A DNA stretch of 64,000 nucleotides from Occultella kanbiaonis (lineage in GTDB: Bacteria; Actinomycetota; Actinomycetes; Actinomycetales; Beutenbergiaceae): assembly GCF_009708215.1 (NCBI RefSeq), contig NZ_CP046175.1, positions 3,782,001-3,846,000 on the forward strand, in the 5' to 3' direction. Below the pieces are notes generated by a model that saw only the letters and a list, made by a program, of their open reading frames with translations, was not told the DNA's origin and ran no database searches. The position numbers and the translations under genes are program-made. Position 1 is the first letter of the stretch, and every line of letters begins with the position of its first letter. Shown piece by piece: positions 1 through 64,000 of this stretch.

Positions 1-798
1 GACCTGTCCGGCGCCGTACCAGCGCAGAACCTGACGAACGCAGATCTGATCCTGGAGTACCCGCCCCTCGTCGAGCACGCCCGGGAATACACGGCCAAGG
101 ACATCGCGAAGGTCCACGACAAGACGCAGACGGCCCTCGCGGCGCAGGCACCGTACCGCCCGACCATGACGGTCATCGGTGCGGACGGGCGGAAGTTGCA
201 GATCGCACCGGGCGAGCACATGTCGCTGTCCATCCGGAACAAGCGGTCCGACGATTTCGTCATCGAGACGGTGGATATCGATGCTGGCGCGGTCCGCAAG
301 GAAGTGGCCGGTTACCTGAGCGCATGCACCGGGAAGGATGACCTGCCCGGGGTGCTGATGGAGCCACTGGGCACCTGGGTCGGGTACCGGGACAAGACCG
401 ACCTCCAGGGCGTCCTCGGAAAGACCGCAGAGCGGGTCCGCGCACTCTCCCGCGACCGCGACGAATCCACGATCGCGCTGATCCATCAGCATGTGCTCGG
501 GGTCCTGGACCGCAATCTCGCGACCGTCGCCAAGGACTTTCCGAAGGACCTACCGGACTACACGGCGGCCCAGCGCACGCAGGCCCGGAACTCCGAACTC
601 GTCAGCGCCGCGCTCGATGCGGTCTGCAACCTGCTTCTGTTCACCCAGACCCTGGCGAGCAGGAAGCCGAACGTCGTCGTCGCGTTCGGCGACGAACACG
701 TCAGACCTCTCACGGCCCTACTCGAGCAGGTGGTCCGCGACCTGCGCGCCCAGGAGCAGAAGGGTGACCCCGCGGAGCAGAAGCGGGAGGGCGATTGA
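1..798 (+). CDS. Hypothetical protein, 5'-truncated by the window edge
   Basis: The reading frame is open from the first base of the window, so the gene begins upstream; 265 residues are visible before the TGA. An internal ATG at 166 should not be taken as the start, because the preceding codons (…LSGAVPAQNLTNADLILEY…) have the same balanced composition as the rest. No transmembrane segment or signal is visible. The C-terminal half is largely helical (ALDAVCNLLLFTQTL, LLEQVVRDLRAQEQK) and ends in a charged tail. I do not recognise a family. A small GC hairpin follows the stop. Real-gene confidence is good; function unknown. Confidence 0.7.
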   Translation, partial: DLSGAVPAQNLTNADLILEYPPLVEHAREYTAKDIAKVHDKTQTALAAQAPYRPTMTVIGADGRKLQIAPGEHMSLSIRNKRSDDFVIETVDIDAGAVRKEVAGYLSACTGKDDLPGVLMEPLGTWVGYRDKTDLQGVLGKTAERVRALSRDRDESTIALIHQHVLGVLDRNLATVAKDFPKDLPDYTAAQRTQARNSELVSAALDAVCNLLLFTQTLASRKPNVVVAFGDEHVRPLTALLEQVVRDLRAQEQKGDPAEQKREGD

Positions 799-829
799 TC
801 GGGCAGAGATCCGCGCTCGTCGGCCCCGA

Positions 830-847
830 CGCCGGCCTGAGCCGGCG
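830..847 (+). terminator. Hairpin downstream of the first gene
   Basis: CGCCGGC-CTGA-GCCGGCG forms a perfect 7-bp stem with a 4-nt loop, 31 nt after the stop codon of the upstream gene. There is no U-tract, which is common for actinobacterial terminators. Assignment as a terminator is inferred from position and stem only. Confidence 0.4.
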
Positions 848-885
848 GGTGGCGTCCCATCGCGAGCGGATGAGCTGCCAGACCC

Positions 886-916
886 TTGACCGGGGGCGAC
901 CCGCCGCTGGTAGCCT
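886..916 (+). promoter_or_regulatory. Candidate promoter of the amidohydrolase gene
   Basis: TTGACC at 886-891 and TAGCCT at 911-916 are separated by 19 nt and resemble sigma-70-type -35 and -10 elements. A start near 923 would leave a leader of about 128 nt before the GTG at 1051. Spacing is one or two bases longer than ideal. Confidence 0.4.
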
Positions 917-1050
917 TCCGGGCACCGGCGACGACACCCGAGTGGACCGCTCGCCGCCGGTTCCTGGATCAGCAGACAGGACCTCACTGAGCTGGCGGCA
1001 TGGTCGCCGCCCGTGACCGCGCCGTTCGTCAGAACCGAAAGGCGATCCCC
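917..1050 (+). promoter_or_regulatory. Long structured 5' leader before the amidohydrolase
   Basis: The region between the candidate -10 and the GTG start contains an inverted repeat, ACCGGCG at 924-930 and CGCCGGT at 955-961, enclosing 24 nt. I recognise no known riboswitch. The GAAAGG at about 1037-1042 is the likely ribosome binding site for the start at 1051. It may be only an ordinary leader. Confidence 0.25.
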
Positions 1051-2418
1051 GTGAGCACCCTCTGGCTGTCCCACCCGCAGGCCATCTTCACCGGCACCGG
1101 CGCCGACTCCGACGGCAGCGCCGCCGGCGGCCTGGTCGTCGACACCGAGACCGGCACCATCGTCGAGCTCGTCGGCTCCGGCGCGCGACCGACCGTGACG
1201 CCCGACCAGACCTACGACGCGTCCGCGCGCGTGGTGATCCCGGGGCTGATCAACACCCACCACCACTTCTATCAGACGCTCACCCGCGCCTGGGCGCCGG
1301 TGGTGAACGTCCCGCTGTTCCCGTGGCTGGTGAACCTGTACCCGGTCTGGGCGCGGCTCACCCCGCGCGCGCTGGAGCTCGCCACGACGGTCGCGATGGC
1401 CGAGCTGCTGCGCTCGGGCTGCACCACGGCGGCCGACCACCACTACCTGTTCCCGGACGGCATGGAGGACTCGATCGACATCCAGGTCGCCGCCGCCCGG
1501 GCGCTGGGCATGCGGGCCACCCTGACCCGCGGCTCGATGACCCTCGGCGAGAAGGACGGCGGGCTGCCGCCGCAGTCCACCGTCCAGGACCCGGACGTGA
1601 TCCTCGCCGACTCGCAACGGCTGATCGACACCTACCACGAGCGTGGCGACGGTGCGATGATCCAGATCGCCCTTGCCCCGTGCTCGCCGTTCTCCGTGAC
1701 CACGCGGATCATGTCCGACAGTGCCGAGCTGGCCGCCGCCAACGACGTCCGCCTGCACACCCACCTCGCCGAGACGATCGACGAGGAGGACTTCTGCCTG
1801 GAGCGGTTCGGGATGCGGACCGTGGAGTACCTGGACTCGGTCGGCTGGCTCACGAACCGCACCTGGCTCGGGCACGGCATCCACTTCAACGACGACGAGA
1901 TCGCCCGGCTCGGCGCGGCCGGCACCGCGGTCGCGCACTGCCCCACCTCGAACATGCGGCTGGCCTCCGGGATCTGCCGTGCCGTGGAGCTCGAGGACGC
2001 GGGCGTCCCCGTCGGCCTCGGCGTGGACGGCTCCGCCTCCAACGACGCGTCCAACATGATTCTCGAGGTGCGCCAGGCGATGTACCTGCAGCGGCTGCGC
2101 TACGGCGCGGAGAAGGTCACCACCGAACGGGCCCTCGGCTGGGCCACGAGGGGCTCCGCCCGGGCCCTCGGCCGGTCCGACGTGGGCGAGCTCGCGCCCG
2201 GCAAACAGGCCGACCTGGCCCTGTTCCGCCTGGACGACCTGCAGTTCTCCGGTAGCCACGACCCGCTCGCCGCGCTGCTGCTGTGCGGCGCCGACCGGGC
2301 CGACCGGGTCATGGTCGCCGGGACCTGGCGGGTGACCGACTCCGAGATCGTCGGGCTCGACGTGCCCGCGCTGATCGCCGAGCACAGCGAGCTCGCTCGC
2401 GCCCTGGTGGCGGGCTGA
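1051..2418 (+). CDS. Amidohydrolase, 8-oxoguanine deaminase type
   Basis: A 455-residue cytosolic amidohydrolase of the triazine/8-oxoguanine deaminase group, which hydrolytically deaminates purine-like rings. The metal and substrate motifs of the group are in order: GLINTHHHFYQ near residue 60, LHTHLAET mid-protein, HCPTSNMRLASG, and LGVDGSASND, followed by the C-terminal GKQADLALF composite-domain motif. The GTG at 1051 (VSTLWLSHPQAIF) is preferred over upstream in-frame starts because an AAAGG precedes it and similarity-like sequence begins there. It is monocistronic, converging on the GNAT gene. Substrate (8-oxoguanine versus another purine or triazine) is inferred from overall motif resemblance only. 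Confidence 0.85.
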   Translation: MSTLWLSHPQAIFTGTGADSDGSAAGGLVVDTETGTIVELVGSGARPTVTPDQTYDASARVVIPGLINTHHHFYQTLTRAWAPVVNVPLFPWLVNLYPVWARLTPRALELATTVAMAELLRSGCTTAADHHYLFPDGMEDSIDIQVAAARALGMRATLTRGSMTLGEKDGGLPPQSTVQDPDVILADSQRLIDTYHERGDGAMIQIALAPCSPFSVTTRIMSDSAELAAANDVRLHTHLAETIDEEDFCLERFGMRTVEYLDSVGWLTNRTWLGHGIHFNDDEIARLGAAGTAVAHCPTSNMRLASGICRAVELEDAGVPVGLGVDGSASNDASNMILEVRQAMYLQRLRYGAEKVTTERALGWATRGSARALGRSDVGELAPGKQADLALFRLDDLQFSGSHDPLAALLLCGADRADRVMVAGTWRVTDSEIVGLDVPALIAEHSELARALVAG

Positions 2419-2478
2419 CCCGGCCGGAGCGCGACGGAGCGCACGCCGCCCGGGGTGGGCTCCGCCGTCGGGCCGTAG

Positions 2479-3057
2479 TCAGCGCCAGCTGGCCCGAGCG
2501 CCGGCGTACTCGTCCTCGAGCATGCCCATCCGGATCGAGTCGTAGTAGCGCTCGGAGTCGAGGTAGGCCTCACGGACCCGGCCCTCCACCACGAAGCCGA
2601 GGGACTGGTACAGCGCGGCCGCGCGGGGGTTGAGGCTGAGCACCTCAAGGCCGACCCGGTGCAGGCCGAGCCCGCCCGCGTCCGGAGTCTCGAACGCGAA
2701 CCCGAGGACCAGCATGATGGCCTCGCGCCCGTACCCGCGGCCCCGGTGGCCGGGGTTGGTGAGCAGGCGCACGTCGGCCCGCCGGGACGTCAGGTCGATG
2801 TGTTCCAGCGCGATCTCGCCGACCATGCGGCGGCCCTCGGTGCACATCGCCCAGTCGTACCGGCCCTCGAGCTCCGCGGCCGTGGCGGCCCACTCGGCGA
2901 CCTCCTCGCGCGTGCGCACGTCGGTCTCGCCGGTCTGCCGTCTGCCCTCCGGGTCGCTGACCCCGAGCCACAGGTCGTCGGCGTCGGCGGCCTCGATCGG
3001 ACGCAACGTGACCATCTCGCCCGGAAGGGTCGGAACGGCCCAGTCGACTTCCGGCAT
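2479..3057 (-). CDS. GNAT family N-acetyltransferase (RimJ/RimL-like)
   Basis: A 192-residue protein with the N-acetyltransferase fold. MVTLRPIEAADADDLW near the N-terminus is the usual first strand and helix of the RimJ/RimL-like group. NPGHRGRGYGREA carries the R-x-x-G-x-G acetyl-CoA pyrophosphate loop, and LNPRAAALYQSLGFVVEGRVREAYL is the typical C-terminal strand-helix-strand. GGGGGAG lies just upstream of the ATG as ribosome binding site. Acceptor substrate cannot be read from sequence. It lies downstream of gatB on the same strand, but a strong stem-loop separates them, so it is probably transcribed separately. Confidence 0.85.
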   Translation of the reverse strand: MPEVDWAVPTLPGEMVTLRPIEAADADDLWLGVSDPEGRRQTGETDVRTREEVAEWAATAAELEGRYDWAMCTEGRRMVGEIALEHIDLTSRRADVRLLTNPGHRGRGYGREAIMLVLGFAFETPDAGGLGLHRVGLEVLSLNPRAAALYQSLGFVVEGRVREAYLDSERYYDSIRMGMLEDEYAGARASWR

Positions 3058-3076
3058 GGCACTCCCCCGTCGTCGT

Positions 3077-3110
3077 GATCGGCGAGCCCGATCGGCGAGC
3101 CCGATCGGCG
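3077..3110. repeat. Short tandem repeat, 13-bp unit
   Basis: The 13-mer GATCGGCGAGCCC occurs at 3077-3089 and 3090-3102, followed by a partial third copy to 3110. It lies in the leader of the GNAT gene, just upstream of its start. Replication slippage is the simplest origin. Confidence 0.7.
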
Positions 3111-3157
3111 CCCCTCTGCGCGGTCCGGCCTCCCGACCGACGCTAGCACTGAGTCGA

Positions 3158-3214
3158 GCGCGCGAGCGCGCACCATCCCGCTGGATCCGAGCGGGATCGT
3201 GCGCACTCGCGCGC
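3158..3214 (-). terminator. Large stem-loop after the gatCAB operon
   Basis: Two 25-nt arms (3158-3182 and 3190-3214) pair with only two mismatches around a 7-nt loop (GGATCCG). It begins 8 nt past the gatB stop codon in the direction of transcription. No U-tract follows. Position and stability favour transcription termination or 3'-end protection of the gat mRNA. Confidence 0.65.
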
Positions 3215-3222
3215 CAGGGGCT

Positions 3223-4725
3223 TCAGCTGAGGCGCTCCATGATCAGCTCGCGCACGCGGCCGGCGTCGGCCTGGCCGCGGGTGGCCTTCATGACCGCGCC
3301 GATCACCGCACCGATCGGGCCGAGGTTGCCGGAGCGGATCTTCTCCGCGATGTCCGGCTGGGCGGCGAGGGTCTCGTCGATGACCGCGAGCAACGGGCCG
3401 TCGTCGGAGACCACCTCGAGGCCTCGGGCGGTGACGACGTCCTCGGGGGACCCCTCGCCGGCGAGCACGCCCTCGAGGACCTGCCGGGCGAGCTTGTCGT
3501 TGATCCGCCCGGAGTCCACGAGCGCCTGCAACTGCCCGATCTGCTCCGGGGTGACCGGAAGGTCCTCGAGCGCGACGCCCTGGGTCTTGGCCGTGCGGGC
3601 CAACTCACCCATCCACCACTTGCGCGCGGCGGCCGGGGACGCACCGGCGGCGACGGTGGTCTCGATGATGTCGACGGCGCCGGCGTTGACCACGTCGCGC
3701 ATCTCGGCGTCGGCGTAGCCCCACTCCTCGCGCAGGCGGCGCCGGCGCGCCACGGGGGCCTCGGGCAGGGTCGACCGGATCTCCTCGACCCACTCCCGCG
3801 GCGGCGCGAGCGGCACCAGGTCGGGCTCGGGGAAGTACCGGTAGTCGTCGGCGTCGGACTTGACCCGACCGGAGGACGTCGAACCGGTGTCCTCGTGGAA
3901 GTGACGCGTCTCCTGCAGAACGGAACCTCCGCCGTCGAGCACCGCGGCCTGCCGCGACACCTCGTACCGGACCGACCGCTCGATGGAGCGGAACGAGTTC
4001 ACGTTCTTGGTCTCGGTCCGCGTGCCGAGCGGGGCGTCCGCGGACTCGCGCAGGGACAGGTTCACGTCCGCGCGCACGTTGCCGCGCTCCATCCGCGCCT
4101 CGGAGACGCCGAGGGAGCGGAAGATGTCCCGCAGCGTCTGCACGTACACCCGGGCGATCTCCGGCCCGCGGGTGCCGACACCGGTGATCGGGCGGGTGAC
4201 GATCTCCACGAGCGGGATGCCGGCCCGGTTGTAGTCCACGAGGGAGTACTCGGCACCCTGGATCCGGCCGGTGGCGCCACCGACGTGCGTGTTCTTGCCG
4301 GCGTCCTCCTCCATGTGCGCCCGCTCGATCTCGACGCGGAACACCTCGCCGTCCTCGAGCTCGATGTCGAGGTAGCCGTCGAACGCGATCGGCTCGTCGT
4401 ACTGGGAGGTCTGGAAGTTCTTCGGCACATCCGGGTAGAAGTAGTTCTTCCGGGCGAACCGGCACGTCTCGGCGATCTGGCAGTTCAGCGCCAGGCCGAT
4501 CCTGATCGCGTACTCCACAGCCCTGCCGTTCACGACCGGCAGCGCGCCGGGCAGCCCGAGCGAGACCGGGGTGACCGAGGTGTTCGGGACCTCGCCGAAG
4601 GAGGCGGGCGCGTCGTCGAACATCTTCGTGGCGGTACCGAGCTCGACGTGCACCTCGATGCCGAGGACGGCGTCGTAGCGGGCGATCGCGTCGTCGTAGT
4701 CGACGAGTTCGTCGGTGACACTCAT
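3223..4725 (-). CDS. gatB: Asp-tRNA(Asn)/Glu-tRNA(Gln) amidotransferase subunit B
   Basis: A 500-residue GatB, the tRNA-binding and kinase subunit that activates misacylated Glu-tRNA(Gln) or Asp-tRNA(Asn) for amidation. The diagnostic [19 protein letters not shown] segment is present. An N-terminal GIEVHVEL motif and a C-terminal YqeY-like helical tail ([17 protein letters not shown]) are also visible. The ATG at 4725 overlaps the gatA stop by 4 bp (ATGA), indicating translational coupling. An in-frame upstream start inside gatA is rejected, because [12 protein letters not shown] is the natural N-terminus. Last gene of the gatC-gatA-gatB operon, followed by a strong stem-loop. Confidence 0.97.
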
Positions 4726-6236
4726 GCGTTGACCTCGAGTTCCGGGGCGCGGGACAGCAGCGGGGCGCCCCACTGGGCGAGCAGCAGGGATTCCAGGGCG
4801 GCGCCGACTCGGTACAGCCGCTCGTCGGCGCGGGCCGGGGCGAGGATCTGGAACCCGACCGGCAGACCGTCGTCGGACAGCCCGCTCGGCAGGGACAGGC
4901 CCGGCACGCCGGCCAGGTTCGCCGGGATGGTGGCGACGTCGTTGAGGTACATCGCCATCGGGTCGTCGACCTTGTCACCGAACTTGAACGCCGTGGTCGG
5001 CGCCGTCGGGGAGACGAGCACGTCCGCCTGGGCGAACGCGGCCGCGAAGTCCCGCTGGATGAGCGTGCGGACCTTCTGGGCGCTGCCGTAGTAGGCGTCG
5101 TAGTAGCCCGCTGAGAGGGCGTAGGTGCCGAGGATGATGCGGCGCTTGACCTCGTCCCCGAAGCCGGCGCCGCGGGTCGCGGCCATCACGCGCTCGGCGG
5201 TGATCGGGCCCTCGGTGGGCTCGACCCGCAACCCGAACCGCATGCCGTCGAACTTGGCCAGGTTCGAGGAGGCCTCCGACGGCAGGATCAGGTAGTAGGC
5301 GGCGAGCGCGGCGGTGAAGCTCGGGCAGGAGACCTCGACGATCTCCGCGCCCGCGTTCGTGAGGAGCTCCAGGCTCGCCTCGAAGCTGGCGCGGACCCCG
5401 CTCTGGTAGCCCTCGCCGCCGAGCTCGGTGACGACGCCGACCTTGAGGCCGGTCAGGTCGCCGGTGGCGCCCGCCTTCGCGGCCTCGGTGTACGACGGCG
5501 CCCGCTCGCTCAGCGAGGTCGAGTCACGTGGGTCGTGGCCGCCGATGACGTCGTGCAGGAGCGCCGAGTCGAGCACGGTGCGGGTGCACGGGCCGGCCTG
5601 GTCCAGGCTGGAGGCGAGCGCGATCAGCCCGTACCGGGAGACGCTGCCGTAGGTGGGCTTGACGCCGACGGTGCCGGTGACGGCGGCCGGCTGGCGGATC
5701 GAGCCCCCGGTGTCGGTGCCGATCGCGAGCGGTGCCTCGAACGCGGCGACCGCGGCGGCCGAGCCACCGCCCGAGCCGCCGGGGATGCGCTCGAGGTCCC
5801 ACGGGTTGCGGGTGGGCCCGTACGCGGAGTGCTCGGTGGAGGAGCCCATCGCGAACTCGTCCATGTTCGTCTTGCCGAGGATCGGCATCCCGGCCGCGCG
5901 CAGCCGCTCGACCAGGGTCGCGTCGTAGGGCGGCACCCAGTTCTCGAGGATCTTCGATCCGGCCGTGGTGACCTGGCCCTTGGTGACCACGACGTCCTTG
6001 ACGGCGATCGGCACGCCGGCCAGTGCGTGCAGGTCCTCGCCGGCGGCGCGGGCGGTGTCCACCGCGGCCGCGGCGGCGAGCGCCTCGTCGGTGTTGGTGT
6101 GCAGGAAGGCGTGCACGGCGCCGTCGACCGCGCCGATCCGGTCCAGGTGCGCCTGGGTGACCTCGACGCTGGAGACCTCGCCGGCGGCGAGCCTGGTGGC
6201 GAGTTCGGCCGCGGTGGCGCGGGTGAGGTCGCTCAC
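4722..6236 (-). CDS. gatA: Asp-tRNA(Asn)/Glu-tRNA(Gln) amidotransferase subunit A
   Basis: A 504-residue GatA, the glutaminase/amidase subunit that releases ammonia from glutamine for the GatB active site. The amidase-signature catalytic triad is intact: Lys80 in GVPIAVKDV, cis-Ser155 in [12 protein letters not shown], and Ser179 in [12 protein letters not shown]. The GTG start at 6236 overlaps the gatC stop (GTGA), and the 3' end overlaps gatB by 4 bp, so the three subunits are translationally coupled in the order C-A-B. The presence of the complex implies that this organism makes Gln-tRNA and/or Asn-tRNA by the indirect route. Confidence 0.97.
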
Positions 6237-6532
6237 TGCTCCTCCCCCAGGATCTGCGGCACCAGGAACATGCCCTCCTCGGCGGCCGGCGCCTGGGCGA
6301 GCACGTCCGCCACGGGCAGGGTCTGCCCGACGGTGTCCTCGCGCAGCACGTTGGTGAGCGGGATCGGGTGACTGGTGGCGGGCACGTCGTCGCCGGCCAC
6401 CTCACTCACGGTCGCGACGGCCTGGACGATGACGTCGAGCTCACCGGCGAGGCGGGTGATCTCGTCGGGAGCGAGGTCGATTCGGGCGAGCGCGGCAAGG
6501 CGCGCGACCTCATCGGAATTGATGGTGGACAT
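6233..6532 (-). CDS. gatC: Asp-tRNA(Asn)/Glu-tRNA(Gln) amidotransferase subunit C
   Basis: A 99-residue GatC, the small subunit that wraps around and stabilises the GatA-GatB heterodimer. [20 protein letters not shown] and the helix [18 protein letters not shown] are typical of the family, as is the proline-rich tail ending in [11 protein letters not shown]. First gene of the gat operon. A TAGACT hexamer ends 7 nt before the ATG, so the mRNA is probably leaderless. Confidence 0.96.
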
Positions 6533-6539
6533 GGCCGCG

Positions 6540-6545
6540 AGTCTA
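6540..6545 (-). promoter_or_regulatory. -10 element of the gatCAB operon, leaderless arrangement
   Basis: TAGACT on the minus strand is followed by 7 nt and the gatC ATG. This fits a -10 with the transcription start at the A of the start codon, an arrangement common in actinobacteria. No convincing -35 was found. Confidence 0.5.
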
Positions 6546-6676
6546 CCCAGCGGCCGGCACCCGTCCGCCCCACGCGTACCGGTCGTCAGGAGCGCGCCGT
6601 TCTACGGCGGATCAGGCCCGTGAGCCGCAGATCAGCACGTTCGCAGGGCCGCGGTGGGCCGTCTACGGTTGTGTGC

Positions 6677-7723
6677 GTGAGTGAGAACGGGATCGCCGGA
6701 GACGACAAGGACTGGACCTGGGTCCTCGACCGCCGGTGCCCGGACTGCGGCCTCGACGCCGGCGCGATCACGCTGGCGGACGTCCCGGGGGCGATCCGGG
6801 CGCAGATCCCGCTCTGGCCCGAGGTGCTGCACCGCCCGGACGTGCGCGAGCGGCCGGACCCGGGCACCTGGTCCACCCTGGAGTACGCCGCCCACGTGCG
6901 CGACGTCTTCGAGGTGTTCGCCGGGCGGCTGAACCTGATGCTCACCGAGGATGACCCGCTGTTCCCGAACTGGGACCAGGACGCCGCCGCCGTGGCCGGT
7001 CGCTACGGCGAACTCGAACCGCATGATGTCTCCTTGGAGCTCCAACGCCGCGGCGCCTCGCTCGCGTCCGACTTCGACGCCGTCACCGGTGAGCAGGCGA
7101 CCCGGTCCGGGCTGCGCAGCAACGGGTCGGTGTTCACCGTGCTGACCCTCGCCCAGTACCTGATCCATGACCTGGTCCACCATGCCTGGGACGTCACCCA
7201 GGGCCGGGCCGGACATGAGGGTGGCGCCGCCGTCGCGGGTGCAGCCGGGTCATCCACCGAGCCTGTGGCGGGTCTGGCCGCCGTCGCGGCGCCCGAGAAC
7301 AACGCGGCCGACGGCGGCCCTCGCGCTGTCGAGGACGGTTCCGTCGGCGAAGGCTCGGCCGACGCCGGCCCGGACACCGGCGAGGAACCTGTAGCCGCCC
7401 CCGACGCCGCAAGCACGCAGAGCGAGACCACCAAGGAACTGCCGCCCATCCAGCGCTTCGCGCACGAGCACCGGCTCGCCGTCGGCCTGACGCTCGGGGT
7501 GCTCGCACTGGCGCTCGCGGTGCTGTTCGCCATCGCCACCCCGGACTCGGACGCCACCGGCTTCTCGGGATTCGTCACCCGGTGGGCCAGCTCGCTGTGC
7601 TGGCTCCTGGTCTCCGGTGTCGCCGTGTCCTGGGCGCTGCGGGCCAAGCGCACCACGACGAACGGCCTCGCCTGGCTCGGGATCGCGTGCTACGCCTGCT
7701 ACCTGTTCTTCCGGGCCGGCTGA
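6677..7723 (+). CDS. DinB-family domain fused to a C-terminal membrane domain
   Basis: A 348-residue protein in three parts. Residues ~1-175 are a DinB/mycothiol-dependent-enzyme-like four-helix domain with the N-terminal RRCPDCGLDAG and the histidines YAAHVRDVF and LIHDLVHHAWDV that would bind a divalent metal. Residues ~176-265 are a low-complexity Ala/Gly/Pro/Glu linker. The C-terminal ~90 residues contain three hydrophobic segments (GLTLGVLALALAVLFAIA, SLCWLLVSGVAVSWAL, WLGIACYACYLFF). DinB proteins are normally soluble, so this looks like a membrane-tethered version. The GTG at 6677 is chosen because TACGGT ends 7 nt before it (leaderless). A GTG at 6671 is possible. Confidence 0.8.
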   Translation: MSENGIAGDDKDWTWVLDRRCPDCGLDAGAITLADVPGAIRAQIPLWPEVLHRPDVRERPDPGTWSTLEYAAHVRDVFEVFAGRLNLMLTEDDPLFPNWDQDAAAVAGRYGELEPHDVSLELQRRGASLASDFDAVTGEQATRSGLRSNGSVFTVLTLAQYLIHDLVHHAWDVTQGRAGHEGGAAVAGAAGSSTEPVAGLAAVAAPENNAADGGPRAVEDGSVGEGSADAGPDTGEEPVAAPDAASTQSETTKELPPIQRFAHEHRLAVGLTLGVLALALAVLFAIATPDSDATGFSGFVTRWASSLCWLLVSGVAVSWALRAKRTTTNGLAWLGIACYACYLFFRAG

Positions 7724-7773
7724 GCCCGCTCCCCCCACTCCGACGATGTCGGCGCTCGGTCGCACACTTGAGC

Positions 7774-8139
7774 ATGACCACCGGCCCCGTGCTCCGCGCC
7801 GTCGACTGCGTGACGATCCCGGTCCCCGACCTCGAGACCGGCCTCGCGTTCTACGCCGGCGCGCTCGGACACGAACTCCTGTGGCGCGACGAGACCACCG
7901 GGCAGGCCGGCTTGCGCCTGCCGGACACCGAGACCGAACTCGTGCTGACGACAAGCGCTCCGTACGCGCCGGCGTGGCTCGTCGACGCGGTCCCGGCCGC
8001 GGTGGCGGGCCTGGTCGCGGCCGGCGCCACCGTGCGCCGGCCGGTCGAGGCGATCCCCGTGGGCCGCATCGCCGTGGTCACCGACCCGTTCGGCAACGAC
8101 CTCGTACTCCTCGATCTGTCCGCCGGCCGCTACCCGTGA
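7774..8139 (+). CDS. VOC-fold (glyoxalase/bleomycin-resistance-like) protein
   Basis: A 121-residue single-module protein of the vicinal-oxygen-chelate superfamily. It begins with the typical AVDCVTIPVPDLETGLAFYAGALG strand-helix, carries LRLPDTETELVLTT in the middle and ends with the characteristic VTDPFGNDLVLLDLS strand. The acidic and histidine metal ligands are not complete, so enzymatic activity is uncertain. It follows the DinB-fusion gene by 50 bp on the same strand, with a small CCGAC/GTCGG hairpin in between. Converges on the araC-type gene with a 10-bp gap. Confidence 0.8.
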   Translation: MTTGPVLRAVDCVTIPVPDLETGLAFYAGALGHELLWRDETTGQAGLRLPDTETELVLTTSAPYAPAWLVDAVPAAVAGLVAAGATVRRPVEAIPVGRIAVVTDPFGNDLVLLDLSAGRYP

Positions 8140-8149
8140 CGCACCGCTC

Positions 8150-9037
8150 TCACGTCACGTGGTCGGCCCGCGACGCCTGGCGGAACTGCGACGGGCTCGA
8201 GCCGCTGACGGCCCGGAACTGCCGGGAGAAGTAGAACGCGTCCGGGTAACCGACCTCGCGCGCGACCTCGGCCACGGTCCGGCTCGTGGTCATCAGCATC
8301 ACCCGAGCCCTGGCCATCCGGATGCTCTTGACGTACTCGAGGACGCCGCCGCCGGTGGCGTGCCGGAACAGGGCCGCGAAGTGGGAGGCGCTGAGGCCCA
8401 CGTGCGCGGCCAGTTCCGGGACCCGGACCGGGGCGTCGAGGTGCTCGAGCAGGTACTCGCGAGCCCGCTGGACCGGGCCGGCCTCGTTGCGCGGCCCGGC
8501 CAAGCGGTCCGCCCCGATCTGGGCGAGGGCGTTCCAGGCCGCCCCGGCCGCGGCCATCAGTACCGGGCGGGTCTCGTCCCGTTCGAGCGCCTGCACCACC
8601 TGCTCCATCGTGTGCACCGTACGCGCGGGATCGTGCAGGTCCACCACGGCGTGCCCAGCACCGCCGACGATCGGAGCGAGCAGCGTCGGCACGTCCGACC
8701 CGGCCGCGTGGAACCACCAGAGTGTCCAGGGGTCGGCCCGGTCGGCCCGGTACAGGTGCGGGGTGCCGGGCGCGAGCACCAGGGCCTGACCGACTCTGAT
8801 CGCCTCGGTCGAAGCGCCGACGTCGCACCAGCCGCGACCCTCGGTGCACACCAGGACCACGGCTTCACGCGCCCCCTTCGGCCGGGACCGTCCATGGTTC
8901 GCGGCGTGCGGGAAGTACCCGGCGTCGGTGGCGAGCAGCCGCTCCGTGACCCCGACCGTCAGCGCCTGGCCGACCAGCGGACGCGGCAGCACCCGCATGC
9001 GCTGGCCCGGGAAGCCGTCCCTCGTGTACGTCACCAT
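8150..9037 (-). CDS. AraC-family regulator of the adjacent carbohydrate locus
   Basis: A 295-residue AraC-type regulator. The N-terminal cupin-like sugar-binding domain includes AIRVGQALVLAPGTPHLYRADRADPWTLWWFH. The C-terminal double helix-turn-helix runs from AREYLLEHLDAPVRVPELAAHVGLSASHFAALFRHATG to VAEVAREVGYPDAFYFSRQFRAVSGSSPSQFR. The ATG at 9037 (MVTYTRDGFPGQ) is chosen over farther upstream in-frame codons because those would run into the divergent gene. Divergent transcription from the DUF5107/GH36 locus across 84 bp argues that it controls that locus in response to a sugar. Confidence 0.9.
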   Translation of the reverse strand: MVTYTRDGFPGQRMRVLPRPLVGQALTVGVTERLLATDAGYFPHAANHGRSRPKGAREAVVLVCTEGRGWCDVGASTEAIRVGQALVLAPGTPHLYRADRADPWTLWWFHAAGSDVPTLLAPIVGGAGHAVVDLHDPARTVHTMEQVVQALERDETRPVLMAAAGAAWNALAQIGADRLAGPRNEAGPVQRAREYLLEHLDAPVRVPELAAHVGLSASHFAALFRHATGGGVLEYVKSIRMARARVMLMTTSRTVAEVAREVGYPDAFYFSRQFRAVSGSSPSQFRQASRADHVT

Positions 9038-9064
9038 GGGACCACCCTGCCATCGAATCGTCCA

Positions 9065-9115
9065 GGAAGTCCGGCCGATCGGACATTCCCCGACCGACCC
9101 TGCGCTGCCTACGGT
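9065..9115 (+). promoter_or_regulatory. Putative AraC operator plus leaderless promoter
   Basis: An imperfect inverted repeat, GGAAGTCCG (9065-9073) and CGGACATTCC (9080-9089), spaced by 6 nt, lies upstream of a TACGGT hexamer (9110-9115) that precedes the ATG at 9122 by 6 nt. The repeat would cover about -57 to -33 if transcription starts at the ATG, a usual activator position. No -35 consensus is seen, consistent with activator dependence. Inference only. Confidence 0.5.
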
Positions 9116-9121
9116 CGAGAC

Positions 9122-12100
9122 ATGCTCACAGCCGAGCCTCTGCTCGATCTCCCGGACCGCCCCGCCGACCTGGCCGGCGCCGACGTCGCCGTCTGGCGCG
9201 CACCGCTGACGATGCGCACCTACCTCCCGGCGCCGCCGTCCGACCTGCCCTCCTACCTCGACGCTCGCGTCTACCAGGGCTCGTCCGGTCGGGTGTACCC
9301 GCTCCCGTTCCACGACCGGATCAGCTCCGAGCCGCGCGAGCACGACTGGGACGCCGTGCACCTGGAGAACGAGTGGATCCGGCTCCTGGTCCTTCCGGAA
9401 CTCGGTGGGCGCATCCACCTCGCGATCGACCGCACCACCGGCCATGACCTGTTCTACGGCAACCCCGTGATCAAGCCGGCCCTCGTCGGCCTGGCCGGGC
9501 CCTGGATCGCGGGCGGCATCGAACTGAACTGGCCGCAGCACCACCGACCTGCGACGTTCCTGCCCACCGACGTCGAGATCGAGCACGAGGGCGACGGGTC
9601 CGTCACCGTGTGGTGCTCCGACCACGACCCGTTCGAGCGGATGAAGGGCATGCACGGAATCCGGCTGCGCCCCGGCCGCTCCGCGATCGAGCTACGGGTC
9701 CGCCTGTACAACCGCACCCCGCTCACCCAGACGTTCCTGTGGTGGGCGAACGTCGCCGCCCGCGCCGACGCCGACTACCAGTCGTTCTTCCCCGAGGACA
9801 CCCGCGTCGTCGCCGACCACGCCAAGCGGGCCGTGACCGCCTTCCCCGCCGCGGACCGCCCCTACTACGACATCGACTACCCGGCCCGGCGCGAGCTCAC
9901 CTTCACCACCGGCGACGGCGAGATCGTCACCGGCGACCGCATCGACTGGTGGGAGAACATCCCGGTCCCGACGTCCTACATGGTCACGCACAGCGCCGAG
10001 GACTTCTTCGGCGGCTACGACCACGGCCGGGGCATGGGCTTCGCACACGTGGCCGACCGGCAGCTCGCCGTCGGCAAGAAGCAGTGGACCTGGGGCAACT
10101 CCGCGTTCGGGCGCGCCTGGGGACGCAACCTCGCCGACGACGACTCCGCCTACGTCGAGCTCATGGCGGGCGTGTTCACCGACAACCAGCCCGACTTCGC
10201 GTTCCTCGCACCGGGCGAGACGAAGGTCTTCGAGCAGTGCTGGTTCCCGCTGCCGGCCATCGGCCCCGCGAACCGCGCGACGGCGCAGGCCGCGGTCCGC
10301 ATCCGGGTCACCGAGGGCTGCGCTCGCGTCGGCGTCGTCACCACGGCCCGCCGGCCCGGGTGCCGGATCGAACTGCTCGACGGCGCCGGTCGCCTCGTGG
10401 CCGAGACGGTCACCGACATCGACCCCGGCTCCCCGGCGCTGTGGCAGGCCGACCTGCCCGACGGCGTCGCGGCCGGTGCCGTCACGGTCCGGGTGGTCAG
10501 TGGTGACGTCGTGCTCGTGGAGTACACGCGCCCACAACCGGGCGCGGGCGACGACCCGACCACCGACGCCGTCGGCGACCTCGCCGAACCCGCCCGTGAG
10601 CCCGACCGTCCCGCGGAGGTGGCGAGCGTGGCGGAGCTTCTCGACATCGCCGGCCACCTGGAGCAGTATCGGCATGCGACCCGCTCACCCGAGCCGTACT
10701 GGGAGGAGGCACTGCGCCGCGATCCCGGGAACGCGGGCGCTCACACGGCCGTGGGCATCCGCCGGCTGCGCCAAGCCCGCCTGACGGAGGCGCAGACACA
10801 CCTGCGCGCCGCCGTCGCCCGTCTGACCGCCTTCCACCCCACCGCCCCGGACGCCACGGCGCTCTACCACCTCGGTCTAGTGCTGGCTCTGGATGGCCGG
10901 CCGGACGAGGCCTACGACGCGTTCGGCAGGGCCTCCTGGAACCGCTTGTGGCGTGCGCCGGCCGGGTACGAGATGGCCAGGATCGACGCCGCGGCCGGCC
11001 GCACGGCCACCGCGCTGCACCGCCTCACCGACGTTCTGCGCGCCGAGCCCGAGCACCTGCAGGCCCTGACGCTGGCCTCGATCCTGCGCGGCCGCGCCGA
11101 CCGGGATGCCGCAACCGAACCGAGCCGTGTCACGGACCTCGACCGGCTGCACTGGTGGAGCCGCGACGTGGCCGGCACCGACCTCACCTGCGACGCGCAG
11201 ACCTGCCTCGACGTCGCCCTCGAGTACGCCGGCATCGGTGCCGATGATGACGCGCTGCGGGTCCTCGGCGTCGCGCTGGACCGCGAGCGCGACCGGGTGC
11301 CCGGGCAGCCGGCCGCGGAGCCGCTGCTGCACCTGCACGCGGCGGCCATCCACGCGGCCCGCGGTGACACCCGGGCCGAAGAGCGCGAGCTCGACGCAGC
11401 GGATGCCGTGTCCCGCGGGTGGTGCTTCCCGGGACGGCTCGCGGACGCCGTCATGCTCACGCAGACCCTGACCCGACACCCGGCCCAGGCCACCGCCCTC
11501 GCGCTCCTGGGGCACTGGCAGTACGCGATGGGCCGCACCACCGACGCCCTCGAGGCCTGGCGGGCGTCCGCCGCCGCGGATCCCGGGGACCCCGTGGTGC
11601 ACCGCAACCTGGGCCTGGCCCTGGTGAACACCCGCGGTGACCTGGATGGCGCCCGCGACGCCTACGACCGGGCCCGCGCCCTCGCCCCCGGCCACGCCCG
11701 GTTGCTCTTCGAGAGCGATCAGCTCGACACCCGGCGGGCCGTCGACCCGGCGGCGCGCCTCGCGGTGCTGGAGGGCGCCCGCGACCTGGTCGCCGAGCGC
11801 GACGACCTGACCGTCGTGCTCGCGCACCTGCTCATCACCGCCGGCCGCGCCGAGGACGCGCACGGCCTGCTCGCCGGGCGGGCGTTCCAGCCCTGGGAGG
11901 GCGGCGAGGGCGAGGTGCTGCGGGCCTGGGAACGCAGCTGCGCGGTGCTGGCCCGAGCTGCGCTCGCCACCGGGGACGCCGCGGCCGCCGGCGCTCTGGT
12001 GGCGCAGGCGCTGGACCCCCCCGCGTCCCTCGGTGAGGCTCGCCATCCGCTCGCGACGACGGCCGGGCTGCAGCTGCTGGCCGGGGACGCCGCGGCCACC

Positions 12101-12529
12101 GCGGGCGAGACCGATGCCGCCCGGCGCGCCTGGGCGATCGCAGCCGAGCAGATCGGCGACTTCCGCACGATGAGCGCGTCCCGGCACAGCGAGGCGACGT
12201 ACCACTCCGTGCTCGCCCTGCGCCGGCTCGGCCGCGCGGCGGAGGCCGACACCCTCGCCGCGGACCTCGCCGACTACGTCCACGAACAGGCCGGCACCCC
12301 CGCCCGGATCGACTACTTCGCGACGTCGCTGCCGCAGCTCCTGCTCTTCACGCCGGACCTGGACCACGTCCAGGCGCAGCGCCTGGAGTTCCTACGCGCC
12401 CAACTGGACGTGCTCGCTCGCGACGAGACCTCCGCCGTCGGGCGGTTGCAGCACCTGCTGCGCGAGGTGCCCGATCACACCGACGCGCACGACCTGCTCG
12501 CCGCCCTCACCGAAGGAGCCCACCGATGA
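9122..12529 (+). CDS. DUF5107 domain protein with C-terminal TPR repeats
   Basis: A 1,135-residue protein. The N-terminal ~500 residues match the DUF5107 pattern, a carbohydrate-associated beta-rich module: LPELGGRIHLAIDRTTGHDLFYGNPVIKPALVG, then GIELNWPQHHRP, and WWENIPVPTSYMV. The remainder is a solenoid of tetratricopeptide-like helix pairs (AHTAVGIRRLRQARLTEAQTHL, ALYHLGLVLALDGRPDEAYDAF, LALLGHWQYAMGRTTDALEAW). No signal peptide is visible, so it probably acts in the cytosol. First gene of the glycoside locus; its stop overlaps the next ATG by 4 bp. The function of DUF5107-TPR proteins is, as far as I know, not established. Position suggests processing of imported oligosaccharides. Confidence 0.85.
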   Translation: MLTAEPLLDLPDRPADLAGADVAVWRAPLTMRTYLPAPPSDLPSYLDARVYQGSSGRVYPLPFHDRISSEPREHDWDAVHLENEWIRLLVLPELGGRIHLAIDRTTGHDLFYGNPVIKPALVGLAGPWIAGGIELNWPQHHRPATFLPTDVEIEHEGDGSVTVWCSDHDPFERMKGMHGIRLRPGRSAIELRVRLYNRTPLTQTFLWWANVAARADADYQSFFPEDTRVVADHAKRAVTAFPAADRPYYDIDYPARRELTFTTGDGEIVTGDRIDWWENIPVPTSYMVTHSAEDFFGGYDHGRGMGFAHVADRQLAVGKKQWTWGNSAFGRAWGRNLADDDSAYVELMAGVFTDNQPDFAFLAPGETKVFEQCWFPLPAIGPANRATAQAAVRIRVTEGCARVGVVTTARRPGCRIELLDGAGRLVAETVTDIDPGSPALWQADLPDGVAAGAVTVRVVSGDVVLVEYTRPQPGAGDDPTTDAVGDLAEPAREPDRPAEVASVAELLDIAGHLEQYRHATRSPEPYWEEALRRDPGNAGAHTAVGIRRLRQARLTEAQTHLRAAVARLTAFHPTAPDATALYHLGLVLALDGRPDEAYDAFGRASWNRLWRAPAGYEMARIDAAAGRTATALHRLTDVLRAEPEHLQALTLASILRGRADRDAATEPSRVTDLDRLHWWSRDVAGTDLTCDAQTCLDVALEYAGIGADDDALRVLGVALDRERDRVPGQPAAEPLLHLHAAAIHAARGDTRAEERELDAADAVSRGWCFPGRLADAVMLTQTLTRHPAQATALALLGHWQYAMGRTTDALEAWRASAAADPGDPVVHRNLGLALVNTRGDLDGARDAYDRARALAPGHARLLFESDQLDTRRAVDPAARLAVLEGARDLVAERDDLTVVLAHLLITAGRAEDAHGLLAGRAFQPWEGGEGEVLRAWERSCAVLARAALATGDAAAAGALVAQALDPPASLGEARHPLATTAGLQLLAGDAAATAGETDAARRAWAIAAEQIGDFRTMSASRHSEATYHSVLALRRLGRAAEADTLAADLADYVHEQAGTPARIDYFATSLPQLLLFTPDLDHVQAQRLEFLRAQLDVLARDETSAVGRLQHLLREVPDHTDAHDLLAALTEGAHR

Positions 12530-13806
12530 CCGAGTACCGCCCCGTGCCGACGGCTGCCCACCTGCCGGGCAGGCTCACCATCACGCTCTGGGACTTCTCC
12601 TGGTTCGTGCGCACCGGACCCGGTGAGCCGTTCGAGGACCTGGACGCCGCGTTCGCCGGCGCCGTCGAGCGCGGGTACAACACGATCCGGATCTGCGCGA
12701 TGCCGTACCTGCTGTTCGGGTCCGGGCTCGACACGACCGCGCTGCGGCTCGGGCCGCTCGGCGGCGGCTACGCCCAGCAGGTGCGCTGGTACGACGTTGC
12801 CAGCGAGAGCACCATCGACGCCCGGGAGCACCTGCTCGAGCTGTTCCGGGCCGCGAAGCGCCATGACTGCTACGTGATCGTCTCCTCCTGGGAGTACCAG
12901 CAGAGCCCCGCGTTCGCCGCGGAACCCGACTGGTACCGGGCGCTGCACGCCGTCGACCCGGAGGACCGCGCCGTCGAGCTCGCCCGCGCGCACGCCGCCC
13001 TGATCGACCTCCTGACCGAGCATGACCTGGCCGACCGGGTCGCGTTCGTCGAACTGCACAACGAGGTCCAGATCGGGCACCTCACCGCCGGGCTGGACGC
13101 CCGCGGCGACGACGCGATCGTGGCGCTCACGCCCCGGCTCGAGCGCGGCCTGGCCACCTTCCACGAGCTCCAGCCGGAGGTCCCGGTGACCGTGAACTAC
13201 GCCCACGTGCCCGTCGCGGTGATGCGATCCATCCCGGCGAACCTGGACGTACTGGTGGTGCACCCCTACATCTACGGGGTGCTCGACGCGCTGATCGAGA
13301 CCTACGGCATGCGCGGACCCGTCGAGGACTTCCCGCAGGAGGCCGCCCGCCGCGACCTGCTCCGCCCGGGCGCCCCGGACATCGGCGACTGGGGGCTGCC
13401 GCCCGAGCACGCGTGGCGCCTGGACGCGATGATCGTGGCCAAACCGGAGATCTACGTGCACGACTGGGCCGACGCCGCCACCATCGACCGCTGGCTCTAC
13501 GACCACTACGGCGAGCACCGGCTCGCGATGGCGCAGAAGCTGACGCTGTGGCTCGAGGTGGCCGCCGACCACGCCGAGCGCCGCGCCCTTCCGCTCGTGT
13601 TCGGGGAGGGCTGGGTCGGCTACACCCCGCTGCACGGGCAGTTCGAGGAAGGTCCGGTCGGTGCTCAGCTCTGCCGGTTCGCGATGTCGGAATCGGCGCG
13701 CGTCGGCGCCTGGGGCTCGATCGTCTGCTCGAACGCCGCGCCACAGCACCCGATGTGGGCCGACGTCGCCCTGCAGAAGGAGGCGAACGCCCTCTTCACC
13801 GGCTGA
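12526..13806 (+). CDS. Cellulase-like clan-A glycosidase (TIM barrel)
   Basis: A 426-residue cytosolic protein resembling cellulase-like sugar-binding glycosidases. Features of a GH clan-A barrel are visible: Glu180 in VAFVELHNEVQ at the expected acid/base position, Glu361 in PLVFGEGWVGY at the nucleophile position, and VVHPYIYG in between. The ATG overlaps the stop of the DUF5107-TPR gene (ATGA), so the two products are probably made in fixed ratio. A 123-nt gap separates it from the transporter genes. Substrate unknown; galactose- or glucose-containing oligosaccharides are plausible from the context. Confidence 0.75.
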   Translation: MTEYRPVPTAAHLPGRLTITLWDFSWFVRTGPGEPFEDLDAAFAGAVERGYNTIRICAMPYLLFGSGLDTTALRLGPLGGGYAQQVRWYDVASESTIDAREHLLELFRAAKRHDCYVIVSSWEYQQSPAFAAEPDWYRALHAVDPEDRAVELARAHAALIDLLTEHDLADRVAFVELHNEVQIGHLTAGLDARGDDAIVALTPRLERGLATFHELQPEVPVTVNYAHVPVAVMRSIPANLDVLVVHPYIYGVLDALIETYGMRGPVEDFPQEAARRDLLRPGAPDIGDWGLPPEHAWRLDAMIVAKPEIYVHDWADAATIDRWLYDHYGEHRLAMAQKLTLWLEVAADHAERRALPLVFGEGWVGYTPLHGQFEEGPVGAQLCRFAMSESARVGAWGSIVCSNAAPQHPMWADVALQKEANALFTG

Positions 13807-13929
13807 AGCGCCACCGCAGACAACAGCACGGACCGCCAGAGCGCAGCACCCCGAACACCACCCCAAGGTTCCGGCCAACCGGCCGGCCGCACCCAACCAG
13901 CGCCAACGACGGCGCACCGGAGGTCGAAG

Positions 13930-15246
13930 ATGAGCACCACATCCGACTACACCCGCCGAGGATTCCTGCTCGGCGCCACTGCGCTGGGAACCGGAGGCCT
14001 GCTGTCCGCCTGCGTCGGCTCCGGCGGCGGTTCCGGCGGCGAGACGAGCGGCTCCGGCGACGGCGGCGCCTCCGGTGACGCCGGCGGGCCGGTGACGCTG
14101 CAGTCCTCGTTGTCCGACCCCGCACCGAAGGCGGCCCTGGAGCTGGTGATCGCCGACTACGACGGCGACGTCACCCTCAACACGGTGGCGATCGAGCAGT
14201 TCCGGGCGCAGCTGTCGACGTACCTGACCTCCAGCACTCCGCCGGACGTGCTCACCTGGTACGCCGGCTCGGTGGCCCGTGACTACGCCGCCGAGGGTCT
14301 GCTGCTGGACGTCTCCGACCTGTGGACCGGCGACGGCGCCTGCGCCGGGTTCTCCGAGGCGCTGAAGTCGCTGTCCACCGCCGAGGACGGCTCACAGATC
14401 TTCGTCCCGACGAACTACTACTGGTGGTCGGTCTTCTACAAGAAGAGCGCCTTCGCCGAGTGGGGCGTGAGCATCCCGGAGACCTGGGACGACTTCCTCG
14501 CCCTCTGCGAGACCCTCAAGGGCCTCGGCGTGAACCCGCTCGCGAACGGGATCGGCTCCACCCCCTGGATGGCCTCCGGCTGGTTCGACTACCTGAACCT
14601 TCGCATCAACGGCGCGGCCTACCACCGCGAGCTCCTCGCCGGCGAGCACGCGTTCACCGACCCCGAGGTGGAGGCCGTGCTCACCGAGTACGCCAAGCTC
14701 ATCCCCTACTTCGACCCGAACATGGCCTCCTACTCCCACCAGGAGGCGGTCACCCCGATGGTCCAGAACGAATCGGCCATGTACCTGATCGGGGCGTTCG
14801 TCACCCAGTTCTTCCCGGAGGACCAGCAGGACGACATCGACTTCTTCTCGGTGCCGCCGATCAACCCGGACGTGCCCAGCGCCGAGGAGGCGCCGACGGA
14901 CGGCTACTTCGCGAGCGCGAACACCGCGAACGTCGAGGGCACGAAGTCCCTGCTGACCTACCTCGCCTCCGCCGAGGCGCAGCAGCAGTTCATTGCCGAG
15001 TCCGCCTCCTCGAACCTGCCCACCAGCCCGGACGTGGACAGTTCCGGGTTCAGCCCGCTGGTCCAGAAGGGCATCGAACTGCTGGAGAACACCGAGGAGA
15101 TCACGCAGTTCTTCAACCGGGACTCCTCGGACGCCCTGCAGAGCACCGCCGACGACGCGCTGACCCGGTTCCTCGCGGACCCGTCCGACATCCCGGGCAT
15201 CCTCGCCGGCTGGCAGGCCGCAGCCGAACGGGTCTGGGACCAGTGA
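13930..15246 (+). CDS. Sugar ABC transporter substrate-binding lipoprotein
   Basis: A 438-residue family-1 extracellular solute-binding protein. The N-terminus (YTRRGFLLGATALGTGG) has a twin-arginine motif and an LLSAC lipobox with Cys28, so it is probably exported by Tat and lipid-anchored outside the membrane. A Gly/Ser-rich linker follows, then typical binding-protein segments (LTWYAGSVARDYAAEGLLLDVSDLW, FVPTNYYWWSVFYKKSAF). GGAGG precedes the ATG by 7 nt. Its stop overlaps the first permease start. It delivers an oligosaccharide to the two permeases. The ATP-binding subunit is absent here, as is usual when a shared MsiK-type ATPase is used. Confidence 0.92.
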   Translation: MSTTSDYTRRGFLLGATALGTGGLLSACVGSGGGSGGETSGSGDGGASGDAGGPVTLQSSLSDPAPKAALELVIADYDGDVTLNTVAIEQFRAQLSTYLTSSTPPDVLTWYAGSVARDYAAEGLLLDVSDLWTGDGACAGFSEALKSLSTAEDGSQIFVPTNYYWWSVFYKKSAFAEWGVSIPETWDDFLALCETLKGLGVNPLANGIGSTPWMASGWFDYLNLRINGAAYHRELLAGEHAFTDPEVEAVLTEYAKLIPYFDPNMASYSHQEAVTPMVQNESAMYLIGAFVTQFFPEDQQDDIDFFSVPPINPDVPSAEEAPTDGYFASANTANVEGTKSLLTYLASAEAQQQFIAESASSNLPTSPDVDSSGFSPLVQKGIELLENTEEITQFFNRDSSDALQSTADDALTRFLADPSDIPGILAGWQAAAERVWDQ

Positions 15247-16196
15247 GCAGCCCGAGCGCCACGGCCGTGGGTCCGGGCAGGTCGGCGGCCTCGGCGCGGT
15301 CGACCCCGCCGGACCCACGCCGGCGCTCGGTCCTGCGGCGGGTGCCGTGGGTGGTCTGGCTGTTCCTGCTGGTGCCGCTCGCCGCCGAGGTGTTCTGGGT
15401 GTTCTGGCCGGCCCTGAACTCGTTCTCGCTCTCCTTCACCCGGTGGAACGGCATCGGCGCGGCCGAGCCGGTCGGCTTCGGCAACTATGTCGACCTGTGG
15501 AACGACCCGGTGTTCCGCACGGCCCTGCGCAACAACGTGATCTGGGTGATCGGGTTCGGTGGGCTCTCCGTGCTCGGCGGCCTGATCCTGGCCGTGCTGC
15601 TGAACCGGCCCGGCCGGGGCATCGGCATCTACCGCAGCGCCATCTACCTGCCGATGGTGTTCTCCCTCGCCGTCACCGGGCTCTTCTGGCGGGTCATGTA
15701 CTCCCCCGCCGGCCTGGTGAACACGACGCTGGCCACGCTCGGCCTCGAGTCCTGGGAGCGGCAGTGGCTCGCCGACCCGGACGTGGCCCTGTACGCGGTG
15801 CTGATCGCCGCCGTCTGGCGGCAGGTGGGCTACATCATGGTGCTCTACCTGGCCGGGCTGAAGGGCGTGGACCCGGCCCTCGAGGAGGCCGCCGCGATGG
15901 ACGGCGCGAACCGGCGCCAGCGGTTCTTCTCCATCGTGATGCCGCAGCTGAAGGGCGTGAACGCGGTGGTGTTCGCGGTCACCGTGATCGACTCGCTGCG
16001 GACGTTCGACATCGTCTGGGCGATGACCCGCGGCGGGCCGTACAACAGCACCCAGCTGCTCAGCACCTACATGTTCGAGCAGGGCTTCACGCTCGTGAAC
16101 CTGGGCTACGGATCAGCGATCGCGGTGGTCATCTTCGCCCTCGCGATCGTCTTCATCATCACCTACCTCGTCCGCTCGATCCGGCAGGAGGACTGA
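15243..16196 (+). CDS. Sugar ABC transporter permease (MalF-like)
   Basis: A 317-residue inner-membrane permease of the CUT1 sugar-importer type. After a basic N-terminal tail there are about six membrane segments, starting with VPWVVWLFLLVPLAAEVFW. The EAA loop that contacts the ATPase is EEAAAMDGANRRQRFFSIVMPQ. GTG start overlapping the binding-protein stop (GTGA), so translation is coupled. The next gene starts 1 nt after its stop. Confidence 0.92.
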   Translation: MSSPSATAVGPGRSAASARSTPPDPRRRSVLRRVPWVVWLFLLVPLAAEVFWVFWPALNSFSLSFTRWNGIGAAEPVGFGNYVDLWNDPVFRTALRNNVIWVIGFGGLSVLGGLILAVLLNRPGRGIGIYRSAIYLPMVFSLAVTGLFWRVMYSPAGLVNTTLATLGLESWERQWLADPDVALYAVLIAAVWRQVGYIMVLYLAGLKGVDPALEEAAAMDGANRRQRFFSIVMPQLKGVNAVVFAVTVIDSLRTFDIVWAMTRGGPYNSTQLLSTYMFEQGFTLVNLGYGSAIAVVIFALAIVFIITYLVRSIRQED

Positions 16197-16197
16197 C

Positions 16198-17091
16198 ATG
16201 AGCGCCACGATTCCCACCGCCGGCGCGACCGGCGCCGCGGCCCCCGGCCACAAGCGGCACCACCGCCGGGCCATCGGGTCCCGGTCCCCGTGGTTCCACG
16301 TGTTCATGATCCCGTTCACCCTGGCCTGGATCACGCCGATGGTGTTCGTGCTGGTGGTCGCGTTCCGCTCGTTCGACGACATCGTCGCCCGGGGGTTGTC
16401 CGCGCTGCCCGCCTCCCTGAGCTGGGAGGGGTTCGCGACGGCGCTGTCCGCCGGTGGGATCGCCGGCGCGCTGCGCAACAGCGTGATCGTGACCGTGTGC
16501 GCGGTGATCGTCTCGCTGTTCCTGGCGTCCATGGCCGCCTACGCGCTGAGCCGCTACCGGATCCCGTTCCGGAACGCGATCCTGCTGGTCATGCTCGCGG
16601 GCAACCTGCTCCCGCCGCAGATCCTGCTGATCCCGGTCGCCAAGATCGCCGAGGGACTGGGCATCTACGACAGCCTGCTCGCGCTGGTCGTCGTGCAGGT
16701 CGGATTCGGACTGGGCTTCTACACGTTCGTGCTGCACGGGTTCATGCGCTCGCTACCGGACGAGGTGTTCGAGGCGGCCCGGATCGACGGCGCCGGCCCG
16801 ATCCGCATCTACGCCCAGATCGTGCTCCCGTTGTGCCGGCCCTCCCTCGCCGCCCTGACCGCCCTGGCCACGACGTGGATCTTCAACGATCTGATCTGGG
16901 CGATGACGGTGCTGCGCACGGAGACGAACTTCCCGATCACGGCGGCTCTGCTGAACCTGCAGGGCGGGTTCGTGAGCCAGTGGAACGTGGTCGCGGCCGG
17001 CTCGATCATGGCGGCCGTGCCGACGGCGATCGTGTTCTTCATCTTCCAGAAGCAGTTCGTGTCCGGGCTGATGGTGGGGGCGAGCAAGTGA
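16198..17091 (+). CDS. Sugar ABC transporter permease (MalG-like)
   Basis: A 297-residue second permease of the CUT1 importer. The first membrane segment follows a short basic tail (FHVFMIPFTLAWITPMVFVLVVAF). The EAA motif is FEAARIDGAGPIRIYAQIVLPL, and the protein ends in the usual QKQFVSGLMVGASK helix. It pairs with the upstream permease. Its stop overlaps the GTG of the alpha-galactosidase gene by 4 bp, linking uptake and hydrolysis. Confidence 0.93.
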   Translation: MSATIPTAGATGAAAPGHKRHHRRAIGSRSPWFHVFMIPFTLAWITPMVFVLVVAFRSFDDIVARGLSALPASLSWEGFATALSAGGIAGALRNSVIVTVCAVIVSLFLASMAAYALSRYRIPFRNAILLVMLAGNLLPPQILLIPVAKIAEGLGIYDSLLALVVVQVGFGLGFYTFVLHGFMRSLPDEVFEAARIDGAGPIRIYAQIVLPLCRPSLAALTALATTWIFNDLIWAMTVLRTETNFPITAALLNLQGGFVSQWNVVAAGSIMAAVPTAIVFFIFQKQFVSGLMVGASK

Positions 17092-19175
17092 GCGACGAGG
17101 CCCAGGGGCCGTGGCTGCTGCCCACCGCGGACGCCGAACTGGCCTACCTCCCCTCCCCCGGCGGCGAGGGGCTGCTGCTGGACCGTTGGGGTCCGGGCGC
17201 CGGGTGGGCGCCGCCGGTCCGGGTCGCGGTCGAGACGCAGGCGGACGTCACCCCGCTGGCCCTCACCGCCGCCGGGACCCGTCAGGTCCAGCGGGCGGAC
17301 CTGCTGGTCGAACGGCCGGACGGGCGCACCGGCGCGCGCCTGCGGCTCGGGCCGGTCCGGCTCACCCGAGAGGGCACCCGCACCCGGCTCGCCGCGGAAC
17401 ACTCCGATCCCGACGGCGGCGTGCTGGCCACGCTGTTCGTGGAGTCCGACACCCGGCACGGCGCCGTGGCCCAGTGGGCGGAGATCGTCAACACCTCCGC
17501 CGTGCCGATCCGGCTCACCCGTGCCTTCGGTGGTTCCTGGGAGCTGCCCGTCGGTCCCGGCGCGCGCATCGGCGTCCTGGCGGGCGCCTGGAGCCGGGAG
17601 TTCACGCCGCTCACCGTCGACCTGCCCGCCGGCACACTCGCGATCGGCTCGCGCACCGGGCTCACCTCGCACCTGTACGCGCCGGTCGTCGCCGTCGAGC
17701 CCCGGGAGCCGAACCTGCCCGACGGCGGGGTCGGCCGGGCCGCCTTCTCCGTGGCCCTCGCCTGGAGCGGGTCGTGGTCGATGACGGTCGACGCGGTCCC
17801 GTTCCGGGGCCGGGTCCGGGTCGGCGCCGGCGTCGACGACGAGACCGGCGTGATCGGACTCGAGCCGGGCGCGTCGTTCACGACGCCACGCACGTACGCG
17901 ATCCGGGCCGCGGACCCGGCCGAGCTACCCGGCGCCTGGCACGACTTCCAGCGCACCGTGCTGCGCCGGGACGCCTCGGCCCACCACCACCCGGTGGTCT
18001 ACAACTCCTGGTACGCCACCACCTTCGACGTCCGGGCCGACCACCAGCTCGCCCTGGCCCGGCGGGCCGCCGACCTCGGTGCCGAGGTGTTCGTGGTGGA
18101 CGACGGCTGGTTCCGGGGCCGGACCTCGGACGCCGCCGGCCTCGGCGACTGGGACGTGGACCCGGCGAAGTTCCCGGACGGTCTCGGCCCGCTCATCGAC
18201 GGCGTGCAGGACCTGGGGATGCGGTTCGGAGTCTGGGTGGAGCCCGAGTGCGTGAACCCCGACTCGGACCTGTTCCGTGCCCACCCCGACTGGGTCTATC
18301 GCGCAGGCGAGCGCCCGTTGGTCACGGTCCGCAACCAGCACGTGCTGGACCTGGGCCGGCCCGAGGTGGAGGCGTTCGTGGCGGACATGCTGCGCCGGCT
18401 GCTCACCGAGCACGACATCACCTACCTCAAGTGGGACATGAACCGTCCGGTCGGCGACGGTGGCCGTCCCGGCGACCCGCACGGCCTCGAATGGTCGGTC
18501 CAGCACGCCCGCGCCTACCACCGGCTGCTGGACCTGCTCCGCTCGGAGTTCGGCGACGTGACCGTCGAGGCGTGCGCGTCCGGGGGCGGCCGGGTGGACA
18601 CCGAGGTGCTCGCTCGCAGCGACGTGGTCTGGGCCAGCGACGAGACCGGGCCGCGGGACCGGCTCGCGATCCAGCACGGCTTCCTGTCCGCGTACGCCGC
18701 GTCCTGGATGGTCTCCTGGGCCACGGACGAACCCGACCAGCTGGACACCGAGCCGACCAGTTTCGCGTTCCGGTTCCTGGTCGCGATGTGCGGCGTGCTC
18801 GGCGTCGGCGGGGACCTGGGCGCCTGGTCACCGACCGACCTCGCCACGGCCCGCGACCTCATCGCGGCCTACCGGGAGATCCGGCCCGTCATCCTCGACG
18901 GTGACGTGACCCGGCACGGAAGTCCCGCCGTCGGGCAGTACGTGGTGCAGTACCGCCGAACAGAGCCCGACGGCGGAGCGGACACGGTCGTGCTGCTCGC
19001 CTTCTCGCGCGGTGGCGTCCGCGAGCGCGTACGGGTCGCCGGGCTCGACGGCAGCTACCGGGTGCGAGGCACCGACGCGACGGTGTCGGCGACGGATGCC
19101 GCCGGCGCCGGGGTGGAGATCGGCTACCGCGTCGCCCCGGACGCGGACCTGGTGGTCCTGGACCGGTTCGAGTGA
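17088..19175 (+). CDS. Alpha-galactosidase, glycoside hydrolase family 36
   Basis: A 695-residue GH36 enzyme without signal peptide, so it acts on imported alpha-galactosides. The N-terminal beta-domain (to ~280) is followed by the barrel beginning HPVVYNSWYATTFD. VFVVDDGWFRGR, the nucleophile Asp450 in YLKWDMNRP, CASGGGRVD, and the acid/base Asp518 in VWASDETGPRDR are all present. Last gene of the AraC-linked locus. The GTG start overlaps the permease stop. Activity on raffinose/melibiose-type alpha-1,6-galactosides is the usual family role; other alpha-galactosides are possible. Confidence 0.92.
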   Translation: MSDEAQGPWLLPTADAELAYLPSPGGEGLLLDRWGPGAGWAPPVRVAVETQADVTPLALTAAGTRQVQRADLLVERPDGRTGARLRLGPVRLTREGTRTRLAAEHSDPDGGVLATLFVESDTRHGAVAQWAEIVNTSAVPIRLTRAFGGSWELPVGPGARIGVLAGAWSREFTPLTVDLPAGTLAIGSRTGLTSHLYAPVVAVEPREPNLPDGGVGRAAFSVALAWSGSWSMTVDAVPFRGRVRVGAGVDDETGVIGLEPGASFTTPRTYAIRAADPAELPGAWHDFQRTVLRRDASAHHHPVVYNSWYATTFDVRADHQLALARRAADLGAEVFVVDDGWFRGRTSDAAGLGDWDVDPAKFPDGLGPLIDGVQDLGMRFGVWVEPECVNPDSDLFRAHPDWVYRAGERPLVTVRNQHVLDLGRPEVEAFVADMLRRLLTEHDITYLKWDMNRPVGDGGRPGDPHGLEWSVQHARAYHRLLDLLRSEFGDVTVEACASGGGRVDTEVLARSDVVWASDETGPRDRLAIQHGFLSAYAASWMVSWATDEPDQLDTEPTSFAFRFLVAMCGVLGVGGDLGAWSPTDLATARDLIAAYREIRPVILDGDVTRHGSPAVGQYVVQYRRTEPDGGADTVVLLAFSRGGVRERVRVAGLDGSYRVRGTDATVSATDAAGAGVEIGYRVAPDADLVVLDRFE

Positions 19176-19215
19176 GCGGCTGGTCGCAGCCGCTGGCGAC
19201 TCGGCGCCGCCCTGC

Positions 19216-19596
19216 TCAGGTGGCCGCGTTGTCGGTGCACAGGCCGACGAGCCGCCCACCGGGGTCGACGATCTGCGCCCACCAGCCCATGTCGCCCCCG
19301 ACCTCCTCACGGGTGTTCTTCACGGTGCCGCCGGCGGCCTCGGCCGCGGCGAGGGTCGCCTCGAGGTCGGCGACGTTGACGTAGACCCGGATGCCGTCCG
19401 AGGTGGCCTGTTCGGGCGCCTGCCAGAGCCCGCCGATCATCTCGGAGCCATTCAGGATGCCTTCGTACCCCTCGCCGAACGGGGTGAAGGTCCACCCGAA
19501 CACGGCGCCGTAGAAGGACTTCGCCTGGTCCAGGTCCGTGACCGGCAGTTCCCACCAGGTCACGGTGTTCACGGGCGCGGACGTCGGTTCGCTCAT
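19216..19596 (-). CDS. VOC-fold protein
   Basis: A 126-residue vicinal-oxygen-chelate protein with one complete module: VTWWELPVTDLDQAKSFYGAVFGWTF, then YVNVADLEATLAAAEAAGGTV, and the terminal AQIVDPGGRLVGLCT strand. AGGAG lies 8 nt upstream of the ATG at 19596 and fixes the start. It resembles the small hydroxylase/glyoxalase-like proteins widely found in actinobacteria; a substrate cannot be assigned. Converges on the alpha-galactosidase gene. Confidence 0.88.
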   Translation of the reverse strand: MSEPTSAPVNTVTWWELPVTDLDQAKSFYGAVFGWTFTPFGEGYEGILNGSEMIGGLWQAPEQATSDGIRVYVNVADLEATLAAAEAAGGTVKNTREEVGGDMGWWAQIVDPGGRLVGLCTDNAAT

Positions 19597-19690
19597 GATC
19601 GGTCTCCTCTGATCGGATCGGGCTGGATCACTCTCGTCCCGTACCTCGGGGACGGTCAAGACCTGCGGTGCACCGAGCCTCACACTGGAC

Positions 19691-19951
19691 TCATTGGCCG
19701 TCGAACCGCACCCAGCGGCACCGGCATGCGCACTGCTCGTCCCACTCCCACGCGTAGTACTGGGTGGCGGTCTCATTGCCGACCATGATGAACAGCGGCG
19801 CGAGGGCGTCGCCGTCCGCGTCCGCGTAGACGACCTCCCGCAGTTCGTAGGTAGGTCCACACCGGTGATCGCATGCGGGTCCCCGCTCGGCTCGGGTGTC
19901 GGTTCCGGGTCCGGAGGTGATCTCGTGCGTCGGGTCCGCCAAGCCTGCCAC
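19691..19951 (-). CDS. Small cysteine-containing hypothetical protein
   Basis: An 86-residue protein starting at a GTG preceded by GGAGG at 4 nt. Four cysteines are present as two pairs: ACDHRCG near residue 28 and CACRCRW near the C-terminus. They might bind a metal. The segment ELREVVYADADGDALAPLFIMV and the Trp/Tyr-rich YYAWEWDEQ look like protein rather than a shadow frame. It lies 48 bp downstream of the DUF2804 gene and may be cotranscribed. I recognise no family. Confidence 0.5.
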   Translation of the reverse strand: MAGLADPTHEITSGPGTDTRAERGPACDHRCGPTYELREVVYADADGDALAPLFIMVGNETATQYYAWEWDEQCACRCRWVRFDGQ

Positions 19952-19999
19952 GCCACCTCCGCCGGGTGCGCATGCCTGCCCCAGGGCGTCTGACCGGCG

Positions 20000-21052
20000 T
20001 CACCAGCGCTGGTGCACGTCCTCGGCCCACCCGAACACGTCGGATACCCGGAGCCACTCCCCGGCGATCCGGACCCGGCCCGACCACGTGCCGAAGCACT
20101 GGTGGGTGAAGGAGGAGATCATCCCGAGGTCGACTCCACCGGTCTTGTCATGCTCCGGGGTCAGCGTGAGGTCGACGTCCGTCCCGGTGACGCGCCAGGG
20201 CCGCAGCCAGTCCTCCGTGTCGTAGTCCCAGAGGAGTTCCTCGCTGATCTTGTGCAGCCGGCCGTCCACGAAGATCGCGTTCTCGGTCGACCCGGTGCCG
20301 TCGGTCCACTTCCCACCGAGCTGGATGCCGAGCACCCGTCCGTCCGTCCGCCCGGACCCGGCGCCCCAGTTCCAGTGCATCCGGTGCGGCCAACGGCCCC
20401 GGCCGTGGTCCAGCGTCGCCCACGACTGCCCGTCGGGGAGCCGGTGCTCGACGCCGTCCATCCAGAGCCGACCGGTCGCCGGCCGCGCCACGTCCTTGAC
20501 CGTGTACTGGAACAGCCGCTCGCTCCAGGGCACCACGACGCCGAGGGACTCGTGCCCCTCGGGCCGGTGCGCGAGGACGTCCACGCGGACCCGGTCACCG
20601 ATCGCACGCAGACGCGTGCCGCCGTCGACCTCCTCGATGCGGACCGCCACACCCAGGGACCGCACGGTCGTCGGCACCTCGCCGAGAGTGCCCGGCAGCG
20701 AGACCCCTGGGCCGAACGGGGCCATCACGTCCTGCCCTCGGATGGCGCCGGTACGCCGGTCCCACAGCCACAGCCCGTGCACACCCGCGTAGTCGATGTG
20801 CGAGGTGATCATGGCCATGACGTGGGTGGGCGTGGTCACCGCCCAGTACTCCCAGCGCTTGTTGCGGCCCTTGCCGTACCAGCCTCGGCCGACGCCGTCG
20901 GTGCGGACAAGCGGCGTGCGGCACCAGCCGATGGCGTCCGGGTTGAGACGGCCGTCCGGTCGGGTCAGCGACACGGGCGCCATCAACTCACGCTCGGTGA
21001 CAGCGACCGGCTTAGCGGCGGGGCCGGGCACACCGGGAGGGTTCTGACTCAC
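20000..21052 (-). CDS. DUF2804 domain protein
   Basis: A 350-residue protein matching the DUF2804 pattern, a beta-rich family of unknown function related in appearance to lipocalin-like hydroxysqualene/tocopherol-cyclase folds. Conserved-looking blocks are GWCRTPLVRTDGVGRGWYGKGRNKRWEYWAV, the charged DHGRGRWPHRMHWNWGAGSG, and FTHQCFGTWSGRVRI near the C-terminus. The GTG at 21052 is preceded by TAGAGT at 6 nt and is probably leaderless. Enzymatic role unknown. Confidence 0.85.
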   Translation of the reverse strand: MSQNPPGVPGPAAKPVAVTERELMAPVSLTRPDGRLNPDAIGWCRTPLVRTDGVGRGWYGKGRNKRWEYWAVTTPTHVMAMITSHIDYAGVHGLWLWDRRTGAIRGQDVMAPFGPGVSLPGTLGEVPTTVRSLGVAVRIEEVDGGTRLRAIGDRVRVDVLAHRPEGHESLGVVVPWSERLFQYTVKDVARPATGRLWMDGVEHRLPDGQSWATLDHGRGRWPHRMHWNWGAGSGRTDGRVLGIQLGGKWTDGTGSTENAIFVDGRLHKISEELLWDYDTEDWLRPWRVTGTDVDLTLTPEHDKTGGVDLGMISSFTHQCFGTWSGRVRIAGEWLRVSDVFGWAEDVHQRW

Positions 21053-21056
21053 CAGC

Positions 21057-21074
21057 GCACTCTAGCCAGAGTGC
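21057..21074 (-). promoter_or_regulatory. Perfect dyad overlapping the -10 of the DUF2804 gene
   Basis: GCACTCT-AGCC-AGAGTGC is a perfect 7-bp inverted repeat. Its centre contains the TAGAGT hexamer (minus strand, 21064-21059) that lies 6 nt upstream of the GTG start. It could be an operator covering the -10, or a terminator of the upstream gene. Confidence 0.4.
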
Positions 21075-21151
21075 CCGGGCGTCCCGACACGGTCTGGCCG
21101 GCGCGCGCGAGTCGACCCGGTGGCTGGGTGTGGCGCGACGGTCGGGCCCGG

Positions 21152-21622
21152 CTACACCGCCGTGCGCAGGGCAGCCACGGCCCGGTCCAACTCGTCCGCG
21201 GCGGCGAGGAGTCCGGACCGGATGCCCTGATCCGGAGCGGGCAGTGCGCCGGCGTACAGCGCCAGCCGTTCCGCCAGTGCGCCGGCCGTGGCGGCAGCCC
21301 CCTCGGCCAACTCCCGCGGACGACTGGCCTTGGTCCGGTGGCTCAGTTCCTGCGCTGACCGTGCCACATCGGCGGTGCGGCGTTGCAGGTCCGGCCACAC
21401 GTCGGCGCCGGCGGCGCCGGCGTGCCCGGCCCAGATCCGCACCGCGTCCACGACCTCGCTGCCCTGGTCGGCGAGACCGTTCGCCTCGTCATGCCAGCGC
21501 ACCGCACGGCCGGACCGACGGGACGCGGTGCCGATCGCGATCCCCGCCAGGGCCAGGAGCACGAGGGCCACGACGACCCAGGTCACGATCGGCCCGGCCC
21601 CGACGCCGGCGGCTTCCTGCAT
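21152..21622 (-). CDS. Single-pass membrane protein with cytosolic helical domain
   Basis: A 156-residue protein with one N-terminal membrane segment (PIVTWVVVALVLLALAGIAIG). An Ala-rich helical domain follows, containing ADQGSEVVDAVRIWAGHAG and LAERLALYAGALPAP. Its ATG lies 6 nt after the DUF1269 stop, so it is the second gene of a DUF1269 operon driven by the LAL-box promoter at about 22.2 kb. I recognise no family; the topology suggests a small membrane-anchored accessory protein. Confidence 0.75.
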   Translation of the reverse strand: MQEAAGVGAGPIVTWVVVALVLLALAGIAIGTASRRSGRAVRWHDEANGLADQGSEVVDAVRIWAGHAGAAGADVWPDLQRRTADVARSAQELSHRTKASRPRELAEGAAATAGALAERLALYAGALPAPDQGIRSGLLAAADELDRAVAALRTAV

Positions 21623-21628
21623 CCTGGG

Positions 21629-22126
21629 TCAGGCCTCCTCGGAGAACGCCGCGCGCAACTGCGCCTCCTGCTCGTTGCTGAGGTTCGACTGGATGAGGGT
21701 GCCCTGGATACCCCGGGCCTGGAGGTTGTCACGCACCTTGTCCACCACGGCGTTCTCGGACATCAGGAACAGGGCGGATGTGCCGGGAACGACCTGGTCG
21801 CGGACCGAGCCGATGAACTCGTCATCGATGCCGACGTCTGTCAGCGCCCCCGTGAGCGCGCCGATCCCGGCACCGATGGCCGCCCCGAGGAACGGCACGA
21901 AGAAGATCAGCCCGAACAGCAGGCCCCAGAACGAGCCACCCAAGGCTCCGACGCCCGCGGTGCTGAGGCCCTGACGCGTCTTCGGCTTCTTCTTGCCGGC
22001 CTCCCAGGAGACGGTGGCCGAATCGTCGACCGTGATCAGGCCCTGCTTCGACAGTTCCCCGAGGGCTACGGCCGCGGCGTCCGCACCTTCGGCCGTCTCG
22101 AACTTCCAAACGCTCAGCGTTGCCAT
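21629..22126 (-). CDS. DUF1269 family membrane protein, copy A
   Basis: A 165-residue DUF1269 protein. MATLSVWKFETAEGADAAAVALGEL is the N-terminal ferredoxin-like strand-helix. FWGLLFGLIFFVPFLGAAIGAGIGALTG is the glycine-rich hydrophobic hairpin, and the C-terminal half ends in LIQSNLSNEQEAQLRAAF. Copy B at 40536-41033 has the same length and is nearly identical in most segments. Both copies are divergent from a 67/68-residue MRYD protein. Preceded by a LAL-box promoter. Family function is unknown; stress-linked membrane roles are usually suspected. Confidence 0.9.
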   Translation of the reverse strand: MATLSVWKFETAEGADAAAVALGELSKQGLITVDDSATVSWEAGKKKPKTRQGLSTAGVGALGGSFWGLLFGLIFFVPFLGAAIGAGIGALTGALTDVGIDDEFIGSVRDQVVPGTSALFLMSENAVVDKVRDNLQARGIQGTLIQSNLSNEQEAQLRAAFSEEA

Positions 22127-22191
22127 GCTTCAGTCTCCTCATGGTGGGTGGACCGGCCCGGACGAGCACCGAGCCCGGTCTGTACCCCACC

Positions 22192-22237
22192 ATCGTCCGA
22201 AGCCTGCCGGCCGGACGCATCATCCCTGGCGGGTGAG
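22192..22237 (-). promoter_or_regulatory. LAL-box promoter of DUF1269 copy A
   Basis: The inverted half-site pair spans 22218-22237. On the minus strand GGATGA (22225-22220) is followed by exactly 22 nt and GACGAT (22197-22192), a plausible xAnnnT -10. The leader to the ATG at 22126 would be about 59 nt. One of eleven promoters in the window with this geometry. Confidence 0.6.
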
Positions 22238-22331
22238 CCCGGTATTGCCGACCTTCGTCCGGAACGCGTGAGGCGGGGACGGCTCACACCGACGAGGCTT
22301 GGCGCCGACCGAACGGGCCGAGGGAGGTGCG

Positions 22332-22538
22332 ATGCGCTACGACATCCGGGTGCGCGGGCGCTTCGACCGGGCTCTCGTGACCGCGCTGGGAGATATCACG
22401 ATCAGTACGGCGGACCACGAGACGACCCTGCACTGCCGGGTTCCCGACGTCGCCGCACTGGTCGGGATCCTGCACGCTCTCACGGCGCAGGACCTGACCG
22501 TGAGGGAGGTCCGGACGGCGGACTCCGAGTCCGGCTGA
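22332..22538 (+). CDS. Small MRYD-family protein A
   Basis: A 68-residue protein, MRYDIRVRGRFDRALVTALG at the N-terminus, with CRVPDVAALVGILHAL in the middle and LTVREVRT near the end. The layout suggests an alternating strand-helix-strand-strand-helix fold. GGGAGG lies 5 nt upstream of the ATG. About half its residues match protein B at 41258-41461, and two more distant relatives lie at 29204 and 44066. It is divergent from DUF1269 copy A and convergent, 5 bp apart, with a SulP gene. I do not recognise a named family. Confidence 0.8.
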   Translation: MRYDIRVRGRFDRALVTALGDITISTADHETTLHCRVPDVAALVGILHALTAQDLTVREVRTADSESG

Positions 22539-22543
22539 GCGCC

Positions 22544-24289
22544 TCAGCCGGCACCTGGGTCAGGTCCGTCGTCCACTTCGGTCTCGCCACCCGGTGCCGG
22601 TCCGCCGCCCGTCGCGGGCCGGTGTCGAACCCGTCGGCTGGTCGCCGCCTCCATGGCGTGCGTCGTGGATTCGCCGAGCATCTCCGTGGCCGGGAACACC
22701 TCGAGGGCCGCCCCCACCCCTCGGAGCCGCTCCTCGTCCCAGTACCTCACCATGTCCTCGCCGAGGCCGCTGAGATACAGGCGGCCTCCGTTCGCCTCGA
22801 GGCGGCGGGCGTAGTCGGAGACCACCGTGAAGAAGGTGACCCCGAGGGTGGTCCGGCCCCGCAGGCGCAGCACGACGGCGGCGTCGGTCGCCACCCCGGG
22901 ATCCGGCAGCCGGGCCTGCAGCGTACGCGCACCCGCGTAGAACAGGCTGCCGTAGACGTCCAGGACGACGACGTCATCCGCGGCGAGCGCCGCGGGCGCC
23001 GGACCCTCGATCAGGTGCCCCTGGTCGTCACGCTCCAGTCGCACCACCTTCAGGTCCACGGCCTCCTGGTTGAGCTGGACGAGGAGCGAGAGGGCCACAC
23101 CGATCCCGACTGCGACGACCACGGGCAGGGCGAGCGTCGCCACGAACGTCGTCGTGAGCGCGATCTGAGAACTGGCGCCGGCGCTCCAGATCGTCCGGAT
23201 CCGAGCAGGATTCAGCGAGCCGATCGCCGCATAGATCAGGATCGCGGCGAGGGTCGGCATCGCCACCCGGCCGACCAGACCCGCGAAGACCACCAGGATG
23301 AGCAGCATCCAGACGCCCGCGAAGACCGACGCCCAGTGCGTCCGGGCGCCGGCTGCGACGTTGATCGCGGTCTGCCCGACCGAACCGCCCACCGGCATCC
23401 CCCCGAAGGCCGCGGATGCCACGTTTCCCCAGCCCTGCGCGCCGAAGTCGCGGTTGGCGTCCGAGCGCCGGCCGGACGGGTTCGGCGCGGACTCCGCGAC
23501 GCCGGCGCCCTGCACCAGCACGATGGCAGCGACGGCGAACGCACCACCGACCAGGCCGAGGGAGAATGCACCGGGATCGGGGATCTGCGGCAGTGGAAGG
23601 CCCGTCGGTATCGTGCCGACGTCAGAGACGTCGGCCACGGTGAGCCCGAAGATCGCGACCGCGGCCGTCGGGATGACCAGCGCGATCAGCGAACTCACCA
23701 TCGCGAACCGTCCCTTGCCGAGGACGATGAGCAGCGCCAGGGCGGACAGCCCGATCACCAGGGATGCGGGATCGATGCGCCCGGGGTGGCTGATCACGTC
23801 CCAGGCCTTGAGCAGTGCCACGGCCCCGGACGCGTCGGCGCCGGCCAGGTCCGGCAGCTGCCCGAAGATGATGTTCACCGACACCCCGGTGAGGAAGCCC
23901 GTCATCACCGAGTGGGAGACGAACCTCGTGTACCGGCCCAGGCGCACCAAGCCGGCCACGACCATGAGCGCCCCGGCGATCAGCGTCAGCCAGATGATCG
24001 CATCCGAACGCTGCTCCGGCGCCACGGTCGCGATCGCCGAGCCCGCCGCGAGTGCGGCCGCGCTGGTGGTGGTGATGACCATCATCCGGGTGCTCGCGGT
24101 CATTCCACCCACCAGCGGACCCGCGAAGCTGGCGTAGAGCCCGTGTACAGGGTTCACCCCGGCGAGCACCCCGGAGGCCATGCCGTCCGGCACGGAGGAG
24201 ATCGCGCCCGGCAGCCCCGCGACGATGTCGGTTCGTAGGTCCTTCCACCGCGGTCGACGCCGCCGCGCGCGAGCGGACTCGTCGGTCAT
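22544..24289 (-). CDS. SulP family anion transporter with STAS domain (1)
   Basis: A 581-residue SulP/SLC26-type permease. The N-terminal transport core has about 12 hydrophobic segments, including DIVAGLPGAISSVPDGMASGVLAGVNPVHGLYASF, typical of the family. A C-terminal STAS domain (~440-545, DDVVVLDVYGSLFYAGA) follows, then an acidic Gly/Pro tail. Family substrates are sulfate, bicarbonate or other anions; which one applies here cannot be read. Its ATG overlaps the AI-2E permease stop by 4 bp, so the two are coupled and share the LAL-box promoter at 25.4 kb. Confidence 0.93.
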   Translation of the reverse strand: MTDESARARRRRPRWKDLRTDIVAGLPGAISSVPDGMASGVLAGVNPVHGLYASFAGPLVGGMTASTRMMVITTTSAAALAAGSAIATVAPEQRSDAIIWLTLIAGALMVVAGLVRLGRYTRFVSHSVMTGFLTGVSVNIIFGQLPDLAGADASGAVALLKAWDVISHPGRIDPASLVIGLSALALLIVLGKGRFAMVSSLIALVIPTAAVAIFGLTVADVSDVGTIPTGLPLPQIPDPGAFSLGLVGGAFAVAAIVLVQGAGVAESAPNPSGRRSDANRDFGAQGWGNVASAAFGGMPVGGSVGQTAINVAAGARTHWASVFAGVWMLLILVVFAGLVGRVAMPTLAAILIYAAIGSLNPARIRTIWSAGASSQIALTTTFVATLALPVVVAVGIGVALSLLVQLNQEAVDLKVVRLERDDQGHLIEGPAPAALAADDVVVLDVYGSLFYAGARTLQARLPDPGVATDAAVVLRLRGRTTLGVTFFTVVSDYARRLEANGGRLYLSGLGEDMVRYWDEERLRGVGAALEVFPATEMLGESTTHAMEAATSRRVRHRPATGGGPAPGGETEVDDGPDPGAG

Positions 24290-25386
24290 GTCGGTCCGTG
24301 CTGCGGCTCGACCGGGTCGTCACGCAGCAGCGCCGAGTCGATCAGCTCGTGCCGTCGCAGGTAGGTCGAGATCACCGCCTGCGCCGTGGCCGCGAGTGGC
24401 AGGCCGATGAACGCGCCCATCGGTCCGAGCACCGCGCCGAACGCGATCACCGCCACGAAGGAGACGGCAGGGTTGATCTCGAGCGCCTTGGACGAGACCC
24501 GGGGCGAGAGGATCAAATTCTCGAACTGTTGGTAGGCGATGATCCAGGCGAGCACCACCAGGCCCAACCCGATCGACTGGGCGCCGGCCACCGCGATCGG
24601 CAACGCCCCGGCGATGTAGGTACCCACGGTCGGTACGAACTGGGAGACGACGCCGACGAACAACCCGAGCGGCACGGCGTAGTCGATGCCGATCACCGTG
24701 AGGAAGAGCGTGGTGCAGACGGCCGAGACGAGCGCCAGCACGACGCGCGACGCGATGAAGCCGGAGAGCTTCTCCTGGGCGATGCCCCACATCGCGAGCA
24801 CGCGGGCCTGCCGCACCGGCTCCAAGGGCCGGCAGATCGCGATCCGCAGCCGGGGTCCCGCGGCAAGCATGTAGAAGGTGATCAGCAACACTCCGGTGGC
24901 GGTGATGAAGCCTGAGACGAGCAACCCACCGACGCCCAGGATCCCGCTGGCGAGATCGGCGCCGTACCGCTCCAGGGCCTCGGTCACGAGTGCCTGCCGG
25001 TCCGGAATCTGGCCCGCGAGTGCCGGATCCAAGCCTGCCCGGACCTCGACCAGCGCTTCGTCGAGGGCGGCGACGAGTTGCACCAGCTGGGTCACGAACA
25101 GGTTCCCGAAGACCGCGATGAGCGCGACCACGGCGACCAGGCCGCCCACCATGACGGTCGCGGTCGCCATGGCTCGTCGCCACCGGTGCCGCACCAGTGT
25201 GTTGACCGCCGGCTCCATCGCCAGAGCGAGAACGAACGCGATCAGAACCGTGGAGATGATTCCCTGGAGCGAGCCGAGGATCCCGAACGCGATCACCCCG
25301 ACGATCGCGGCGATGACCACCTGGACCAGCGCGCGCGGCAGCCATGGCGGTGGTCGTCGGTCCACGACAGGTAGGGACGCGCTCAC
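24286..25386 (-). CDS. AI-2E family transporter (PerM-like membrane protein)
   Basis: A 366-residue polytopic membrane protein of the AI-2E/PerM exporter family. It has N-terminal paired segments (LVQVVIAAIVGVIAFGILGSL), a soluble central part, and the conserved C-terminal block GLFVGVVSQFVPTVGTYIAGALP. I chose the GTG at 25386 because TACCGT ends 7 nt before it; the longer form starting at the GTG at 25425 would begin inside the LAL box. Members export autoinducer-2 or act in ion/antimicrobial efflux, but most are uncharacterised. First gene of a two-gene operon with a SulP transporter. Confidence 0.9.
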   Translation of the reverse strand: MSASLPVVDRRPPPWLPRALVQVVIAAIVGVIAFGILGSLQGIISTVLIAFVLALAMEPAVNTLVRHRWRRAMATATVMVGGLVAVVALIAVFGNLFVTQLVQLVAALDEALVEVRAGLDPALAGQIPDRQALVTEALERYGADLASGILGVGGLLVSGFITATGVLLITFYMLAAGPRLRIAICRPLEPVRQARVLAMWGIAQEKLSGFIASRVVLALVSAVCTTLFLTVIGIDYAVPLGLFVGVVSQFVPTVGTYIAGALPIAVAGAQSIGLGLVVLAWIIAYQQFENLILSPRVSSKALEINPAVSFVAVIAFGAVLGPMGAFIGLPLAATAQAVISTYLRRHELIDSALLRDDPVEPQHGPT

Positions 25387-25393
25387 CTCGTGG

Positions 25394-25440
25394 ACGGTAC
25401 GCCGGGGCCCTTCCGCTGGACTCACCCCATCCGCATGAAG
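25394..25440 (-). promoter_or_regulatory. LAL-box promoter of the AI-2E/SulP operon
   Basis: Motif at 25421-25440. On the minus strand GGGTGA (25427-25422) is followed by exactly 22 nt and TACCGT (25399-25394), a good -10. The GTG at 25386 then lies 7 nt downstream, giving a leaderless transcript. Confidence 0.65.
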
Positions 25441-25456
25441 GCCGGTGGTGGGGCCG

Positions 25457-28195
25457 TCAAAGGAGGTCGCGCTCGACTGCGATCCGGACCGCCTCCCGTC
25501 GCCCGGACGCGCCGAGCTTGCGGTAGACGGCGCGCATGTGCGTCTTCACCGTGTTCGCCGAGACGAACAAGGACTGTCCGATCTCGGCAGCCGTCATGGG
25601 CGAGCGGAGGTAGGTCAGGATCGTCAGCTCCCGTTCGGTGAGCTCCCAGAACGAGGGCGACCGGCGGACCGGGACCCGATCGCGCATCCGGGTGATCAGA
25701 TCGCCGACCAGGGTGCCGTACTGGGTCCCCCAGCCGAGGTGCTCGGACAACAAGGGGGCGAGGTCGGGTCCGAGCAGCGCGAACGGGCGCGTCAACTCTG
25801 ACTCCAGGGAGGTCCGGAGCGTCCGCTCAAGCAGAACGTGCGCGTCCTCGGCCGCACCCTCCGCAGCGAACATCAGGGCCTCGGTCAGGTTCGCGCACAT
25901 GGCGATGTGTGCGGTCCGCCGCGCGGCCGGGAGCCGGGCGAGCACACCACGAGCATCAGCGTACGTGCCGGCACGGCGGTGCAGATCCGCGATCCAGACG
26001 AGGATGCTTGACTCGAGTTGGCCCGGGTCCATCGACGTGACCCTGGCCAGTGCTGCGTCCGGGCGACCCGAGACGTCCTCGCGAAGCGCCTCCATGATCG
26101 TCGCGATCGGCTCGGTGAGAACGCCGTCCGGCTCCGGGTCATCCTGTCCTGCCTGCCGAGCAACCTCGACGAGGGAAGCATCATCGATGGACAGCCCCAC
26201 GATCATCAGGACAAGTGCCGCGTTCTTGCGCAGTTCTCCCTGACGGGGCTGGGCTTTCCGGATGGCCGCTTCCAGATGTCCTCGAGCCTGCTCAAGGTGG
26301 TCGAGCCAGTACTCGGCCGCACCGAGGACGAGATGGGCCGGGACGAGCGAACTGGAACCGGACCGCCCGGCGCGCCGGCCGCCGTCGACGGCAGCACGAG
26401 CGACGCGGGCGGCCTCGTCGAATCGGCCGAGGATCCACAACGGGATCGGCGCCATGGCGGTACTCGCGGCCGCGAGTTCGTGCAGGTCGCAACCGGAGGC
26501 AAGGTCCTCCGCCCGCTGGAGGTTCGCCAGGGCACCGGCGGGATCGTCGCCCAGCCGCACCGTCGCCTCGCCGATCAGGAAGTGCGCGAACGCCGCGACC
26601 GCACGGTCACCGGGGCCGTCCACCGGAAGGAGATCACGGACGCGCTCACGTGCGGTAGCGATCTCCGCATCCTGGCCGGCCACGAACAACTGGAGCAGGG
26701 CGTCCACGACTTCGACGTGACGCGCGCGATCCGTCGGCAGCGCCACGGCCCTGGCCCGCGCCCGCGCCCGGGTCGCGGAGCTCGTGCTGCGGTGGTCGAG
26801 GAACTCGCAGAGGGCGAGCACCAGGAGGATCTCGGCGTCGTCTGCCTCGGGGGCGGGCAGTTGCCCGCAGATCCGCCGCAGCAGTTCCGTCTCGCCCCGG
26901 AGCAAGAGGTCGGGCCACTGCGCTCGCACCAGCTCGAGCGCGAACGGACCGTCTCCCCCCGCCACAGCCAACGAGACCGCGAGCGGCACGTCGGCCCCAG
27001 CCCAGTACCGGGCCGCGCGACGACGCAGGGTCAGCGCCGCCGCCGGGTCGTTGCGCTGCAGGATCGCACGGCACTGCGACGCGAACAGAGCATGCCAGCG
27101 GAACTCCTGCTCGGTGCCACCGACCGCCGTGAGGAAGACGCCGGTGCGTACGCATTCCTCGAGCAGTGCTGCCCCATGCGGGTGAAGCACCGCGGCCAGG
27201 TCGCCGCGGATCCTGTCTCCGACGGTCGCGTGCAGGATGAACGTGGCCAGTTCGGGACGGAGGGTGCCGAGGATCTCGTCCGTGAGGTATCCGGTCAGCG
27301 GCAACTCCGCGTCGCTCATCGCTTCGAACCGCCGCCGCCAGTCCGTCGAGGTGCCGAACGCGACGATCGCCATCTTCGTCGCGACGGGCCAGCCACCGGT
27401 CGACTCGAGCAGGAGGTCGGTGTCCGGCCCGTCCAGCTCGAGCCCGGCCTGCGCCGCCAGGGCGGCCACCTCCGGCCGGCTGAAGCAGAGGTCGGCCTCC
27501 CGGAGCTCTCCGAGTTCACCGTCCAGCCGGCGCTTGTGCACCGGCAGGTTCGGGTCGGACCGCCCGGACAGGATGAGCCGCAGGTTGGGTGGCGCGAACC
27601 GCATCAACCGGCCGACCACCTCCCTGGACGCCACGTCATCCACGTCGTGCAGGTCGTCGATGACCAGCACGATCGGCGCCCGGAGCTCCTCCAGCGCCGT
27701 CAGCAGCGCGTCGTACTGCTCGGGATCCACCCGGTACCGCGGCACCAGCGCCGCCAGGCGGGCTCCGTCGGATCGTCCCGACCGGTGCAGCGCGGTCCGG
27801 AGGGCGTTGACCAGGCCACGGAACAACCGGCGCGGGTCGTTGTCGAACTCGTCGACCGTCAACCAGGCAACGGTCTGGCCCGTCGTCGCACACCACATCG
27901 TCAGCAGCGTGGACTTGCCGTAGCCCGCGGGTGCGGTGACCAGCGTGAGCCCGTGGCCGGCCACACACTCGGTCAGCCGGTCCATGAGCGCGCTGCGCTC
28001 GAGGAGATGGGCGCCGACGCTCGGAACCTCGATCTTCGCCGATGGCGTCGCCGTCGCCCAGGTCGCGTCCGCGCCGTCAGCCTCCGGAGGAGGTTGCTCG
28101 CGGGCAGCCAGGTCGAAGAGCGGGTGCCGACCGCCCGAGTCCGTGACGGAGCGCTCGGCGTCCTCGTGTGAGCCCCTGATCCCATCCGACGTCAT
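25457..28195 (-). CDS. LAL-type (MalT-like) LuxR regulator 1
   Basis: A 912-residue large ATP-binding LuxR-family activator. The layout is a ~55-residue N-terminal extension, a Walker A at 88-96 (APAGYGKST), a Walker B-like LVIDDLHDVDD, a long helical TPR-like sensor region, and a C-terminal LuxR helix-turn-helix. The HTH reads TERELTILTYL then AEIGQSLFVSANTVKTHMRAVYRKLG. In MalT-type STAND proteins, ATP and inducer drive multimerisation and promoter activation. It lies between the AI-2E/SulP operon and a GAP-family exporter. The HTH recognition segment resembles that of MalT. The ATG at 28195 is preferred over an upstream GTG. Confidence 0.9.
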   Translation of the reverse strand: MTSDGIRGSHEDAERSVTDSGGRHPLFDLAAREQPPPEADGADATWATATPSAKIEVPSVGAHLLERSALMDRLTECVAGHGLTLVTAPAGYGKSTLLTMWCATTGQTVAWLTVDEFDNDPRRLFRGLVNALRTALHRSGRSDGARLAALVPRYRVDPEQYDALLTALEELRAPIVLVIDDLHDVDDVASREVVGRLMRFAPPNLRLILSGRSDPNLPVHKRRLDGELGELREADLCFSRPEVAALAAQAGLELDGPDTDLLLESTGGWPVATKMAIVAFGTSTDWRRRFEAMSDAELPLTGYLTDEILGTLRPELATFILHATVGDRIRGDLAAVLHPHGAALLEECVRTGVFLTAVGGTEQEFRWHALFASQCRAILQRNDPAAALTLRRRAARYWAGADVPLAVSLAVAGGDGPFALELVRAQWPDLLLRGETELLRRICGQLPAPEADDAEILLVLALCEFLDHRSTSSATRARARARAVALPTDRARHVEVVDALLQLFVAGQDAEIATARERVRDLLPVDGPGDRAVAAFAHFLIGEATVRLGDDPAGALANLQRAEDLASGCDLHELAAASTAMAPIPLWILGRFDEAARVARAAVDGGRRAGRSGSSSLVPAHLVLGAAEYWLDHLEQARGHLEAAIRKAQPRQGELRKNAALVLMIVGLSIDDASLVEVARQAGQDDPEPDGVLTEPIATIMEALREDVSGRPDAALARVTSMDPGQLESSILVWIADLHRRAGTYADARGVLARLPAARRTAHIAMCANLTEALMFAAEGAAEDAHVLLERTLRTSLESELTRPFALLGPDLAPLLSEHLGWGTQYGTLVGDLITRMRDRVPVRRSPSFWELTERELTILTYLRSPMTAAEIGQSLFVSANTVKTHMRAVYRKLGASGRREAVRIAVERDLL

Positions 28196-28263
28196 CCGGC
28201 CGTCCCGCCCGCGTTCCCGACCCTGCCTGACGCACACCACTTCGTGAGCGTCCCCCTGGCGTC

Positions 28264-28293
28264 ATCCAAGCGAGACCGTCACATCCGTGTCAA
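28264..28293 (-). promoter_or_regulatory. Candidate promoter of LAL regulator 1
   Basis: On the minus strand TTGACA (28293-28288, perfect -35 consensus) is followed by 18 nt and TTGGAT (28269-28264). GGATGTGA and GGATGA half-sites in direct orientation overlap the spacer and the -10. They do not follow the 22-nt rule seen elsewhere, so LAL control here is uncertain. Confidence 0.4.
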
Positions 28294-28326
28294 CCGGGCG
28301 CGCGATCCACCACGGCGGGTGTCGTG

Positions 28327-29001
28327 TCAGACGAGGACGGAGATCGCGTCCCCGACAACCTTGGTCCCCAGCACCAGCAACAGCACGGACATGATGACGG
28401 CATTGTTCGCCAACATCCAGGCCCGCATGCGCTCGAGCAGCTGCGCGGCCCGGTCGCCCATCACGAGGTAGAGGACGACCGGGAGGATGACGCCGATGCT
28501 GGCCACCACGGTGAACACCGCCAGGGCCACGAACTGGTCTCCGCGGGCGCCTGTGGCGTTCGCGATCGCGGTGGCCCCCGCCACGACCAGGAGCAGGTTC
28601 TTCGGGTTGATGCCGCCCAGGAGGAACGCGAGACCGAACGCCTTCACGGGGGTGAACGTCTCGATCGCGGCCATCCATTTCGGCACCACCGGCTCGACGT
28701 CGCTGCCGGGACGGCCACGCCACTGCTTCACCGCGAGGAACAGCAGCCCAAGGCCGAGTGCCAACTTCAGCAGGCCCACCCAGACGGGCGTGGCGCCGTC
28801 GTCCGCGCCGGCCGCGTCACCGACGAGCAGGAGCACGACCGACCCGACCGCGGCGATACCCGCGACCCAGCCGAGCACGAACGCGACGCCGTTCGACCTC
28901 GCCCGCGCCGAGACCAGCATCAACACGACCGCCACGATCGGCATCGGGGAAACCATCACGCCGACCGCGATCGGCAACGACTGACCGATCGCCTCGCCCA
29001 T
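28327..29001 (-). CDS. GAP/Sap family exporter-like membrane protein
   Basis: A 224-residue membrane protein with six hydrophobic segments in the LysE-like arrangement: SLPIAVGVMVSPMPIVAVVLML at the N-terminus and FGLAFLLGGINPKNLLLVVAGATA, with the conserved GGxNPKN, in the centre. This matches GAP (Sap, sulfolipid-addressing-like) proteins of actinobacteria, thought to export small molecules or lipids. GGAGG 5 nt upstream fixes the ATG at 29001. Upstream is a LAL-box promoter. Confidence 0.85.
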   Translation of the reverse strand: MGEAIGQSLPIAVGVMVSPMPIVAVVLMLVSARARSNGVAFVLGWVAGIAAVGSVVLLLVGDAAGADDGATPVWVGLLKLALGLGLLFLAVKQWRGRPGSDVEPVVPKWMAAIETFTPVKAFGLAFLLGGINPKNLLLVVAGATAIANATGARGDQFVALAVFTVVASIGVILPVVLYLVMGDRAAQLLERMRAWMLANNAVIMSVLLLVLGTKVVGDAISVLV

Positions 29002-29051
29002 CCTGGCCTCCTCGCTTCGCCACGGACCCATGACGGGATCCCGACCGTGTC

Positions 29052-29096
29052 ATCCTCGTCCGATCCGCCGTTAGCGTGCTCATCCGTAACGGGTGG
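29052..29096 (-). promoter_or_regulatory. LAL-box promoter of the GAP-family gene
   Basis: Half-sites TCATCC (29080-29085) and GGGTGG (29091-29096) are inverted. On the minus strand GGATGA is followed by exactly 22 nt and GAGGAT (29057-29052). In the plus direction GGGTGG is followed by 23 nt and GACACT (29120-29125), which could serve the small gene at 29204 but is weaker. Confidence 0.55.
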
Positions 29097-29203
29097 TTCG
29101 CAGGCCTGCCAGCGCGGGTGACACTCGGAGCCTGGTCCGCACCGTCGGCGTCCCCGCGCGTGCACCGGCCATCCATGTCACGCCCGGGCTACGGGAGGTC
29201 AGC

Positions 29204-29413
29204 GTGCTCTACCAGGTCCTCGTGGACGGTGCCGTCCGTCCCGATCGGCTCATCGGCATCGACTACGTCAGCGTCACACCGATCGCGGATCAGACCCTCC
29301 TGGCCTGCGCGGTGCCGGATCCGGCGGGTGTGGCCGAACTCGTCAGCGTGCTGATCGACCACGGTCTGCGTTTCGAACGGCTCTGCCGGATCCTCGACGT
29401 CCGGCAGTTCTGA
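29204..29413 (+). CDS. Small MRYD-family-like protein C
   Basis: A 69-residue protein beginning VLYQVLVDGAVRPDRL, with ACAVPDPAGVAELVSVL and GLRFERLCRIL. It shares the strand-turn-helix rhythm and the VPD…A…L signature of proteins A and B. GGGAGG lies 5 nt upstream of the GTG. It sits between the GAP-family gene and the DUF7144/SulP/MscS operon. Family assignment is by eye at low identity. Confidence 0.65.
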   Translation: MLYQVLVDGAVRPDRLIGIDYVSVTPIADQTLLACAVPDPAGVAELVSVLIDHGLRFERLCRILDVRQF

Positions 29414-29420
29414 GAGGACT

Positions 29421-29464
29421 CATCACGTTGGGGTGAGGCAGTCGTCCCGCCCGCGATCCAGGCT
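29421..29464 (+). promoter_or_regulatory. LAL-box promoter of the DUF7144-SulP-MscS operon
   Basis: CATCAC (29421-29426) and GGGTGA (29431-29436) form the inverted pair. Exactly 22 nt after GGGTGA is CAGGCT (29459-29464) as -10. The leader to the ATG at 29523 would be about 52 nt and contains GGAGG. Confidence 0.55.
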
Positions 29465-29522
29465 GGACACCTACCGGGGTCCATGGGCGGACGCCGGACC
29501 GAGGAAGACGGAGGTGTGGACG

Positions 29523-29921
29523 ATGGCCAGGAAGGTTTCTGCCTGGGTCGGCTGGATCTGGTTCGCCGGGCTGATCATGCTCAGTTCTGGGGTCTTCAAC
29601 CTGCTGAGCGGGATCTACGCGGTGGGTGCACGCGACGTCGGCGTCGTCGAGGTCGGCACGCAGATCCTGCTTCTTGACGTCAACTCCTGGGGCTGGGTCC
29701 ACATCGTGATCGGCGCCCTGCTGATCCTGGTCGCCCTGTGCCTGCTCGCCGGGCAGGCCTGGGCACGGATAGCCGCCGTGGTCGTGGTCGGCCTGAACAT
29801 GGTCACCCAATTCGTCTATCTGCCGCTGACTCCGTGGTGGTCGATCGTCGTGATCGCCCTCGACATGGTCGTCCTGTGGGCGCTCATCGTGCACGGCGAG
29901 GAAGCCGAAAAGGTGTCGTGA
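29523..29921 (+). CDS. DUF7144-type small membrane protein
   Basis: A 132-residue protein with four hydrophobic segments: VGWIWFAGLIMLSSGVFNLLSGI, WVHIVIGALLILVALCLLAG, IAAVVVVGLNMVTQFVYL, and IVVIALDMVVLWALIVH. This is the pattern of actinobacterial DUF7144 proteins. GGAGG at 29510-29514 supports the start. First gene of a four-gene operon; its stop overlaps the next GTG. Function unknown. Confidence 0.85.
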   Translation: MARKVSAWVGWIWFAGLIMLSSGVFNLLSGIYAVGARDVGVVEVGTQILLLDVNSWGWVHIVIGALLILVALCLLAGQAWARIAAVVVVGLNMVTQFVYLPLTPWWSIVVIALDMVVLWALIVHGEEAEKVS

Positions 29922-30634
29922 CCGAACCGCAGGAGCCCACCGGCGGGGCCGTGCCACCACCCGTGCGGGCGCGACTCTTCCAGGGTTCCGGCGCCGGCCT
30001 CGCGGGCCTGCTCTTCGCGGTCCTGTTCGTCGTCGGCTTCGTGATCCTGGACCAGGTGCCGGATTCGGCGACCCGCGAGGACCTCATCGAGTACTACCGG
30101 GGCGCCGGCGGCAGCGCCGTGATCGTGGCAGGGTTCTACCTCGTCCCGTTCTCGGGCCTGGCCTTCCTGTGGTTCATCGCCGCATCACGGCACCGGTTGC
30201 GCTCCCTCGCACGCCGGGAGGACCCCCTGCTGGACACCGTGCAGATCACGGCCGGCGTGCTGTTCGTCGCGATGATCTTCGTCGCGGCCGCTGCGGCGGT
30301 GACCGGCGTCTCCGCGGTCCGCCTCAACACCTCGAACGCCGCCGACCTCGTCACGCTCGAGCAGGCCTCGACGATGACGTCCTACGCGCAGACGCTGCTC
30401 ATGATCTACGCGTTCCGGACGGCCGGTGTATTCATCCTGGCCAGCACGACGCGGGGGCTGCGGGCGAAACTGTTCCCGCGCTGGTTCGCGGTCGTGAGCT
30501 TTCTGGCCGTCGCGGTGCTGCTCCTCTCCCTGACCTCCGTCCGGGCCGTGGTCCTTGTGGTCCCCCTGTGGGTCGCCGTGGCCTCCGCCGTGATCCTGTT
30601 CCGCCGCGCCACCGGCCAGCTGGAGGTCGCCTGA
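29918..30634 (+). CDS. Membrane protein of unknown function
   Basis: A 238-residue protein with about six membrane segments. The first is GLAGLLFAVLFVVGFVILDQV, followed by a short DSATREDLIEYYRG loop and IVAGFYLVPFSGLAFLWFIAA. The loop is typical of small actinobacterial multi-pass proteins, but I cannot name the family. The GTG overlaps the DUF7144 stop by 4 bp, and the SulP ATG follows 1 nt after its stop, so it is embedded in the LAL-box operon. Confidence 0.8.
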   Translation: MTEPQEPTGGAVPPPVRARLFQGSGAGLAGLLFAVLFVVGFVILDQVPDSATREDLIEYYRGAGGSAVIVAGFYLVPFSGLAFLWFIAASRHRLRSLARREDPLLDTVQITAGVLFVAMIFVAAAAAVTGVSAVRLNTSNAADLVTLEQASTMTSYAQTLLMIYAFRTAGVFILASTTRGLRAKLFPRWFAVVSFLAVAVLLLSLTSVRAVVLVVPLWVAVASAVILFRRATGQLEVA

Positions 30635-30635
30635 G

Positions 30636-32369
30636 ATGTCCCCTGCAACGGCGGACTCCCGCGTGCCGGTGTTGTTCGGCTCCCTGCGCGGCTACCAGGG
30701 CCAGTGGCTCCGCCGCGACCTTGTCGCCGGGCTGACCGTCTGGGCGGTCATGGTGCCCGAGGCATTCGCGTACGCGACGATCGCCGGCGTGCCGCCGGTG
30801 GTCGGCCTGTACGCGGCCGTACCGGCACTGATCGCGTACGCCGCATTCGGCTCCTCCCGGCACCTGGTGGTCGGTCCGATGTCCGCCACGGCGGCGCTCT
30901 CCGCGGCGACGATCGCCGAGTTCGCGCCCGGTGACTCCGATGCCTACATCGTGCTGACCACGGTGCTCGCCGTCGTCACCGGTGTGGTCGCGATCCTGGC
31001 CGGGCTGGCCCGGCTCGGCTTCGTGGCAACCTTCATCTCGGAGCCGGTCCTGAAGGGCTTCATCGTCGGCCTGGCGCTGACGATCATCATCGGCCAGCTA
31101 CCGAAGCTGTTCGGGGTCGAGGGTGGTGGCGAGGGCGCGATCGGGAAGCTCGTCCATGTGGTCGCGCACCTGGGGCAGCTCTCCGTGCTGACGACCGTGA
31201 TCGGGGTGCTGTCCCTGGTCATCGTCCTGGCCCTGAAGCGGTGGCTACCGGTGGTGCCGGCGTCCCTGGCCGTGGTCCTGGTCGGGATCCTCGCGGTCCA
31301 TGTGTTCGGCCTGAGCGACCGCCTCGACGTGGTCGGTGAGATCGACCCGGGTCTGCCCACCCTCGGCCTGCCCTCCACGACGTGGGGCGACTACGCCCAG
31401 CTGGCCGGGCCCGCCGTCGGGGTCATGCTGATCGCGTTCGCCGAGGGCCTGGGGGCGGCGAAGACGTACGCCGCGAGGAACGGCTACGAGGTCGACGCGA
31501 ACCGGGAACTCATCGGCCTCGGTGCAGCCAACCTCGGCTCCGGGCTGGCCTCGGGCATGGTCGTCAACGGCAGCTTGTCCAAGACTGCCGTGAACGGCTC
31601 TGCCGGCGCCCGCTCGCAGGTGAGCGGCCTCGTCGTGGCCGCCCTGAGCCTCATCACGCTGCTGTTCCTGACGGCGCTGTTCGAGGAATTGCCGGAGACG
31701 GTGCTGGCGGCCGTCGTCATCTGCGCGGTCATCGAGATGGTCGACACGAAGGCCATCGTGCGGCTCTACCGGGTCTGGACACCGCGCCTCGGCGGCACCT
31801 ATGGCTCGGCGGCGCGCGCAGATTTCGTCGGGGCGATCGCGGCACTGCTCGGGGTCCTCGTCTTCGATACGCTGCCCGGTCTCATCATCGGCATCGTCAC
31901 CTCGGTCCTGCTCCTGCTCTACCGCTCGTCGCGCCCGAGTGTGCGGCCGCTCACCGACGTGGACGGCAGCTGGGTCGATGCGCAGGCCCACTCGGACCAT
32001 CCGGTGGACCCGGCCGTGCTGGTGGTTCGAGTGGAGTCTGGACTGTTCTTCGCGAACGCGGACCACGTCAAGGACGAGATCCGCCGCCGGTGCACCCCAC
32101 AGACTCGACTAGTGGTCCTGGACGCCCAGACCACGCCATTCGTCGACGTCAGCGGCGCGACGGCACTGGCGGAACTGACCGACGACCTGGCTCGGGACCA
32201 CATCGAATTTGCGATCGCGGGCGACATCGGCCAGGTCCGCGATGTGCTGCGCACCGATCGCGTCGGCGGACCACGACCGTTCACCACGGTCGCGGAGGCC
32301 ATCGGCGTGCTCGGTGCCGACGCCGACTCGGAAGCCACGCGGGACGATCCGAGGCGGGCCGGGCCGTGA
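30636..32369 (+). CDS. SulP family anion transporter with STAS domain (2)
   Basis: A 577-residue SulP/SLC26 permease, distinct from the copy at 22.5 kb. RDLVAGLTVWAVMVPEAFAYATIAGVPPVVGLYAAVP is the diagnostic N-terminal signature. YLASAM-like segments and a NxSxSKTAVN motif (VNGSLSKTAVNGSAGA) lie in the core. The C-terminal STAS domain (~445-560) carries VLDAQTTPFVDVSGATAL with the conserved Asp/Ser region, so regulation by phosphorylation or partner binding is possible. Its stop overlaps the MscS GTG. Substrate (sulfate, bicarbonate or other anion) unknown. Confidence 0.95.
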   Translation: MSPATADSRVPVLFGSLRGYQGQWLRRDLVAGLTVWAVMVPEAFAYATIAGVPPVVGLYAAVPALIAYAAFGSSRHLVVGPMSATAALSAATIAEFAPGDSDAYIVLTTVLAVVTGVVAILAGLARLGFVATFISEPVLKGFIVGLALTIIIGQLPKLFGVEGGGEGAIGKLVHVVAHLGQLSVLTTVIGVLSLVIVLALKRWLPVVPASLAVVLVGILAVHVFGLSDRLDVVGEIDPGLPTLGLPSTTWGDYAQLAGPAVGVMLIAFAEGLGAAKTYAARNGYEVDANRELIGLGAANLGSGLASGMVVNGSLSKTAVNGSAGARSQVSGLVVAALSLITLLFLTALFEELPETVLAAVVICAVIEMVDTKAIVRLYRVWTPRLGGTYGSAARADFVGAIAALLGVLVFDTLPGLIIGIVTSVLLLLYRSSRPSVRPLTDVDGSWVDAQAHSDHPVDPAVLVVRVESGLFFANADHVKDEIRRRCTPQTRLVVLDAQTTPFVDVSGATALAELTDDLARDHIEFAIAGDIGQVRDVLRTDRVGGPRPFTTVAEAIGVLGADADSEATRDDPRRAGP

Positions 32370-33214
32370 TCGGCGCGGAGGGACAGAACCCGACGGACCA
32401 GCTGACCGAGCTGGTGGACTCCGCGAGCCTGAACGGCTGGGATCTCCTGGTCGTCGTGATCGTGGTGATCCTCACCTGGGTCGGGTCACGCGCGGGCCGG
32501 CGAACCGTGATGCGGCTGCTCGCCAAGACGGATGCGGTCCCCTACGAGGTGGCCTACACCTGTTCACGCGCGGTGGGCTACTTCATCGTCCTGCTTGGGG
32601 TCGGGATCGCGCTGTCTGTCCTCGGTGCGCAGATCCAACCGGTGCTCGCCGCAGTGATCCTGATCGCAGTGGTGGCCTACTTCGCACTCCGGGGCGTCGC
32701 CGACAACTTCGGCGCGAGCCTGATCCTGCAGATGCGCAAACCCCTTCGCGTCGGGGACTGGGTCGAGACCGATGATCGCTGGGGAGCCGTCACGGACATG
32801 AACGCCCGCTCCGTGGTGTTGCGGACCTCCGACGGGAAGGTGATCCACGTCCCGAACGCCCAGTTGCTCTCCGACCCACTCGTGATCCAACCCGTCAAGG
32901 GGACCGTACGGTCCGAGATCGAGGTCCGGACCACGGATCTGACCAGGCTCACGGCGGTCGCCACGGCAGCCGTCACGCTGGCCGCCACCGCGGACGGGGT
33001 TCTCGCCGAGCCGGCCCCGGACCTGGTCTGGGTGTCCAGCACACCGGACCGGACCACCGGACGGATCCGGGTCTGGCACGAGGCGGGCGCGAACACCAGA
33101 GTGGGCTCGAATGTCGTCCGCGCCGTCTCCGAAGGCTTCGCCGAGGCCGGCCTCACGGCGAGCCTGACCTCACCGCCGCCGGCGCCACCGCTGGGCCCGG
33201 CGCCGTCGCTCTGA
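32366..33214 (+). CDS. MscS family mechanosensitive channel
   Basis: A 282-residue small-conductance mechanosensitive channel-like protein. Three membrane helices occur (LLVVVIVVILTWV, AVGYFIVLLGVGIALSVLG, PVLAAVILIAVVAYFALRGVADNF), the last being the pore helix. The beta-domain signature is GASLILQMRKPLRVGDWVE and NAQLLSDPLVIQP. It releases solutes on hypo-osmotic shock in characterised members. The Pro-rich C-terminal tail is unusual but short. GTG start coupled to the SulP stop; last gene of the LAL-box operon. Confidence 0.92.
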   Translation: MIGAEGQNPTDQLTELVDSASLNGWDLLVVVIVVILTWVGSRAGRRTVMRLLAKTDAVPYEVAYTCSRAVGYFIVLLGVGIALSVLGAQIQPVLAAVILIAVVAYFALRGVADNFGASLILQMRKPLRVGDWVETDDRWGAVTDMNARSVVLRTSDGKVIHVPNAQLLSDPLVIQPVKGTVRSEIEVRTTDLTRLTAVATAAVTLAATADGVLAEPAPDLVWVSSTPDRTTGRIRVWHEAGANTRVGSNVVRAVSEGFAEAGLTASLTSPPPAPPLGPAPSL

Positions 33215-33259
33215 GGGTCGAATCCGCCACGGGTGTGGGCGCGCGCGGCCCGGGCAAGA

Positions 33260-34147
33260 TCAGACGCCGGTCCAGGCGATCGGCGCGGCATGGTGCCGGA
33301 ACCGCACTTCTTGCCCCGGCCTCAGCTGACCGGCAGCGTCGCGTGCGGACTCGGTGAGCACGGCGATCACCGGGTAGCCGCCGGTCACGGGATGGTCCGG
33401 ACCGAAGATCAGCGGCTGCCCGTCGGGGGGCACCTGCACCGACCCGGCCACCACCGCCTCCGACGGAAGTTCGTCGTCGCGGGCGCGACCAAGCAACGCC
33501 CCGCGCAATCGCAGCCCGACCCGGTCGCCGACGTCGGTCACCCGATATCGGCCGGTGAACAGGGTCCGCCAGGCATCGTCGGTGAACCAGTCCCGGCGCG
33601 GCCCAGGCATGGCGTCGAGCATGAACCCCGGGCCCGACGGCGGAACCTGGTCGGCGTCGATCGTCGCCAGGGCGGAACGGACCCGCCCAACGGGCAGAAC
33701 GTCGCCTGTCCGCACCGGCGCGGGACCGAGCCCGGACAGGACGTCCGTCGAACGGGAGCCGAGGACCTCCGGCACGGCGATCCCGCCGGCAACCGCGAGA
33801 TACGTGCGCAGGCCCCACCGCGGCACGCCGAGCCGCACCACGGACCCCGACGCCACCGCCAGCACCTGCTGGGGCGACACTGCCACGGCGTCGACGGTGA
33901 CCGGGGCACTCGCCCCCGTCAGGGCGAACAGCAGGTCGGATTCGGCACGCACCGTCAGGCCGCCCATCGTGACCTCCAGCAGGGCGGCGCCGTCCTCGTT
34001 GCCAAGGCGGCGGTTCGCAGCGATCAGGGCACCCCGGTCGGCGGCTCCCGAGGGGGACACGCCGAGCGCGGCGAACCCGGGACGACCGAGGTCCTCGATC
34101 AGCGTCAGCGCTCCGGCCTCGAGCACGGTCAGGGCGCGCTCACTCAT
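33260..34147 (-). CDS. pxpC: 5-oxoprolinase subunit C (biotin-dependent carboxyltransferase family)
   Basis: A 295-residue PxpC. With PxpA and PxpB it forms the ATP-dependent 5-oxoprolinase that opens pyroglutamate to glutamate. The N-terminal TLIEDLGRPGFAALGVSPSGAADRGALIAANRRLGN is diagnostic, followed by TYLAVAGGIAVPEVLGSRSTD. The ATG overlaps the pxpB stop by 4 bp. Converges on the MscS gene. No LAL box is seen for this operon. Confidence 0.94.
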   Translation of the reverse strand: MSERALTVLEAGALTLIEDLGRPGFAALGVSPSGAADRGALIAANRRLGNEDGAALLEVTMGGLTVRAESDLLFALTGASAPVTVDAVAVSPQQVLAVASGSVVRLGVPRWGLRTYLAVAGGIAVPEVLGSRSTDVLSGLGPAPVRTGDVLPVGRVRSALATIDADQVPPSGPGFMLDAMPGPRRDWFTDDAWRTLFTGRYRVTDVGDRVGLRLRGALLGRARDDELPSEAVVAGSVQVPPDGQPLIFGPDHPVTGGYPVIAVLTESARDAAGQLRPGQEVRFRHHAAPIAWTGV

Positions 34148-34755
34148 CCGGCCACCTCGAATCGGACCCGCATCCCGGCCCGCAGCAGCGACGGCGGGTC
34201 GGCGGTGACGTCGAACAGGGGCGCGTCGGTCTGCCCGAGCAAGCGCCAGCCGCCCGGGGAGGCGCGCGGGTACACGGCGGTGCGGTCGGCTGCGATCGCG
34301 ACGGAACCGGCCGGCACACGTGGCCGGGGCGTCGTCAGCCGCGGCAGGTGCAGCGCCGGGTCGAGCCCCGAGAGATAACCGAACCCGGGCGCGAAGCCGA
34401 CGAAGTCCACGGTGTACACGGGCGCCGCATGCCGGGCGATGACCTCAGCCTCGGTCAGCCCGGTGGCACTCGCCACGTCGGCGAGATCGGGGCCGTCGTA
34501 GCGCACGGCGATCCGAACCAGCTCCCCCGCCGGTGCGGTGGTTGGCGCAGCCGTGTCCATGTCCCGTACCCGGGCGGCGATGCCCGGCAGGTGAGCGGCA
34601 GAGTCCGTGACCACGAGCACGGTGCGCGCGGCGGGGACGATGTCCACGATCCGAGGATCGCCCGCAGCGGACAGTGCCGCGGTCAGCGCATGCACCTGCG
34701 CGAGGGTGGCCACCTCGACCAGGACGGCACGCTCCCCGCTGGGCCGGATCAGCAA
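34144..34755 (-). CDS. pxpB: 5-oxoprolinase subunit B
   Basis: A 203-residue PxpB of the KipI/allophanate-hydrolase-subunit-1 type. RPSGERAVLVEV opens the protein, VDFVGFAPGFGYLSGLDPALHLPRL is the conserved core and SPGGWRLLGQTDAPLF the C-terminal block. The order pxpA-pxpB-pxpC, with a 9-nt gap and a 4-bp overlap, is the usual operon. PxpB pairs with PxpC to phosphorylate and hydrolyse 5-oxoproline. Confidence 0.94.
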   Translation of the reverse strand: MLIRPSGERAVLVEVATLAQVHALTAALSAAGDPRIVDIVPAARTVLVVTDSAAHLPGIAARVRDMDTAAPTTAPAGELVRIAVRYDGPDLADVASATGLTEAEVIARHAAPVYTVDFVGFAPGFGYLSGLDPALHLPRLTTPRPRVPAGSVAIAADRTAVYPRASPGGWRLLGQTDAPLFDVTADPPSLLRAGMRVRFEVAG

Positions 34756-34764
34756 CCGTCCCCC

Positions 34765-35496
34765 TCAGCTGAACGGCACCGGCGTGAGGCCGACACGCTC
34801 GAGCTCGGCACGGACCCGGGTCGCGATCGCGACGGCGCCCGGGGTGTCGCCGTGCACGCAGATGGTCCGCACATCGAGGCGCACCCGGCTACCGTCGACG
34901 GCCGTGAGCGTGCCGGTCCGGGTCAGGTCGGCGACCCGGGCCGCGATGGCCCGCGGGTCGTGCAGCACCGCCCCGGGTTCGGTGCGCGGCACGAGCGACC
35001 CGAGCGGCGTGTAGGCACGGTCCGCGAAGCCTTCCGCGATCGACGTCAGGCCGGCCTCGCGGGCCAGGTCCAGGTCCAGGCTGCCGGGGGCGCCGACGAC
35101 GGCGAGTCCTGCGCTGCGCGCCAGCGTCACCACGGCTCGTGCGTGCGGCGGGTGGGAGCCGGCCGCGTGGTACAGCGCGCCGTGCGGCTTCACGTAACTC
35201 ACCGTGGTGCCCGCGGCCGCGGCGATGTCGGTGAGCTCGCCGAGCTGGTCCGAGATGTGGCTGAGCAGGACCGCCTCGGCGAGGTCGACGAACGTGCGAC
35301 CGAAGTTATCCCGGTCCGGGTAGCCCACGTGGGCGCCCACCCGGACGCCCAGTGCCGCAGCCTCCTCGCACGCCGCACGCATGGTGGCCCGGTCACCGGC
35401 GTGACCGCCGCAGGCCACGTTGGCGCTGGTCACCAACGCGAGCATGGCGGTGTCGTCGCCCATCCCTTCACCAAGGTCGGCGTTCAGGTCCAGCAT
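34765..35496 (-). CDS. pxpA: 5-oxoprolinase subunit A (LamB/YcsF family)
   Basis: A 243-residue PxpA. LDLNADLGEGMGDD, NVACGGHAGD, GAHVGYPDRDNFGR and YVKPHGALYH are the conserved family motifs that line the active site. First gene of the pxpABC operon, which detoxifies 5-oxoproline formed spontaneously from glutamine and glutamate. Confidence 0.95.
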   Translation of the reverse strand: MLDLNADLGEGMGDDTAMLALVTSANVACGGHAGDRATMRAACEEAAALGVRVGAHVGYPDRDNFGRTFVDLAEAVLLSHISDQLGELTDIAAAAGTTVSYVKPHGALYHAAGSHPPHARAVVTLARSAGLAVVGAPGSLDLDLAREAGLTSIAEGFADRAYTPLGSLVPRTEPGAVLHDPRAIAARVADLTRTGTLTAVDGSRVRLDVRTICVHGDTPGAVAIATRVRAELERVGLTPVPFS

Positions 35497-35584
35497 GCCC
35501 CGATGATCCCATGCACCCGGGTGGCCGCGCCAAGCCCGCCCGGGCCGATCAGATCTCAGGTGACAACGCTGCTCCCCCAGTTCG

Positions 35585-35884
35585 TCAGCCGGCCAGGATG
35601 CGCGCCTTCTGTGCCTCGAACTCGGCGTCGGAGAGGATGCCCTGCTCCTTCAGCGCGCCCAGGTCCTTCAGTTGCGCGAGTTTCTCGTCCATGCTGATGC
35701 CCGGTGCGGCAGGGGCCGGCGCAGGGGGCGGGGGCGCGGCGTAGACGGGCTGCGGCGGCGGGGCCTGAGCCGCCTGTTGTTCCTGCCATCTTCCGGCCTG
35801 GCGATGGGCGACGCGGCCCGAGACGGCGGTGGCGGTGCCGGCGATCGCGGCGGTGCGGGCCATGGTGCGAAGCAGTCGTGGCAT
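35585..35884 (-). CDS. SHOCT domain protein
   Basis: A 99-residue protein with three parts. The N-terminal helix is short and basic (MPRLLRTMARTAAIAGTATAVSG). A Gln/Pro/Ala-rich linker with a run of prolines follows. The C-terminal ~32-residue SHOCT helix pair has the family consensus: EKLAQLKDLGALKEQGILSDAEFEAQKARIL. SHOCT domains occur at the ends of many small membrane or secreted proteins and probably mediate oligomerisation. It follows the DUF6325 gene by 52 bp, a pairing frequently seen in actinobacteria, and shares its LAL-box promoter. Confidence 0.88.
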   Translation of the reverse strand: MPRLLRTMARTAAIAGTATAVSGRVAHRQAGRWQEQQAAQAPPPQPVYAAPPPPAPAPAAPGISMDEKLAQLKDLGALKEQGILSDAEFEAQKARILAG

Positions 35885-35936
35885 GGTGGGTGTCCCTTCC
35901 AAATGGGTTCGGGTGGATGGTCGGATCGGGCTCAGG

Positions 35937-36380
35937 TCAGGCGTCCGCTTCGGTCTCGTCGAGGGACTCCAGGAACTCCTCCAGCGGGATCCGGCCGTTG
36001 GAGACCAGCTGCCCACCGGAGGCTCGGACCGCTGACGCGAACGGAACCGCCCACAGGTTCTCGTAGATCAGGACCGCGGCGGAGCTGCCGGGTTCGATGA
36101 CCCCGCCCACGTCGTCGAGATCGTCCTTCCCGATCAGCCCGGTCGAGGCGCCTTCGAAGACGCCCAGGTCGAGCTCGCCGTCGCCGTCCAGATCGGACAC
36201 GGTCAGCATCACGACCTCGCCGTCGACCTCCTTGCGGACGAAGAGCAGGTCGATGATCCTGATCAGGCCGGCGTCCACGAGATCGAGCAGCCGCGGAAAG
36301 ACATCACCGCGGAACTGGTTGCCCGGGAACTCCAGAACGAGGTAGTCGATGGGGCCGATCTCATCGAGAGTTTCGGTCAT
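35937..36380 (-). CDS. DUF6325 family protein
   Basis: A 147-residue acidic protein. IGPIDYLVLEFPGNQFRGDVFPRLLDLVDAGLIRIIDLLFVRKE matches the DUF6325 pattern, which resembles the soluble half of DUF1269 proteins. VLIYENLWAVPFASAVRASGGQLVSNGRIP is the second conserved block. No membrane segment. The gene sits ahead of a SHOCT gene and behind a LAL-box promoter. Biological role unknown; the recurring link with SHOCT and stress genes suggests a complex. Confidence 0.9.
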   Translation of the reverse strand: MTETLDEIGPIDYLVLEFPGNQFRGDVFPRLLDLVDAGLIRIIDLLFVRKEVDGEVVMLTVSDLDGDGELDLGVFEGASTGLIGKDDLDDVGGVIEPGSSAAVLIYENLWAVPFASAVRASGGQLVSNGRIPLEEFLESLDETEADA

Positions 36381-36477
36381 TGTGCATCCTCCATGTCCGT
36401 TCGGTGAGGGTACCTAGCCGCGCTGGCCGATCGTGGCTGCAGCACGGCAAGGTACCGGGGCCCTCCGCCCAAGGGTC

Positions 36478-36524
36478 AGAATGCTCGCCACGGGTCGCCA
36501 GGCACATCACCCGAGCAGGATGAA
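36478..36524 (-). promoter_or_regulatory. LAL-box promoter of DUF6325/SHOCT
   Basis: The inverted pair spans 36505-36524 (CATCACCC … GGATGAA). On the minus strand GGGTGA (36512-36507) is followed by 23 nt and CATTCT (36483-36478). Spacing is one base longer than in most sites. Confidence 0.5.
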
Positions 36525-36546
36525 AACGGGACCGCGGTGTTGCGAC

Positions 36547-37314
36547 TCAGCCCTCGACAAGGGCGGAGAGGCCGTCCAGGACCCGCTCGAGCCCGAATCC
36601 GAAGGCGGCATCCGGGTCGTACGCGGCGCCCTGGGCCGCCCCCGCCGCCTCGCCGATCCGGACCGCTCGCGGGTAGCGGGCCGGGTCGATCACGCTCGCG
36701 AGCAGAGGGCCGTTCGCGGCCCACCATTGCGCGTCCGTGGCGCCGGAGTCACGGCGCGTCGCGACGACCGCGCGTTCGGCGAGTGACTGCTGCTGCGTGA
36801 AGCCGAGCACGAACGTCAGGGCGGCGTCGACGTCGACGTCGGACAGGCCGGTGCCATCGAACGCAGCAAGCTCGTGCTCGTACTTGGCCAGCTGGCCGGG
36901 CCCGAGCGGCGGTCGGGACAGCGCCACGACCTCCACCAGCCATGGGTGTGCCCGGAGCAGGTCCCGGTTCGCCTCGGCCACGGCTCTGACCCTGCCGCGC
37001 CATCGCCGTCGGCCCCACGCCGGGCGCGGCATCGCCAAGTAGAGTTGATCGACCATGAGATCGGCCAGCTCCGCCATCCCGGGCACGTGGGTGTACAGGG
37101 ACATCGGTGCCATGCCGACGGCGGCAGCCACCGACCGCACGCTCAGGGCGGTCGGCCCGTCGGCGTCCGCGAGCGCGATCGCGGCCACGATCACCTCGTC
37201 GAGCGTTCGGGCGGGCGTCGGTCCGCGACGGCGCGGGACCGGCGGTCCCTGACCTCGCCAGAGCAGGGCGAGGGTCCGGTCCCGCTCGCCCACCTCGGAG
37301 TCGTCGTCTCCCAT
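36547..37314 (-). CDS. TetR/AcrR family repressor
   Basis: A 255-residue TetR-type regulator. After a ~35-residue charged N-terminal extension, the helix-turn-helix is LDEVIVAAIALADADGPTALSVRSVAAAVGMAPMSLYTHVPGMAELADLM. The rest is a helical ligand and dimerisation domain of the TetR_C class (LTFVLGFTQQQSLAE). It is divergent from a VOC gene, with a 31-bp palindrome overlapping the -10 of that gene, so it most likely represses both. Ligand unknown. Confidence 0.92.
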   Translation of the reverse strand: MGDDDSEVGERDRTLALLWRGQGPPVPRRRGPTPARTLDEVIVAAIALADADGPTALSVRSVAAAVGMAPMSLYTHVPGMAELADLMVDQLYLAMPRPAWGRRRWRGRVRAVAEANRDLLRAHPWLVEVVALSRPPLGPGQLAKYEHELAAFDGTGLSDVDVDAALTFVLGFTQQQSLAERAVVATRRDSGATDAQWWAANGPLLASVIDPARYPRAVRIGEAAGAAQGAAYDPDAAFGFGLERVLDGLSALVEG

Positions 37315-37325
37315 GGGAATGATTC

Positions 37326-37378
37326 TTGCATCCCGAACATTGTGCAGCGTACGGTGTACTTACCTTGTACGCCGTGCG
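37326..37378 (+). promoter_or_regulatory. Promoter of the VOC gene with embedded TetR operator
   Basis: TTGCAT (37326-37331) and TACGGT (37350-37355) are spaced by 18 nt. The -10 lies inside a palindrome, CGTACGGTGTAC (37348-37359) and GTACGCCGTGCG (37367-37378), with two mismatches and a 7-nt spacer. Its size and symmetry fit a TetR-family operator, so the TetR dimer would occlude the -10. Confidence 0.7.
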
Positions 37379-37403
37379 TTGTTATTTCCTCGAAGGAGAC
37401 CCC

Positions 37404-37796
37404 ATGCACATCACCGAGTCATCACTGTCGCTCAACGTCCCGGACGTCGAGGCTTCGGCCGCCTGGGTCCGCGATCACCTGGGCTTCACGCAGGCCATGG
37501 CGGCGGACGGGTTCGTCTCCCTCACACATCCCGAGGCGGGCATGGCCCTCATCTACCTGCGCGTGGGTCTGCCGACGTTCAAGCCGGCCTCGGCTGCCGG
37601 GGCAGTCGATGGCGTCCTCGTCGTCTTCACGGTGGACGCGATCGACGCCGAGTACGAGCGGCTGCGCAGCGAGGGCGTCGAGATCGTCACCGAGATCGAA
37701 ACCGAGCCATGGGGCGAGCGCTACTTCCAGATGAGGGACCCGAATGGGGTCGTCTACCAGCTCGTCCAGTGGGTCGCAGCGCCGGACCAGGCGTGA
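37404..37796 (+). CDS. VOC-fold protein, TetR-controlled
   Basis: A 130-residue glyoxalase/bleomycin-resistance-like protein. MHITESSLSLNVPDVEASAAWVRDHLGFTQ is the first beta-alpha-beta module, and MRDPNGVVYQLVQWV the closing strand with Glu/Gln at the metal position. AAGGAG precedes the ATG by 5 nt. Divergent from a TetR repressor across a palindromic operator, which suggests induction by the compound it binds, for example an electrophile or antibiotic. The substrate is not evident. Confidence 0.9.
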   Translation: MHITESSLSLNVPDVEASAAWVRDHLGFTQAMAADGFVSLTHPEAGMALIYLRVGLPTFKPASAAGAVDGVLVVFTVDAIDAEYERLRSEGVEIVTEIETEPWGERYFQMRDPNGVVYQLVQWVAAPDQA

Positions 37797-38087
37797 GTTC
37801 GGCGCACACGGTCCCAGGGATCTCGCCCGCCAGAAAGGCCCTTGGGACGGGCCTGCCCGGCCATGCCCGGCCTGCCCACCCACGTCCGTCCGGATAGCGC
37901 CCAGCTCGCTCGGCCGTCGGCATCGAGCTGATGGCACCGTTCCTCGGCCTGGCGATCCAACGGCTGTCAGGGGTGGTGCGGGATCGGGTGAATGTTGCGG
38001 TCCTTGGGCAGGAGGTGACCGCCGCGACGAACCCGAGATCGCGTCGCGGGTGGCCCCGTCGGCCCACGAGGGCAGGCTCGCCGGGAG
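37797..38087. other. Gene-free stretch
   Basis: No supportable gene is seen in this ~290-bp stretch on either strand. A GC-rich run with two copies of TGCCCGGCC occurs at about 37.85-37.88 kb. Short open frames have arginine/proline-rich shadow composition. The LAL box is not found here. Confidence 0.5.
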
Positions 38088-40448
38088 CTACTGCTTCATC
38101 ATGGCGACGGCGACCTTGTGCTCGTCGTCGATGAGGTGCGAGTGATCATCCTCACCCAGGTCGATCTGCACCCAGTCCAGATCGCCGGTGAACTCGTTGC
38201 CCGTGGCGGTGTAGTCGGACGAGACCGGCGAAGCCAGATCGAGGCCCACATCGACCGTCTCGTCGAACGTGAACTGGAACGGGATCGTCCTCTCCACGCG
38301 GCCCTCGCCGATCTGGTGGGCATCGGCGAACAGGCTGACCGTGCCGCCCTTGGCGAGACCGCCTCCGTCGTACGCGAAGTGCGCCCGGATCTCAGTGGTC
38401 CCTGCGGGCACGGGTGCCTCGGAGCGGATGATGTCGGTGTGGATGCCCAGGAGGTTGTAGGCGAACGCGAGTCTGCCGTTGACGCCGTAGAACGACCAGC
38501 CACCGTACGCGCCGCCCTGGGCGATGACCACACCGTTGGTGCCCTCTGCCGGTACGACGACCTTGGCCGTGACGGTGAACGACTTGTTCTTGATGTTGAT
38601 CGCCGAGTTCTCTCCGAGCCGTCGCATGCCACGGTAGAGCTTCTGGCTCTGCGCGGTGATCAGTGCTGGGCGTCCGGCGAGATCGGAGTTGAAGCGCTCA
38701 GCTGTGCGGATATCGATCGGCAGCACGTTGAATCGGGCCGCCTGGATGAGGAACAGCTGCTGCAGGTGCGCCAACCTCTCGGGTTCCGAAGCAGCGAGAT
38801 CGTTGGACTGGGTCCAATCCTCCTCGACGTTGTAGAGCTCCCAGACATCTTCGTCGAGGCCGTGGCTGGAGCCGAGCCACGGGTCCTTGTGCTTGGCGAC
38901 CGCCGTCCAGCCCTTGTGGAACATCGCCCGGTTGCCGACCATCTCGAAGTACTGCGTGGTGTGGCGCTCGTCGGCATCGGCGTCGGCGAAGGTGTAGTTC
39001 ATCGGCGTGCCCTCGTAGGGTCGCTGCGTCACGCCGTTGACAGTGCTGGGTTCGGGGATGCCGGCCGCCTCCAGCACGGTCGGTGCGACGTCGATCACGT
39101 GACTGAACTGGTTGCGGATCCCGCCCTTCTGAACACCACCGTTCGGCCAGCTCAGGATCGTGCCGTTTCGGGTGCCGCCCCAGTGGCTCGCGACCTGCTT
39201 GGTCCACTGGTACGGCGTATCCATCGCGTGGGCCCAGCCCACCGCGTAGTGGTTGTACGAACTCGGGGTACCGAGGTCGGCGATGTGCGCGGCGACGTAT
39301 TCCTCGGTCTCGATCTCGTTCATGTGGTTGATCGTGAAGCCCTCGTTGGTGGTGCCATGCATCGAGCCCTCGGCCGAGGCGCCGTTGTCACCGATGATCA
39401 CGTAGATGAGCGTGTCGTCGAGGATGCCGAGCTCGTCGTAGGCGTCGAGGAGTTTGCCCACGTAGTGGTCGGTGTAGGCGAGGAATCCCGCGTACACCTC
39501 CATCTGGCGCGCGAGGGCCGGCTTGATGACGTCGCTCATCTCATCCCACGAGGGGATACCGGGGCTGCGTTCGGTGAGGACCGCATCTGCCGGGATGACA
39601 CCGAGTTCGATCTGGCGGGCGAACGTCTCCTTGCGGACCTCGTCCCAGCCCTGATCGAACTCGCCCTTGTACTGGTCGGCCCACTCAGTCGGAACGTGGT
39701 GCGGTGCGTGCGTGGCGCCGGGCGCGAAGTAGGTGAAGAAGGGCTTGTCCGGGGCGAGCGACTTCTGCTGGCGCGTCCAGTCGATGGCCTTGTCGGTCAT
39801 GTCGGCCATGAAGTGGTATCCCTGGTCCGGCGTGCCCCACGCTTCGACGGGCGAGGTGTTCTCGTATATCGCGGGGTACCACTGGTTGGTCTCTCCGCCG
39901 AGGAATCCGTAGAAGTACTCGAAGCCACCACCCGGGTTGGGCCAGTGGTCGAACGGGCCGACTGCACTGGCCTCCCAGACGGGCACCTCGTGGCACTTGC
40001 CGAATTGCGCTGTGTTGTAGCCGTTGAGCTTGAGGGTCTCGGCCAGCGGCGCACAGTTGTTGGGGCGCACGCTGCTGTAGCCGGGTGCGCTGGTGGCGAT
40101 CTCGGTGATCCCTCCCATGCCGACCGTGTGGTGGTTCCGGCCGGAGAGCAGCGCGGCACGCGTGGGCGAGCACAGCGCTGTCGTGTGGAACCGGGTGTAT
40201 TTGAGCCCTTGGTCGGCGACACGTTCGAAGTTGGGCGTCCGGACCGGGCCGCCGAACGCGCTCGACGCCCCGAATCCGGTGTCGTCGATGAGCACGACGA
40301 GCACGTTCGGCGCACCCGCCGGCGGTCGGAGCGGCGTGATCGGCGGGAAGGACGTGTCCGGGTCGGTCGCGTCGTAGGTGACCGTGCCCGTGTAGGCGAG
40401 ATCGGGGATCGGCAATGCCGTGCGCTGCACCTGTTGAGAGTCCACCAT
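38088..40448 (-). CDS. Arylsulfatase, Cys-type, large form (1)
   Basis: A 786-residue sulfatase. PNVLVVLIDDTGFGASSAFGG gives the metal-binding aspartates, and ALCSPTRAALLSGRNHHTVG is the sulfatase signature with Cys93 to be converted to formylglycine. ATHAPHH and YVIIGDNGASAEGS supply further metal ligands. The last ~180 residues form a beta-rich LamG-like domain (SFTVTAKVVVPAEGTNGVVIAQGG). No signal peptide is seen, so it appears cytosolic. Second gene after DUF1269 copy B, under a LAL-box promoter. ATG codons at 40451 and 40448 are adjacent; the second has better spacing to GGAG. Physiological sulfate ester unknown. Confidence 0.92.
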   Translation of the reverse strand: MVDSQQVQRTALPIPDLAYTGTVTYDATDPDTSFPPITPLRPPAGAPNVLVVLIDDTGFGASSAFGGPVRTPNFERVADQGLKYTRFHTTALCSPTRAALLSGRNHHTVGMGGITEIATSAPGYSSVRPNNCAPLAETLKLNGYNTAQFGKCHEVPVWEASAVGPFDHWPNPGGGFEYFYGFLGGETNQWYPAIYENTSPVEAWGTPDQGYHFMADMTDKAIDWTRQQKSLAPDKPFFTYFAPGATHAPHHVPTEWADQYKGEFDQGWDEVRKETFARQIELGVIPADAVLTERSPGIPSWDEMSDVIKPALARQMEVYAGFLAYTDHYVGKLLDAYDELGILDDTLIYVIIGDNGASAEGSMHGTTNEGFTINHMNEIETEEYVAAHIADLGTPSSYNHYAVGWAHAMDTPYQWTKQVASHWGGTRNGTILSWPNGGVQKGGIRNQFSHVIDVAPTVLEAAGIPEPSTVNGVTQRPYEGTPMNYTFADADADERHTTQYFEMVGNRAMFHKGWTAVAKHKDPWLGSSHGLDEDVWELYNVEEDWTQSNDLAASEPERLAHLQQLFLIQAARFNVLPIDIRTAERFNSDLAGRPALITAQSQKLYRGMRRLGENSAINIKNKSFTVTAKVVVPAEGTNGVVIAQGGAYGGWSFYGVNGRLAFAYNLLGIHTDIIRSEAPVPAGTTEIRAHFAYDGGGLAKGGTVSLFADAHQIGEGRVERTIPFQFTFDETVDVGLDLASPVSSDYTATGNEFTGDLDWVQIDLGEDDHSHLIDDEHKVAVAMMKQ

Positions 40449-40535
40449 CATGTGCTCCTGGTCCGCCCCGACCCATTTCCGAGCCGCGGCACCGACGGAT
40501 CCGGATCCGGATCCGGTCATCGTCGAGGCTGGGCC

Positions 40536-41033
40536 TCAGGCGTCCTCGCCGAATGCCTCGCGCAGTTGCGCCTCCTGCTCGTTCGAGAGGTTCGTCTGCA
40601 CGAGCGTCCCGTGCAGGCCCTGGGCCTGCAGGCTCTCGTGGACCTTGTCCACGACGGCGTTCGCGGACATCAGGAACAGCGCGGACGTGCCCGGGCCCAC
40701 CTGCTCCCGCACGGAGTTGATGAAGTCGTCATCGATGCCGACGTCCGTCAGCCACCCGGACAGCGCACCGATCCCGGCACCCACGGCCGCACCCAGGAAC
40801 GGCACGAAGAAGATCAGTCCGAACAGCATGCCCCAGAACGCCCCGCCCATCGCGCCGATGCCGGTGGTGCTGGTGCCTTGCCTCGTCTTCGGCCTCTTCT
40901 TGCCTGCCTCCCAGGAGACAGTCGCCGTGTCAGCGATCGTGATCAGGCCCTGCTTGGACAATGCCTCGAGCGCGACAGCAGTGCGCTGGGCACCGTCGGC
41001 CGTGTCGAACTTCCACACACTCAGGGTCGCCAT
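40536..41033 (-). CDS. DUF1269 family membrane protein, copy B
   Basis: A 165-residue DUF1269 protein, same length as copy A at 21629-22126. It is almost superimposable in segments such as MATLSVWKF, KQGLITI, FFVPFLGAA and GTSALFLMS. The glycine-rich hydrophobic hairpin occupies the middle, with a conserved NLSNEQEAQLREAF tail. It leads an operon with arylsulfatase 1 and is divergent from MRYD protein B, repeating the layout around copy A. LAL-box promoter upstream. Confidence 0.9.
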   Translation of the reverse strand: MATLSVWKFDTADGAQRTAVALEALSKQGLITIADTATVSWEAGKKRPKTRQGTSTTGIGAMGGAFWGMLFGLIFFVPFLGAAVGAGIGALSGWLTDVGIDDDFINSVREQVGPGTSALFLMSANAVVDKVHESLQAQGLHGTLVQTNLSNEQEAQLREAFGEDA

Positions 41034-41094
41034 GGCGCCTCTCCTCGACTGCCGGTCCGCCGTCGGCACCGATCCGAGGCGGTACATCGAGCCC

Positions 41095-41140
41095 ATCCTC
41101 GGTGGCACCTCGGGGACCGGCATCACCCACCGGGGATGAG
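41095..41140 (-). promoter_or_regulatory. LAL-box promoter of DUF1269-B/arylsulfatase 1
   Basis: Inverted pair at 41121-41140, CATCACCC-ACCG-GGGATGAG. The plus-strand half GGGGATGAG is nearly a perfect E. coli MalT box. On the minus strand GGGTGA (41128-41123) is followed by exactly 22 nt and GAGGAT (41100-41095). Confidence 0.65.
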
Positions 41141-41257
41141 TGGCCACCTCGCGTGCGGATGACGCAGCCGTTCCATTCGTCCGATTCGTATGAGGCGATC
41201 GTGTTTCGGACGGCGGATGCTGGCACCGGCAGCATCTTTCAGCGCCGAGGAGGAGGC

Positions 41258-41461
41258 ATGCGCTACGACATCCGGGTGCGCGGGAGCGTCCAGGCCGACG
41301 TCGTGGCCGGATTGGGTGACGTGACCGCGGTCGAGTCGGGCCGGGACACGATCCTGCTGTGCCGTGTCCCCGACGTTGCCGCCCTTGCTGGGCTCCTTCG
41401 TACTCTGGCCCAGGCCGGTCTGGTGATCCGAGAACTGCGCAAGGCCGATCCCGGCTCGTGA
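41258..41461 (+). CDS. Small MRYD-family protein B
   Basis: A 67-residue protein, MRYDIRVRGSVQADVVAGLG with LLCRVPDVAALAGLLRTL and LVIRELRKADPGS. The first nine residues are identical to protein A and the CRVPDVAAL block is shared. GAGGAGG lies 1-4 nt upstream of the ATG. It is divergent from DUF1269 copy B and convergent with a CPA antiporter, mirroring protein A's place next to DUF1269 copy A and a SulP gene. Function unknown. Confidence 0.8.
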   Translation: MRYDIRVRGSVQADVVAGLGDVTAVESGRDTILLCRVPDVAALAGLLRTLAQAGLVIRELRKADPGS

Positions 41462-41498
41462 GTCCTGTCGCCACACGCCGGCGTTCGGGACGGGCGCA

Positions 41499-42794
41499 TC
41501 AGGTGTGCAGGTCCAGCCGCCGCTGCGGAGCCGGGGCCACCTCGACGAGTTCGGGCGAAGTGGCCGGCCGTCCCGAGGCCCAGCGTCCGTAGCGGACGGC
41601 GAGGGGTGCCGCACTGAACCCGTGCGCGAGGATCGACGCCAGTACGGTGACGGCTGCGATGTCGAGCAGGTGGTCCGAGAGCGCCGAGGCACCCAGCGAC
41701 TCCAGGGCGATGAGGGCGAAGATGACGGTCGCGAGCCCGCGCGGACCGAACCAGCCGACGAACGCGATGGTCGGGAGCGACCATCCGCGGCCCACCATCG
41801 CGATCGCGACCGGGAGCATCCGGACCACGGTCAACGCCCCCACCGCGATGAGCACAGTGCCGATCGTCGCCCGGAACAGGGCAGGACCGACCAGGGCGGC
41901 ACCGAACGCGAGCCAGACCAGGTAGGAGGCAAGCAGACCGGACGTCTCCGTGTACTCCAGGTCCGCCCCGGCCGCGTCCGTACCGAACACCGCGGCCAGC
42001 ACCATCCCACCGACGAAGGCGGCGACGAAGCCGTTCGCGGCCACCGCCGTCGCCCCCAGATAGCTCAGTAGAGCCAGCGCGAGGGCCGCCACCCGCTCGG
42101 ACAGTGGCGACGTCCACCCGCGGCGCCGGGACGAGCGCAGCACCACCCCTCCTCCGCCTCCGACCACCACGCCGACCAGCACGCCGATCGTCAGCGACCA
42201 CAGCGCGCGCACCTCCCAGTTCTCGTCCCCGAGCAGTCCGGCCTGGGCGGCAACCATCGCGATCAGCACCGTGACGAGCGGCGTCGCCAGGCCGTCGTTG
42301 AGTCCGCTCTCGACGTTCAGCAGGCGCCGCACCCGGGCCGGCACCCGGGCGTCACTGACGACGGCGGCACCCAGTGCGGCATCGGTGGGCGCGAGCAGCG
42401 CCGCGATCAGCGCCGCGACGGCCCAGCCCTGTGACGGGAACACCGCGACCACCAGCAGCGTCCCGGTGACGATGGTGAGCGGCAGCCCGATGAACAGGAG
42501 CCGGCCCACCGGTCGCGGATCACCGCCGACCTCCCGAAGTCGCAGGCGGGCCGCATCCGAGAAGAGCAGCAGCGCCAGAGTGATCTCGGCGACGGAGAGC
42601 AGCCACGGTGCGTGCGGGTCCACGGGGACGATCCCGGTGCCGGACTCGCCGAGCGCCACACCGATCGCGACGAACACCATCGCCGCAGTCACGCCGAGAC
42701 GCTCGAGCCGGCGCGCCAGGATCGCATAGACGAGCACCGACCCAACCAGCAGGAGCGGGATCGCGATGTCCGCGACGTCCTGGCTCCAGCCCAT
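41499..42794 (-). CDS. Cation:proton antiporter (CPA1/NhaP-like)
   Basis: A 431-residue polytopic membrane protein with about 12 hydrophobic segments. LLAPTDAALGAAVVSDARVPARVRRLLNVESGLNDGLATPLV holds the conserved TDAALG and ESGLNDG motifs of the Na+/H+ antiporter core. VGWFGPRGLATVIFAL is the second conserved block. It probably exchanges Na+ or K+ for protons and so serves pH and salt homeostasis. GGAGG just upstream fixes the ATG at 42794. A LAL-box promoter with a TACGGT -10 precedes it. Confidence 0.93.
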   Translation of the reverse strand: MGWSQDVADIAIPLLLVGSVLVYAILARRLERLGVTAAMVFVAIGVALGESGTGIVPVDPHAPWLLSVAEITLALLLFSDAARLRLREVGGDPRPVGRLLFIGLPLTIVTGTLLVVAVFPSQGWAVAALIAALLAPTDAALGAAVVSDARVPARVRRLLNVESGLNDGLATPLVTVLIAMVAAQAGLLGDENWEVRALWSLTIGVLVGVVVGGGGGVVLRSSRRRGWTSPLSERVAALALALLSYLGATAVAANGFVAAFVGGMVLAAVFGTDAAGADLEYTETSGLLASYLVWLAFGAALVGPALFRATIGTVLIAVGALTVVRMLPVAIAMVGRGWSLPTIAFVGWFGPRGLATVIFALIALESLGASALSDHLLDIAAVTVLASILAHGFSAAPLAVRYGRWASGRPATSPELVEVAPAPQRRLDLHT

Positions 42795-42838
42795 CGCTCC
42801 TCCATGCGCCAGACCCGGTGCCGGCCCTGGATCCTCGC

Positions 42839-42884
42839 ACCGTAGGCCCGCTGCCGCCACAGGTCGTCACCCAGTCCGCGTGAG
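42839..42884 (-). promoter_or_regulatory. LAL-box promoter of the CPA antiporter gene
   Basis: Inverted pair at 42865-42884 (CGTCACCC … CGTGAG). On the minus strand GGGTGA (42872-42867) is followed by exactly 22 nt and TACGGT (42844-42839), one of the best -10 hexamers in the set. The leader would be about 38 nt. Confidence 0.7.
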
Positions 42885-42904
42885 GCCGGCGCACCCGGAG
42901 CCGG

Positions 42905-42951
42905 ATCACGCACCTTGGGTGACGCCCGGGTGCCACCGTGGGGCGTTGGAT
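42905..42951 (+). promoter_or_regulatory. Weak LAL-like box upstream of the CYTH gene
   Basis: ATCACGCACCTTGGGTGAC contains an inverted TCAC/GGGTGA pair. GGGTGA (42917-42922) is followed by 23 nt and TTGGAT (42946-42951). The hexamer lacks the A at position two, so I hold this more weakly than the others. Confidence 0.3.
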
Positions 42952-43029
42952 GGCCCTGTCACGTCACCCGCGCCTTGACGTGATGGGGCCAGGCCCGTCC
43001 GTCGGCGCGCCGAAGGTCAGGGCAGCAAC

Positions 43030-43806
43030 ATGGAAACCGAGAGCCCACGGCTCGTGAGCGAGGATCTGGTCAAGGTCCTCGACCTGGTGAAGGACGCGGA
43101 CAGCATCGAGCTGAAGCTGACCGTGCCGGGATCGTCCTACCGGCAGTCGGCGGCCGCCCTCGGTGTGGATCCGCTCGACGCGCAGATCCGCCAGGTCTTC
43201 TTCTTCGACACGCCCGACCTCAGGCTCAACCAGGCGGGGGTGGTCGCACGAGCCCGACGGATCCAGGGGCGTGGCGACGACTCCGTGATCAAGCTCCGTC
43301 CGGTGGTGCCCTCGGAACTGCCCGACGACGTGCGGGCGTCCGAGAACCTCGGCGTCGAGGTCGACGTGATGCCCGGCGGCTACGTCTGCTCCGCGTCGAT
43401 GAAGCAAGCACTCACTGCCCCGCGGGTACGGCTGGCCGTGGCGGGCGAGATGCCCCTGCACAAGCTGTTCTCGAAGGAGCAACGTGCCTTCCTCGCCGCG
43501 CATGCCCCGGATGGCCTGACGATCGACGACCTGTCCGTCCTCGGCCCGATCTTCGTGCTCAAGATCAAGGTGCGTCCGGATGCGTTCTCGCGCCGCCTGG
43601 TCGTCGAGGTCTGGCTGTATCCGGACGGCGCACGCGTCATCGAGCTCTCGACGAAGTGCCTGCCCGGCGAAGGTGTGATGGTCGGTCTGGAGGTCCGGCA
43701 GTTCCTGGAGGGCAAAGGGATCCCGCTCAGCGGCGCCCAGCAGACGAAGACGAAGACGGCGCTGGAGTTCTTCTCCGCGGAACTGCTCGGCGGCGACCCC
43801 GAATGA
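43030..43806 (+). CDS. CYTH-like domain protein
   Basis: A 258-residue cytosolic protein resembling the CYTH/triphosphate-tunnel superfamily (adenylate cyclase, thiamine triphosphatase, and VTC polyphosphate polymerase share this fold). Its beginning SIELKLTVP carries an E-x-K strand, and QVFFFDTPDLRLNQAGVVARARRI is the typical second and third strand pair. GDDSVIKLRP and VLKIKVRPDAFSRRLVVEVWLY provide further alternating basic and acidic residues inside the tunnel. Substrate (a nucleoside or inorganic triphosphate) is not determined. It is divergent from the CPA antiporter. Confidence 0.75.
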   Translation: METESPRLVSEDLVKVLDLVKDADSIELKLTVPGSSYRQSAAALGVDPLDAQIRQVFFFDTPDLRLNQAGVVARARRIQGRGDDSVIKLRPVVPSELPDDVRASENLGVEVDVMPGGYVCSASMKQALTAPRVRLAVAGEMPLHKLFSKEQRAFLAAHAPDGLTIDDLSVLGPIFVLKIKVRPDAFSRRLVVEVWLYPDGARVIELSTKCLPGEGVMVGLEVRQFLEGKGIPLSGAQQTKTKTALEFFSAELLGGDPE

Positions 43807-43840
43807 GTCCGCTCGCCCCTCCGGGCCCGACGATCCCATC

Positions 43841-43856
43841 GCGCATCCGAATGCGC
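43841..43856. terminator. Bidirectional terminator hairpin
   Basis: GCGCAT-CCGA-ATGCGC is a perfect 6-bp stem with a 4-nt loop, midway in the 59-bp gap between the convergent CYTH and small-protein genes. No U-tract. Assigned from position. Confidence 0.5.
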
Positions 43857-43865
43857 CGCATGGAC

Positions 43866-44066
43866 TCAGTCCGGTAGCCGCCGCATCTCCACCACGGGGA
43901 TGCCGAGGTCGTCGAAACGCTCCAGCAACTCGCGGATGCGGGCGTCGTCGTCGACCGGGCCGTACAGCGAGGTGCCTCCTGCCGGCGACTTCGTCACCGT
44001 CAGCTCCGGGAAGGCGGCCTCGACCGTCTCGGAGACGCTGCCAGCGACCAGGAACTCGTACCTCAC
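43866..44066 (-). CDS. Small MRYD-family-like protein D
   Basis: A 66-residue protein starting MRYEFLVAGSVSETVEAAF, with TSLYGPVDDDARIRELLERF and GIPVVEMRRL. Same length and rhythm as proteins A, B and C, though the central VPD becomes VDD. GGAGG lies 6 nt upstream of the GTG at 44066. It shares the palindromic LAL box at 44140-44156 with the divergent LAL regulator 2. Function unknown. Confidence 0.75.
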   Translation of the reverse strand: MRYEFLVAGSVSETVEAAFPELTVTKSPAGGTSLYGPVDDDARIRELLERFDDLGIPVVEMRRLPD

Positions 44067-44111
44067 GTGCCACCTCCATCAGTGCCCGATTCCGTGACCC
44101 GTCCACCTCCC

Positions 44112-44183
44112 ACGGTGCCGCGCCCACGCGTCCGTTCCCTCACCCCTCGGGGGTGAAAGACCGCCGGCGCCGCCGCGAACGCT
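44112..44183. promoter_or_regulatory. Bidirectional LAL-box promoter, small protein D and LAL regulator 2
   Basis: A perfect palindrome TCACCCC-TCG-GGGGTGA lies at 44140-44156. Leftward, GGGTGA is followed by exactly 22 nt and CACCGT (44117-44112). Rightward, GGGTGA (44151-44156) is followed by 21 nt and AACGCT (44178-44183). As the flanking genes are divergent, the palindrome cannot be a terminator and is best read as an operator serving both, which would make LAL regulator 2 subject to its own regulon. Confidence 0.65.
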
Positions 44184-44249
44184 GGCGACCCCGCCCCGCG
44201 CACCGTTTGATGTGAGGTGGGAAGGCAACGTCGCACGGAGGGGAACGCT

Positions 44250-46856
44250 GTGACCACGATCAACACGACATCGACGACCACCACTGCGATCACGGCGCCG
44301 GCTCGGGTCGAACGGACCCAGTTGCTCGCGAGGATCGCCACCGGCCTCGCGTGCGGATCGAACATCGTCGCGATCATCGCACCCGCGGGGTCGGGCAAGA
44401 CGACGGTGCTCGACCAGTTGCTCGATGCCCGCCGCGCGCGGGGCGACATCGTGCTCAGCCTGCCCGCGCCCCACACGTGCGCGACCGGCGGCCTCTGGCC
44501 GACCCTCCTCGCCGCGATCCATGCGGCATCGCTCCCGCCCGGGATGTCGAGCGGACTGATGAGCGTGCTGCGAGACGCGGTGCAAGGGCCGGGCGGCCCC
44601 GGTCCGACCCGGCCGCTGGACCCGCCCGCGCCGGTCTGGGTGTGCGTCGACGACGCCCACGCGTGGTCCGGCGTGGGGGCCTGCCGCCACCTCGCCGGGC
44701 TGCTCTCGCTCGCCCAGCCGTTGCTGCGCGTCGCCATCGGCGCCCGACACACCCCCCACGGGCTCATCTCGACCTCGTTGCTGAACGGTTCTGCCCACGA
44801 ATACCGATCCGCCGACCTCGCCTTCGATCGCGACGAGGCGCGCGCCCTCCTTGCTATCGAGAACATCGACCTTGTCGAGGCCGACCTCGGGACGCTGCTG
44901 GCGCGAACCGATGGCTGGGCCGCGGGCCTGCGGCTGGCGGCGCTCGCCATGGGCCACCGGAGCGATCGGTCGACCTTTGTGCGGAACTTCGCGGGGACGG
45001 ACCGGACCGTGGCCGACTACCTGGTCACCGAGGTGCTCTCCAGCCTCCCCCAGGACGACATCGAACTCCTGCTCGACGTATCCTCGGCCGAGCGGATCAA
45101 CCTCGACCTCGCCAGGGCCCTGACCGGCCGCAGCGACGTCGGCGAGAGACTCGAGGGACTGGTTGCGAGCAACGCGCTGGTCCGTCCGGTCCGCGACGAG
45201 CCGGCCTGGTACGAACTCCATCCGCTGCTGCGCAGTTATCTCCGAGCCGAGTCCCAGCGCCGCGACGAGAATCGGCACCGCCGTCATCAGGTGAACACGA
45301 TCGACTGGTTCGAGACGATGGGTGACCTCCGCGGCGCCATCCGCCACGCTGTCGCGGCCGCCGACTGGTCCCGGGCCGAGTCACTGACAGCGGCGTCCTG
45401 CCTCCGTATCGCAGCAACCGACGGCCCGGAGGCCATGCGAGACCTCCTCCGCTCCCTGCCCGCCTGGCTGCAGGCGCGCCCGGCCATCGCCGGGGCGGCG
45501 GCCCTGACGGCCGTGCTCGACGAGAATCTCGCGGCAGCGGAACTGGACCTGGCCATCCTGGACGCGGCCACTGACGATCCCACCCGGCGAGCGGCCTACC
45601 AGGCCGTCGCCCTGCTCGCCTCAGCACGCACCCGACCGCTCGGACCGGACGAGGTGGCCGGCGCGCTCGCAGCCCTTGAGACGGAAGCCGGCCGGGACCC
45701 GGACCTGGTCCTGCTGGGCCGATCTCTGGCCAGCATGGCGCTGGCGATGCTCGGCGACCTGGACGCCGCGGCGACGACGGCGAGGTCGATCGCCCGGATC
45801 AGTCGCGCCCGTGGACTGGACTTCCTGCTGTTTCGAACGCTCGGCGCGAAGTGCGCCGTCGCCACGTTCCGCTCCGACGTGGGCGCCGTCCGGGCCCACG
45901 CGTCCGAAGCGATCGACCTCGCGGAACGTCGTGGTTGGTACCGCTCCTCTCGACTGGCGCAGTTCCACGGTGAACTGGCCCTCGCGGAATGGCAGAGCGG
46001 TGACGACGCGACCGCGGCGCACCACGCACGCGTCGCGCTCGAGATGGCCGACCCGGACGCGGACCCGCTCAGCGCGGCGGCGGCCAGGTGCATCTTCGAC
46101 CTGACCGTCGGTGCGGCAGAGGGCGGCCTTGATCTGGGCACCGTGGCCGACGTCCAGGCGTTCAACGATCTCTGGCCCTCGCTCCCGCCCGCCGCCGTCG
46201 CGGCGTTCGCATGCTTCGAGCTGATGGTGACGTTGCGCTGCCACGAGGTGGATCTGGCCGGCTCGGTGGTGCGCCGCGCCGAAGAGGTGATCCCGGGCGC
46301 TCCGGACGTCGACGTGTTCAAGGCGATGCGGCACGTCTACCAGGGCCACGGAGCTGCGGCACAGGAGGACCTCGACCGGGTCCGGGGTGGGGCGTTCCTG
46401 ACGTCCCGGTCGGCGGTCGTCGCCTCGGCGATCTCGGCACAGCTCGCCGACGAGACCGACCGGCCGGCGCGCAGCCACGAGACGCTCCTGGAGGCGGTCC
46501 GGCTCGCTGAACAGGACCACCTGATGCGGTGCCTGCTGGACGCCGCCCCGTCGGTCCGAAACCTCCTCCTGCGCGGTCGCGGACGGTTCGGACGCCACGA
46601 GGGCTTCGTCGCCGAGATCCTGACTTTCGCGAGCACTCGGCCCTACCCCGACGGTGGTACCGGACTGGTCCTGACGAGCAAGGAACTCGCCGTGCTGCGT
46701 GACCTGCCCTCGATGCTGTCACTGCGGGAGATCGCCGACGCGCACGTGGTGAGCGTCAACACGGTGAAGACCCACGTGCGGTCCGTGTACCGAAAGCTAG
46801 GCGTCGCGACCCGGCGCGAAGCCGTCGTCATGGCCCGTCAGACCGGCCTGCTCTGA
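44250..46856 (+). CDS. LAL-type (MalT-like) LuxR regulator 2
   Basis: An 868-residue STAND/LAL regulator. After a Thr-rich N-terminus, the Walker A is IIAPAGSGKTTVL (Lys50) and Walker B VWVCVDDAHAW. The central helical solenoid has few recognisable repeats. The C-terminal LuxR HTH is LTSKELAVLRDLPSMLSLREIADAHVVSVNTVKTHVRSVYRKLG. GGAGGGG lies 6 nt upstream of the GTG at 44250. The VNTVKTHVRSVYRKLG recognition segment is almost the same as in regulators 1 and 3, so they may bind the same DNA motif. It is divergent from small protein D across a perfect LAL box. Confidence 0.9.
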   Translation: MTTINTTSTTTTAITAPARVERTQLLARIATGLACGSNIVAIIAPAGSGKTTVLDQLLDARRARGDIVLSLPAPHTCATGGLWPTLLAAIHAASLPPGMSSGLMSVLRDAVQGPGGPGPTRPLDPPAPVWVCVDDAHAWSGVGACRHLAGLLSLAQPLLRVAIGARHTPHGLISTSLLNGSAHEYRSADLAFDRDEARALLAIENIDLVEADLGTLLARTDGWAAGLRLAALAMGHRSDRSTFVRNFAGTDRTVADYLVTEVLSSLPQDDIELLLDVSSAERINLDLARALTGRSDVGERLEGLVASNALVRPVRDEPAWYELHPLLRSYLRAESQRRDENRHRRHQVNTIDWFETMGDLRGAIRHAVAAADWSRAESLTAASCLRIAATDGPEAMRDLLRSLPAWLQARPAIAGAAALTAVLDENLAAAELDLAILDAATDDPTRRAAYQAVALLASARTRPLGPDEVAGALAALETEAGRDPDLVLLGRSLASMALAMLGDLDAAATTARSIARISRARGLDFLLFRTLGAKCAVATFRSDVGAVRAHASEAIDLAERRGWYRSSRLAQFHGELALAEWQSGDDATAAHHARVALEMADPDADPLSAAAARCIFDLTVGAAEGGLDLGTVADVQAFNDLWPSLPPAAVAAFACFELMVTLRCHEVDLAGSVVRRAEEVIPGAPDVDVFKAMRHVYQGHGAAAQEDLDRVRGGAFLTSRSAVVASAISAQLADETDRPARSHETLLEAVRLAEQDHLMRCLLDAAPSVRNLLLRGRGRFGRHEGFVAEILTFASTRPYPDGGTGLVLTSKELAVLRDLPSMLSLREIADAHVVSVNTVKTHVRSVYRKLGVATRREAVVMARQTGLL

Positions 46857-46948
46857 ACCGGAACTGCAGGCTGGTCGTGGGACGCACGGGACTTCGTTCG
46901 GTGATGTCCGGGTAGACCAGGGTCGGGCCGGGTACGGGGCCGCGTCCG

Positions 46949-49900
46949 TCAGACCGTCCTGCGGCGACGCCGCACCATCACCAGGAACACGCCCGCGCCG
47001 ATCAGCAGGAGCGCTGCACCGGCCAGCCAGCCGGCGTCCGAGCCCGTTGCCGGGATCTGCGGGTCCGGAGGGCCGGGCACGGGCGGCGGGACCGGGTCGA
47101 ACGCATTCGTCACCGTCACCTGGGCCTGCCCCGGCGCTGTCGTGTCGAACAACGGGACCAACACGGTGGCGCCGGTCGTGGTGACCGGCTCGGTCCCGTC
47201 GATCTCGACCGTGATCGACGTGTCGTCCGCGTCGCCCGTCACGGTCTCGGTGAGTTCACAGTCCGCACCAACCGGCAGATCCGCGTACGTCGCGACCAGG
47301 TCATCGGGGGCTTGCAGCACCCGTACGGGGCCGCCGGGAAGGTCGACGTCGGTGGCCACCCCGTCGACCATCCACGTGCATGCCAGGCTCACTTCGAACC
47401 GGCCGTCGGAGCCGCTCGCGGCCCAGTCTCCGTCGATCTCCTTGATGACCTCGAGCGAGGTGAGGTCGAAGACGTTGGTGACGGTGACGGTCACGACCGC
47501 AGGCGCCTCGTCGCCCTCCGCCGGTGCTGGGACCGTGACCGCGCCGTCCTCGGGTGCGATCACCGTGCTCGTCGCCCCCGCGGTTGCGGTCTCGGTGACG
47601 GCGCACTCGGCACCGACCGGGAGTTCCTCGTAGAGCACCGGCGTGCCCGGCGTGATCTCCCGCTCCGCGCCGCCCGGGATCTCGACGGGCTCGCCGTCGA
47701 AGATGCACTCGAGTGTGACCCCGAACGGACCCGCGCCATAGAGTTCGGCACCGTCCCCCTCGGTGAGCTTGTCGACCTGGATCGAACCCAGCTGGAACGT
47801 GTTCGTCGCGACGATGCCCACGGAAGTTGGCGCGCCACCGGATTCGGCCGCCGGCACGATGATCTCGGCCGTCGTGCCGTCGGTCTCAACCGGCTCCTCG
47901 CCGTCCACGATGACGGTCATCGAGGTGTCCGTAGCGTCGCCGTCGTCGGTCTCGGTGACCGTGCACTCGGCACCGACGGGCAGCCCGGCGACCGTGGTCG
48001 GCACGCCGGGGGTGATCTCGCGCTCCGCGCCGCCCGGGATCGCGACGGGCTCGGCCTCATAGGTGCACTCGAGCGTGACCGTGAACGGTCCGTCGCCGTA
48101 GACCTCGGCGCCGTCACCATCGACCACCTTGTCGAGCACGATCGACCCGACGTCGAACGTGTTCGTGACCGTCACGGTGACCGCATCGCCCGACCCGATG
48201 GTGACGCTCGCGGGCTCGACCGTGCTCGAGGTCGCCCCGCCGTCATCGGTCTCGGTCACCACGCACACGGCCCCGGTGGGCAGGTTCGCGATCTCCGCCT
48301 CGAGAGGCCCGGCCGCGCCCAGCACGACGACGTCGTCGTAGACCACCCGCGGCTCGCCCGGGCCGTCACCGTCGTCATCGAACGTGCACTGCACCTCGAG
48401 AGTGAACGGGCCGGCGCCATAGGCCTCGGCACCCTCGCCATCGACGACCTTGAGCAGGTCGAGCTGCCCGACGTCGTAGGTGTTGGTCAGCGTCACCGTG
48501 TTCCCGGCCGCACCGTCGTCCGCATCGGCCACGAGCGTCATGGCGGTCTCAGGTCCCGGAGTCGTCACCGGGTCGCCGTCGCCCTGCTGCACGGTGATGG
48601 TGACCGACGACGCGGTGCCCGTCCCGGTCTCGGACACCGTGCACTCCGACCCGACGGGCAGGCCATCGAACTCGACGGTCTCGTCGTCCTCGATGGTCAC
48701 CACCATCGGATCGTCCGGGCCGTAGCCTTCCGCGTACACCGGCTCGCCGAGGAACGTGCACTCGACCGTGACCTCGAACGGCCCGAAGGGCACGGGCTGC
48801 CCGTCCTCGTCGACGGCGTCGCTGACGACGTCCTTCGAGATGTCGATGCCCGCGACGTCGTATCGGTTGACCGCGACGATCGTCGTCGGGTCCGCGGGGT
48901 CTTCGCTGTCGATCGTCACGGTGCCGACAATGAGCTCGGTCTCGCCGTTGCTGCCGTCCTCGGTGATCGTGCACTCGGCACCGTACGGGAGATCGGGCAC
49001 GACCGTCGGGGTCCCCGGCACGACCGTGACCGGGATCGGATCGAGGACCGTCTCCACCGGGGTGCCGATCGCGGAGGTGCACTGGACGAACAGCAGGAAC
49101 TCCTCGGGTGCGTTCTCCGCGCCCGCGCCGGTGACCAGCTTGTTCACCGAGAGCGGCCCGGCCGCGGTCGCGACGCCGACCTTCGTGCCCTCGGTGGGCA
49201 GGAGCGGGAACTCGCTGCCACCTGCGGTCACCACGGCGGAAGCGGCAGTGGAGTTCCAGGCGATCGAACGGTCGCCGGCCTCGGGGATCTCGGGTGGTGT
49301 CGTGGTCGCGAAGTCCAGCGCGATGAAGTCGCCAGGGCTGAACAGCTCGTCCGCGGGGAAGTCGATGACGATCTGCACGGCGGTGATCGAGTCCAGGAGG
49401 GCCTGGTCGAGTTCGTCGGGCACTGGCGCCCAGCCCGTCGTCGGGTCCGCCGGGCAGGGCCGGTTGATGGGGTCGTTGATGTCGTCCATGCAGTAGTCAT
49501 CGACCGTCGTGTAGTACAACGTCAACTCTGCTCCCGCCGGCCCGACGGCGATCGCCGGCACCGACGCCTCGGACAGCAGTGGCTCCCACTGCGAGCCACG
49601 CGGCGAGTCCGCGAACGAGCCCGTGTCACCCGGCGTGGCGATCCGGTCGTAGAGAACCACCCTGTTCATCGGCAGGTTGCCGACGTTGTCGACCTCGATC
49701 CGCCAGGTCTCGTCGTGCCCGGGGATGATCACCGGGGTGCACGGATAGGCATAGAACCCATCTGCATCCGGCACGCACTCCACATCCGGGTCCGGTGCGG
49801 CCGGGTCCACCATGACGTCGAGTTCGTCACCGGCGGTGGCCCGGACGTACTTCGACTGGGCGAGGACCGCCGCCGGCAGGGTCAGGACGTCGGAGTCGGC

Positions 49901-52900
49901 CTCACAGGCGCCGGTCTCCGGGTTCAGCCGGCCCACGCACGCATCCCACGGACGGTCCCCGGTGACGCCGGCCGTGTTCTGGACCAGGGTGTTGGGCGGC
50001 ACGTCGATGCGGAACTCCACCTGGACCGTGATGGTGTAGACCTGTCCAACCTCGAGCACGGTGCCCTCGGGGAAACTGAACGTGAGGGACTCGATGTCAC
50101 CGACCTGTTCGACGGTCACCTCCGCGGGGTCGGTCGGCAGCGGGTCCCCGTTCGCCGGATCCGGTGCCGCACCGGTGAGCGTGTACGAGAACGGCTCGTC
50201 CACGTCCGCGAGCACCAGCTGCGCGCCTTCGGCATCCGTCGGCATCGGGTCGGTGACCACCAACTCCGAGATCGGCCGGTTGCCTGAGTTCGTCACGGTG
50301 ATGTTCATCGGGAACGCGGTCGCAGGCGGCTGCGTGCTGCCGGTGACGACTCCGCCGAAGTCCTTGACGATCGTGACACCGTTGGTCGCGTGCACGTAGA
50401 CGATCTGCGCCGCGGCGTCGGCGGAGTTCGAGACCGGGACCAGATCGCCCGTCTCGGGGTCGACGACCAGATCGGCGCCGGTGATCTCGCCCTGAACGGT
50501 GTTGCTGGCCACGCCGGGCGCGGTCTCACCCGGCGCGGGCGGATTGTCCGCGAGGTCAGGCAGCACCGGGCCGCCGGTGCGCATCTCCTCACGACGCTCC
50601 ACCGAGATCGGGACCTCCTGGAGCGGGTTCGCCGGGTTCTCCCAGATCGAACCGTCCGTGCGGGTGAACGTGAACCGCAGACCTTGGACCTCCGGCGGGT
50701 CGACGCCGTCCGGCAGCGCGAAGGTCGCGGACGGCTCGCCGTCCGCACCCACCCATTCACCCCCGTCGACCTCGACGCCGTCCGCGCCCTCGCTGAAGGT
50801 CCCTCCGACATAGGCCTCCACCAGGACCTGCTGGATCGGCGCCGTCAGCGTCGCGCCGTCGAACCCGACGAAGTCGTACTGGTTCCAGAACTGCGGGTCG
50901 TCATCGGTGAGCACCATCTCGACGGCGCGCGAAGGGCCCACCGGCTGGCCCGTCAACGTCATGGTCACCGGCCCGGTGCTCGGCTCAACGATCTCGGCCG
51001 GATCGAATGACTTCCCGACGACGATGTCGATCCCGGCCACCTGCAGCGGCATCTCCGCGTCGTCGTAGGCGAAGCGGACGTCGGTGTCGGTGCCGCCCGG
51101 GTCGTCGATCGTTGCGACGGCCCCGTTCGGCACCGGGTTCTCGTCCACGACGATCGTTCCGCCGTCCCCGTAGATCGGCACGTCGGTGTACCGGTCCGCC
51201 ACCCGGAGCTGGAGGGTCAGGTCCATGGCCCCGGTCGCGCCCGGCATCACGAGTCCGTCGTAGGCGACCTCGACGCCGACCACGTCGACCAGGTCGGCCG
51301 CGGTGAGCGCCTCGGCCTCCGCCTCGTCGAACTGTTCGGTCGAGCCGTCGACGGAGGTGAGGGTCACGGTCGTGGACGTGGCCCCCTCCGGGGGCGCCAG
51401 GCTGATCCCCGTCAGCGTGAACACGTCGAAGGGCGACGTGCCGTCGCCGGTCTGGACGTCACCGGAGTCTGGTGCCCCCGGCTCGACGAGGCGCAACTGG
51501 TCGACCTTGGCCGCAGACGCGTTCGTCCCGGCGATGGTCACGGTGGTCGACGGGTAGGCGTCCGCCGGCGTGTCCGGTGGCGGCACGGAGATGGGACCGC
51601 CCGTCCAGTCCTTGACGACCGTCACGTTCAGCGGCTGGTCCAGGATCAGCACGTCGTCATCGTCGACATCGGTGTAGTCGGTGCCGTCGAAGGTGCCGGT
51701 GCCGCGGGCGGTGTCGTTCACGAGTCCGGGGTCGGCGGTGTTGTAGATCGTGCCGTTCGTCGACCCGAGCACCGGGGCGGTCGGATCACCGCGCCGGTAG
51801 TCACGAACCTCGAACGTGAGGTTCAGGTGCCGTCCGTCGGCCTGCGTGGACCGGGCGACGCCGTCGCCGGGCTGTGGGGCCAGCGGGTCGGACGTACCGC
51901 GGTTGTCCGACTCCGTGTACGTGAGCCGCACAGACGTGGCGTTCGCTTGCTCGTCGGCGGTGAGGGTGTAGCCGGGGAAGGACCCATCGCACGGGCAGGG
52001 GTCACCCGACGCCGCGATCCAGGCGCCGTCGATGAACAACTCGACGCCCAGGACCTGGTCGTACTGCATGAGCGGATCGACCGAGCCGTCGATCGGCTCG
52101 ACCCGGACGAGGTCGAACGCGTCGTAGAACGAGTCCGCGATCGCCGTCGACTCAGGGTCTGCGATGTCCGAGATGACCATCGGGTCCACCCCGGAGAATC
52201 CATTCGTGGACCACGTGATCTGCGCCGTCACCTGATCGTCGGAACGGGCCAGCACGGTGGCCGGGTCAGCGCCGAGGAACGTCTTCTCGATGAAGTCGAG
52301 GTCGCCCGTCCCATCGACCGGGAACGGATCGACGGTGGCGCAGCCCTCGGCCGGCGGGGTCGGATCGACCGTGTCCGAGGAGGCGCTGGACGCTCCACAG
52401 TTCGTGAGCAGATCGTCCTGCGTGGTCGGCCCGGTGAACTCGGCCACGAAGTTCGGCTGGAACTGGGTGCCGGGTGGGAAGCCGTCGCCTGTCGAGTCGT
52501 AGACGAACTGCACCCCCTGCGCATCGGCGGGCAGGTCACAACTGACGGTGGCCGGTCCCGTGAAGGGGCCGCACCCGGGGGCCGGGACCCACTCGGTACC
52601 GTTCCAGTAGTTGACGGTCAGCGTGGAGTCCGCCGGCACGTCGGTGCTGCGCACGGCGGTCGGGACGAAGTGGTCCCAGAAGTCGGTCGGGTTGTTCGGG
52701 TCGGTCGGGTCGGAGATGACGATCTGGTCGGCGTTGGTGGTCGATCCGTCCGGTCCGAACGGCAGCAGTTGCGTCGGCAGTTGCACGATGACGCTCTGGC
52801 CGGGTATGGCCGGAATGGTTGACGGCGAGATCGCCTTGGTGGTGTCGGTCGCCAGCCGGTCGACGAGGGTGACGAGGTCGGCGGACGCCGTGGCGTCGGC

Positions 52901-54406
52901 GTTCGGGACCTCGACCGCGATGGTGTTGGGGTGGGTGACGTCGTCGGGCACCTGGTCGGGGTCGGTGTCGGCGGTGAACGGGATCGTCGCGGACGCGCCA
53001 TTGACGAGATCCCCGGTGAACTCGACCGAGAAGCCCACGACGACGCAGTCGGGCGGCGGGTTCGGCAGCGTGTTGATGGTGGTGGTCTGCTCGCTGGGCG
53101 TCGTTCCGTCCGCGCAGGTGAAGGTCACGGTCGCCGCCGTCGCGCCCGTCGGCCAGGTGACACCGGTGCCGTCCCCATCCGGCCCGAAGCCGGTGAACGT
53201 CAGCGGGTCGTCACCTTCGAACGGGCTCGCGGTGTCCGGTGCGGGCTCGGTGATCGTCATCGATGTGACTGCGGTGCCCGTGTTGGTCCCGCCGAGCGTC
53301 ACCGTCGTCGGATCGCCGGCGCTCACCGTGGCCGGGTCGAAGCTCTTGCTCGCCTCGACCGAGTTGTTCGGTGGGGTGATGACGTAGGTGTCGGACGCCG
53401 TCGTCGGCGTGGACTCCTCGTCGCCGTGGGTCACCTGCGACGACGTGTCGTTCGTCACGGTCGTGGCCTCGGTGAGTTCGGTGACGGCGTCGCTCTGCTG
53501 GACCTGAACAGGGATCGTCGCGGTCGCGCCGGGCTGGATGTCACCGCTGAACGTGTACCGAACACCCTGGACGTCGCCCGGGTCGACGGTGTCGTCGAGC
53601 GGCAGCCACTGGGTTCCGTCCCAGTACTCCTGCGTGACGGTGTCCGCGTTCGGCGGAAGAACGATGTCACCGGTGCCGGTGTACTCGAGGTAGGTGAACG
53701 GGTTGGGCGTTGCCGTCGGGTCGACCGGGTCCTGGATGACGAGCGTGTCCACGGGGTCGTTGGAGGTGTTCGTGGCACCGAGAGTCATCGTCGCGGGCGT
53801 GCCGGGTTCGGCGAGGGCACCCTCGGGGTCGATTGACTTGGTCGTCTCGGAGTCGAGGACGAGCGGCACCACCGGCACGATCTCATCGGACGCCGAGGTC
53901 TCTGCCGCGTTGTCGGCGACGACCGTCGCGGTGTTCGTGATCGGCACGCCGTTCTCGCTGAACGGCAGGTTCGGGTCCACCTGTGCGGTGACGAGGATCT
54001 GGACCTGGCCGCCATTGTTGACGCTGTCCGCTGTGTAGGTGACCGTGTCCGAGTCCGTGTCGGCGATGAGCTCGCCACCCGTGGCGCCGGTCTGGCTCTG
54101 GATCGACGCGCTGACGAGTTCCAGCCCGTCGGGCAGCGGGTCGGTGAGCGTGGTCGGGACACAGGGGTCGGCGTTCGGGTCGGAACAGGAGACGGTCACG
54201 AACCATTGGACGTTCTCACCGGGCTGATAGGGGCCGGTACTGACCTCGGTCTTCTGGATGCCCCACGTGGCCGCGAACGCGGGCAATGCCGGAACGAGCG
54301 TGAACGGCACCACGAGCAGGGCCGCGACCAGCCCTGCCCAGGTGAGCCGGCGCCGGCTTCGGCGCCGGTCCGTCCTCGGTCGCAAGGCATGTGTCCGGTC
54401 GGTCAT
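46949..54406 (-). CDS. Giant wall-anchored DUF11/DUF5979 repeat protein
   Basis: A 2,485-residue secreted protein. MTDRTHALRPRTDRRRSRRR and a hydrophobic stretch ending ALPAFA-A form the signal peptide. The bulk (~40-1765) is a chain of DUF11-like beta-sandwich repeats with recurrent TVTNT, TKSIDPEGALAEPGTPATM and PGATATIPVQVQ patterns. Six DUF5979-type repeats follow to ~2436. The C-terminus is IPATGSDAGW, a membrane segment and RRRRR, a sortase signal variant. It is probably a cell-surface stalk or adhesin. The ATG overlaps the DUF389 stop by 4 bp, so a polytopic membrane protein and this surface protein are translationally coupled. Confidence 0.9.
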   Translation of the reverse strand: MTDRTHALRPRTDRRRSRRRLTWAGLVAALLVVPFTLVPALPAFAATWGIQKTEVSTGPYQPGENVQWFVTVSCSDPNADPCVPTTLTDPLPDGLELVSASIQSQTGATGGELIADTDSDTVTYTADSVNNGGQVQILVTAQVDPNLPFSENGVPITNTATVVADNAAETSASDEIVPVVPLVLDSETTKSIDPEGALAEPGTPATMTLGATNTSNDPVDTLVIQDPVDPTATPNPFTYLEYTGTGDIVLPPNADTVTQEYWDGTQWLPLDDTVDPGDVQGVRYTFSGDIQPGATATIPVQVQQSDAVTELTEATTVTNDTSSQVTHGDEESTPTTASDTYVITPPNNSVEASKSFDPATVSAGDPTTVTLGGTNTGTAVTSMTITEPAPDTASPFEGDDPLTFTGFGPDGDGTGVTWPTGATAATVTFTCADGTTPSEQTTTINTLPNPPPDCVVVGFSVEFTGDLVNGASATIPFTADTDPDQVPDDVTHPNTIAVEVPNADATASADLVTLVDRLATDTTKAISPSTIPAIPGQSVIVQLPTQLLPFGPDGSTTNADQIVISDPTDPNNPTDFWDHFVPTAVRSTDVPADSTLTVNYWNGTEWVPAPGCGPFTGPATVSCDLPADAQGVQFVYDSTGDGFPPGTQFQPNFVAEFTGPTTQDDLLTNCGASSASSDTVDPTPPAEGCATVDPFPVDGTGDLDFIEKTFLGADPATVLARSDDQVTAQITWSTNGFSGVDPMVISDIADPESTAIADSFYDAFDLVRVEPIDGSVDPLMQYDQVLGVELFIDGAWIAASGDPCPCDGSFPGYTLTADEQANATSVRLTYTESDNRGTSDPLAPQPGDGVARSTQADGRHLNLTFEVRDYRRGDPTAPVLGSTNGTIYNTADPGLVNDTARGTGTFDGTDYTDVDDDDVLILDQPLNVTVVKDWTGGPISVPPPDTPADAYPSTTVTIAGTNASAAKVDQLRLVEPGAPDSGDVQTGDGTSPFDVFTLTGISLAPPEGATSTTVTLTSVDGSTEQFDEAEAEALTAADLVDVVGVEVAYDGLVMPGATGAMDLTLQLRVADRYTDVPIYGDGGTIVVDENPVPNGAVATIDDPGGTDTDVRFAYDDAEMPLQVAGIDIVVGKSFDPAEIVEPSTGPVTMTLTGQPVGPSRAVEMVLTDDDPQFWNQYDFVGFDGATLTAPIQQVLVEAYVGGTFSEGADGVEVDGGEWVGADGEPSATFALPDGVDPPEVQGLRFTFTRTDGSIWENPANPLQEVPISVERREEMRTGGPVLPDLADNPPAPGETAPGVASNTVQGEITGADLVVDPETGDLVPVSNSADAAAQIVYVHATNGVTIVKDFGGVVTGSTQPPATAFPMNITVTNSGNRPISELVVTDPMPTDAEGAQLVLADVDEPFSYTLTGAAPDPANGDPLPTDPAEVTVEQVGDIESLTFSFPEGTVLEVGQVYTITVQVEFRIDVPPNTLVQNTAGVTGDRPWDACVGRLNPETGACEADSDVLTLPAAVLAQSKYVRATAGDELDVMVDPAAPDPDVECVPDADGFYAYPCTPVIIPGHDETWRIEVDNVGNLPMNRVVLYDRIATPGDTGSFADSPRGSQWEPLLSEASVPAIAVGPAGAELTLYYTTVDDYCMDDINDPINRPCPADPTTGWAPVPDELDQALLDSITAVQIVIDFPADELFSPGDFIALDFATTTPPEIPEAGDRSIAWNSTAASAVVTAGGSEFPLLPTEGTKVGVATAAGPLSVNKLVTGAGAENAPEEFLLFVQCTSAIGTPVETVLDPIPVTVVPGTPTVVPDLPYGAECTITEDGSNGETELIVGTVTIDSEDPADPTTIVAVNRYDVAGIDISKDVVSDAVDEDGQPVPFGPFEVTVECTFLGEPVYAEGYGPDDPMVVTIEDDETVEFDGLPVGSECTVSETGTGTASSVTITVQQGDGDPVTTPGPETAMTLVADADDGAAGNTVTLTNTYDVGQLDLLKVVDGEGAEAYGAGPFTLEVQCTFDDDGDGPGEPRVVYDDVVVLGAAGPLEAEIANLPTGAVCVVTETDDGGATSSTVEPASVTIGSGDAVTVTVTNTFDVGSIVLDKVVDGDGAEVYGDGPFTVTLECTYEAEPVAIPGGAEREITPGVPTTVAGLPVGAECTVTETDDGDATDTSMTVIVDGEEPVETDGTTAEIIVPAAESGGAPTSVGIVATNTFQLGSIQVDKLTEGDGAELYGAGPFGVTLECIFDGEPVEIPGGAEREITPGTPVLYEELPVGAECAVTETATAGATSTVIAPEDGAVTVPAPAEGDEAPAVVTVTVTNVFDLTSLEVIKEIDGDWAASGSDGRFEVSLACTWMVDGVATDVDLPGGPVRVLQAPDDLVATYADLPVGADCELTETVTGDADDTSITVEIDGTEPVTTTGATVLVPLFDTTAPGQAQVTVTNAFDPVPPPVPGPPDPQIPATGSDAGWLAGAALLLIGAGVFLVMVRRRRRTV
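47100..49140 (-). repeat. Six tandem DUF5979-type coding repeats
   Basis: About six units of 100-122 codons repeat the pattern (K-VVDG-GAE-YG-GPF-V-LECT … LP-GAECTVTET … VTVTNTF). The units with the K-VVDGDGAE core are most alike, implying duplication or recombination between units. Boundaries are approximate. Confidence 0.8.
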
Positions 54407-55443
54407 GGCTCGACCCTCTCCCCCACGGTATGGACGACGATGACCCGTGGCTCCCAAGGAACGAGACTATCCACCTGGTCAACCAACGGCGCGACGTCGG
54501 GCAACGCGCCGGGACTGCGTACCTCGACCACGAGGTCCTGTCCGAGCCAGGAGACGTCCTCGACGACGGCGTCGTCGATCCCCTCCACCCACTCCTGCGC
54601 GGCCGCACCGGCCTGCCGCAGCCAGAGGTCGGCGAGCAGCGCCTGCACCGAGTTCGCCACCATCGGGATCGCGACGACGAGGACCGCGACGAGAGCCACC
54701 AGTGTCGTCGAGCGACGCCGTCGGGCCCCTGCCGCGCCACGCGCGGCACGCGCCTGCGCACCGTACCCGACGGCGGAGAAGACCACCGTGGCGGCAACCA
54801 CGAGCGCGACGGCGTTGGATCCGAAGAGCAGGAGCGCACCGGCGGCGAGCGCCGGCTGGCCGACCCCGAGGCAGACGCCCACCACACCGAGCGGCGGGAC
54901 GAGCGAGATCGCGATCGCGATGCCCGGGAGGATGTCCCCGAGGTCGCGCCTGGTCAACGCGATGGCCCCCGCGAACCCGGTCGCGAACGCCGCGACGAGG
55001 TCACCGACGCCGGGCGCTGTCCGCCCGGTGACCTGCGAGTTGCCGGCAACCCCCGTCGTTGCGGGGAGAACCAGTGTCACCAGTAGGCCGAGCGCGACCA
55101 CGACGACCATGCCGCCCAGGACGTAGCCCACCGACCGCAGGATCGCCGACCGGTCACCCACGACGATCCCGAACCCGATCCCGAGGATCGGCGTGGACAG
55201 CGGTGCGATGATCATCGCGCCGATCACCGTCGCGGTGGAGTCGGTCACCACGCCGCAGACCGCGATCACGCCGGCCAGGACCAGCATCACCCAGAATGCC
55301 GAGCGTTTCGCCCGGGTGTCACCGTTGTCCAGGTCGAGCCTGTCGCCAACCGTCGCCGGGTCGCGGCGTTGCGAGTGCGGCACCAGCGCGTCGACGAGTC
55401 GACGCGGGCGACGCTCACCCGTGTCGACGGCCGGTGCACTCAT
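54403..55443 (-). CDS. DUF389 family membrane protein
   Basis: A 346-residue protein of the DUF389 family. The core KRSAFWVMLVLAGVIAVCGVVTDSTATVIGAMIIAPLSTPILGIGFGIVVGD is diagnostic. DLGDILPGIAIAISLVPPLGVVGVCLG follows, with about 8 membrane segments in total. The family is uncharacterised; a role as transporter or permease-like protein is often proposed. A LAL-box promoter lies 86 bp upstream. Its stop codon overlaps the start of the giant surface protein (ATGA), an unusual partnership. Confidence 0.92.
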   Translation of the reverse strand: MSAPAVDTGERRPRRLVDALVPHSQRRDPATVGDRLDLDNGDTRAKRSAFWVMLVLAGVIAVCGVVTDSTATVIGAMIIAPLSTPILGIGFGIVVGDRSAILRSVGYVLGGMVVVVALGLLVTLVLPATTGVAGNSQVTGRTAPGVGDLVAAFATGFAGAIALTRRDLGDILPGIAIAISLVPPLGVVGVCLGVGQPALAAGALLLFGSNAVALVVAATVVFSAVGYGAQARAARGAAGARRRRSTTLVALVAVLVVAIPMVANSVQALLADLWLRQAGAAAQEWVEGIDDAVVEDVSWLGQDLVVEVRSPGALPDVAPLVDQVDSLVPWEPRVIVVHTVGERVEP

Positions 55444-55503
55444 CGTCCATCCCTTCCAGAGTCGGTCCGCGCGTGGGCGCGCGGATTCTGTCGGCGAGTT
55501 TTC

Positions 55504-55549
55504 AACGTATGAGCCATGTCCTGGACCGACATCACCCGCCGCGGGTGAG
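55504..55549 (-). promoter_or_regulatory. LAL-box promoter of DUF389/surface protein
   Basis: Near-perfect palindrome at 55530-55549: TCACCCGC-C-GCGGGTGA. On the minus strand GGGTGA (55537-55532) is followed by exactly 22 nt and TACGTT (55509-55504), a good -10. The palindrome begins 12 nt after the arylsulfatase 2 stop and could double as its terminator. Confidence 0.6.
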
Positions 55550-55560
55550 CACGGGACGAG

Positions 55561-57885
55561 TCAGTCGCGAGCGAGCGCCGCCATGGCCTCGGTCTCGAGG
55601 TCGAGGTAGCTCTCGTCACTGACGTCGATCGCGACACCGAGGAGCTTGCCGCCCGTGAAGGCGAACGGGGCCTGGTACGAACGGCTGACCGAGTCCGCAC
55701 TGTCGAACCCGACGCACAGGCCGTCGCCGCAGAGCGTGAACTTGCCGACCTGGGCCCGCATCGGTCCCTCGGAAACGACCCGGTCATCGACGTAGAGCCG
55801 CGTGGTCCCGACCGACTCCTTGTTCGGCCCTGCCCCCTCGCGGACGAACTCCATCCCGAGCGCGTGTGGGCCGGGTGTGAGCACGTCGGAGACGAAGGTC
55901 TGCTCCGGTGGGATCCCGAGGAAGTTGTAGACGTAGTGCAGCTTGTGATCGGAGATGAACAGAGCGTGCCCTCCGAATCGCGAGCCGTGGGCGAACAGCA
56001 CGCCCGCGGCGTCGGCGCTCAGGTCGACGTCCGCGATGATCTTGAACGACCGTCCCCTGACATTCACGGCGACGCCCTCCGGTACTGCGCTGCTACCGGG
56101 GTAGTAGATGTAGCGGTTCCGGGGCGGCTCCGCCTGTGGTCGTTCGACCGTCAGCATCTCCATGACGGACCGGTCGTCCATCGGCAGGGCGTTGTACCTG
56201 TCCGCCTCGGTGAACCACGCTTGGATCAGCTCCTGCACCTTCTCGGGGTGCTGGTCCGCGACGTTGCGCGCCTCGGCTCGATCGGTGTCGACGTGGTAGA
56301 GCTCCCACGCGTCCTGGTCGAAGTGGCCCTTCCCGTTGAGGGGGGCGTGGGTCGCGGCCGCCTTCCAGCCGTCCTTCCAGACCCCTCGCGATCCACCGAT
56401 CGTGTAGAACTGCACCTGCTTCGTGGTCGGGGCCTGAGCGTCGTCGAAGCTGTAGCGCATCGACTTGCCCGGCAACGGCTCCTGTGCGAAACCGCGGTAG
56501 ACCTCGGGCATCTCCTGTCCGGTCACATCCAGGATCGTCGGCACGATGTCGGTGACGTGGTGGTACTGGTGCCGGATCTCACCCTTGGCCCTGATGCCCT
56601 TGGGCCAGTGGATGACCAACGGGTCGCACGTACCGCCCGCGTACTGGGCGTACCGCTTGAACATCTGGAACGGCGTGCTGAACGCCGCGGCCCAGCCGGT
56701 CGGGTAGTGGTTGTAGGTCTCCGCGCTGCCCAGGTCGTCCAGGCGGGACATGTTCTCGGTGATGTCGTCGGGGTAGTTGTTGAAGTACTTGTTCTCGTTG
56801 ACCGAACCGGCCGCCGAGCCCTCACCCGAGGCGCCGTTGTCGGCGCAGTAGAAGACGATCGTGTTGTCCAGTTGGCCGGTCTCCTCCAGGTAGTCGATGA
56901 CGCGGCCGACCTGGGCATCGGTGTACTCGCTGAAGCCGGCGAACACTTCCGCCATCCGTGAGAAGAGCTTCTTCTCGTCGTCGCTGAGCTCGTCCCACGG
57001 GCGGACGTAATCGGCCGCGTTGCGCTGTTCCTCGGGGATCGGGTTGAACTCCGTGAGCTCGGTGCCCTCGGGCAGGATGCCCTTCTCGATCATCTGACCC
57101 AGCACCCACCCGCGGTAGGCGTCGTAGCCGTCGTCGAACATGCCCTTGTACTTGTCTGCGTACTCCTTGGGACTGTGGTGCGGGGCGTGGTTGGCGCCCG
57201 GGCAGAACCACATGTACCAAGGCTTCGAGGGATTGGACGCCTGCTGATCGCGCAGCATCTTGATCGCCTGATCGGCGAGGTCCTTCGACAGGTGGTAGCC
57301 CTCCTCGGGCGTGTACGGCTGCTCGATGTAGTGGTTGTCCTCGCACAGGTCGGGGTACCAATTGTTCGTCTCCCCACCGAGGAAGCCGTAGAACCGGTCG
57401 AAGCCCATCTGGAGGGGCCACCGGGAGCGGTTGCCGCCCGCGGCGTTGTCCTCCTCGGGGACGTTGTGGTCCTTGCCGAGCCAGAAGGTGCTGTAGCCGT
57501 TGTCCTGCAGGATGTGCCCGACGGTCGCACACTCGTCCGGGATTCTGCCGGCGTTCCCAGGGAAGCCGTTGGTGGTCTCCATGATCGAGGCGACCCGGTT
57601 CGTGGTGTGATTCCGGCCCGTCAGCATGCACGAACGGGTCGGCGAACACAGCGCGGTGGTGTGCCACTGCGTGTACGTCAGCCCGTTGTCCGCCAACCGC
57701 TGCAGGGTGGGCATCGAGACCCGCCCGCCGTACGGCGACCACGACGCGAGCCCGGTGTCGTCATAGAGCACCACGAGCACATTCGGCGCCCCCTCGGGCG
57801 CCCGCGCCAGTTCGTACGGTGCCCAGTCCGGGACCGAGTCCCTGACGTCGAGGTTGATGACTCCGTTGAACTCCTTGGCTGCCAT
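55561..57885 (-). CDS. Arylsulfatase, Cys-type, large form (2)
   Basis: A 774-residue sulfatase. PNVLVVLYDDTGLASWSPYGG and ALCSPTRSCMLTGRNH (Cys80 for formylglycine) are intact, as are ANHAPHH and FYCADNGASGEGS. A C-terminal beta-rich domain (SFKIIADVDLSADAAGVLFAHGS) matches that of arylsulfatase 1, although the two proteins share only moderate identity. No signal peptide. GGAAGG lies upstream of the ATG. LAL-box promoter upstream at 58.0 kb, with a ~113-nt leader. Cytosolic sulfate-ester hydrolysis is inferred; the substrate is unknown. Confidence 0.92.
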   Translation of the reverse strand: MAAKEFNGVINLDVRDSVPDWAPYELARAPEGAPNVLVVLYDDTGLASWSPYGGRVSMPTLQRLADNGLTYTQWHTTALCSPTRSCMLTGRNHTTNRVASIMETTNGFPGNAGRIPDECATVGHILQDNGYSTFWLGKDHNVPEEDNAAGGNRSRWPLQMGFDRFYGFLGGETNNWYPDLCEDNHYIEQPYTPEEGYHLSKDLADQAIKMLRDQQASNPSKPWYMWFCPGANHAPHHSPKEYADKYKGMFDDGYDAYRGWVLGQMIEKGILPEGTELTEFNPIPEEQRNAADYVRPWDELSDDEKKLFSRMAEVFAGFSEYTDAQVGRVIDYLEETGQLDNTIVFYCADNGASGEGSAAGSVNENKYFNNYPDDITENMSRLDDLGSAETYNHYPTGWAAAFSTPFQMFKRYAQYAGGTCDPLVIHWPKGIRAKGEIRHQYHHVTDIVPTILDVTGQEMPEVYRGFAQEPLPGKSMRYSFDDAQAPTTKQVQFYTIGGSRGVWKDGWKAAATHAPLNGKGHFDQDAWELYHVDTDRAEARNVADQHPEKVQELIQAWFTEADRYNALPMDDRSVMEMLTVERPQAEPPRNRYIYYPGSSAVPEGVAVNVRGRSFKIIADVDLSADAAGVLFAHGSRFGGHALFISDHKLHYVYNFLGIPPEQTFVSDVLTPGPHALGMEFVREGAGPNKESVGTTRLYVDDRVVSEGPMRAQVGKFTLCGDGLCVGFDSADSVSRSYQAPFAFTGGKLLGVAIDVSDESYLDLETEAMAALARD

Positions 57886-58004
57886 GTCCGATGACCTTCC
57901 TCTCCGCGACGAGCGTTTCGCCGAACCCTGGGCCGCCCAACTGCCGGTCTGCGCATCGATCGGACCGATCGGAGCCGAGCGACCGGACGGCGGCTGCCCT
58001 TCCC

Positions 58005-58050
58005 ATCGTGCGCGGCGACGCGAATCGGATCGTCACCCGATCCGGATGAG
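58005..58050 (-). promoter_or_regulatory. LAL-box promoter of arylsulfatase 2
   Basis: Inverted pair at 58031-58050 (CGTCACCC … GGATGAG). On the minus strand GGGTGA (58038-58033) is followed by exactly 22 nt and CACGAT (58010-58005). In the plus direction towards LAL regulator 3, the 22-nt rule is not met. Confidence 0.6.
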
Positions 58051-58124
58051 CCGGTGCCAGCGGCCGCGATGACACGCGCGGCTCGGCAGCGCCAGCGATC
58101 GGCCCGTGAGTCGACCGCTGGCGC

Positions 58125-58130
58125 TAGGCT
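58125..58130 (+). promoter_or_regulatory. -10 of LAL regulator 3, leaderless arrangement
   Basis: TAGGCT is followed by 6 nt and the ATG at 58137, fitting a leaderless transcript. No -35 is convincing. Confidence 0.5.
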
Positions 58131-58136
58131 CCCAGC

Positions 58137-60854
58137 ATGCAGGCTGGGCCCACCGACGCGCGCCGCCTGAGACGCGCGCGTGACCGGCGACGCGCCGCGA
58201 CGCCTCCTCACGTGGCGCAGGTGGCGGCTGGTGCCAGGGCGTACGTGTCCAGGACCCGGGTCCGAGTACCGCGGGTCTCCGACGCGTTCGTGCCCCGGGA
58301 GCGTCTGGCAGCCATGGACCTCGGCCGACGCGCGGTCACCGTGATCTGCGCCCCCGCCGGATCTGGGAAGACCATGCTCGTGGTCGACTGGGCGCACCGT
58401 GCCATGGCCCGCGGCGAGGCGGTCGCCTGGCTCTCCCTCGACGAGAGCGACGACCGGCCCTACGAGTTCTGGTCGGCGCTCATCGATGCCCTGATCGGGG
58501 CCTCACCTCCCGACGCGGCCGAACAGCTGGACCGGCTCAGCCCGCCGCGCGAGCGCGTGGAGCCGCGCTTCGTCACGGCGCTGACCGAACTGCTCGACGC
58601 GACCCAGCCGGTGCGCTGGCTCGTCCTCGACGACGTGCACCGGATCCGGTCGGCAGACGTGCTCGCCGGGTTGGCGACATTCCTCGCCGGCGTGCCACCC
58701 GGCCTGGGCGTCGTCCTGATCAGCCGCCATGAGCCGGAGCTGGACCTCCATCGACTCCGGCTCTCCGACCTGACGCATGACGTCCGTGCGGAGGACCTCA
58801 CCTTCACGGTGTCCGAGGCATCGGATCTGTTCGAACGCGTCGGCAGCCCGTTGTCCACCCTGGACGTCGCCCGTGTGGTCGCCCGCACCGAGGGCTGGGC
58901 CGCCGGCCTCCGTCTCGCCGCGGTCTCGATCGCCGGGGTCGCGGATCCGAGCGAGTTCCTCGCCCAGTTCGAGGGCGATCAGCGGGAGGTGGCCGACTAT
59001 CTGTTCACGGAGGTCGTGCAGCACCTGCCCGCGGAGACCTACGCGTTCCTGCTCAAGACGTGCGCGCCGGAGCAGCTCCCGGTCGAGCTTGCCGCCGAGC
59101 TCTCCGGTCGTGCCGACGCCGGGCGGATGCTCGATCGGCTCTGCCGGCTGAACGCGTTGGTGGTCCAGTCGGGCGACTCGTCCTGGTACCGGTACCACAG
59201 CCTCATGCGCAGTTTCCTGGCCGCGGCCCTGGCCCGCGAAGATGTCGATGCGCCGCGACGCCAGCACGCCATCGCTGCACGATGGTTCGATCATCACGAC
59301 CAACCTGTCGTCGCCCTCGAGCACGCGCTCCGCGCCCGGGACGCGGACTACCTCTCCGGCCTGATCCGCAGCCGTGGGGTGCGACTGATCCTCGCCGGAC
59401 GCGCCCCCACGCTCAGGGACACGATCGCGCAGGCGGCGGCGGTCGTCCGACGCGATCCCGGGGTGGTCACCATCGCGGCCCTGGCCGCGCTCGAGATGTC
59501 CGACGCAGCGGCCGCAGACGAGCAACTGGCCGCGCTCACCGGACTCGGCCCACCGGACGACGCACGGCAGGCGGCGCTGCGAGCGGCCGCCGTCGTCAAT
59601 CGTGCACTGCTGGGCGGCGACGTCCCTGGTGCGCTTCGCGCCACGGGCATCCTCGATCTCGCACTCTCCGGCGACGCCGACATCGACCTCACCGTCCTGG
59701 TGCAGCGCGGCCCAGCACTGATGCGCACCGGCGACTACACCGGCGCGATAGCCGACCTCGAACGTGCCCTTGAGCTCGCCCGCGCCGGTGGCTACGACCA
59801 GGTCGTCCTCACCACCCTCTCCCAGCTCGCCGGGATCACCGGGGCCGCGTGCGACTTCCCCGCCACGCAGTCGTGGACCGGCAAGGCGATCGAGTATGCC
59901 GCCCCTCGCGGCTGGGCCGACTCCCCCAGGCTCGCCTACGCCTACCTGCTCGCCGGATGGACGGCGTTCCAGGTCGGCGACGAGCGCGCCGGAGCGTACG
60001 CGGACAAGGCGATCCAGGCCCTCGAGGAGCACGGCAACGTGGAGGTGGAGGTCGGCGTCCGGAGCATGCATGCACTGGCCACGTTCGAGGCGACGACCGG
60101 CACCGAGCGCCACGACACCGTAGCGACGTTCCGGGAGATCTGGGAGAGCCCGCGCGCGGACCAGGTCTCCCCCGGTCTGATCGGCTACGCGACGCCGCAG
60201 GAGATTCGGCTCGCGCTCGCGGTGGGCGAACACGAGTGGGCGAACGACGCCGTGGAGCGGGTCGACCGGATCCTGCCGGACAGCCTGGAGGCGCTCACCA
60301 TGAGGGCGCAGCTCTGGCACGCGCGCGGCCGGTCGACCGAGGCCCGGCGTCTGCTCGGCGCGGCGCTGCGGGGCGATCGCGTGGTCCACCAGGAGGCGAC
60401 GAGGGTCTCGGTCAATGTGCTGGCCGCCGCAGTGGAGGCCGGGCAGGGGAACGAGACTCTCGCGTTCGAGGCACTGGGACGGGCCGTGACCCTCGCGGCA
60501 CCGCGGAATTTCCGGCGCCCGTTCCTCGACCTCTGGGACGAGATGGAGCCGTTGCTGCGCAAGCATCGGGGCCGCTTCGCCCACAACGACGCCTTCATCT
60601 CCGCCCTGCTCGACGGCGCGCCGCGACCGCACGGCGCCGGTGCGGACGGCGCCAGGACGAGCAGCACCCTCAGCCCTCGGGAGCTCGAACTCCTACGCGA
60701 TCTCCCCTCGCCGTTGTCGATCAAGGAGATCGCCACGGCCCGCGGAGTCAGCGTGAACACCACCAAGACCCAACTCAGCGCCGTGTACCGCAAGCTGGGA
60801 GTCTCGGGGCGGTTCGCCGCGATCCGGGAAGGGCGCGAACGCGGCCTGCTGTGA
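58137..60854 (+). CDS. LAL-type (MalT-like) LuxR regulator 3
   Basis: A 905-residue STAND/LAL regulator. A basic N-terminal segment rich in arginines leads to the Walker A VICAPAGSGKTMLVV (Lys78) and Walker B WLVLDDVHRI. The middle part is a TPR-like helical solenoid (YLLAGWTAFQVGDERAGAYADKAIQAL). The C-terminal HTH is LSPRELELLRDLPSPLSIKEIATARGVSVNTTKTQLSAVYRKLG. Divergent from arylsulfatase 2. Recognition segments of the three LAL regulators agree (VNTxKTxxxxVYRKLG), although KTQ replaces KTH here. Confidence 0.9.
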   Translation: MQAGPTDARRLRRARDRRRAATPPHVAQVAAGARAYVSRTRVRVPRVSDAFVPRERLAAMDLGRRAVTVICAPAGSGKTMLVVDWAHRAMARGEAVAWLSLDESDDRPYEFWSALIDALIGASPPDAAEQLDRLSPPRERVEPRFVTALTELLDATQPVRWLVLDDVHRIRSADVLAGLATFLAGVPPGLGVVLISRHEPELDLHRLRLSDLTHDVRAEDLTFTVSEASDLFERVGSPLSTLDVARVVARTEGWAAGLRLAAVSIAGVADPSEFLAQFEGDQREVADYLFTEVVQHLPAETYAFLLKTCAPEQLPVELAAELSGRADAGRMLDRLCRLNALVVQSGDSSWYRYHSLMRSFLAAALAREDVDAPRRQHAIAARWFDHHDQPVVALEHALRARDADYLSGLIRSRGVRLILAGRAPTLRDTIAQAAAVVRRDPGVVTIAALAALEMSDAAAADEQLAALTGLGPPDDARQAALRAAAVVNRALLGGDVPGALRATGILDLALSGDADIDLTVLVQRGPALMRTGDYTGAIADLERALELARAGGYDQVVLTTLSQLAGITGAACDFPATQSWTGKAIEYAAPRGWADSPRLAYAYLLAGWTAFQVGDERAGAYADKAIQALEEHGNVEVEVGVRSMHALATFEATTGTERHDTVATFREIWESPRADQVSPGLIGYATPQEIRLALAVGEHEWANDAVERVDRILPDSLEALTMRAQLWHARGRSTEARRLLGAALRGDRVVHQEATRVSVNVLAAAVEAGQGNETLAFEALGRAVTLAAPRNFRRPFLDLWDEMEPLLRKHRGRFAHNDAFISALLDGAPRPHGAGADGARTSSTLSPRELELLRDLPSPLSIKEIATARGVSVNTTKTQLSAVYRKLGVSGRFAAIREGRERGLL

Positions 60855-60895
60855 CGCGACGCCCGTGGACCATATGACCGAGACCGGTGGCAGCC

Positions 60896-61819
60896 TCAGC
60901 CCGTGTAGGTCCAGTGCCACGGCTCCGCGGCCACCGTCTCGGCGAAGCCGAACCCCCCGGCGTTCGCGCGCATCCAGCCCAACTCCTCGAAGTCGAGGGT
61001 CAGGTCCACGCTGATGCCCCAACCGTGCTCGCTCAGCCCGGGTTCGGCTGCGGTGCCGCCCTCGTCCAGGGTGCCGAGCCGTTCGGCGAGCGCCACCTGC
61101 TCGTCGTAGGTGCGGTAGGCGGAGTTGATCTCGAACCCGACCCCGGCGGCGAGCGCGGCGGCCCGAAGCTGCTCGAACGCGGCAGCCGCCTCGGCCACCA
61201 GCAGGTGGGTGCCCTGGCCACCGTCGATCGGGACGAGGGTGTCCGGGTCCAGCCGGCCGTTCTCCGCTTCCGCGCCCGACGGCGGAGCCCCGCCCTGGGT
61301 CGTCGGCTGTCCGTTCTGCTCCTGGGTCGGTTCGCCGTGCACGAGGTGCTGCTCCTGGGCGGCGCCGTCCGCCCGGTCGCTCGGTGCCGGCGCGGGGCGC
61401 CCGACCAGGAGCGGGTACGCACCGGCCAGCAGCGCCGCGAGCACCACGAGTCCGCCCAGCAGTGCCAGGACGCGGCGACGCAGGCGCCGGCCCGAGCGTG
61501 ACGACGTACGCCCCGAGGAGGTTCGGTGGCCGGATCGTGGTGCCGTGACCGGCCGTTGCTCCCGAGCGGCGCCCGGGCGGCTCGGCCGCGCACCGGGCCC
61601 GATGGCCGCTGCGCGTGAGGATGCCGCGGGCCGGGCCGGGGACTGGGTCCTGGCCGTGCTCGTGCGGCGGGCCGCGACCTGTTCGACCGTGCGGCTCGCG
61701 CGTGTGGACCCGCCCGTGCCGGCCCGTGGCAACGGCACCACGTGCGCCGAGTCGGAGCGAGATCGAGCCCTCGGGCGAACCGGCCGCGGCCCGGTCTGCG
61801 GGCCTGCGCCGTCCACCAT
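60896..61819 (-). CDS. D-alanyl-D-alanine carboxypeptidase, VanY/M15 family, membrane-anchored
   Basis: A 307-residue peptidoglycan peptidase. The first ~110 residues are an Arg/Ser/Pro-rich cytosolic tail, followed by one membrane helix (VLALLGGLVVLAALLAGAYPLLVG) and an extracytoplasmic linker. The M15 zinc domain follows, with the conserved SEHGWGISVDL (His and Asp ligands) and the terminal EPWHWTYTG. It probably trims D-alanine from wall peptides. TAGCCT ends 6 nt before the ATG at 61819, a leaderless arrangement. The long charged tail is unusual for the family. Confidence 0.9.
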   Translation of the reverse strand: MVDGAGPQTGPRPVRPRARSRSDSAHVVPLPRAGTGGSTRASRTVEQVAARRTSTARTQSPARPAASSRAAAIGPGARPSRPGAAREQRPVTAPRSGHRTSSGRTSSRSGRRLRRRVLALLGGLVVLAALLAGAYPLLVGRPAPAPSDRADGAAQEQHLVHGEPTQEQNGQPTTQGGAPPSGAEAENGRLDPDTLVPIDGGQGTHLLVAEAAAAFEQLRAAALAAGVGFEINSAYRTYDEQVALAERLGTLDEGGTAAEPGLSEHGWGISVDLTLDFEELGWMRANAGGFGFAETVAAEPWHWTYTG

Positions 61820-61890
61820 GGCCACAGGCTACGCACGGCGAGGTCGGGCCGGCATCCGACCACGGGTTGATCGAGCAGTGACCCCGGGGT

Positions 61891-61919
61891 TTGACTCCGC
61901 GTGACCTCCTGGGAATGAT
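61891..61919 (+). promoter_or_regulatory. Promoter of the cupin-AraC gene
   Basis: TTGACT (61891-61896), 17 nt, AATGAT (61914-61919). The ATG at 61947 lies about 27 nt downstream. Both hexamers and spacing fit a sigma-70-type promoter. Confidence 0.5.
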
Positions 61920-61946
61920 CCGGCCGCCGACCGTCTTGTCAGATAC

Positions 61947-62888
61947 ATGCGCCTACCTGCGGCAGCTGCCGCGATCTCCACCGACGAGGCGGCCGCGATC
62001 GACGAGCTGCTCGGCCGGATGCGGTGGTCCGCCGGCGGGATCGAACGGCTGCAGCTGATGCCCGGGCACGCGCGCCGGGTCCGCGACGCCGGCGTCCGGT
62101 TCGTGTACGTGGTCACCGGCACCGCCGTGCTGCCCGGGCTGCCCGTCGAGGTCGCCGCCGGGTCCTCGACCACGACCACCGGGGAAGTCCGGGTGCAACC
62201 GGGTGACTTCGTGCTGCTGCCCCGGGGCGGCGCCTACGAGGTGCGCACCGACCCGGCCGCCTCCGGGGCGAGCCTGGTGACCGGAACACTGGCACTGGAC
62301 GCGGCACCGTTCGAACGCATCACCGACCTGATGCCGGCGGTGCTGTTCAGCTGCGGGTTCCGGCTGGCCGAACCTGCCTACGGCGGCCTGCTGGGCATGA
62401 TCGACGCCGAGCTCGCCCGGGCCCGCCCCGGTGGCCCGGCCGTGCTCGACCGGCTGATCGACCTGGTGGTGTCCGCGGCGCTCCGGGCCTGGCTGGAGCG
62501 TGGGTGTGCGAGCGCGCAGACCTGGCTCACCCAGTTGCGCGACCCGCAGTTGCGCCGCGCCCTCGAGGCCATCCACGCCGAGCCGGGCTCGCCCTGGACG
62601 GTGACCGCGCTCGCCAGGGTCGCGAACGCGTCCCGCTCCCAGTTCGCCGAACGCTTCCGGATCAGTGTGGGTGAGTCCCCGGCCCGGTACGTCACCGGTG
62701 TCCGGATGCGCCGGGCCGAGGAGTTGCTGCTGGCCGACCGGCCCGTCAGCGAGATCGCGTTCGGGCTCGGTTACGACTCGGACGAGGGCTTCAGTCGGGC
62801 GTTCCGCCGGCACAGCGGCAGCGCCCCCAGCGACTGGCGCCGCTCCCGACGGCGCGCCGCGACGGACGCGGTGCTCACCTCGGCCTGA
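61947..62888 (+). CDS. AraC-family regulator with N-terminal cupin
   Basis: A 313-residue transcription factor. The N-terminal cupin_6-type sensor (to ~165) includes FVYVVTGTAVLPGLPVEVAAGS and PGDFVLLPRGGAYEVRTDP. The C-terminal AraC double HTH is AIHAEPGSPWTVTALARVANASRSQFAERFRISVGESPARYVTGVRM, followed by SEIAFGLGYDSDEGFSRAFRRHSGSAPSDWR. It converges on an MFS transporter gene with a 36-bp gap. AraC_cupin_6 proteins often regulate nearby dehydrogenases or transporters. Confidence 0.9.
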   Translation: MRLPAAAAAISTDEAAAIDELLGRMRWSAGGIERLQLMPGHARRVRDAGVRFVYVVTGTAVLPGLPVEVAAGSSTTTTGEVRVQPGDFVLLPRGGAYEVRTDPAASGASLVTGTLALDAAPFERITDLMPAVLFSCGFRLAEPAYGGLLGMIDAELARARPGGPAVLDRLIDLVVSAALRAWLERGCASAQTWLTQLRDPQLRRALEAIHAEPGSPWTVTALARVANASRSQFAERFRISVGESPARYVTGVRMRRAEELLLADRPVSEIAFGLGYDSDEGFSRAFRRHSGSAPSDWRRSRRRAATDAVLTSA

Positions 62889-62924
62889 CCGCTCGAGGCA
62901 CCCGCCGCCGTCGGGCGTTCGTGC

Positions 62925-64000
62925 TCAGCTGGTGCGCACCCGGGAGAAGATGATGGCGCCGAGGGCCGCCGCGATGGCCGCGGCCAGGAACACCGCGCGC
63001 ACGTCGAGGGTGTCGAACAGCAGGCCACCGAACGCGGCACCGAGTGCGATCGAGGTCTGGAACGTGGTGACGGTGAGCGCTCCGCCGCTCTCCAGCCGGT
63101 CCGGCGCCACGTGGCCGAGCCAGGTCTGCACCATCGTGGGGACCGCACCGAAACCGATCCCCCAGGCCGCGATCGCGACGATCGTGACCGGCAGGCTGGT
63201 ACCCGCGACGGCGAGCGCCGCGGTGCCGGCGGCCACCATGATCGGCACGACCACCAGCAGCGGTCGCAGGTGCCGGTCGGCGAGCAGCCCGGCGAGCAGG
63301 TTGCCGACGAAGCTTGCCACCCCGTAGCTCGCGAGCAGCACCGCGAGCAGGCCGGTGGTGATCCCGCCGACCTCGTCAAGCATCGGACGCACGTAGGTGA
63401 ACGCCGCGAAGTGCCCGGTCACCAGCAGCGCGAGCGCGGCGAACCCGACGGCGATGATCGGGGTGGACAGCGTGGTGAGCAGCGGCCGGAGCCCGGAACG
63501 CTCGCCGGCCTCGATCCGCGGGAGCGCGGTGAGCTGCAGGACCAACGTCAGCACCCCGGCGAGCGCGGCACCGAGGAACACCGCCTGCCAGCCGAGCTGC
63601 GCGCCGAGGTAGGCACCGATCGGCACGGCCGCGACCGTGGCCAGCGAGACGCCGGTGTTCACGATCATCATCGCCCGGCCCAACCGCTGCGGCGGCACCA
63701 GCTGCGAGACGACGGCCAACGACAGCGCCCAGAACCCGGACAGGGAGATACCCAGCAGGGCACGCCCGAGGAGCATCAGGGCAAGGTTCGGCACCAGCGC
63801 GACGAGCACGTTCGAGGCGATCGACAGGCCGGTCAGGGCGATCATCACCCAGCGCCGGTCGATCGGGGGCAGGAGCGCCACGATCGCCGGTCCGGCGAGG
63901 ATCCCGGCGACCGCGGTGGCGGTCACCAGCTGCCCCGCGACACCCTCGCTGACGCCGAGATCGGCGGCGATCGGGGTGAGCAGGCTGGCCGGGAGGAACT
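62925..64000 (-). CDS. MFS transporter (DHA1-type), 5'-truncated by the window edge
   Basis: At least 357 residues are visible and the frame stays open to the last base of the window, so the N-terminus lies beyond it. The order of visible helices fits the drug:H+ antiporter-1 group: LPASLLTPIAADLGVSEGVAGQLVTATAVAGILAGPAIVAL for the first pair, followed by ALLGISLSGFWALSLAVVSQLVPPQRLGRAMMIV with the conserved loop. It may export a small molecule or sugar. The internal GTG at 63926 should not be taken as the start. Confidence 0.9.
   Translation of the reverse strand, partial: FLPASLLTPIAADLGVSEGVAGQLVTATAVAGILAGPAIVALLPPIDRRWVMIALTGLSIASNVLVALVPNLALMLLGRALLGISLSGFWALSLAVVSQLVPPQRLGRAMMIVNTGVSLATVAAVPIGAYLGAQLGWQAVFLGAALAGVLTLVLQLTALPRIEAGERSGLRPLLTTLSTPIIAVGFAALALLVTGHFAAFTYVRPMLDEVGGITTGLLAVLLASYGVASFVGNLLAGLLADRHLRPLLVVVPIMVAAGTAALAVAGTSLPVTIVAIAAWGIGFGAVPTMVQTWLGHVAPDRLESGGALTVTTFQTSIALGAAFGGLLFDTLDVRAVFLAAAIAAALGAIIFSRVRTS

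Follow-up and report, generated by a model that had tools for sequence, protein, structure and literature searches.

The 64-kb window analysed here (the whole stretch of DNA, numbered from its first letter) contains many promoters that share an inverted sequence element, which raises the question of whether the genes behind them form a single regulon and which protein reads the element. Three genes for large LuxR regulators of the LAL type lie among these promoters. LAL regulators are numerous in actinobacteria, and to our knowledge their target sites in these bacteria are mostly not known. The original prediction, made from the sequence of the window, had proposed an undescribed regulon of eleven promoters within 36 kb.

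The element is a 17-base palindrome, TCAYCC-N5-GGRTGA, which lies before about a dozen gene sets of the stretch and is present at all eleven predicted promoters. If one mismatch is allowed, the window contains it 11 times, always between positions 22220 and 58049, compared with a mean of 0.88 and a maximum of 3 in 100 dinucleotide shuffles of the window, none of which reached 11. When spacer lengths from 0 to 12 were scanned at the same stringency in the 36-kb region, N5 gave 11 places and every other spacer 0–2; in 12 stretches of this genome totalling 240 kb, N5 gave none and the other spacers 1–7. The spacer had been predicted as N4 or N5, and only the latter part stands: N4 has no place in the region at one mismatch and, genome-wide, one exact place that lies beyond the window, and was rejected. 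The half-site alone was also rejected as the unit; its density is 1.85 per kb in the region versus 1.62 in the remaining window and 1.25 in the background, and because lone half-sites are only slightly denser in the region, we regard the pair as the unit. The 5.65-Mb genome has 11 exact palindromes, of which 6 lie in this region, and no exact copy of the reversed pattern.

A weight matrix trained on 120 sites from outside the genus, and not on the window, recovered the window's promoters, with the reservation that the training sites had been picked for an exact palindrome and an xAnnnT hexamer at 22 nt and that those columns are thus fixed by construction. The window contains 17 oriented matches of at least 18 bits, all within 22.0–58.3 kb, of which none was flagged as lying inside a called gene, and a scan of 280 kb of background yielded no match at this threshold.

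As had been predicted, nine promoters have a −10 hexamer of the form xAnnnT at exactly 22 nt beyond the palindrome (gene starts below are from a simple GC-frame caller and are approximate). Eight of these read the minus strand. They precede the DUF1269-A gene (exact palindrome 22220..22236, GACGAT, 31.3 bits; gene 21629–22126), the genes for an AI-2E transporter and SulP (25422..25438, one mismatch, TACCGT, 20.7 bits; 24286–25320 and 22544–24289), the SfLAP/GAP gene (29080..29096, one mismatch, GAGGAT; 28327–29001), DUF1269-B and arylsulfatase 1 (41123..41139, exact, GAGGAT, 29.0 bits; start near 41033, and 38088–40451), an Na+/H+ exchanger family gene (42867..42883, one mismatch, TACGGT, 21.0 bits; 41499–42794), a 66-residue protein gene (44140..44156, exact, CACCGT, 26.7 bits; 43866–44066), the DUF389 gene with the overlapping DUF5979 surface protein gene (55532..55548, exact, TACGTT, 27.5 bits; 54403–55383 and 46949–54406) and arylsulfatase 2 (58033..58049, exact, CACGAT, 29.1 bits; 55561–57885). 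The ninth, on the plus strand, precedes the DUF7144 gene (29420..29436, one mismatch, CAGGCT, 25.6 bits; 29523–29921), which is followed by closely spaced ORFs to 33214, including SulP-STAS (30663–32369). The two other predicted spacings, 21 or 23 nt, were each found once. The plus reading of 44140..44156, which serves as a two-way site, has AACGCT at 21 nt before the LAL2 gene (21.0 bits), and the minus reading of 36507..36523 (exact, 27.2 bits) has CATTCT at 23 nt before the DUF6325 gene (35937–36380), downstream of which lies an ORF with a C-terminus that resembles SHOCT on visual inspection only.

The predicted list was nevertheless incomplete. Three further oriented promoters, each ahead of a small paralogous gene, were absent from it: two degenerate palindromes with two mismatches on the plus strand, at 22255..22271 (GAGGCT at 22 nt, gene 22332–22538, 19.1 bits) and 41177..41193 (GATGCT at 22 nt, gene 41258–41461, 19.7 bits), and the plus reading of the two-way site 29080..29096 (−10 at 23 nt, gene 29204–29413; 22.4 and 21.4 bits for the two readings). 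A palindrome copy at 42906 has no proper −10.

The same geometry was observed in other genomes, where 190 of 223 distinct exact sites are flanked on one side by xAnnnT at a distance of 22 or 23 nt, compared with 7–26 of the 223 at 17 other offset pairs. This set omits the loci of the genus and L021–L028, L067 and L068; L021 and L022 duplicate sites already among the 223, and the sites of L067 and L068 lie inside genes and have no −10 at either distance. The −10 hexamers at these distances predict transcription starts 34–35 nt past the 3′ end of the palindrome, and with the −10 set at −12 to −7, the palindrome spans about −51 to −35.

As judged from their sequences, the palindrome and LAL genes of this kind occur together in many other actinobacteria, an association that was not found for Actinomycetota in the literature searched. 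We retrieved by LAL similarity the best 80 of at least 533 loci, using peptide patterns in the recognition-helix region that cover this kind of LAL and are uninformative on other types; a few come from the same genome as another of the 80 or as a handle locus. These 80 loci contain 127 exact N5 sites, compared with 0–4 for each other spacer from 0 to 12, none for the reversed pattern and 0–2 for six permuted half-sites, and 64 of them have at least one exact site. Although called genes make up 83% of the sequence, only 12 of the 127 sites fall completely within one. Among 39 genomes that were chosen for high or low site counts, a LAL2 relative (E 1e-10 or better) is present in 22 of 22 motif-rich genomes (7 or more sites) and in 6 of 17 motif-poor ones (Fisher P 7e-6, to be read with the fact that larger genomes have more LALs). 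In the four genomes tested for proximity, the exact sites within 10 kb of a LAL gene number 6 of 11 in this genome (0.30 expected), 9 of 19 in G170 (0.11), 7 of 19 in G209 (0.23) and 2 of 7 in G009 (0.13). In Jiangellaceae, an exact site lies within about 200 bases of the LAL gene in 8 of 10 LAL loci (L072–L080, L088), and the closest LAL2 relatives of this family adjoin exact sites. The enrichment over shuffled sequence, the position upstream of rather than within genes and the conservation in relatives, all expected in the original prediction, were borne out.

Pfam confirmed the predicted three LAL genes inside the region (GerE E 1e-14, 9e-11 and 6e-7; AAA models matched too, some below the cut-off). 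They have the familiar LAL architecture of about 900 aa with an N-terminal ATPase and a C-terminal GerE/LuxR HTH. LAL2 (44250..46856, plus strand) scores 135 bits with the NCBIfam MalT model NF003420 against a cut-off of 537, well short of the score of a MalT equivalog. No palindrome of its own was found for the paralogous LAL1 (25457..28240, minus strand), and on the side of the paralogous LAL3 (58137..60854, plus strand, start uncertain between 58137 and 58314), the 58033 site read on the plus strand lacks a full xAnnnT. LAL2 is the best candidate for the cognate activator and most likely that regulator, perhaps together with LAL1 and LAL3.

The predicted regulon is not undescribed, as its motif, position and regulator were published in 2020 for Actinoplanes sp. 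SE50/110 (Droste et al. 2020, PMC7567727). There, the same palindrome, TCATCC-N5-GGATGA, lies 34.4 ± 1.0 nt (3′ end) from mapped transcription starts, a distance that fits the 22/23 nt to the −10 here, where the starts are predicted from sequence, and deletion or overexpression of the LAL gene malT (ACSP50_3915) alters the target genes, whose expression in that organism is also higher on maltose (PMC7567727). In both organisms the palindrome stands at many promoters of a large gene island with LAL genes (two there, three here) and without maltose metabolism genes. The gene content is partly different in the two genera, with an arginine deiminase operon and amino acid enzymes among those named in that paper and sulfatases, SulP, DUF1269 and DUF7144 here (PMC7567727). 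Unlike in Actinoplanes, GGGTGA half-sites are common in this region. The half-site had been likened to the MalT box; it does resemble the core GGA(T/G)GA, which is cited in PMC7567727 as lying beside the −35 region in E. coli and Klebsiella and with which that paper also compares it. However, in contrast to the regulon of the E. coli and Klebsiella MalT, itself a LAL/STAND activator, the element here is a strict inverted pair with N5, and no maltose (mal) utilisation genes are present among the window genes scanned. Streptomyces LALs such as SCO0877 and SCO7173 share the large, ATP-binding, LuxR-HTH architecture, and no binding motif was found in the available text on them (PMC3282765).

A MalT-like switch protein very probably binds at this palindrome. 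With high confidence, we interpret the palindromes as operators of a LAL activator (MalT-type, STAND ATPase plus GerE HTH), most likely LAL2, that would switch on about a dozen units. By analogy with E. coli MalT, a signal would cause the LAL to bind ATP and oligomerise, and its GerE domains would be placed on both inverted half-sites. Since the palindrome covers about −51 to −35, the bound protein would take the place of the −35 element and recruit RNA polymerase to the weak xAnnnT promoters (class II activation), so that one regulator, possibly with LAL1 and LAL3, might turn on all these units, its own gene included. We infer LAL2 binding, activation as the direction of control, a signal and a division of labour among the three LALs; the sites, spacing, conservation, co-localisation and co-occurrence with LAL genes were computed here. 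The prediction of a single module, co-regulated by a MalT-like LAL activator, finds good support in the independent matrix, the conservation, the co-localisation with LAL genes and the Actinoplanes experiments (PMC7567727). The module reaches beyond the 36 kb, as an unlinked sulfatase promoter at 689140 also has the palindrome.

Several counts speak against this explanation. Of the five unlinked exact sites of the genome, all examined by eye, 689140 and 943167 have a −10 at 22 nt and the other three have none at 22 or 23 nt. In a second set from the same genus and a few loci of the same family, outside the 223, only 28 of 44 distinct sites have a −10 at these distances. In addition, 16 of the 80 LAL loci lack an exact site, G009 has no site within 5 kb of any LAL, in G289 a LAL2 relative and the small protein occur without an exact site, and four other LAL-like genes of this genome are far from every exact site.

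That the sites are a by-product of chance or base composition in a 70% GC genome is practically negligible as an explanation; lone half-sites are indeed common everywhere, but the spacer specificity, the shuffles, the reversed and permuted controls, the −10 spacing and the cross-family conservation led us to reject it. Inverted half-sites centred near −43 also fit dimeric LuxR/NarL-type regulators, and the palindrome could be bound by another GerE-family protein encoded elsewhere, such as a NarL-type response regulator, the LAL genes being mere targets or neighbours. In line with this, only LAL2 has a clear site of its own here, LAL1 having none, and the HTH of a 585-aa frame at another place in the genome (G000:C1:270858-271073) shares 49% identity with that of LAL2. 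The reading is nevertheless very unlikely, given that the site is strongly enriched in the loci retrieved for their LAL similarity, that sites and LAL genes adjoin in Jiangellaceae and that manipulating the LAL gene alters targets in Actinoplanes (PMC7567727).

It is less remote, though still rather unlikely, that activation is due not to LAL2 alone but to LAL1, to LAL3 or to a mixture of the three, each perhaps serving its own subset of the sites. All three genes are interspersed with the sites, and their HTH segments are similar; the two LALs flanking the G009 cluster are both remote relatives of LAL2 (E 1.3e-28 and 4e-17), and the second LAL of the Actinoplanes region had a slight deletion effect (unpublished data cited in PMC7567727). 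However, the two-way exact site and the small-protein neighbour belong to LAL2, and it is the closest LAL2 relatives that adjoin exact sites in Jiangellaceae.

The target genes also recur. Among genes downstream of oriented sites in other genera, 83 of 171 resemble genes of this window (42 oriented sites without a complete gene within 260 nt are outside the 171), and DUF7144, DUF6325/DUF1269, SHOCT, sulfatases and SulP form a target set common across genera. Pfam was used to scan the remaining 88, which lack a homologue in the window (25 of 43 families listed), and NCBIfam for nine of them; the targets in other genomes include HdeD-like, GAD and GadC proteins. The shared target set was not found in the literature searched, and among the matches listed there was no fitting LAL/SHOCT/sulfatase or acid-stress regulon, searches with the motif letters and LAL terms giving the same result. 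Judged by the shared targets, the regulon seems to concern stress and sulfate esters, and the name MalT, borrowed from the E. coli protein, may thus be misleading. For one LAL lineage, the operator and a fixed promoter geometry are defined and the targets can be read from sequence in many genera, and therefore the regulon, the signal and the small partner protein become directly testable.

This LAL-linked small protein (66 aa; 43866..44066, minus strand) is the neighbour of LAL2 across the two-way palindrome. No family was found for it in Pfam or NCBIfam, its profile gave only weak matches to PDB sequences (4 sequences, best E 0.033), and it was not found in the literature searched. Among 41 small-protein matches in the 80 LAL loci, only 7 have an exact palindrome within 260 nt upstream, counts that are partly circular because 31 of the 34 profile rows come from these loci; the search of the 39 selected genomes is less so. 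We tentatively raise, as a possibility somewhat short of even, that the palindrome, the LAL and the 66-residue protein constitute a conserved three-part signalling system across Actinomycetota, in which the small protein would be a dedicated LAL partner, perhaps a sensor or a sequestering inhibitor (compare MalY for E. coli MalT), and the regulon would serve not maltose metabolism but an acid, envelope and sulfate-ester response (GAD, GadC, HdeD-like, CLC, antiporters, two unrelated sulfatase types and the FGE maturase). The small protein is predicted to fold as strand-helix-strand-strand-helix-strand.

The 36-kb region at 22.0-58.3 kb contains 11 copies of the palindrome TCAYCC-N5-GGRTGA with at most one mismatch. 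This exceeds the level in shuffled sequence: 100 dinucleotide shuffles of the window gave a mean of 0.88 palindromes, and none reached 11. Spacers of 0-12 nt other than N5 yielded 0-2 copies each in the same region, and the N5 palindrome was absent from 240 kb of background taken from twelve other places in the genome. Exact palindromes number 11 in the entire 5.65-Mb genome, 6 of them in the 36-kb region, and the reversed-pattern control gave none genome-wide. Because single half-sites are barely enriched in the region (1.85 per kb, compared with 1.62 elsewhere in the window and 1.25 in the background), we regard the inverted pair as the unit.

All eleven promoters originally proposed were recovered at the distances claimed, with an xAnnnT -10 hexamer 22 nt from the palindrome at nine promoters, 21 nt at that of the MalT-like LAL gene LAL2 (44250..46856, +) and 23 nt at that of the DUF6325 gene. 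Three additional oriented promoters, with the -10 at 22 nt (22255+ and 41177+) or 23 nt (29080+), each precede a small paralogous gene. Of the distinct exact sites outside the genus, 223 in number, 190 show an xAnnnT hexamer 22 or 23 nt away on one or both sides, whereas 17 other offset pairs gave 7-26 each. The corresponding figure is 28 for the 44 distinct sites that come from the genus itself and from a few loci of the same family. We scanned the window and 280 kb of own-genome background with a matrix trained on 120 outside-genus sites, in which the exact palindrome and xAnnnT at 22 nt were fixed by construction. At 18 bits or more, the matrix detected 17 oriented matches in the window, all within 22.0-58.3 kb and none flagged within a called gene, whereas the background gave no match; with a threshold of 8 bits, window and background gave 27 and 12 matches, respectively.

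The motif, its position and the regulator type were, however, already known from work on Actinoplanes sp. SE50/110, in which Droste et al. (2020) examined a 51-gene region, identified TCATCC-N5-GGATGA at 17 of its transcription starts and pointed out its resemblance to the E. coli MalT box (PMC7567727). The 3' end of that palindrome lies 34.4 +/- 1.0 nt from the transcription start (PMC7567727). The Occultella palindrome is predicted to span approximately -51 to -35 when the -10 hexamer is set at -12 to -7. Deletion of the Actinoplanes LAL gene malT (ACSP50_3915) lowered 42 of the 51 genes, its overexpression raised 39 of them, and parts of the region were found together with the motif in further Micromonosporaceae (PMC7567727). 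No second description of such a regulon was among the matches listed in the openly licensed literature. Therefore, although the palindromes and promoters were confirmed and the regulon reading is supported, the regulon cannot be called undescribed; the Occultella module belongs to the kind published for Actinoplanes, with targets that are partly its own. Our analysis adds its broad spread, a common target set and a small protein.

Among 39 relatives including Occultella kanbiaonis itself, the four members of the genus carry 9-13 exact sites apiece, with no reversed-control match. At least one match is present in 195 of 296 genomes of the class (maximum, 19); since many counts of 1-2 are near the reversed-control level, only high counts are informative, and these occur in several families, including Jiangellaceae. 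In a genome set picked by site count, LAL2 relatives (E 1e-10 or better) were found in all 22 motif-rich genomes (at least 7 exact sites) versus 6 of 17 motif-poor genomes (Fisher P 7e-6). The lone sampled site-less genome of Jiangellaceae genus g67 (G160) also lacks a LAL2 match. Sites within 10 kb of a LAL gene amounted to 6 of 11 in the own genome, 9 of 19 in G170, 7 of 19 in G209 and 2 of 7 in G009 (expected, 0.11-0.30); the two G009 sites are both more than 5 kb away. Four further LAL-like genes of the own genome are distant from every exact site.

The best 80 of at least 533 LAL loci, fetched by LAL similarity via recognition-helix patterns, contain 127 exact N5 sites, versus 0 for the reversed pattern, 0-2 for six permuted halves and 0-4 for other spacers. 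Only 12 of the 127 sites lie entirely inside called genes, which cover 83% of the sequence. At least one exact site is present in 64 of the 80 loci, including those of Jiangella, Amycolatopsis, Lentzea, Nocardia, Dactylosporangium, Actinoplanes, Streptomyces and Nitriliruptoraceae MAGs, and is absent from 16. In eight of the ten Jiangellaceae LAL loci fetched (L072-L080, L088), an exact site lies within approximately 200 bases of the LAL gene, on both flanks in four of the eight. Genome G289 has a LAL gene and no exact palindrome; its LAL2 relative (C16:174252-177310) adjoins a small-protein gene, and a one-mismatch palindrome is close by (L082 4631). At G000:C1:270858-271073, elsewhere in the own genome, a 585-aa frame, part of which shares 49% identity with the LAL2 HTH, is a candidate additional regulator for the palindrome.

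The small protein (66-69 aa) has four paralogues in the window, at 22332-22538 (+), 29204-29413 (+), 41258-41461 (+) and 43866-44066 (-); the copies scanned matched no Pfam or NCBIfam family. Relatives adjoin LAL genes in many actinobacteria. A profile built mostly from the best 80 LAL loci matches 38 of those same loci, where 30 of the 41 matches are within 600 bp of a LAL gene and 7 are preceded by an exact palindrome at a distance of no more than 260 nt; the profile found nothing in 280 kb of own-genome background. In the genome set chosen by site count, the protein is present in 21 of 22 motif-rich versus 1 of 17 motif-poor genomes (Fisher P 7e-9). The AlphaFold2 model of a 66-residue protein (mean pLDDT 89.5) has the order strand-helix-strand-strand-helix-strand, which would be that of a ferredoxin-like fold. 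E. coli MalT is kept inactive by partners such as MalY (PMC10427625), and we would guess by analogy that the small protein might play a MalY-like inhibiting role toward LAL.

Genes downstream of the window sites encode, by Pfam, DUF1269 proteins (two), SulP permeases (two), an AI-2E transporter, SfLAP/GAP, DUF7144 and DUF6325 proteins, an Na+/H+ exchanger, a DUF389 protein, a DUF5979 surface protein and arylsulfatases (two). The DUF5979 protein (46949-54457, -) has 2502 residues with six DUF5979 stretches, and its gene overlaps the DUF389 gene. A 5-oxoprolinase-like set inside the region (33260-35496, -), comprising LamB/YcsF and two carboxyltransferase-type genes, has no palindrome of its own at up to one mismatch. 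The sites of G027, which belongs to another family, are dispersed but still lie upstream of the same gene kinds: SHOCT/PLDc_N (two), DUF6325, DUF1269, DUF7144, sulfatase and CLC by Pfam, and a SulP permease identified by eye.

We collected 171 genes lying downstream of oriented sites outside the genus, of which 83 are similar to a gene of the window: DUF7144 (24), DUF6325 or DUF1269 (22), small protein (11), sulfatase (7), SulP (7), SfLAP (5), AI-2E (3), LAL (3) and DUF389 (1). The remaining 88 include, by Pfam, PLDc_N (18), SHOCT (17), DUF308 (11; the family to which HdeD belongs), alkyl sulfatase (6), MFS (6), trehalase-like (4), sulfatase-modifying FGE (2), amino acid permease (2) and CLC (1) genes. 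Among nine of these 88 that were compared with NCBIfam, one is a glutamate decarboxylase and another a GadC antiporter, both over the cut-off. Together with the arginine deiminase genes reported for Actinoplanes (PMC7567727), these targets point, by inference only, to acid and envelope stress and sulfate esters.

Five exact sites of the own genome are unlinked to the region, and three of them lack a -10 at 22/23 nt. The site at 689140 (L001) precedes another sulfatase gene of the window's type and has a -10; that at 943167 lies between sulfatase and HAD hydrolase genes, its -10 facing the latter. The site at 5238308, with no -10 at 22/23 nt, lies upstream of a gene that matches DUF1269 weakly, at 25.9 bits against a cut-off of 26.9. 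Another -10-less site lies upstream of a DUF87/HerA-like gene, and its palindrome may work differently or belong to another promoter. This site seems to be conserved across three sister genomes: an exact palindrome precedes an approximately 1089-nt gene in four species of the genus (L003 5001, L057 5380, L061 5285 and L064 5724). The three counterparts, matched by equal gene length, have no xAnnnT at 22/23 nt, and L061 has one at 21 nt.
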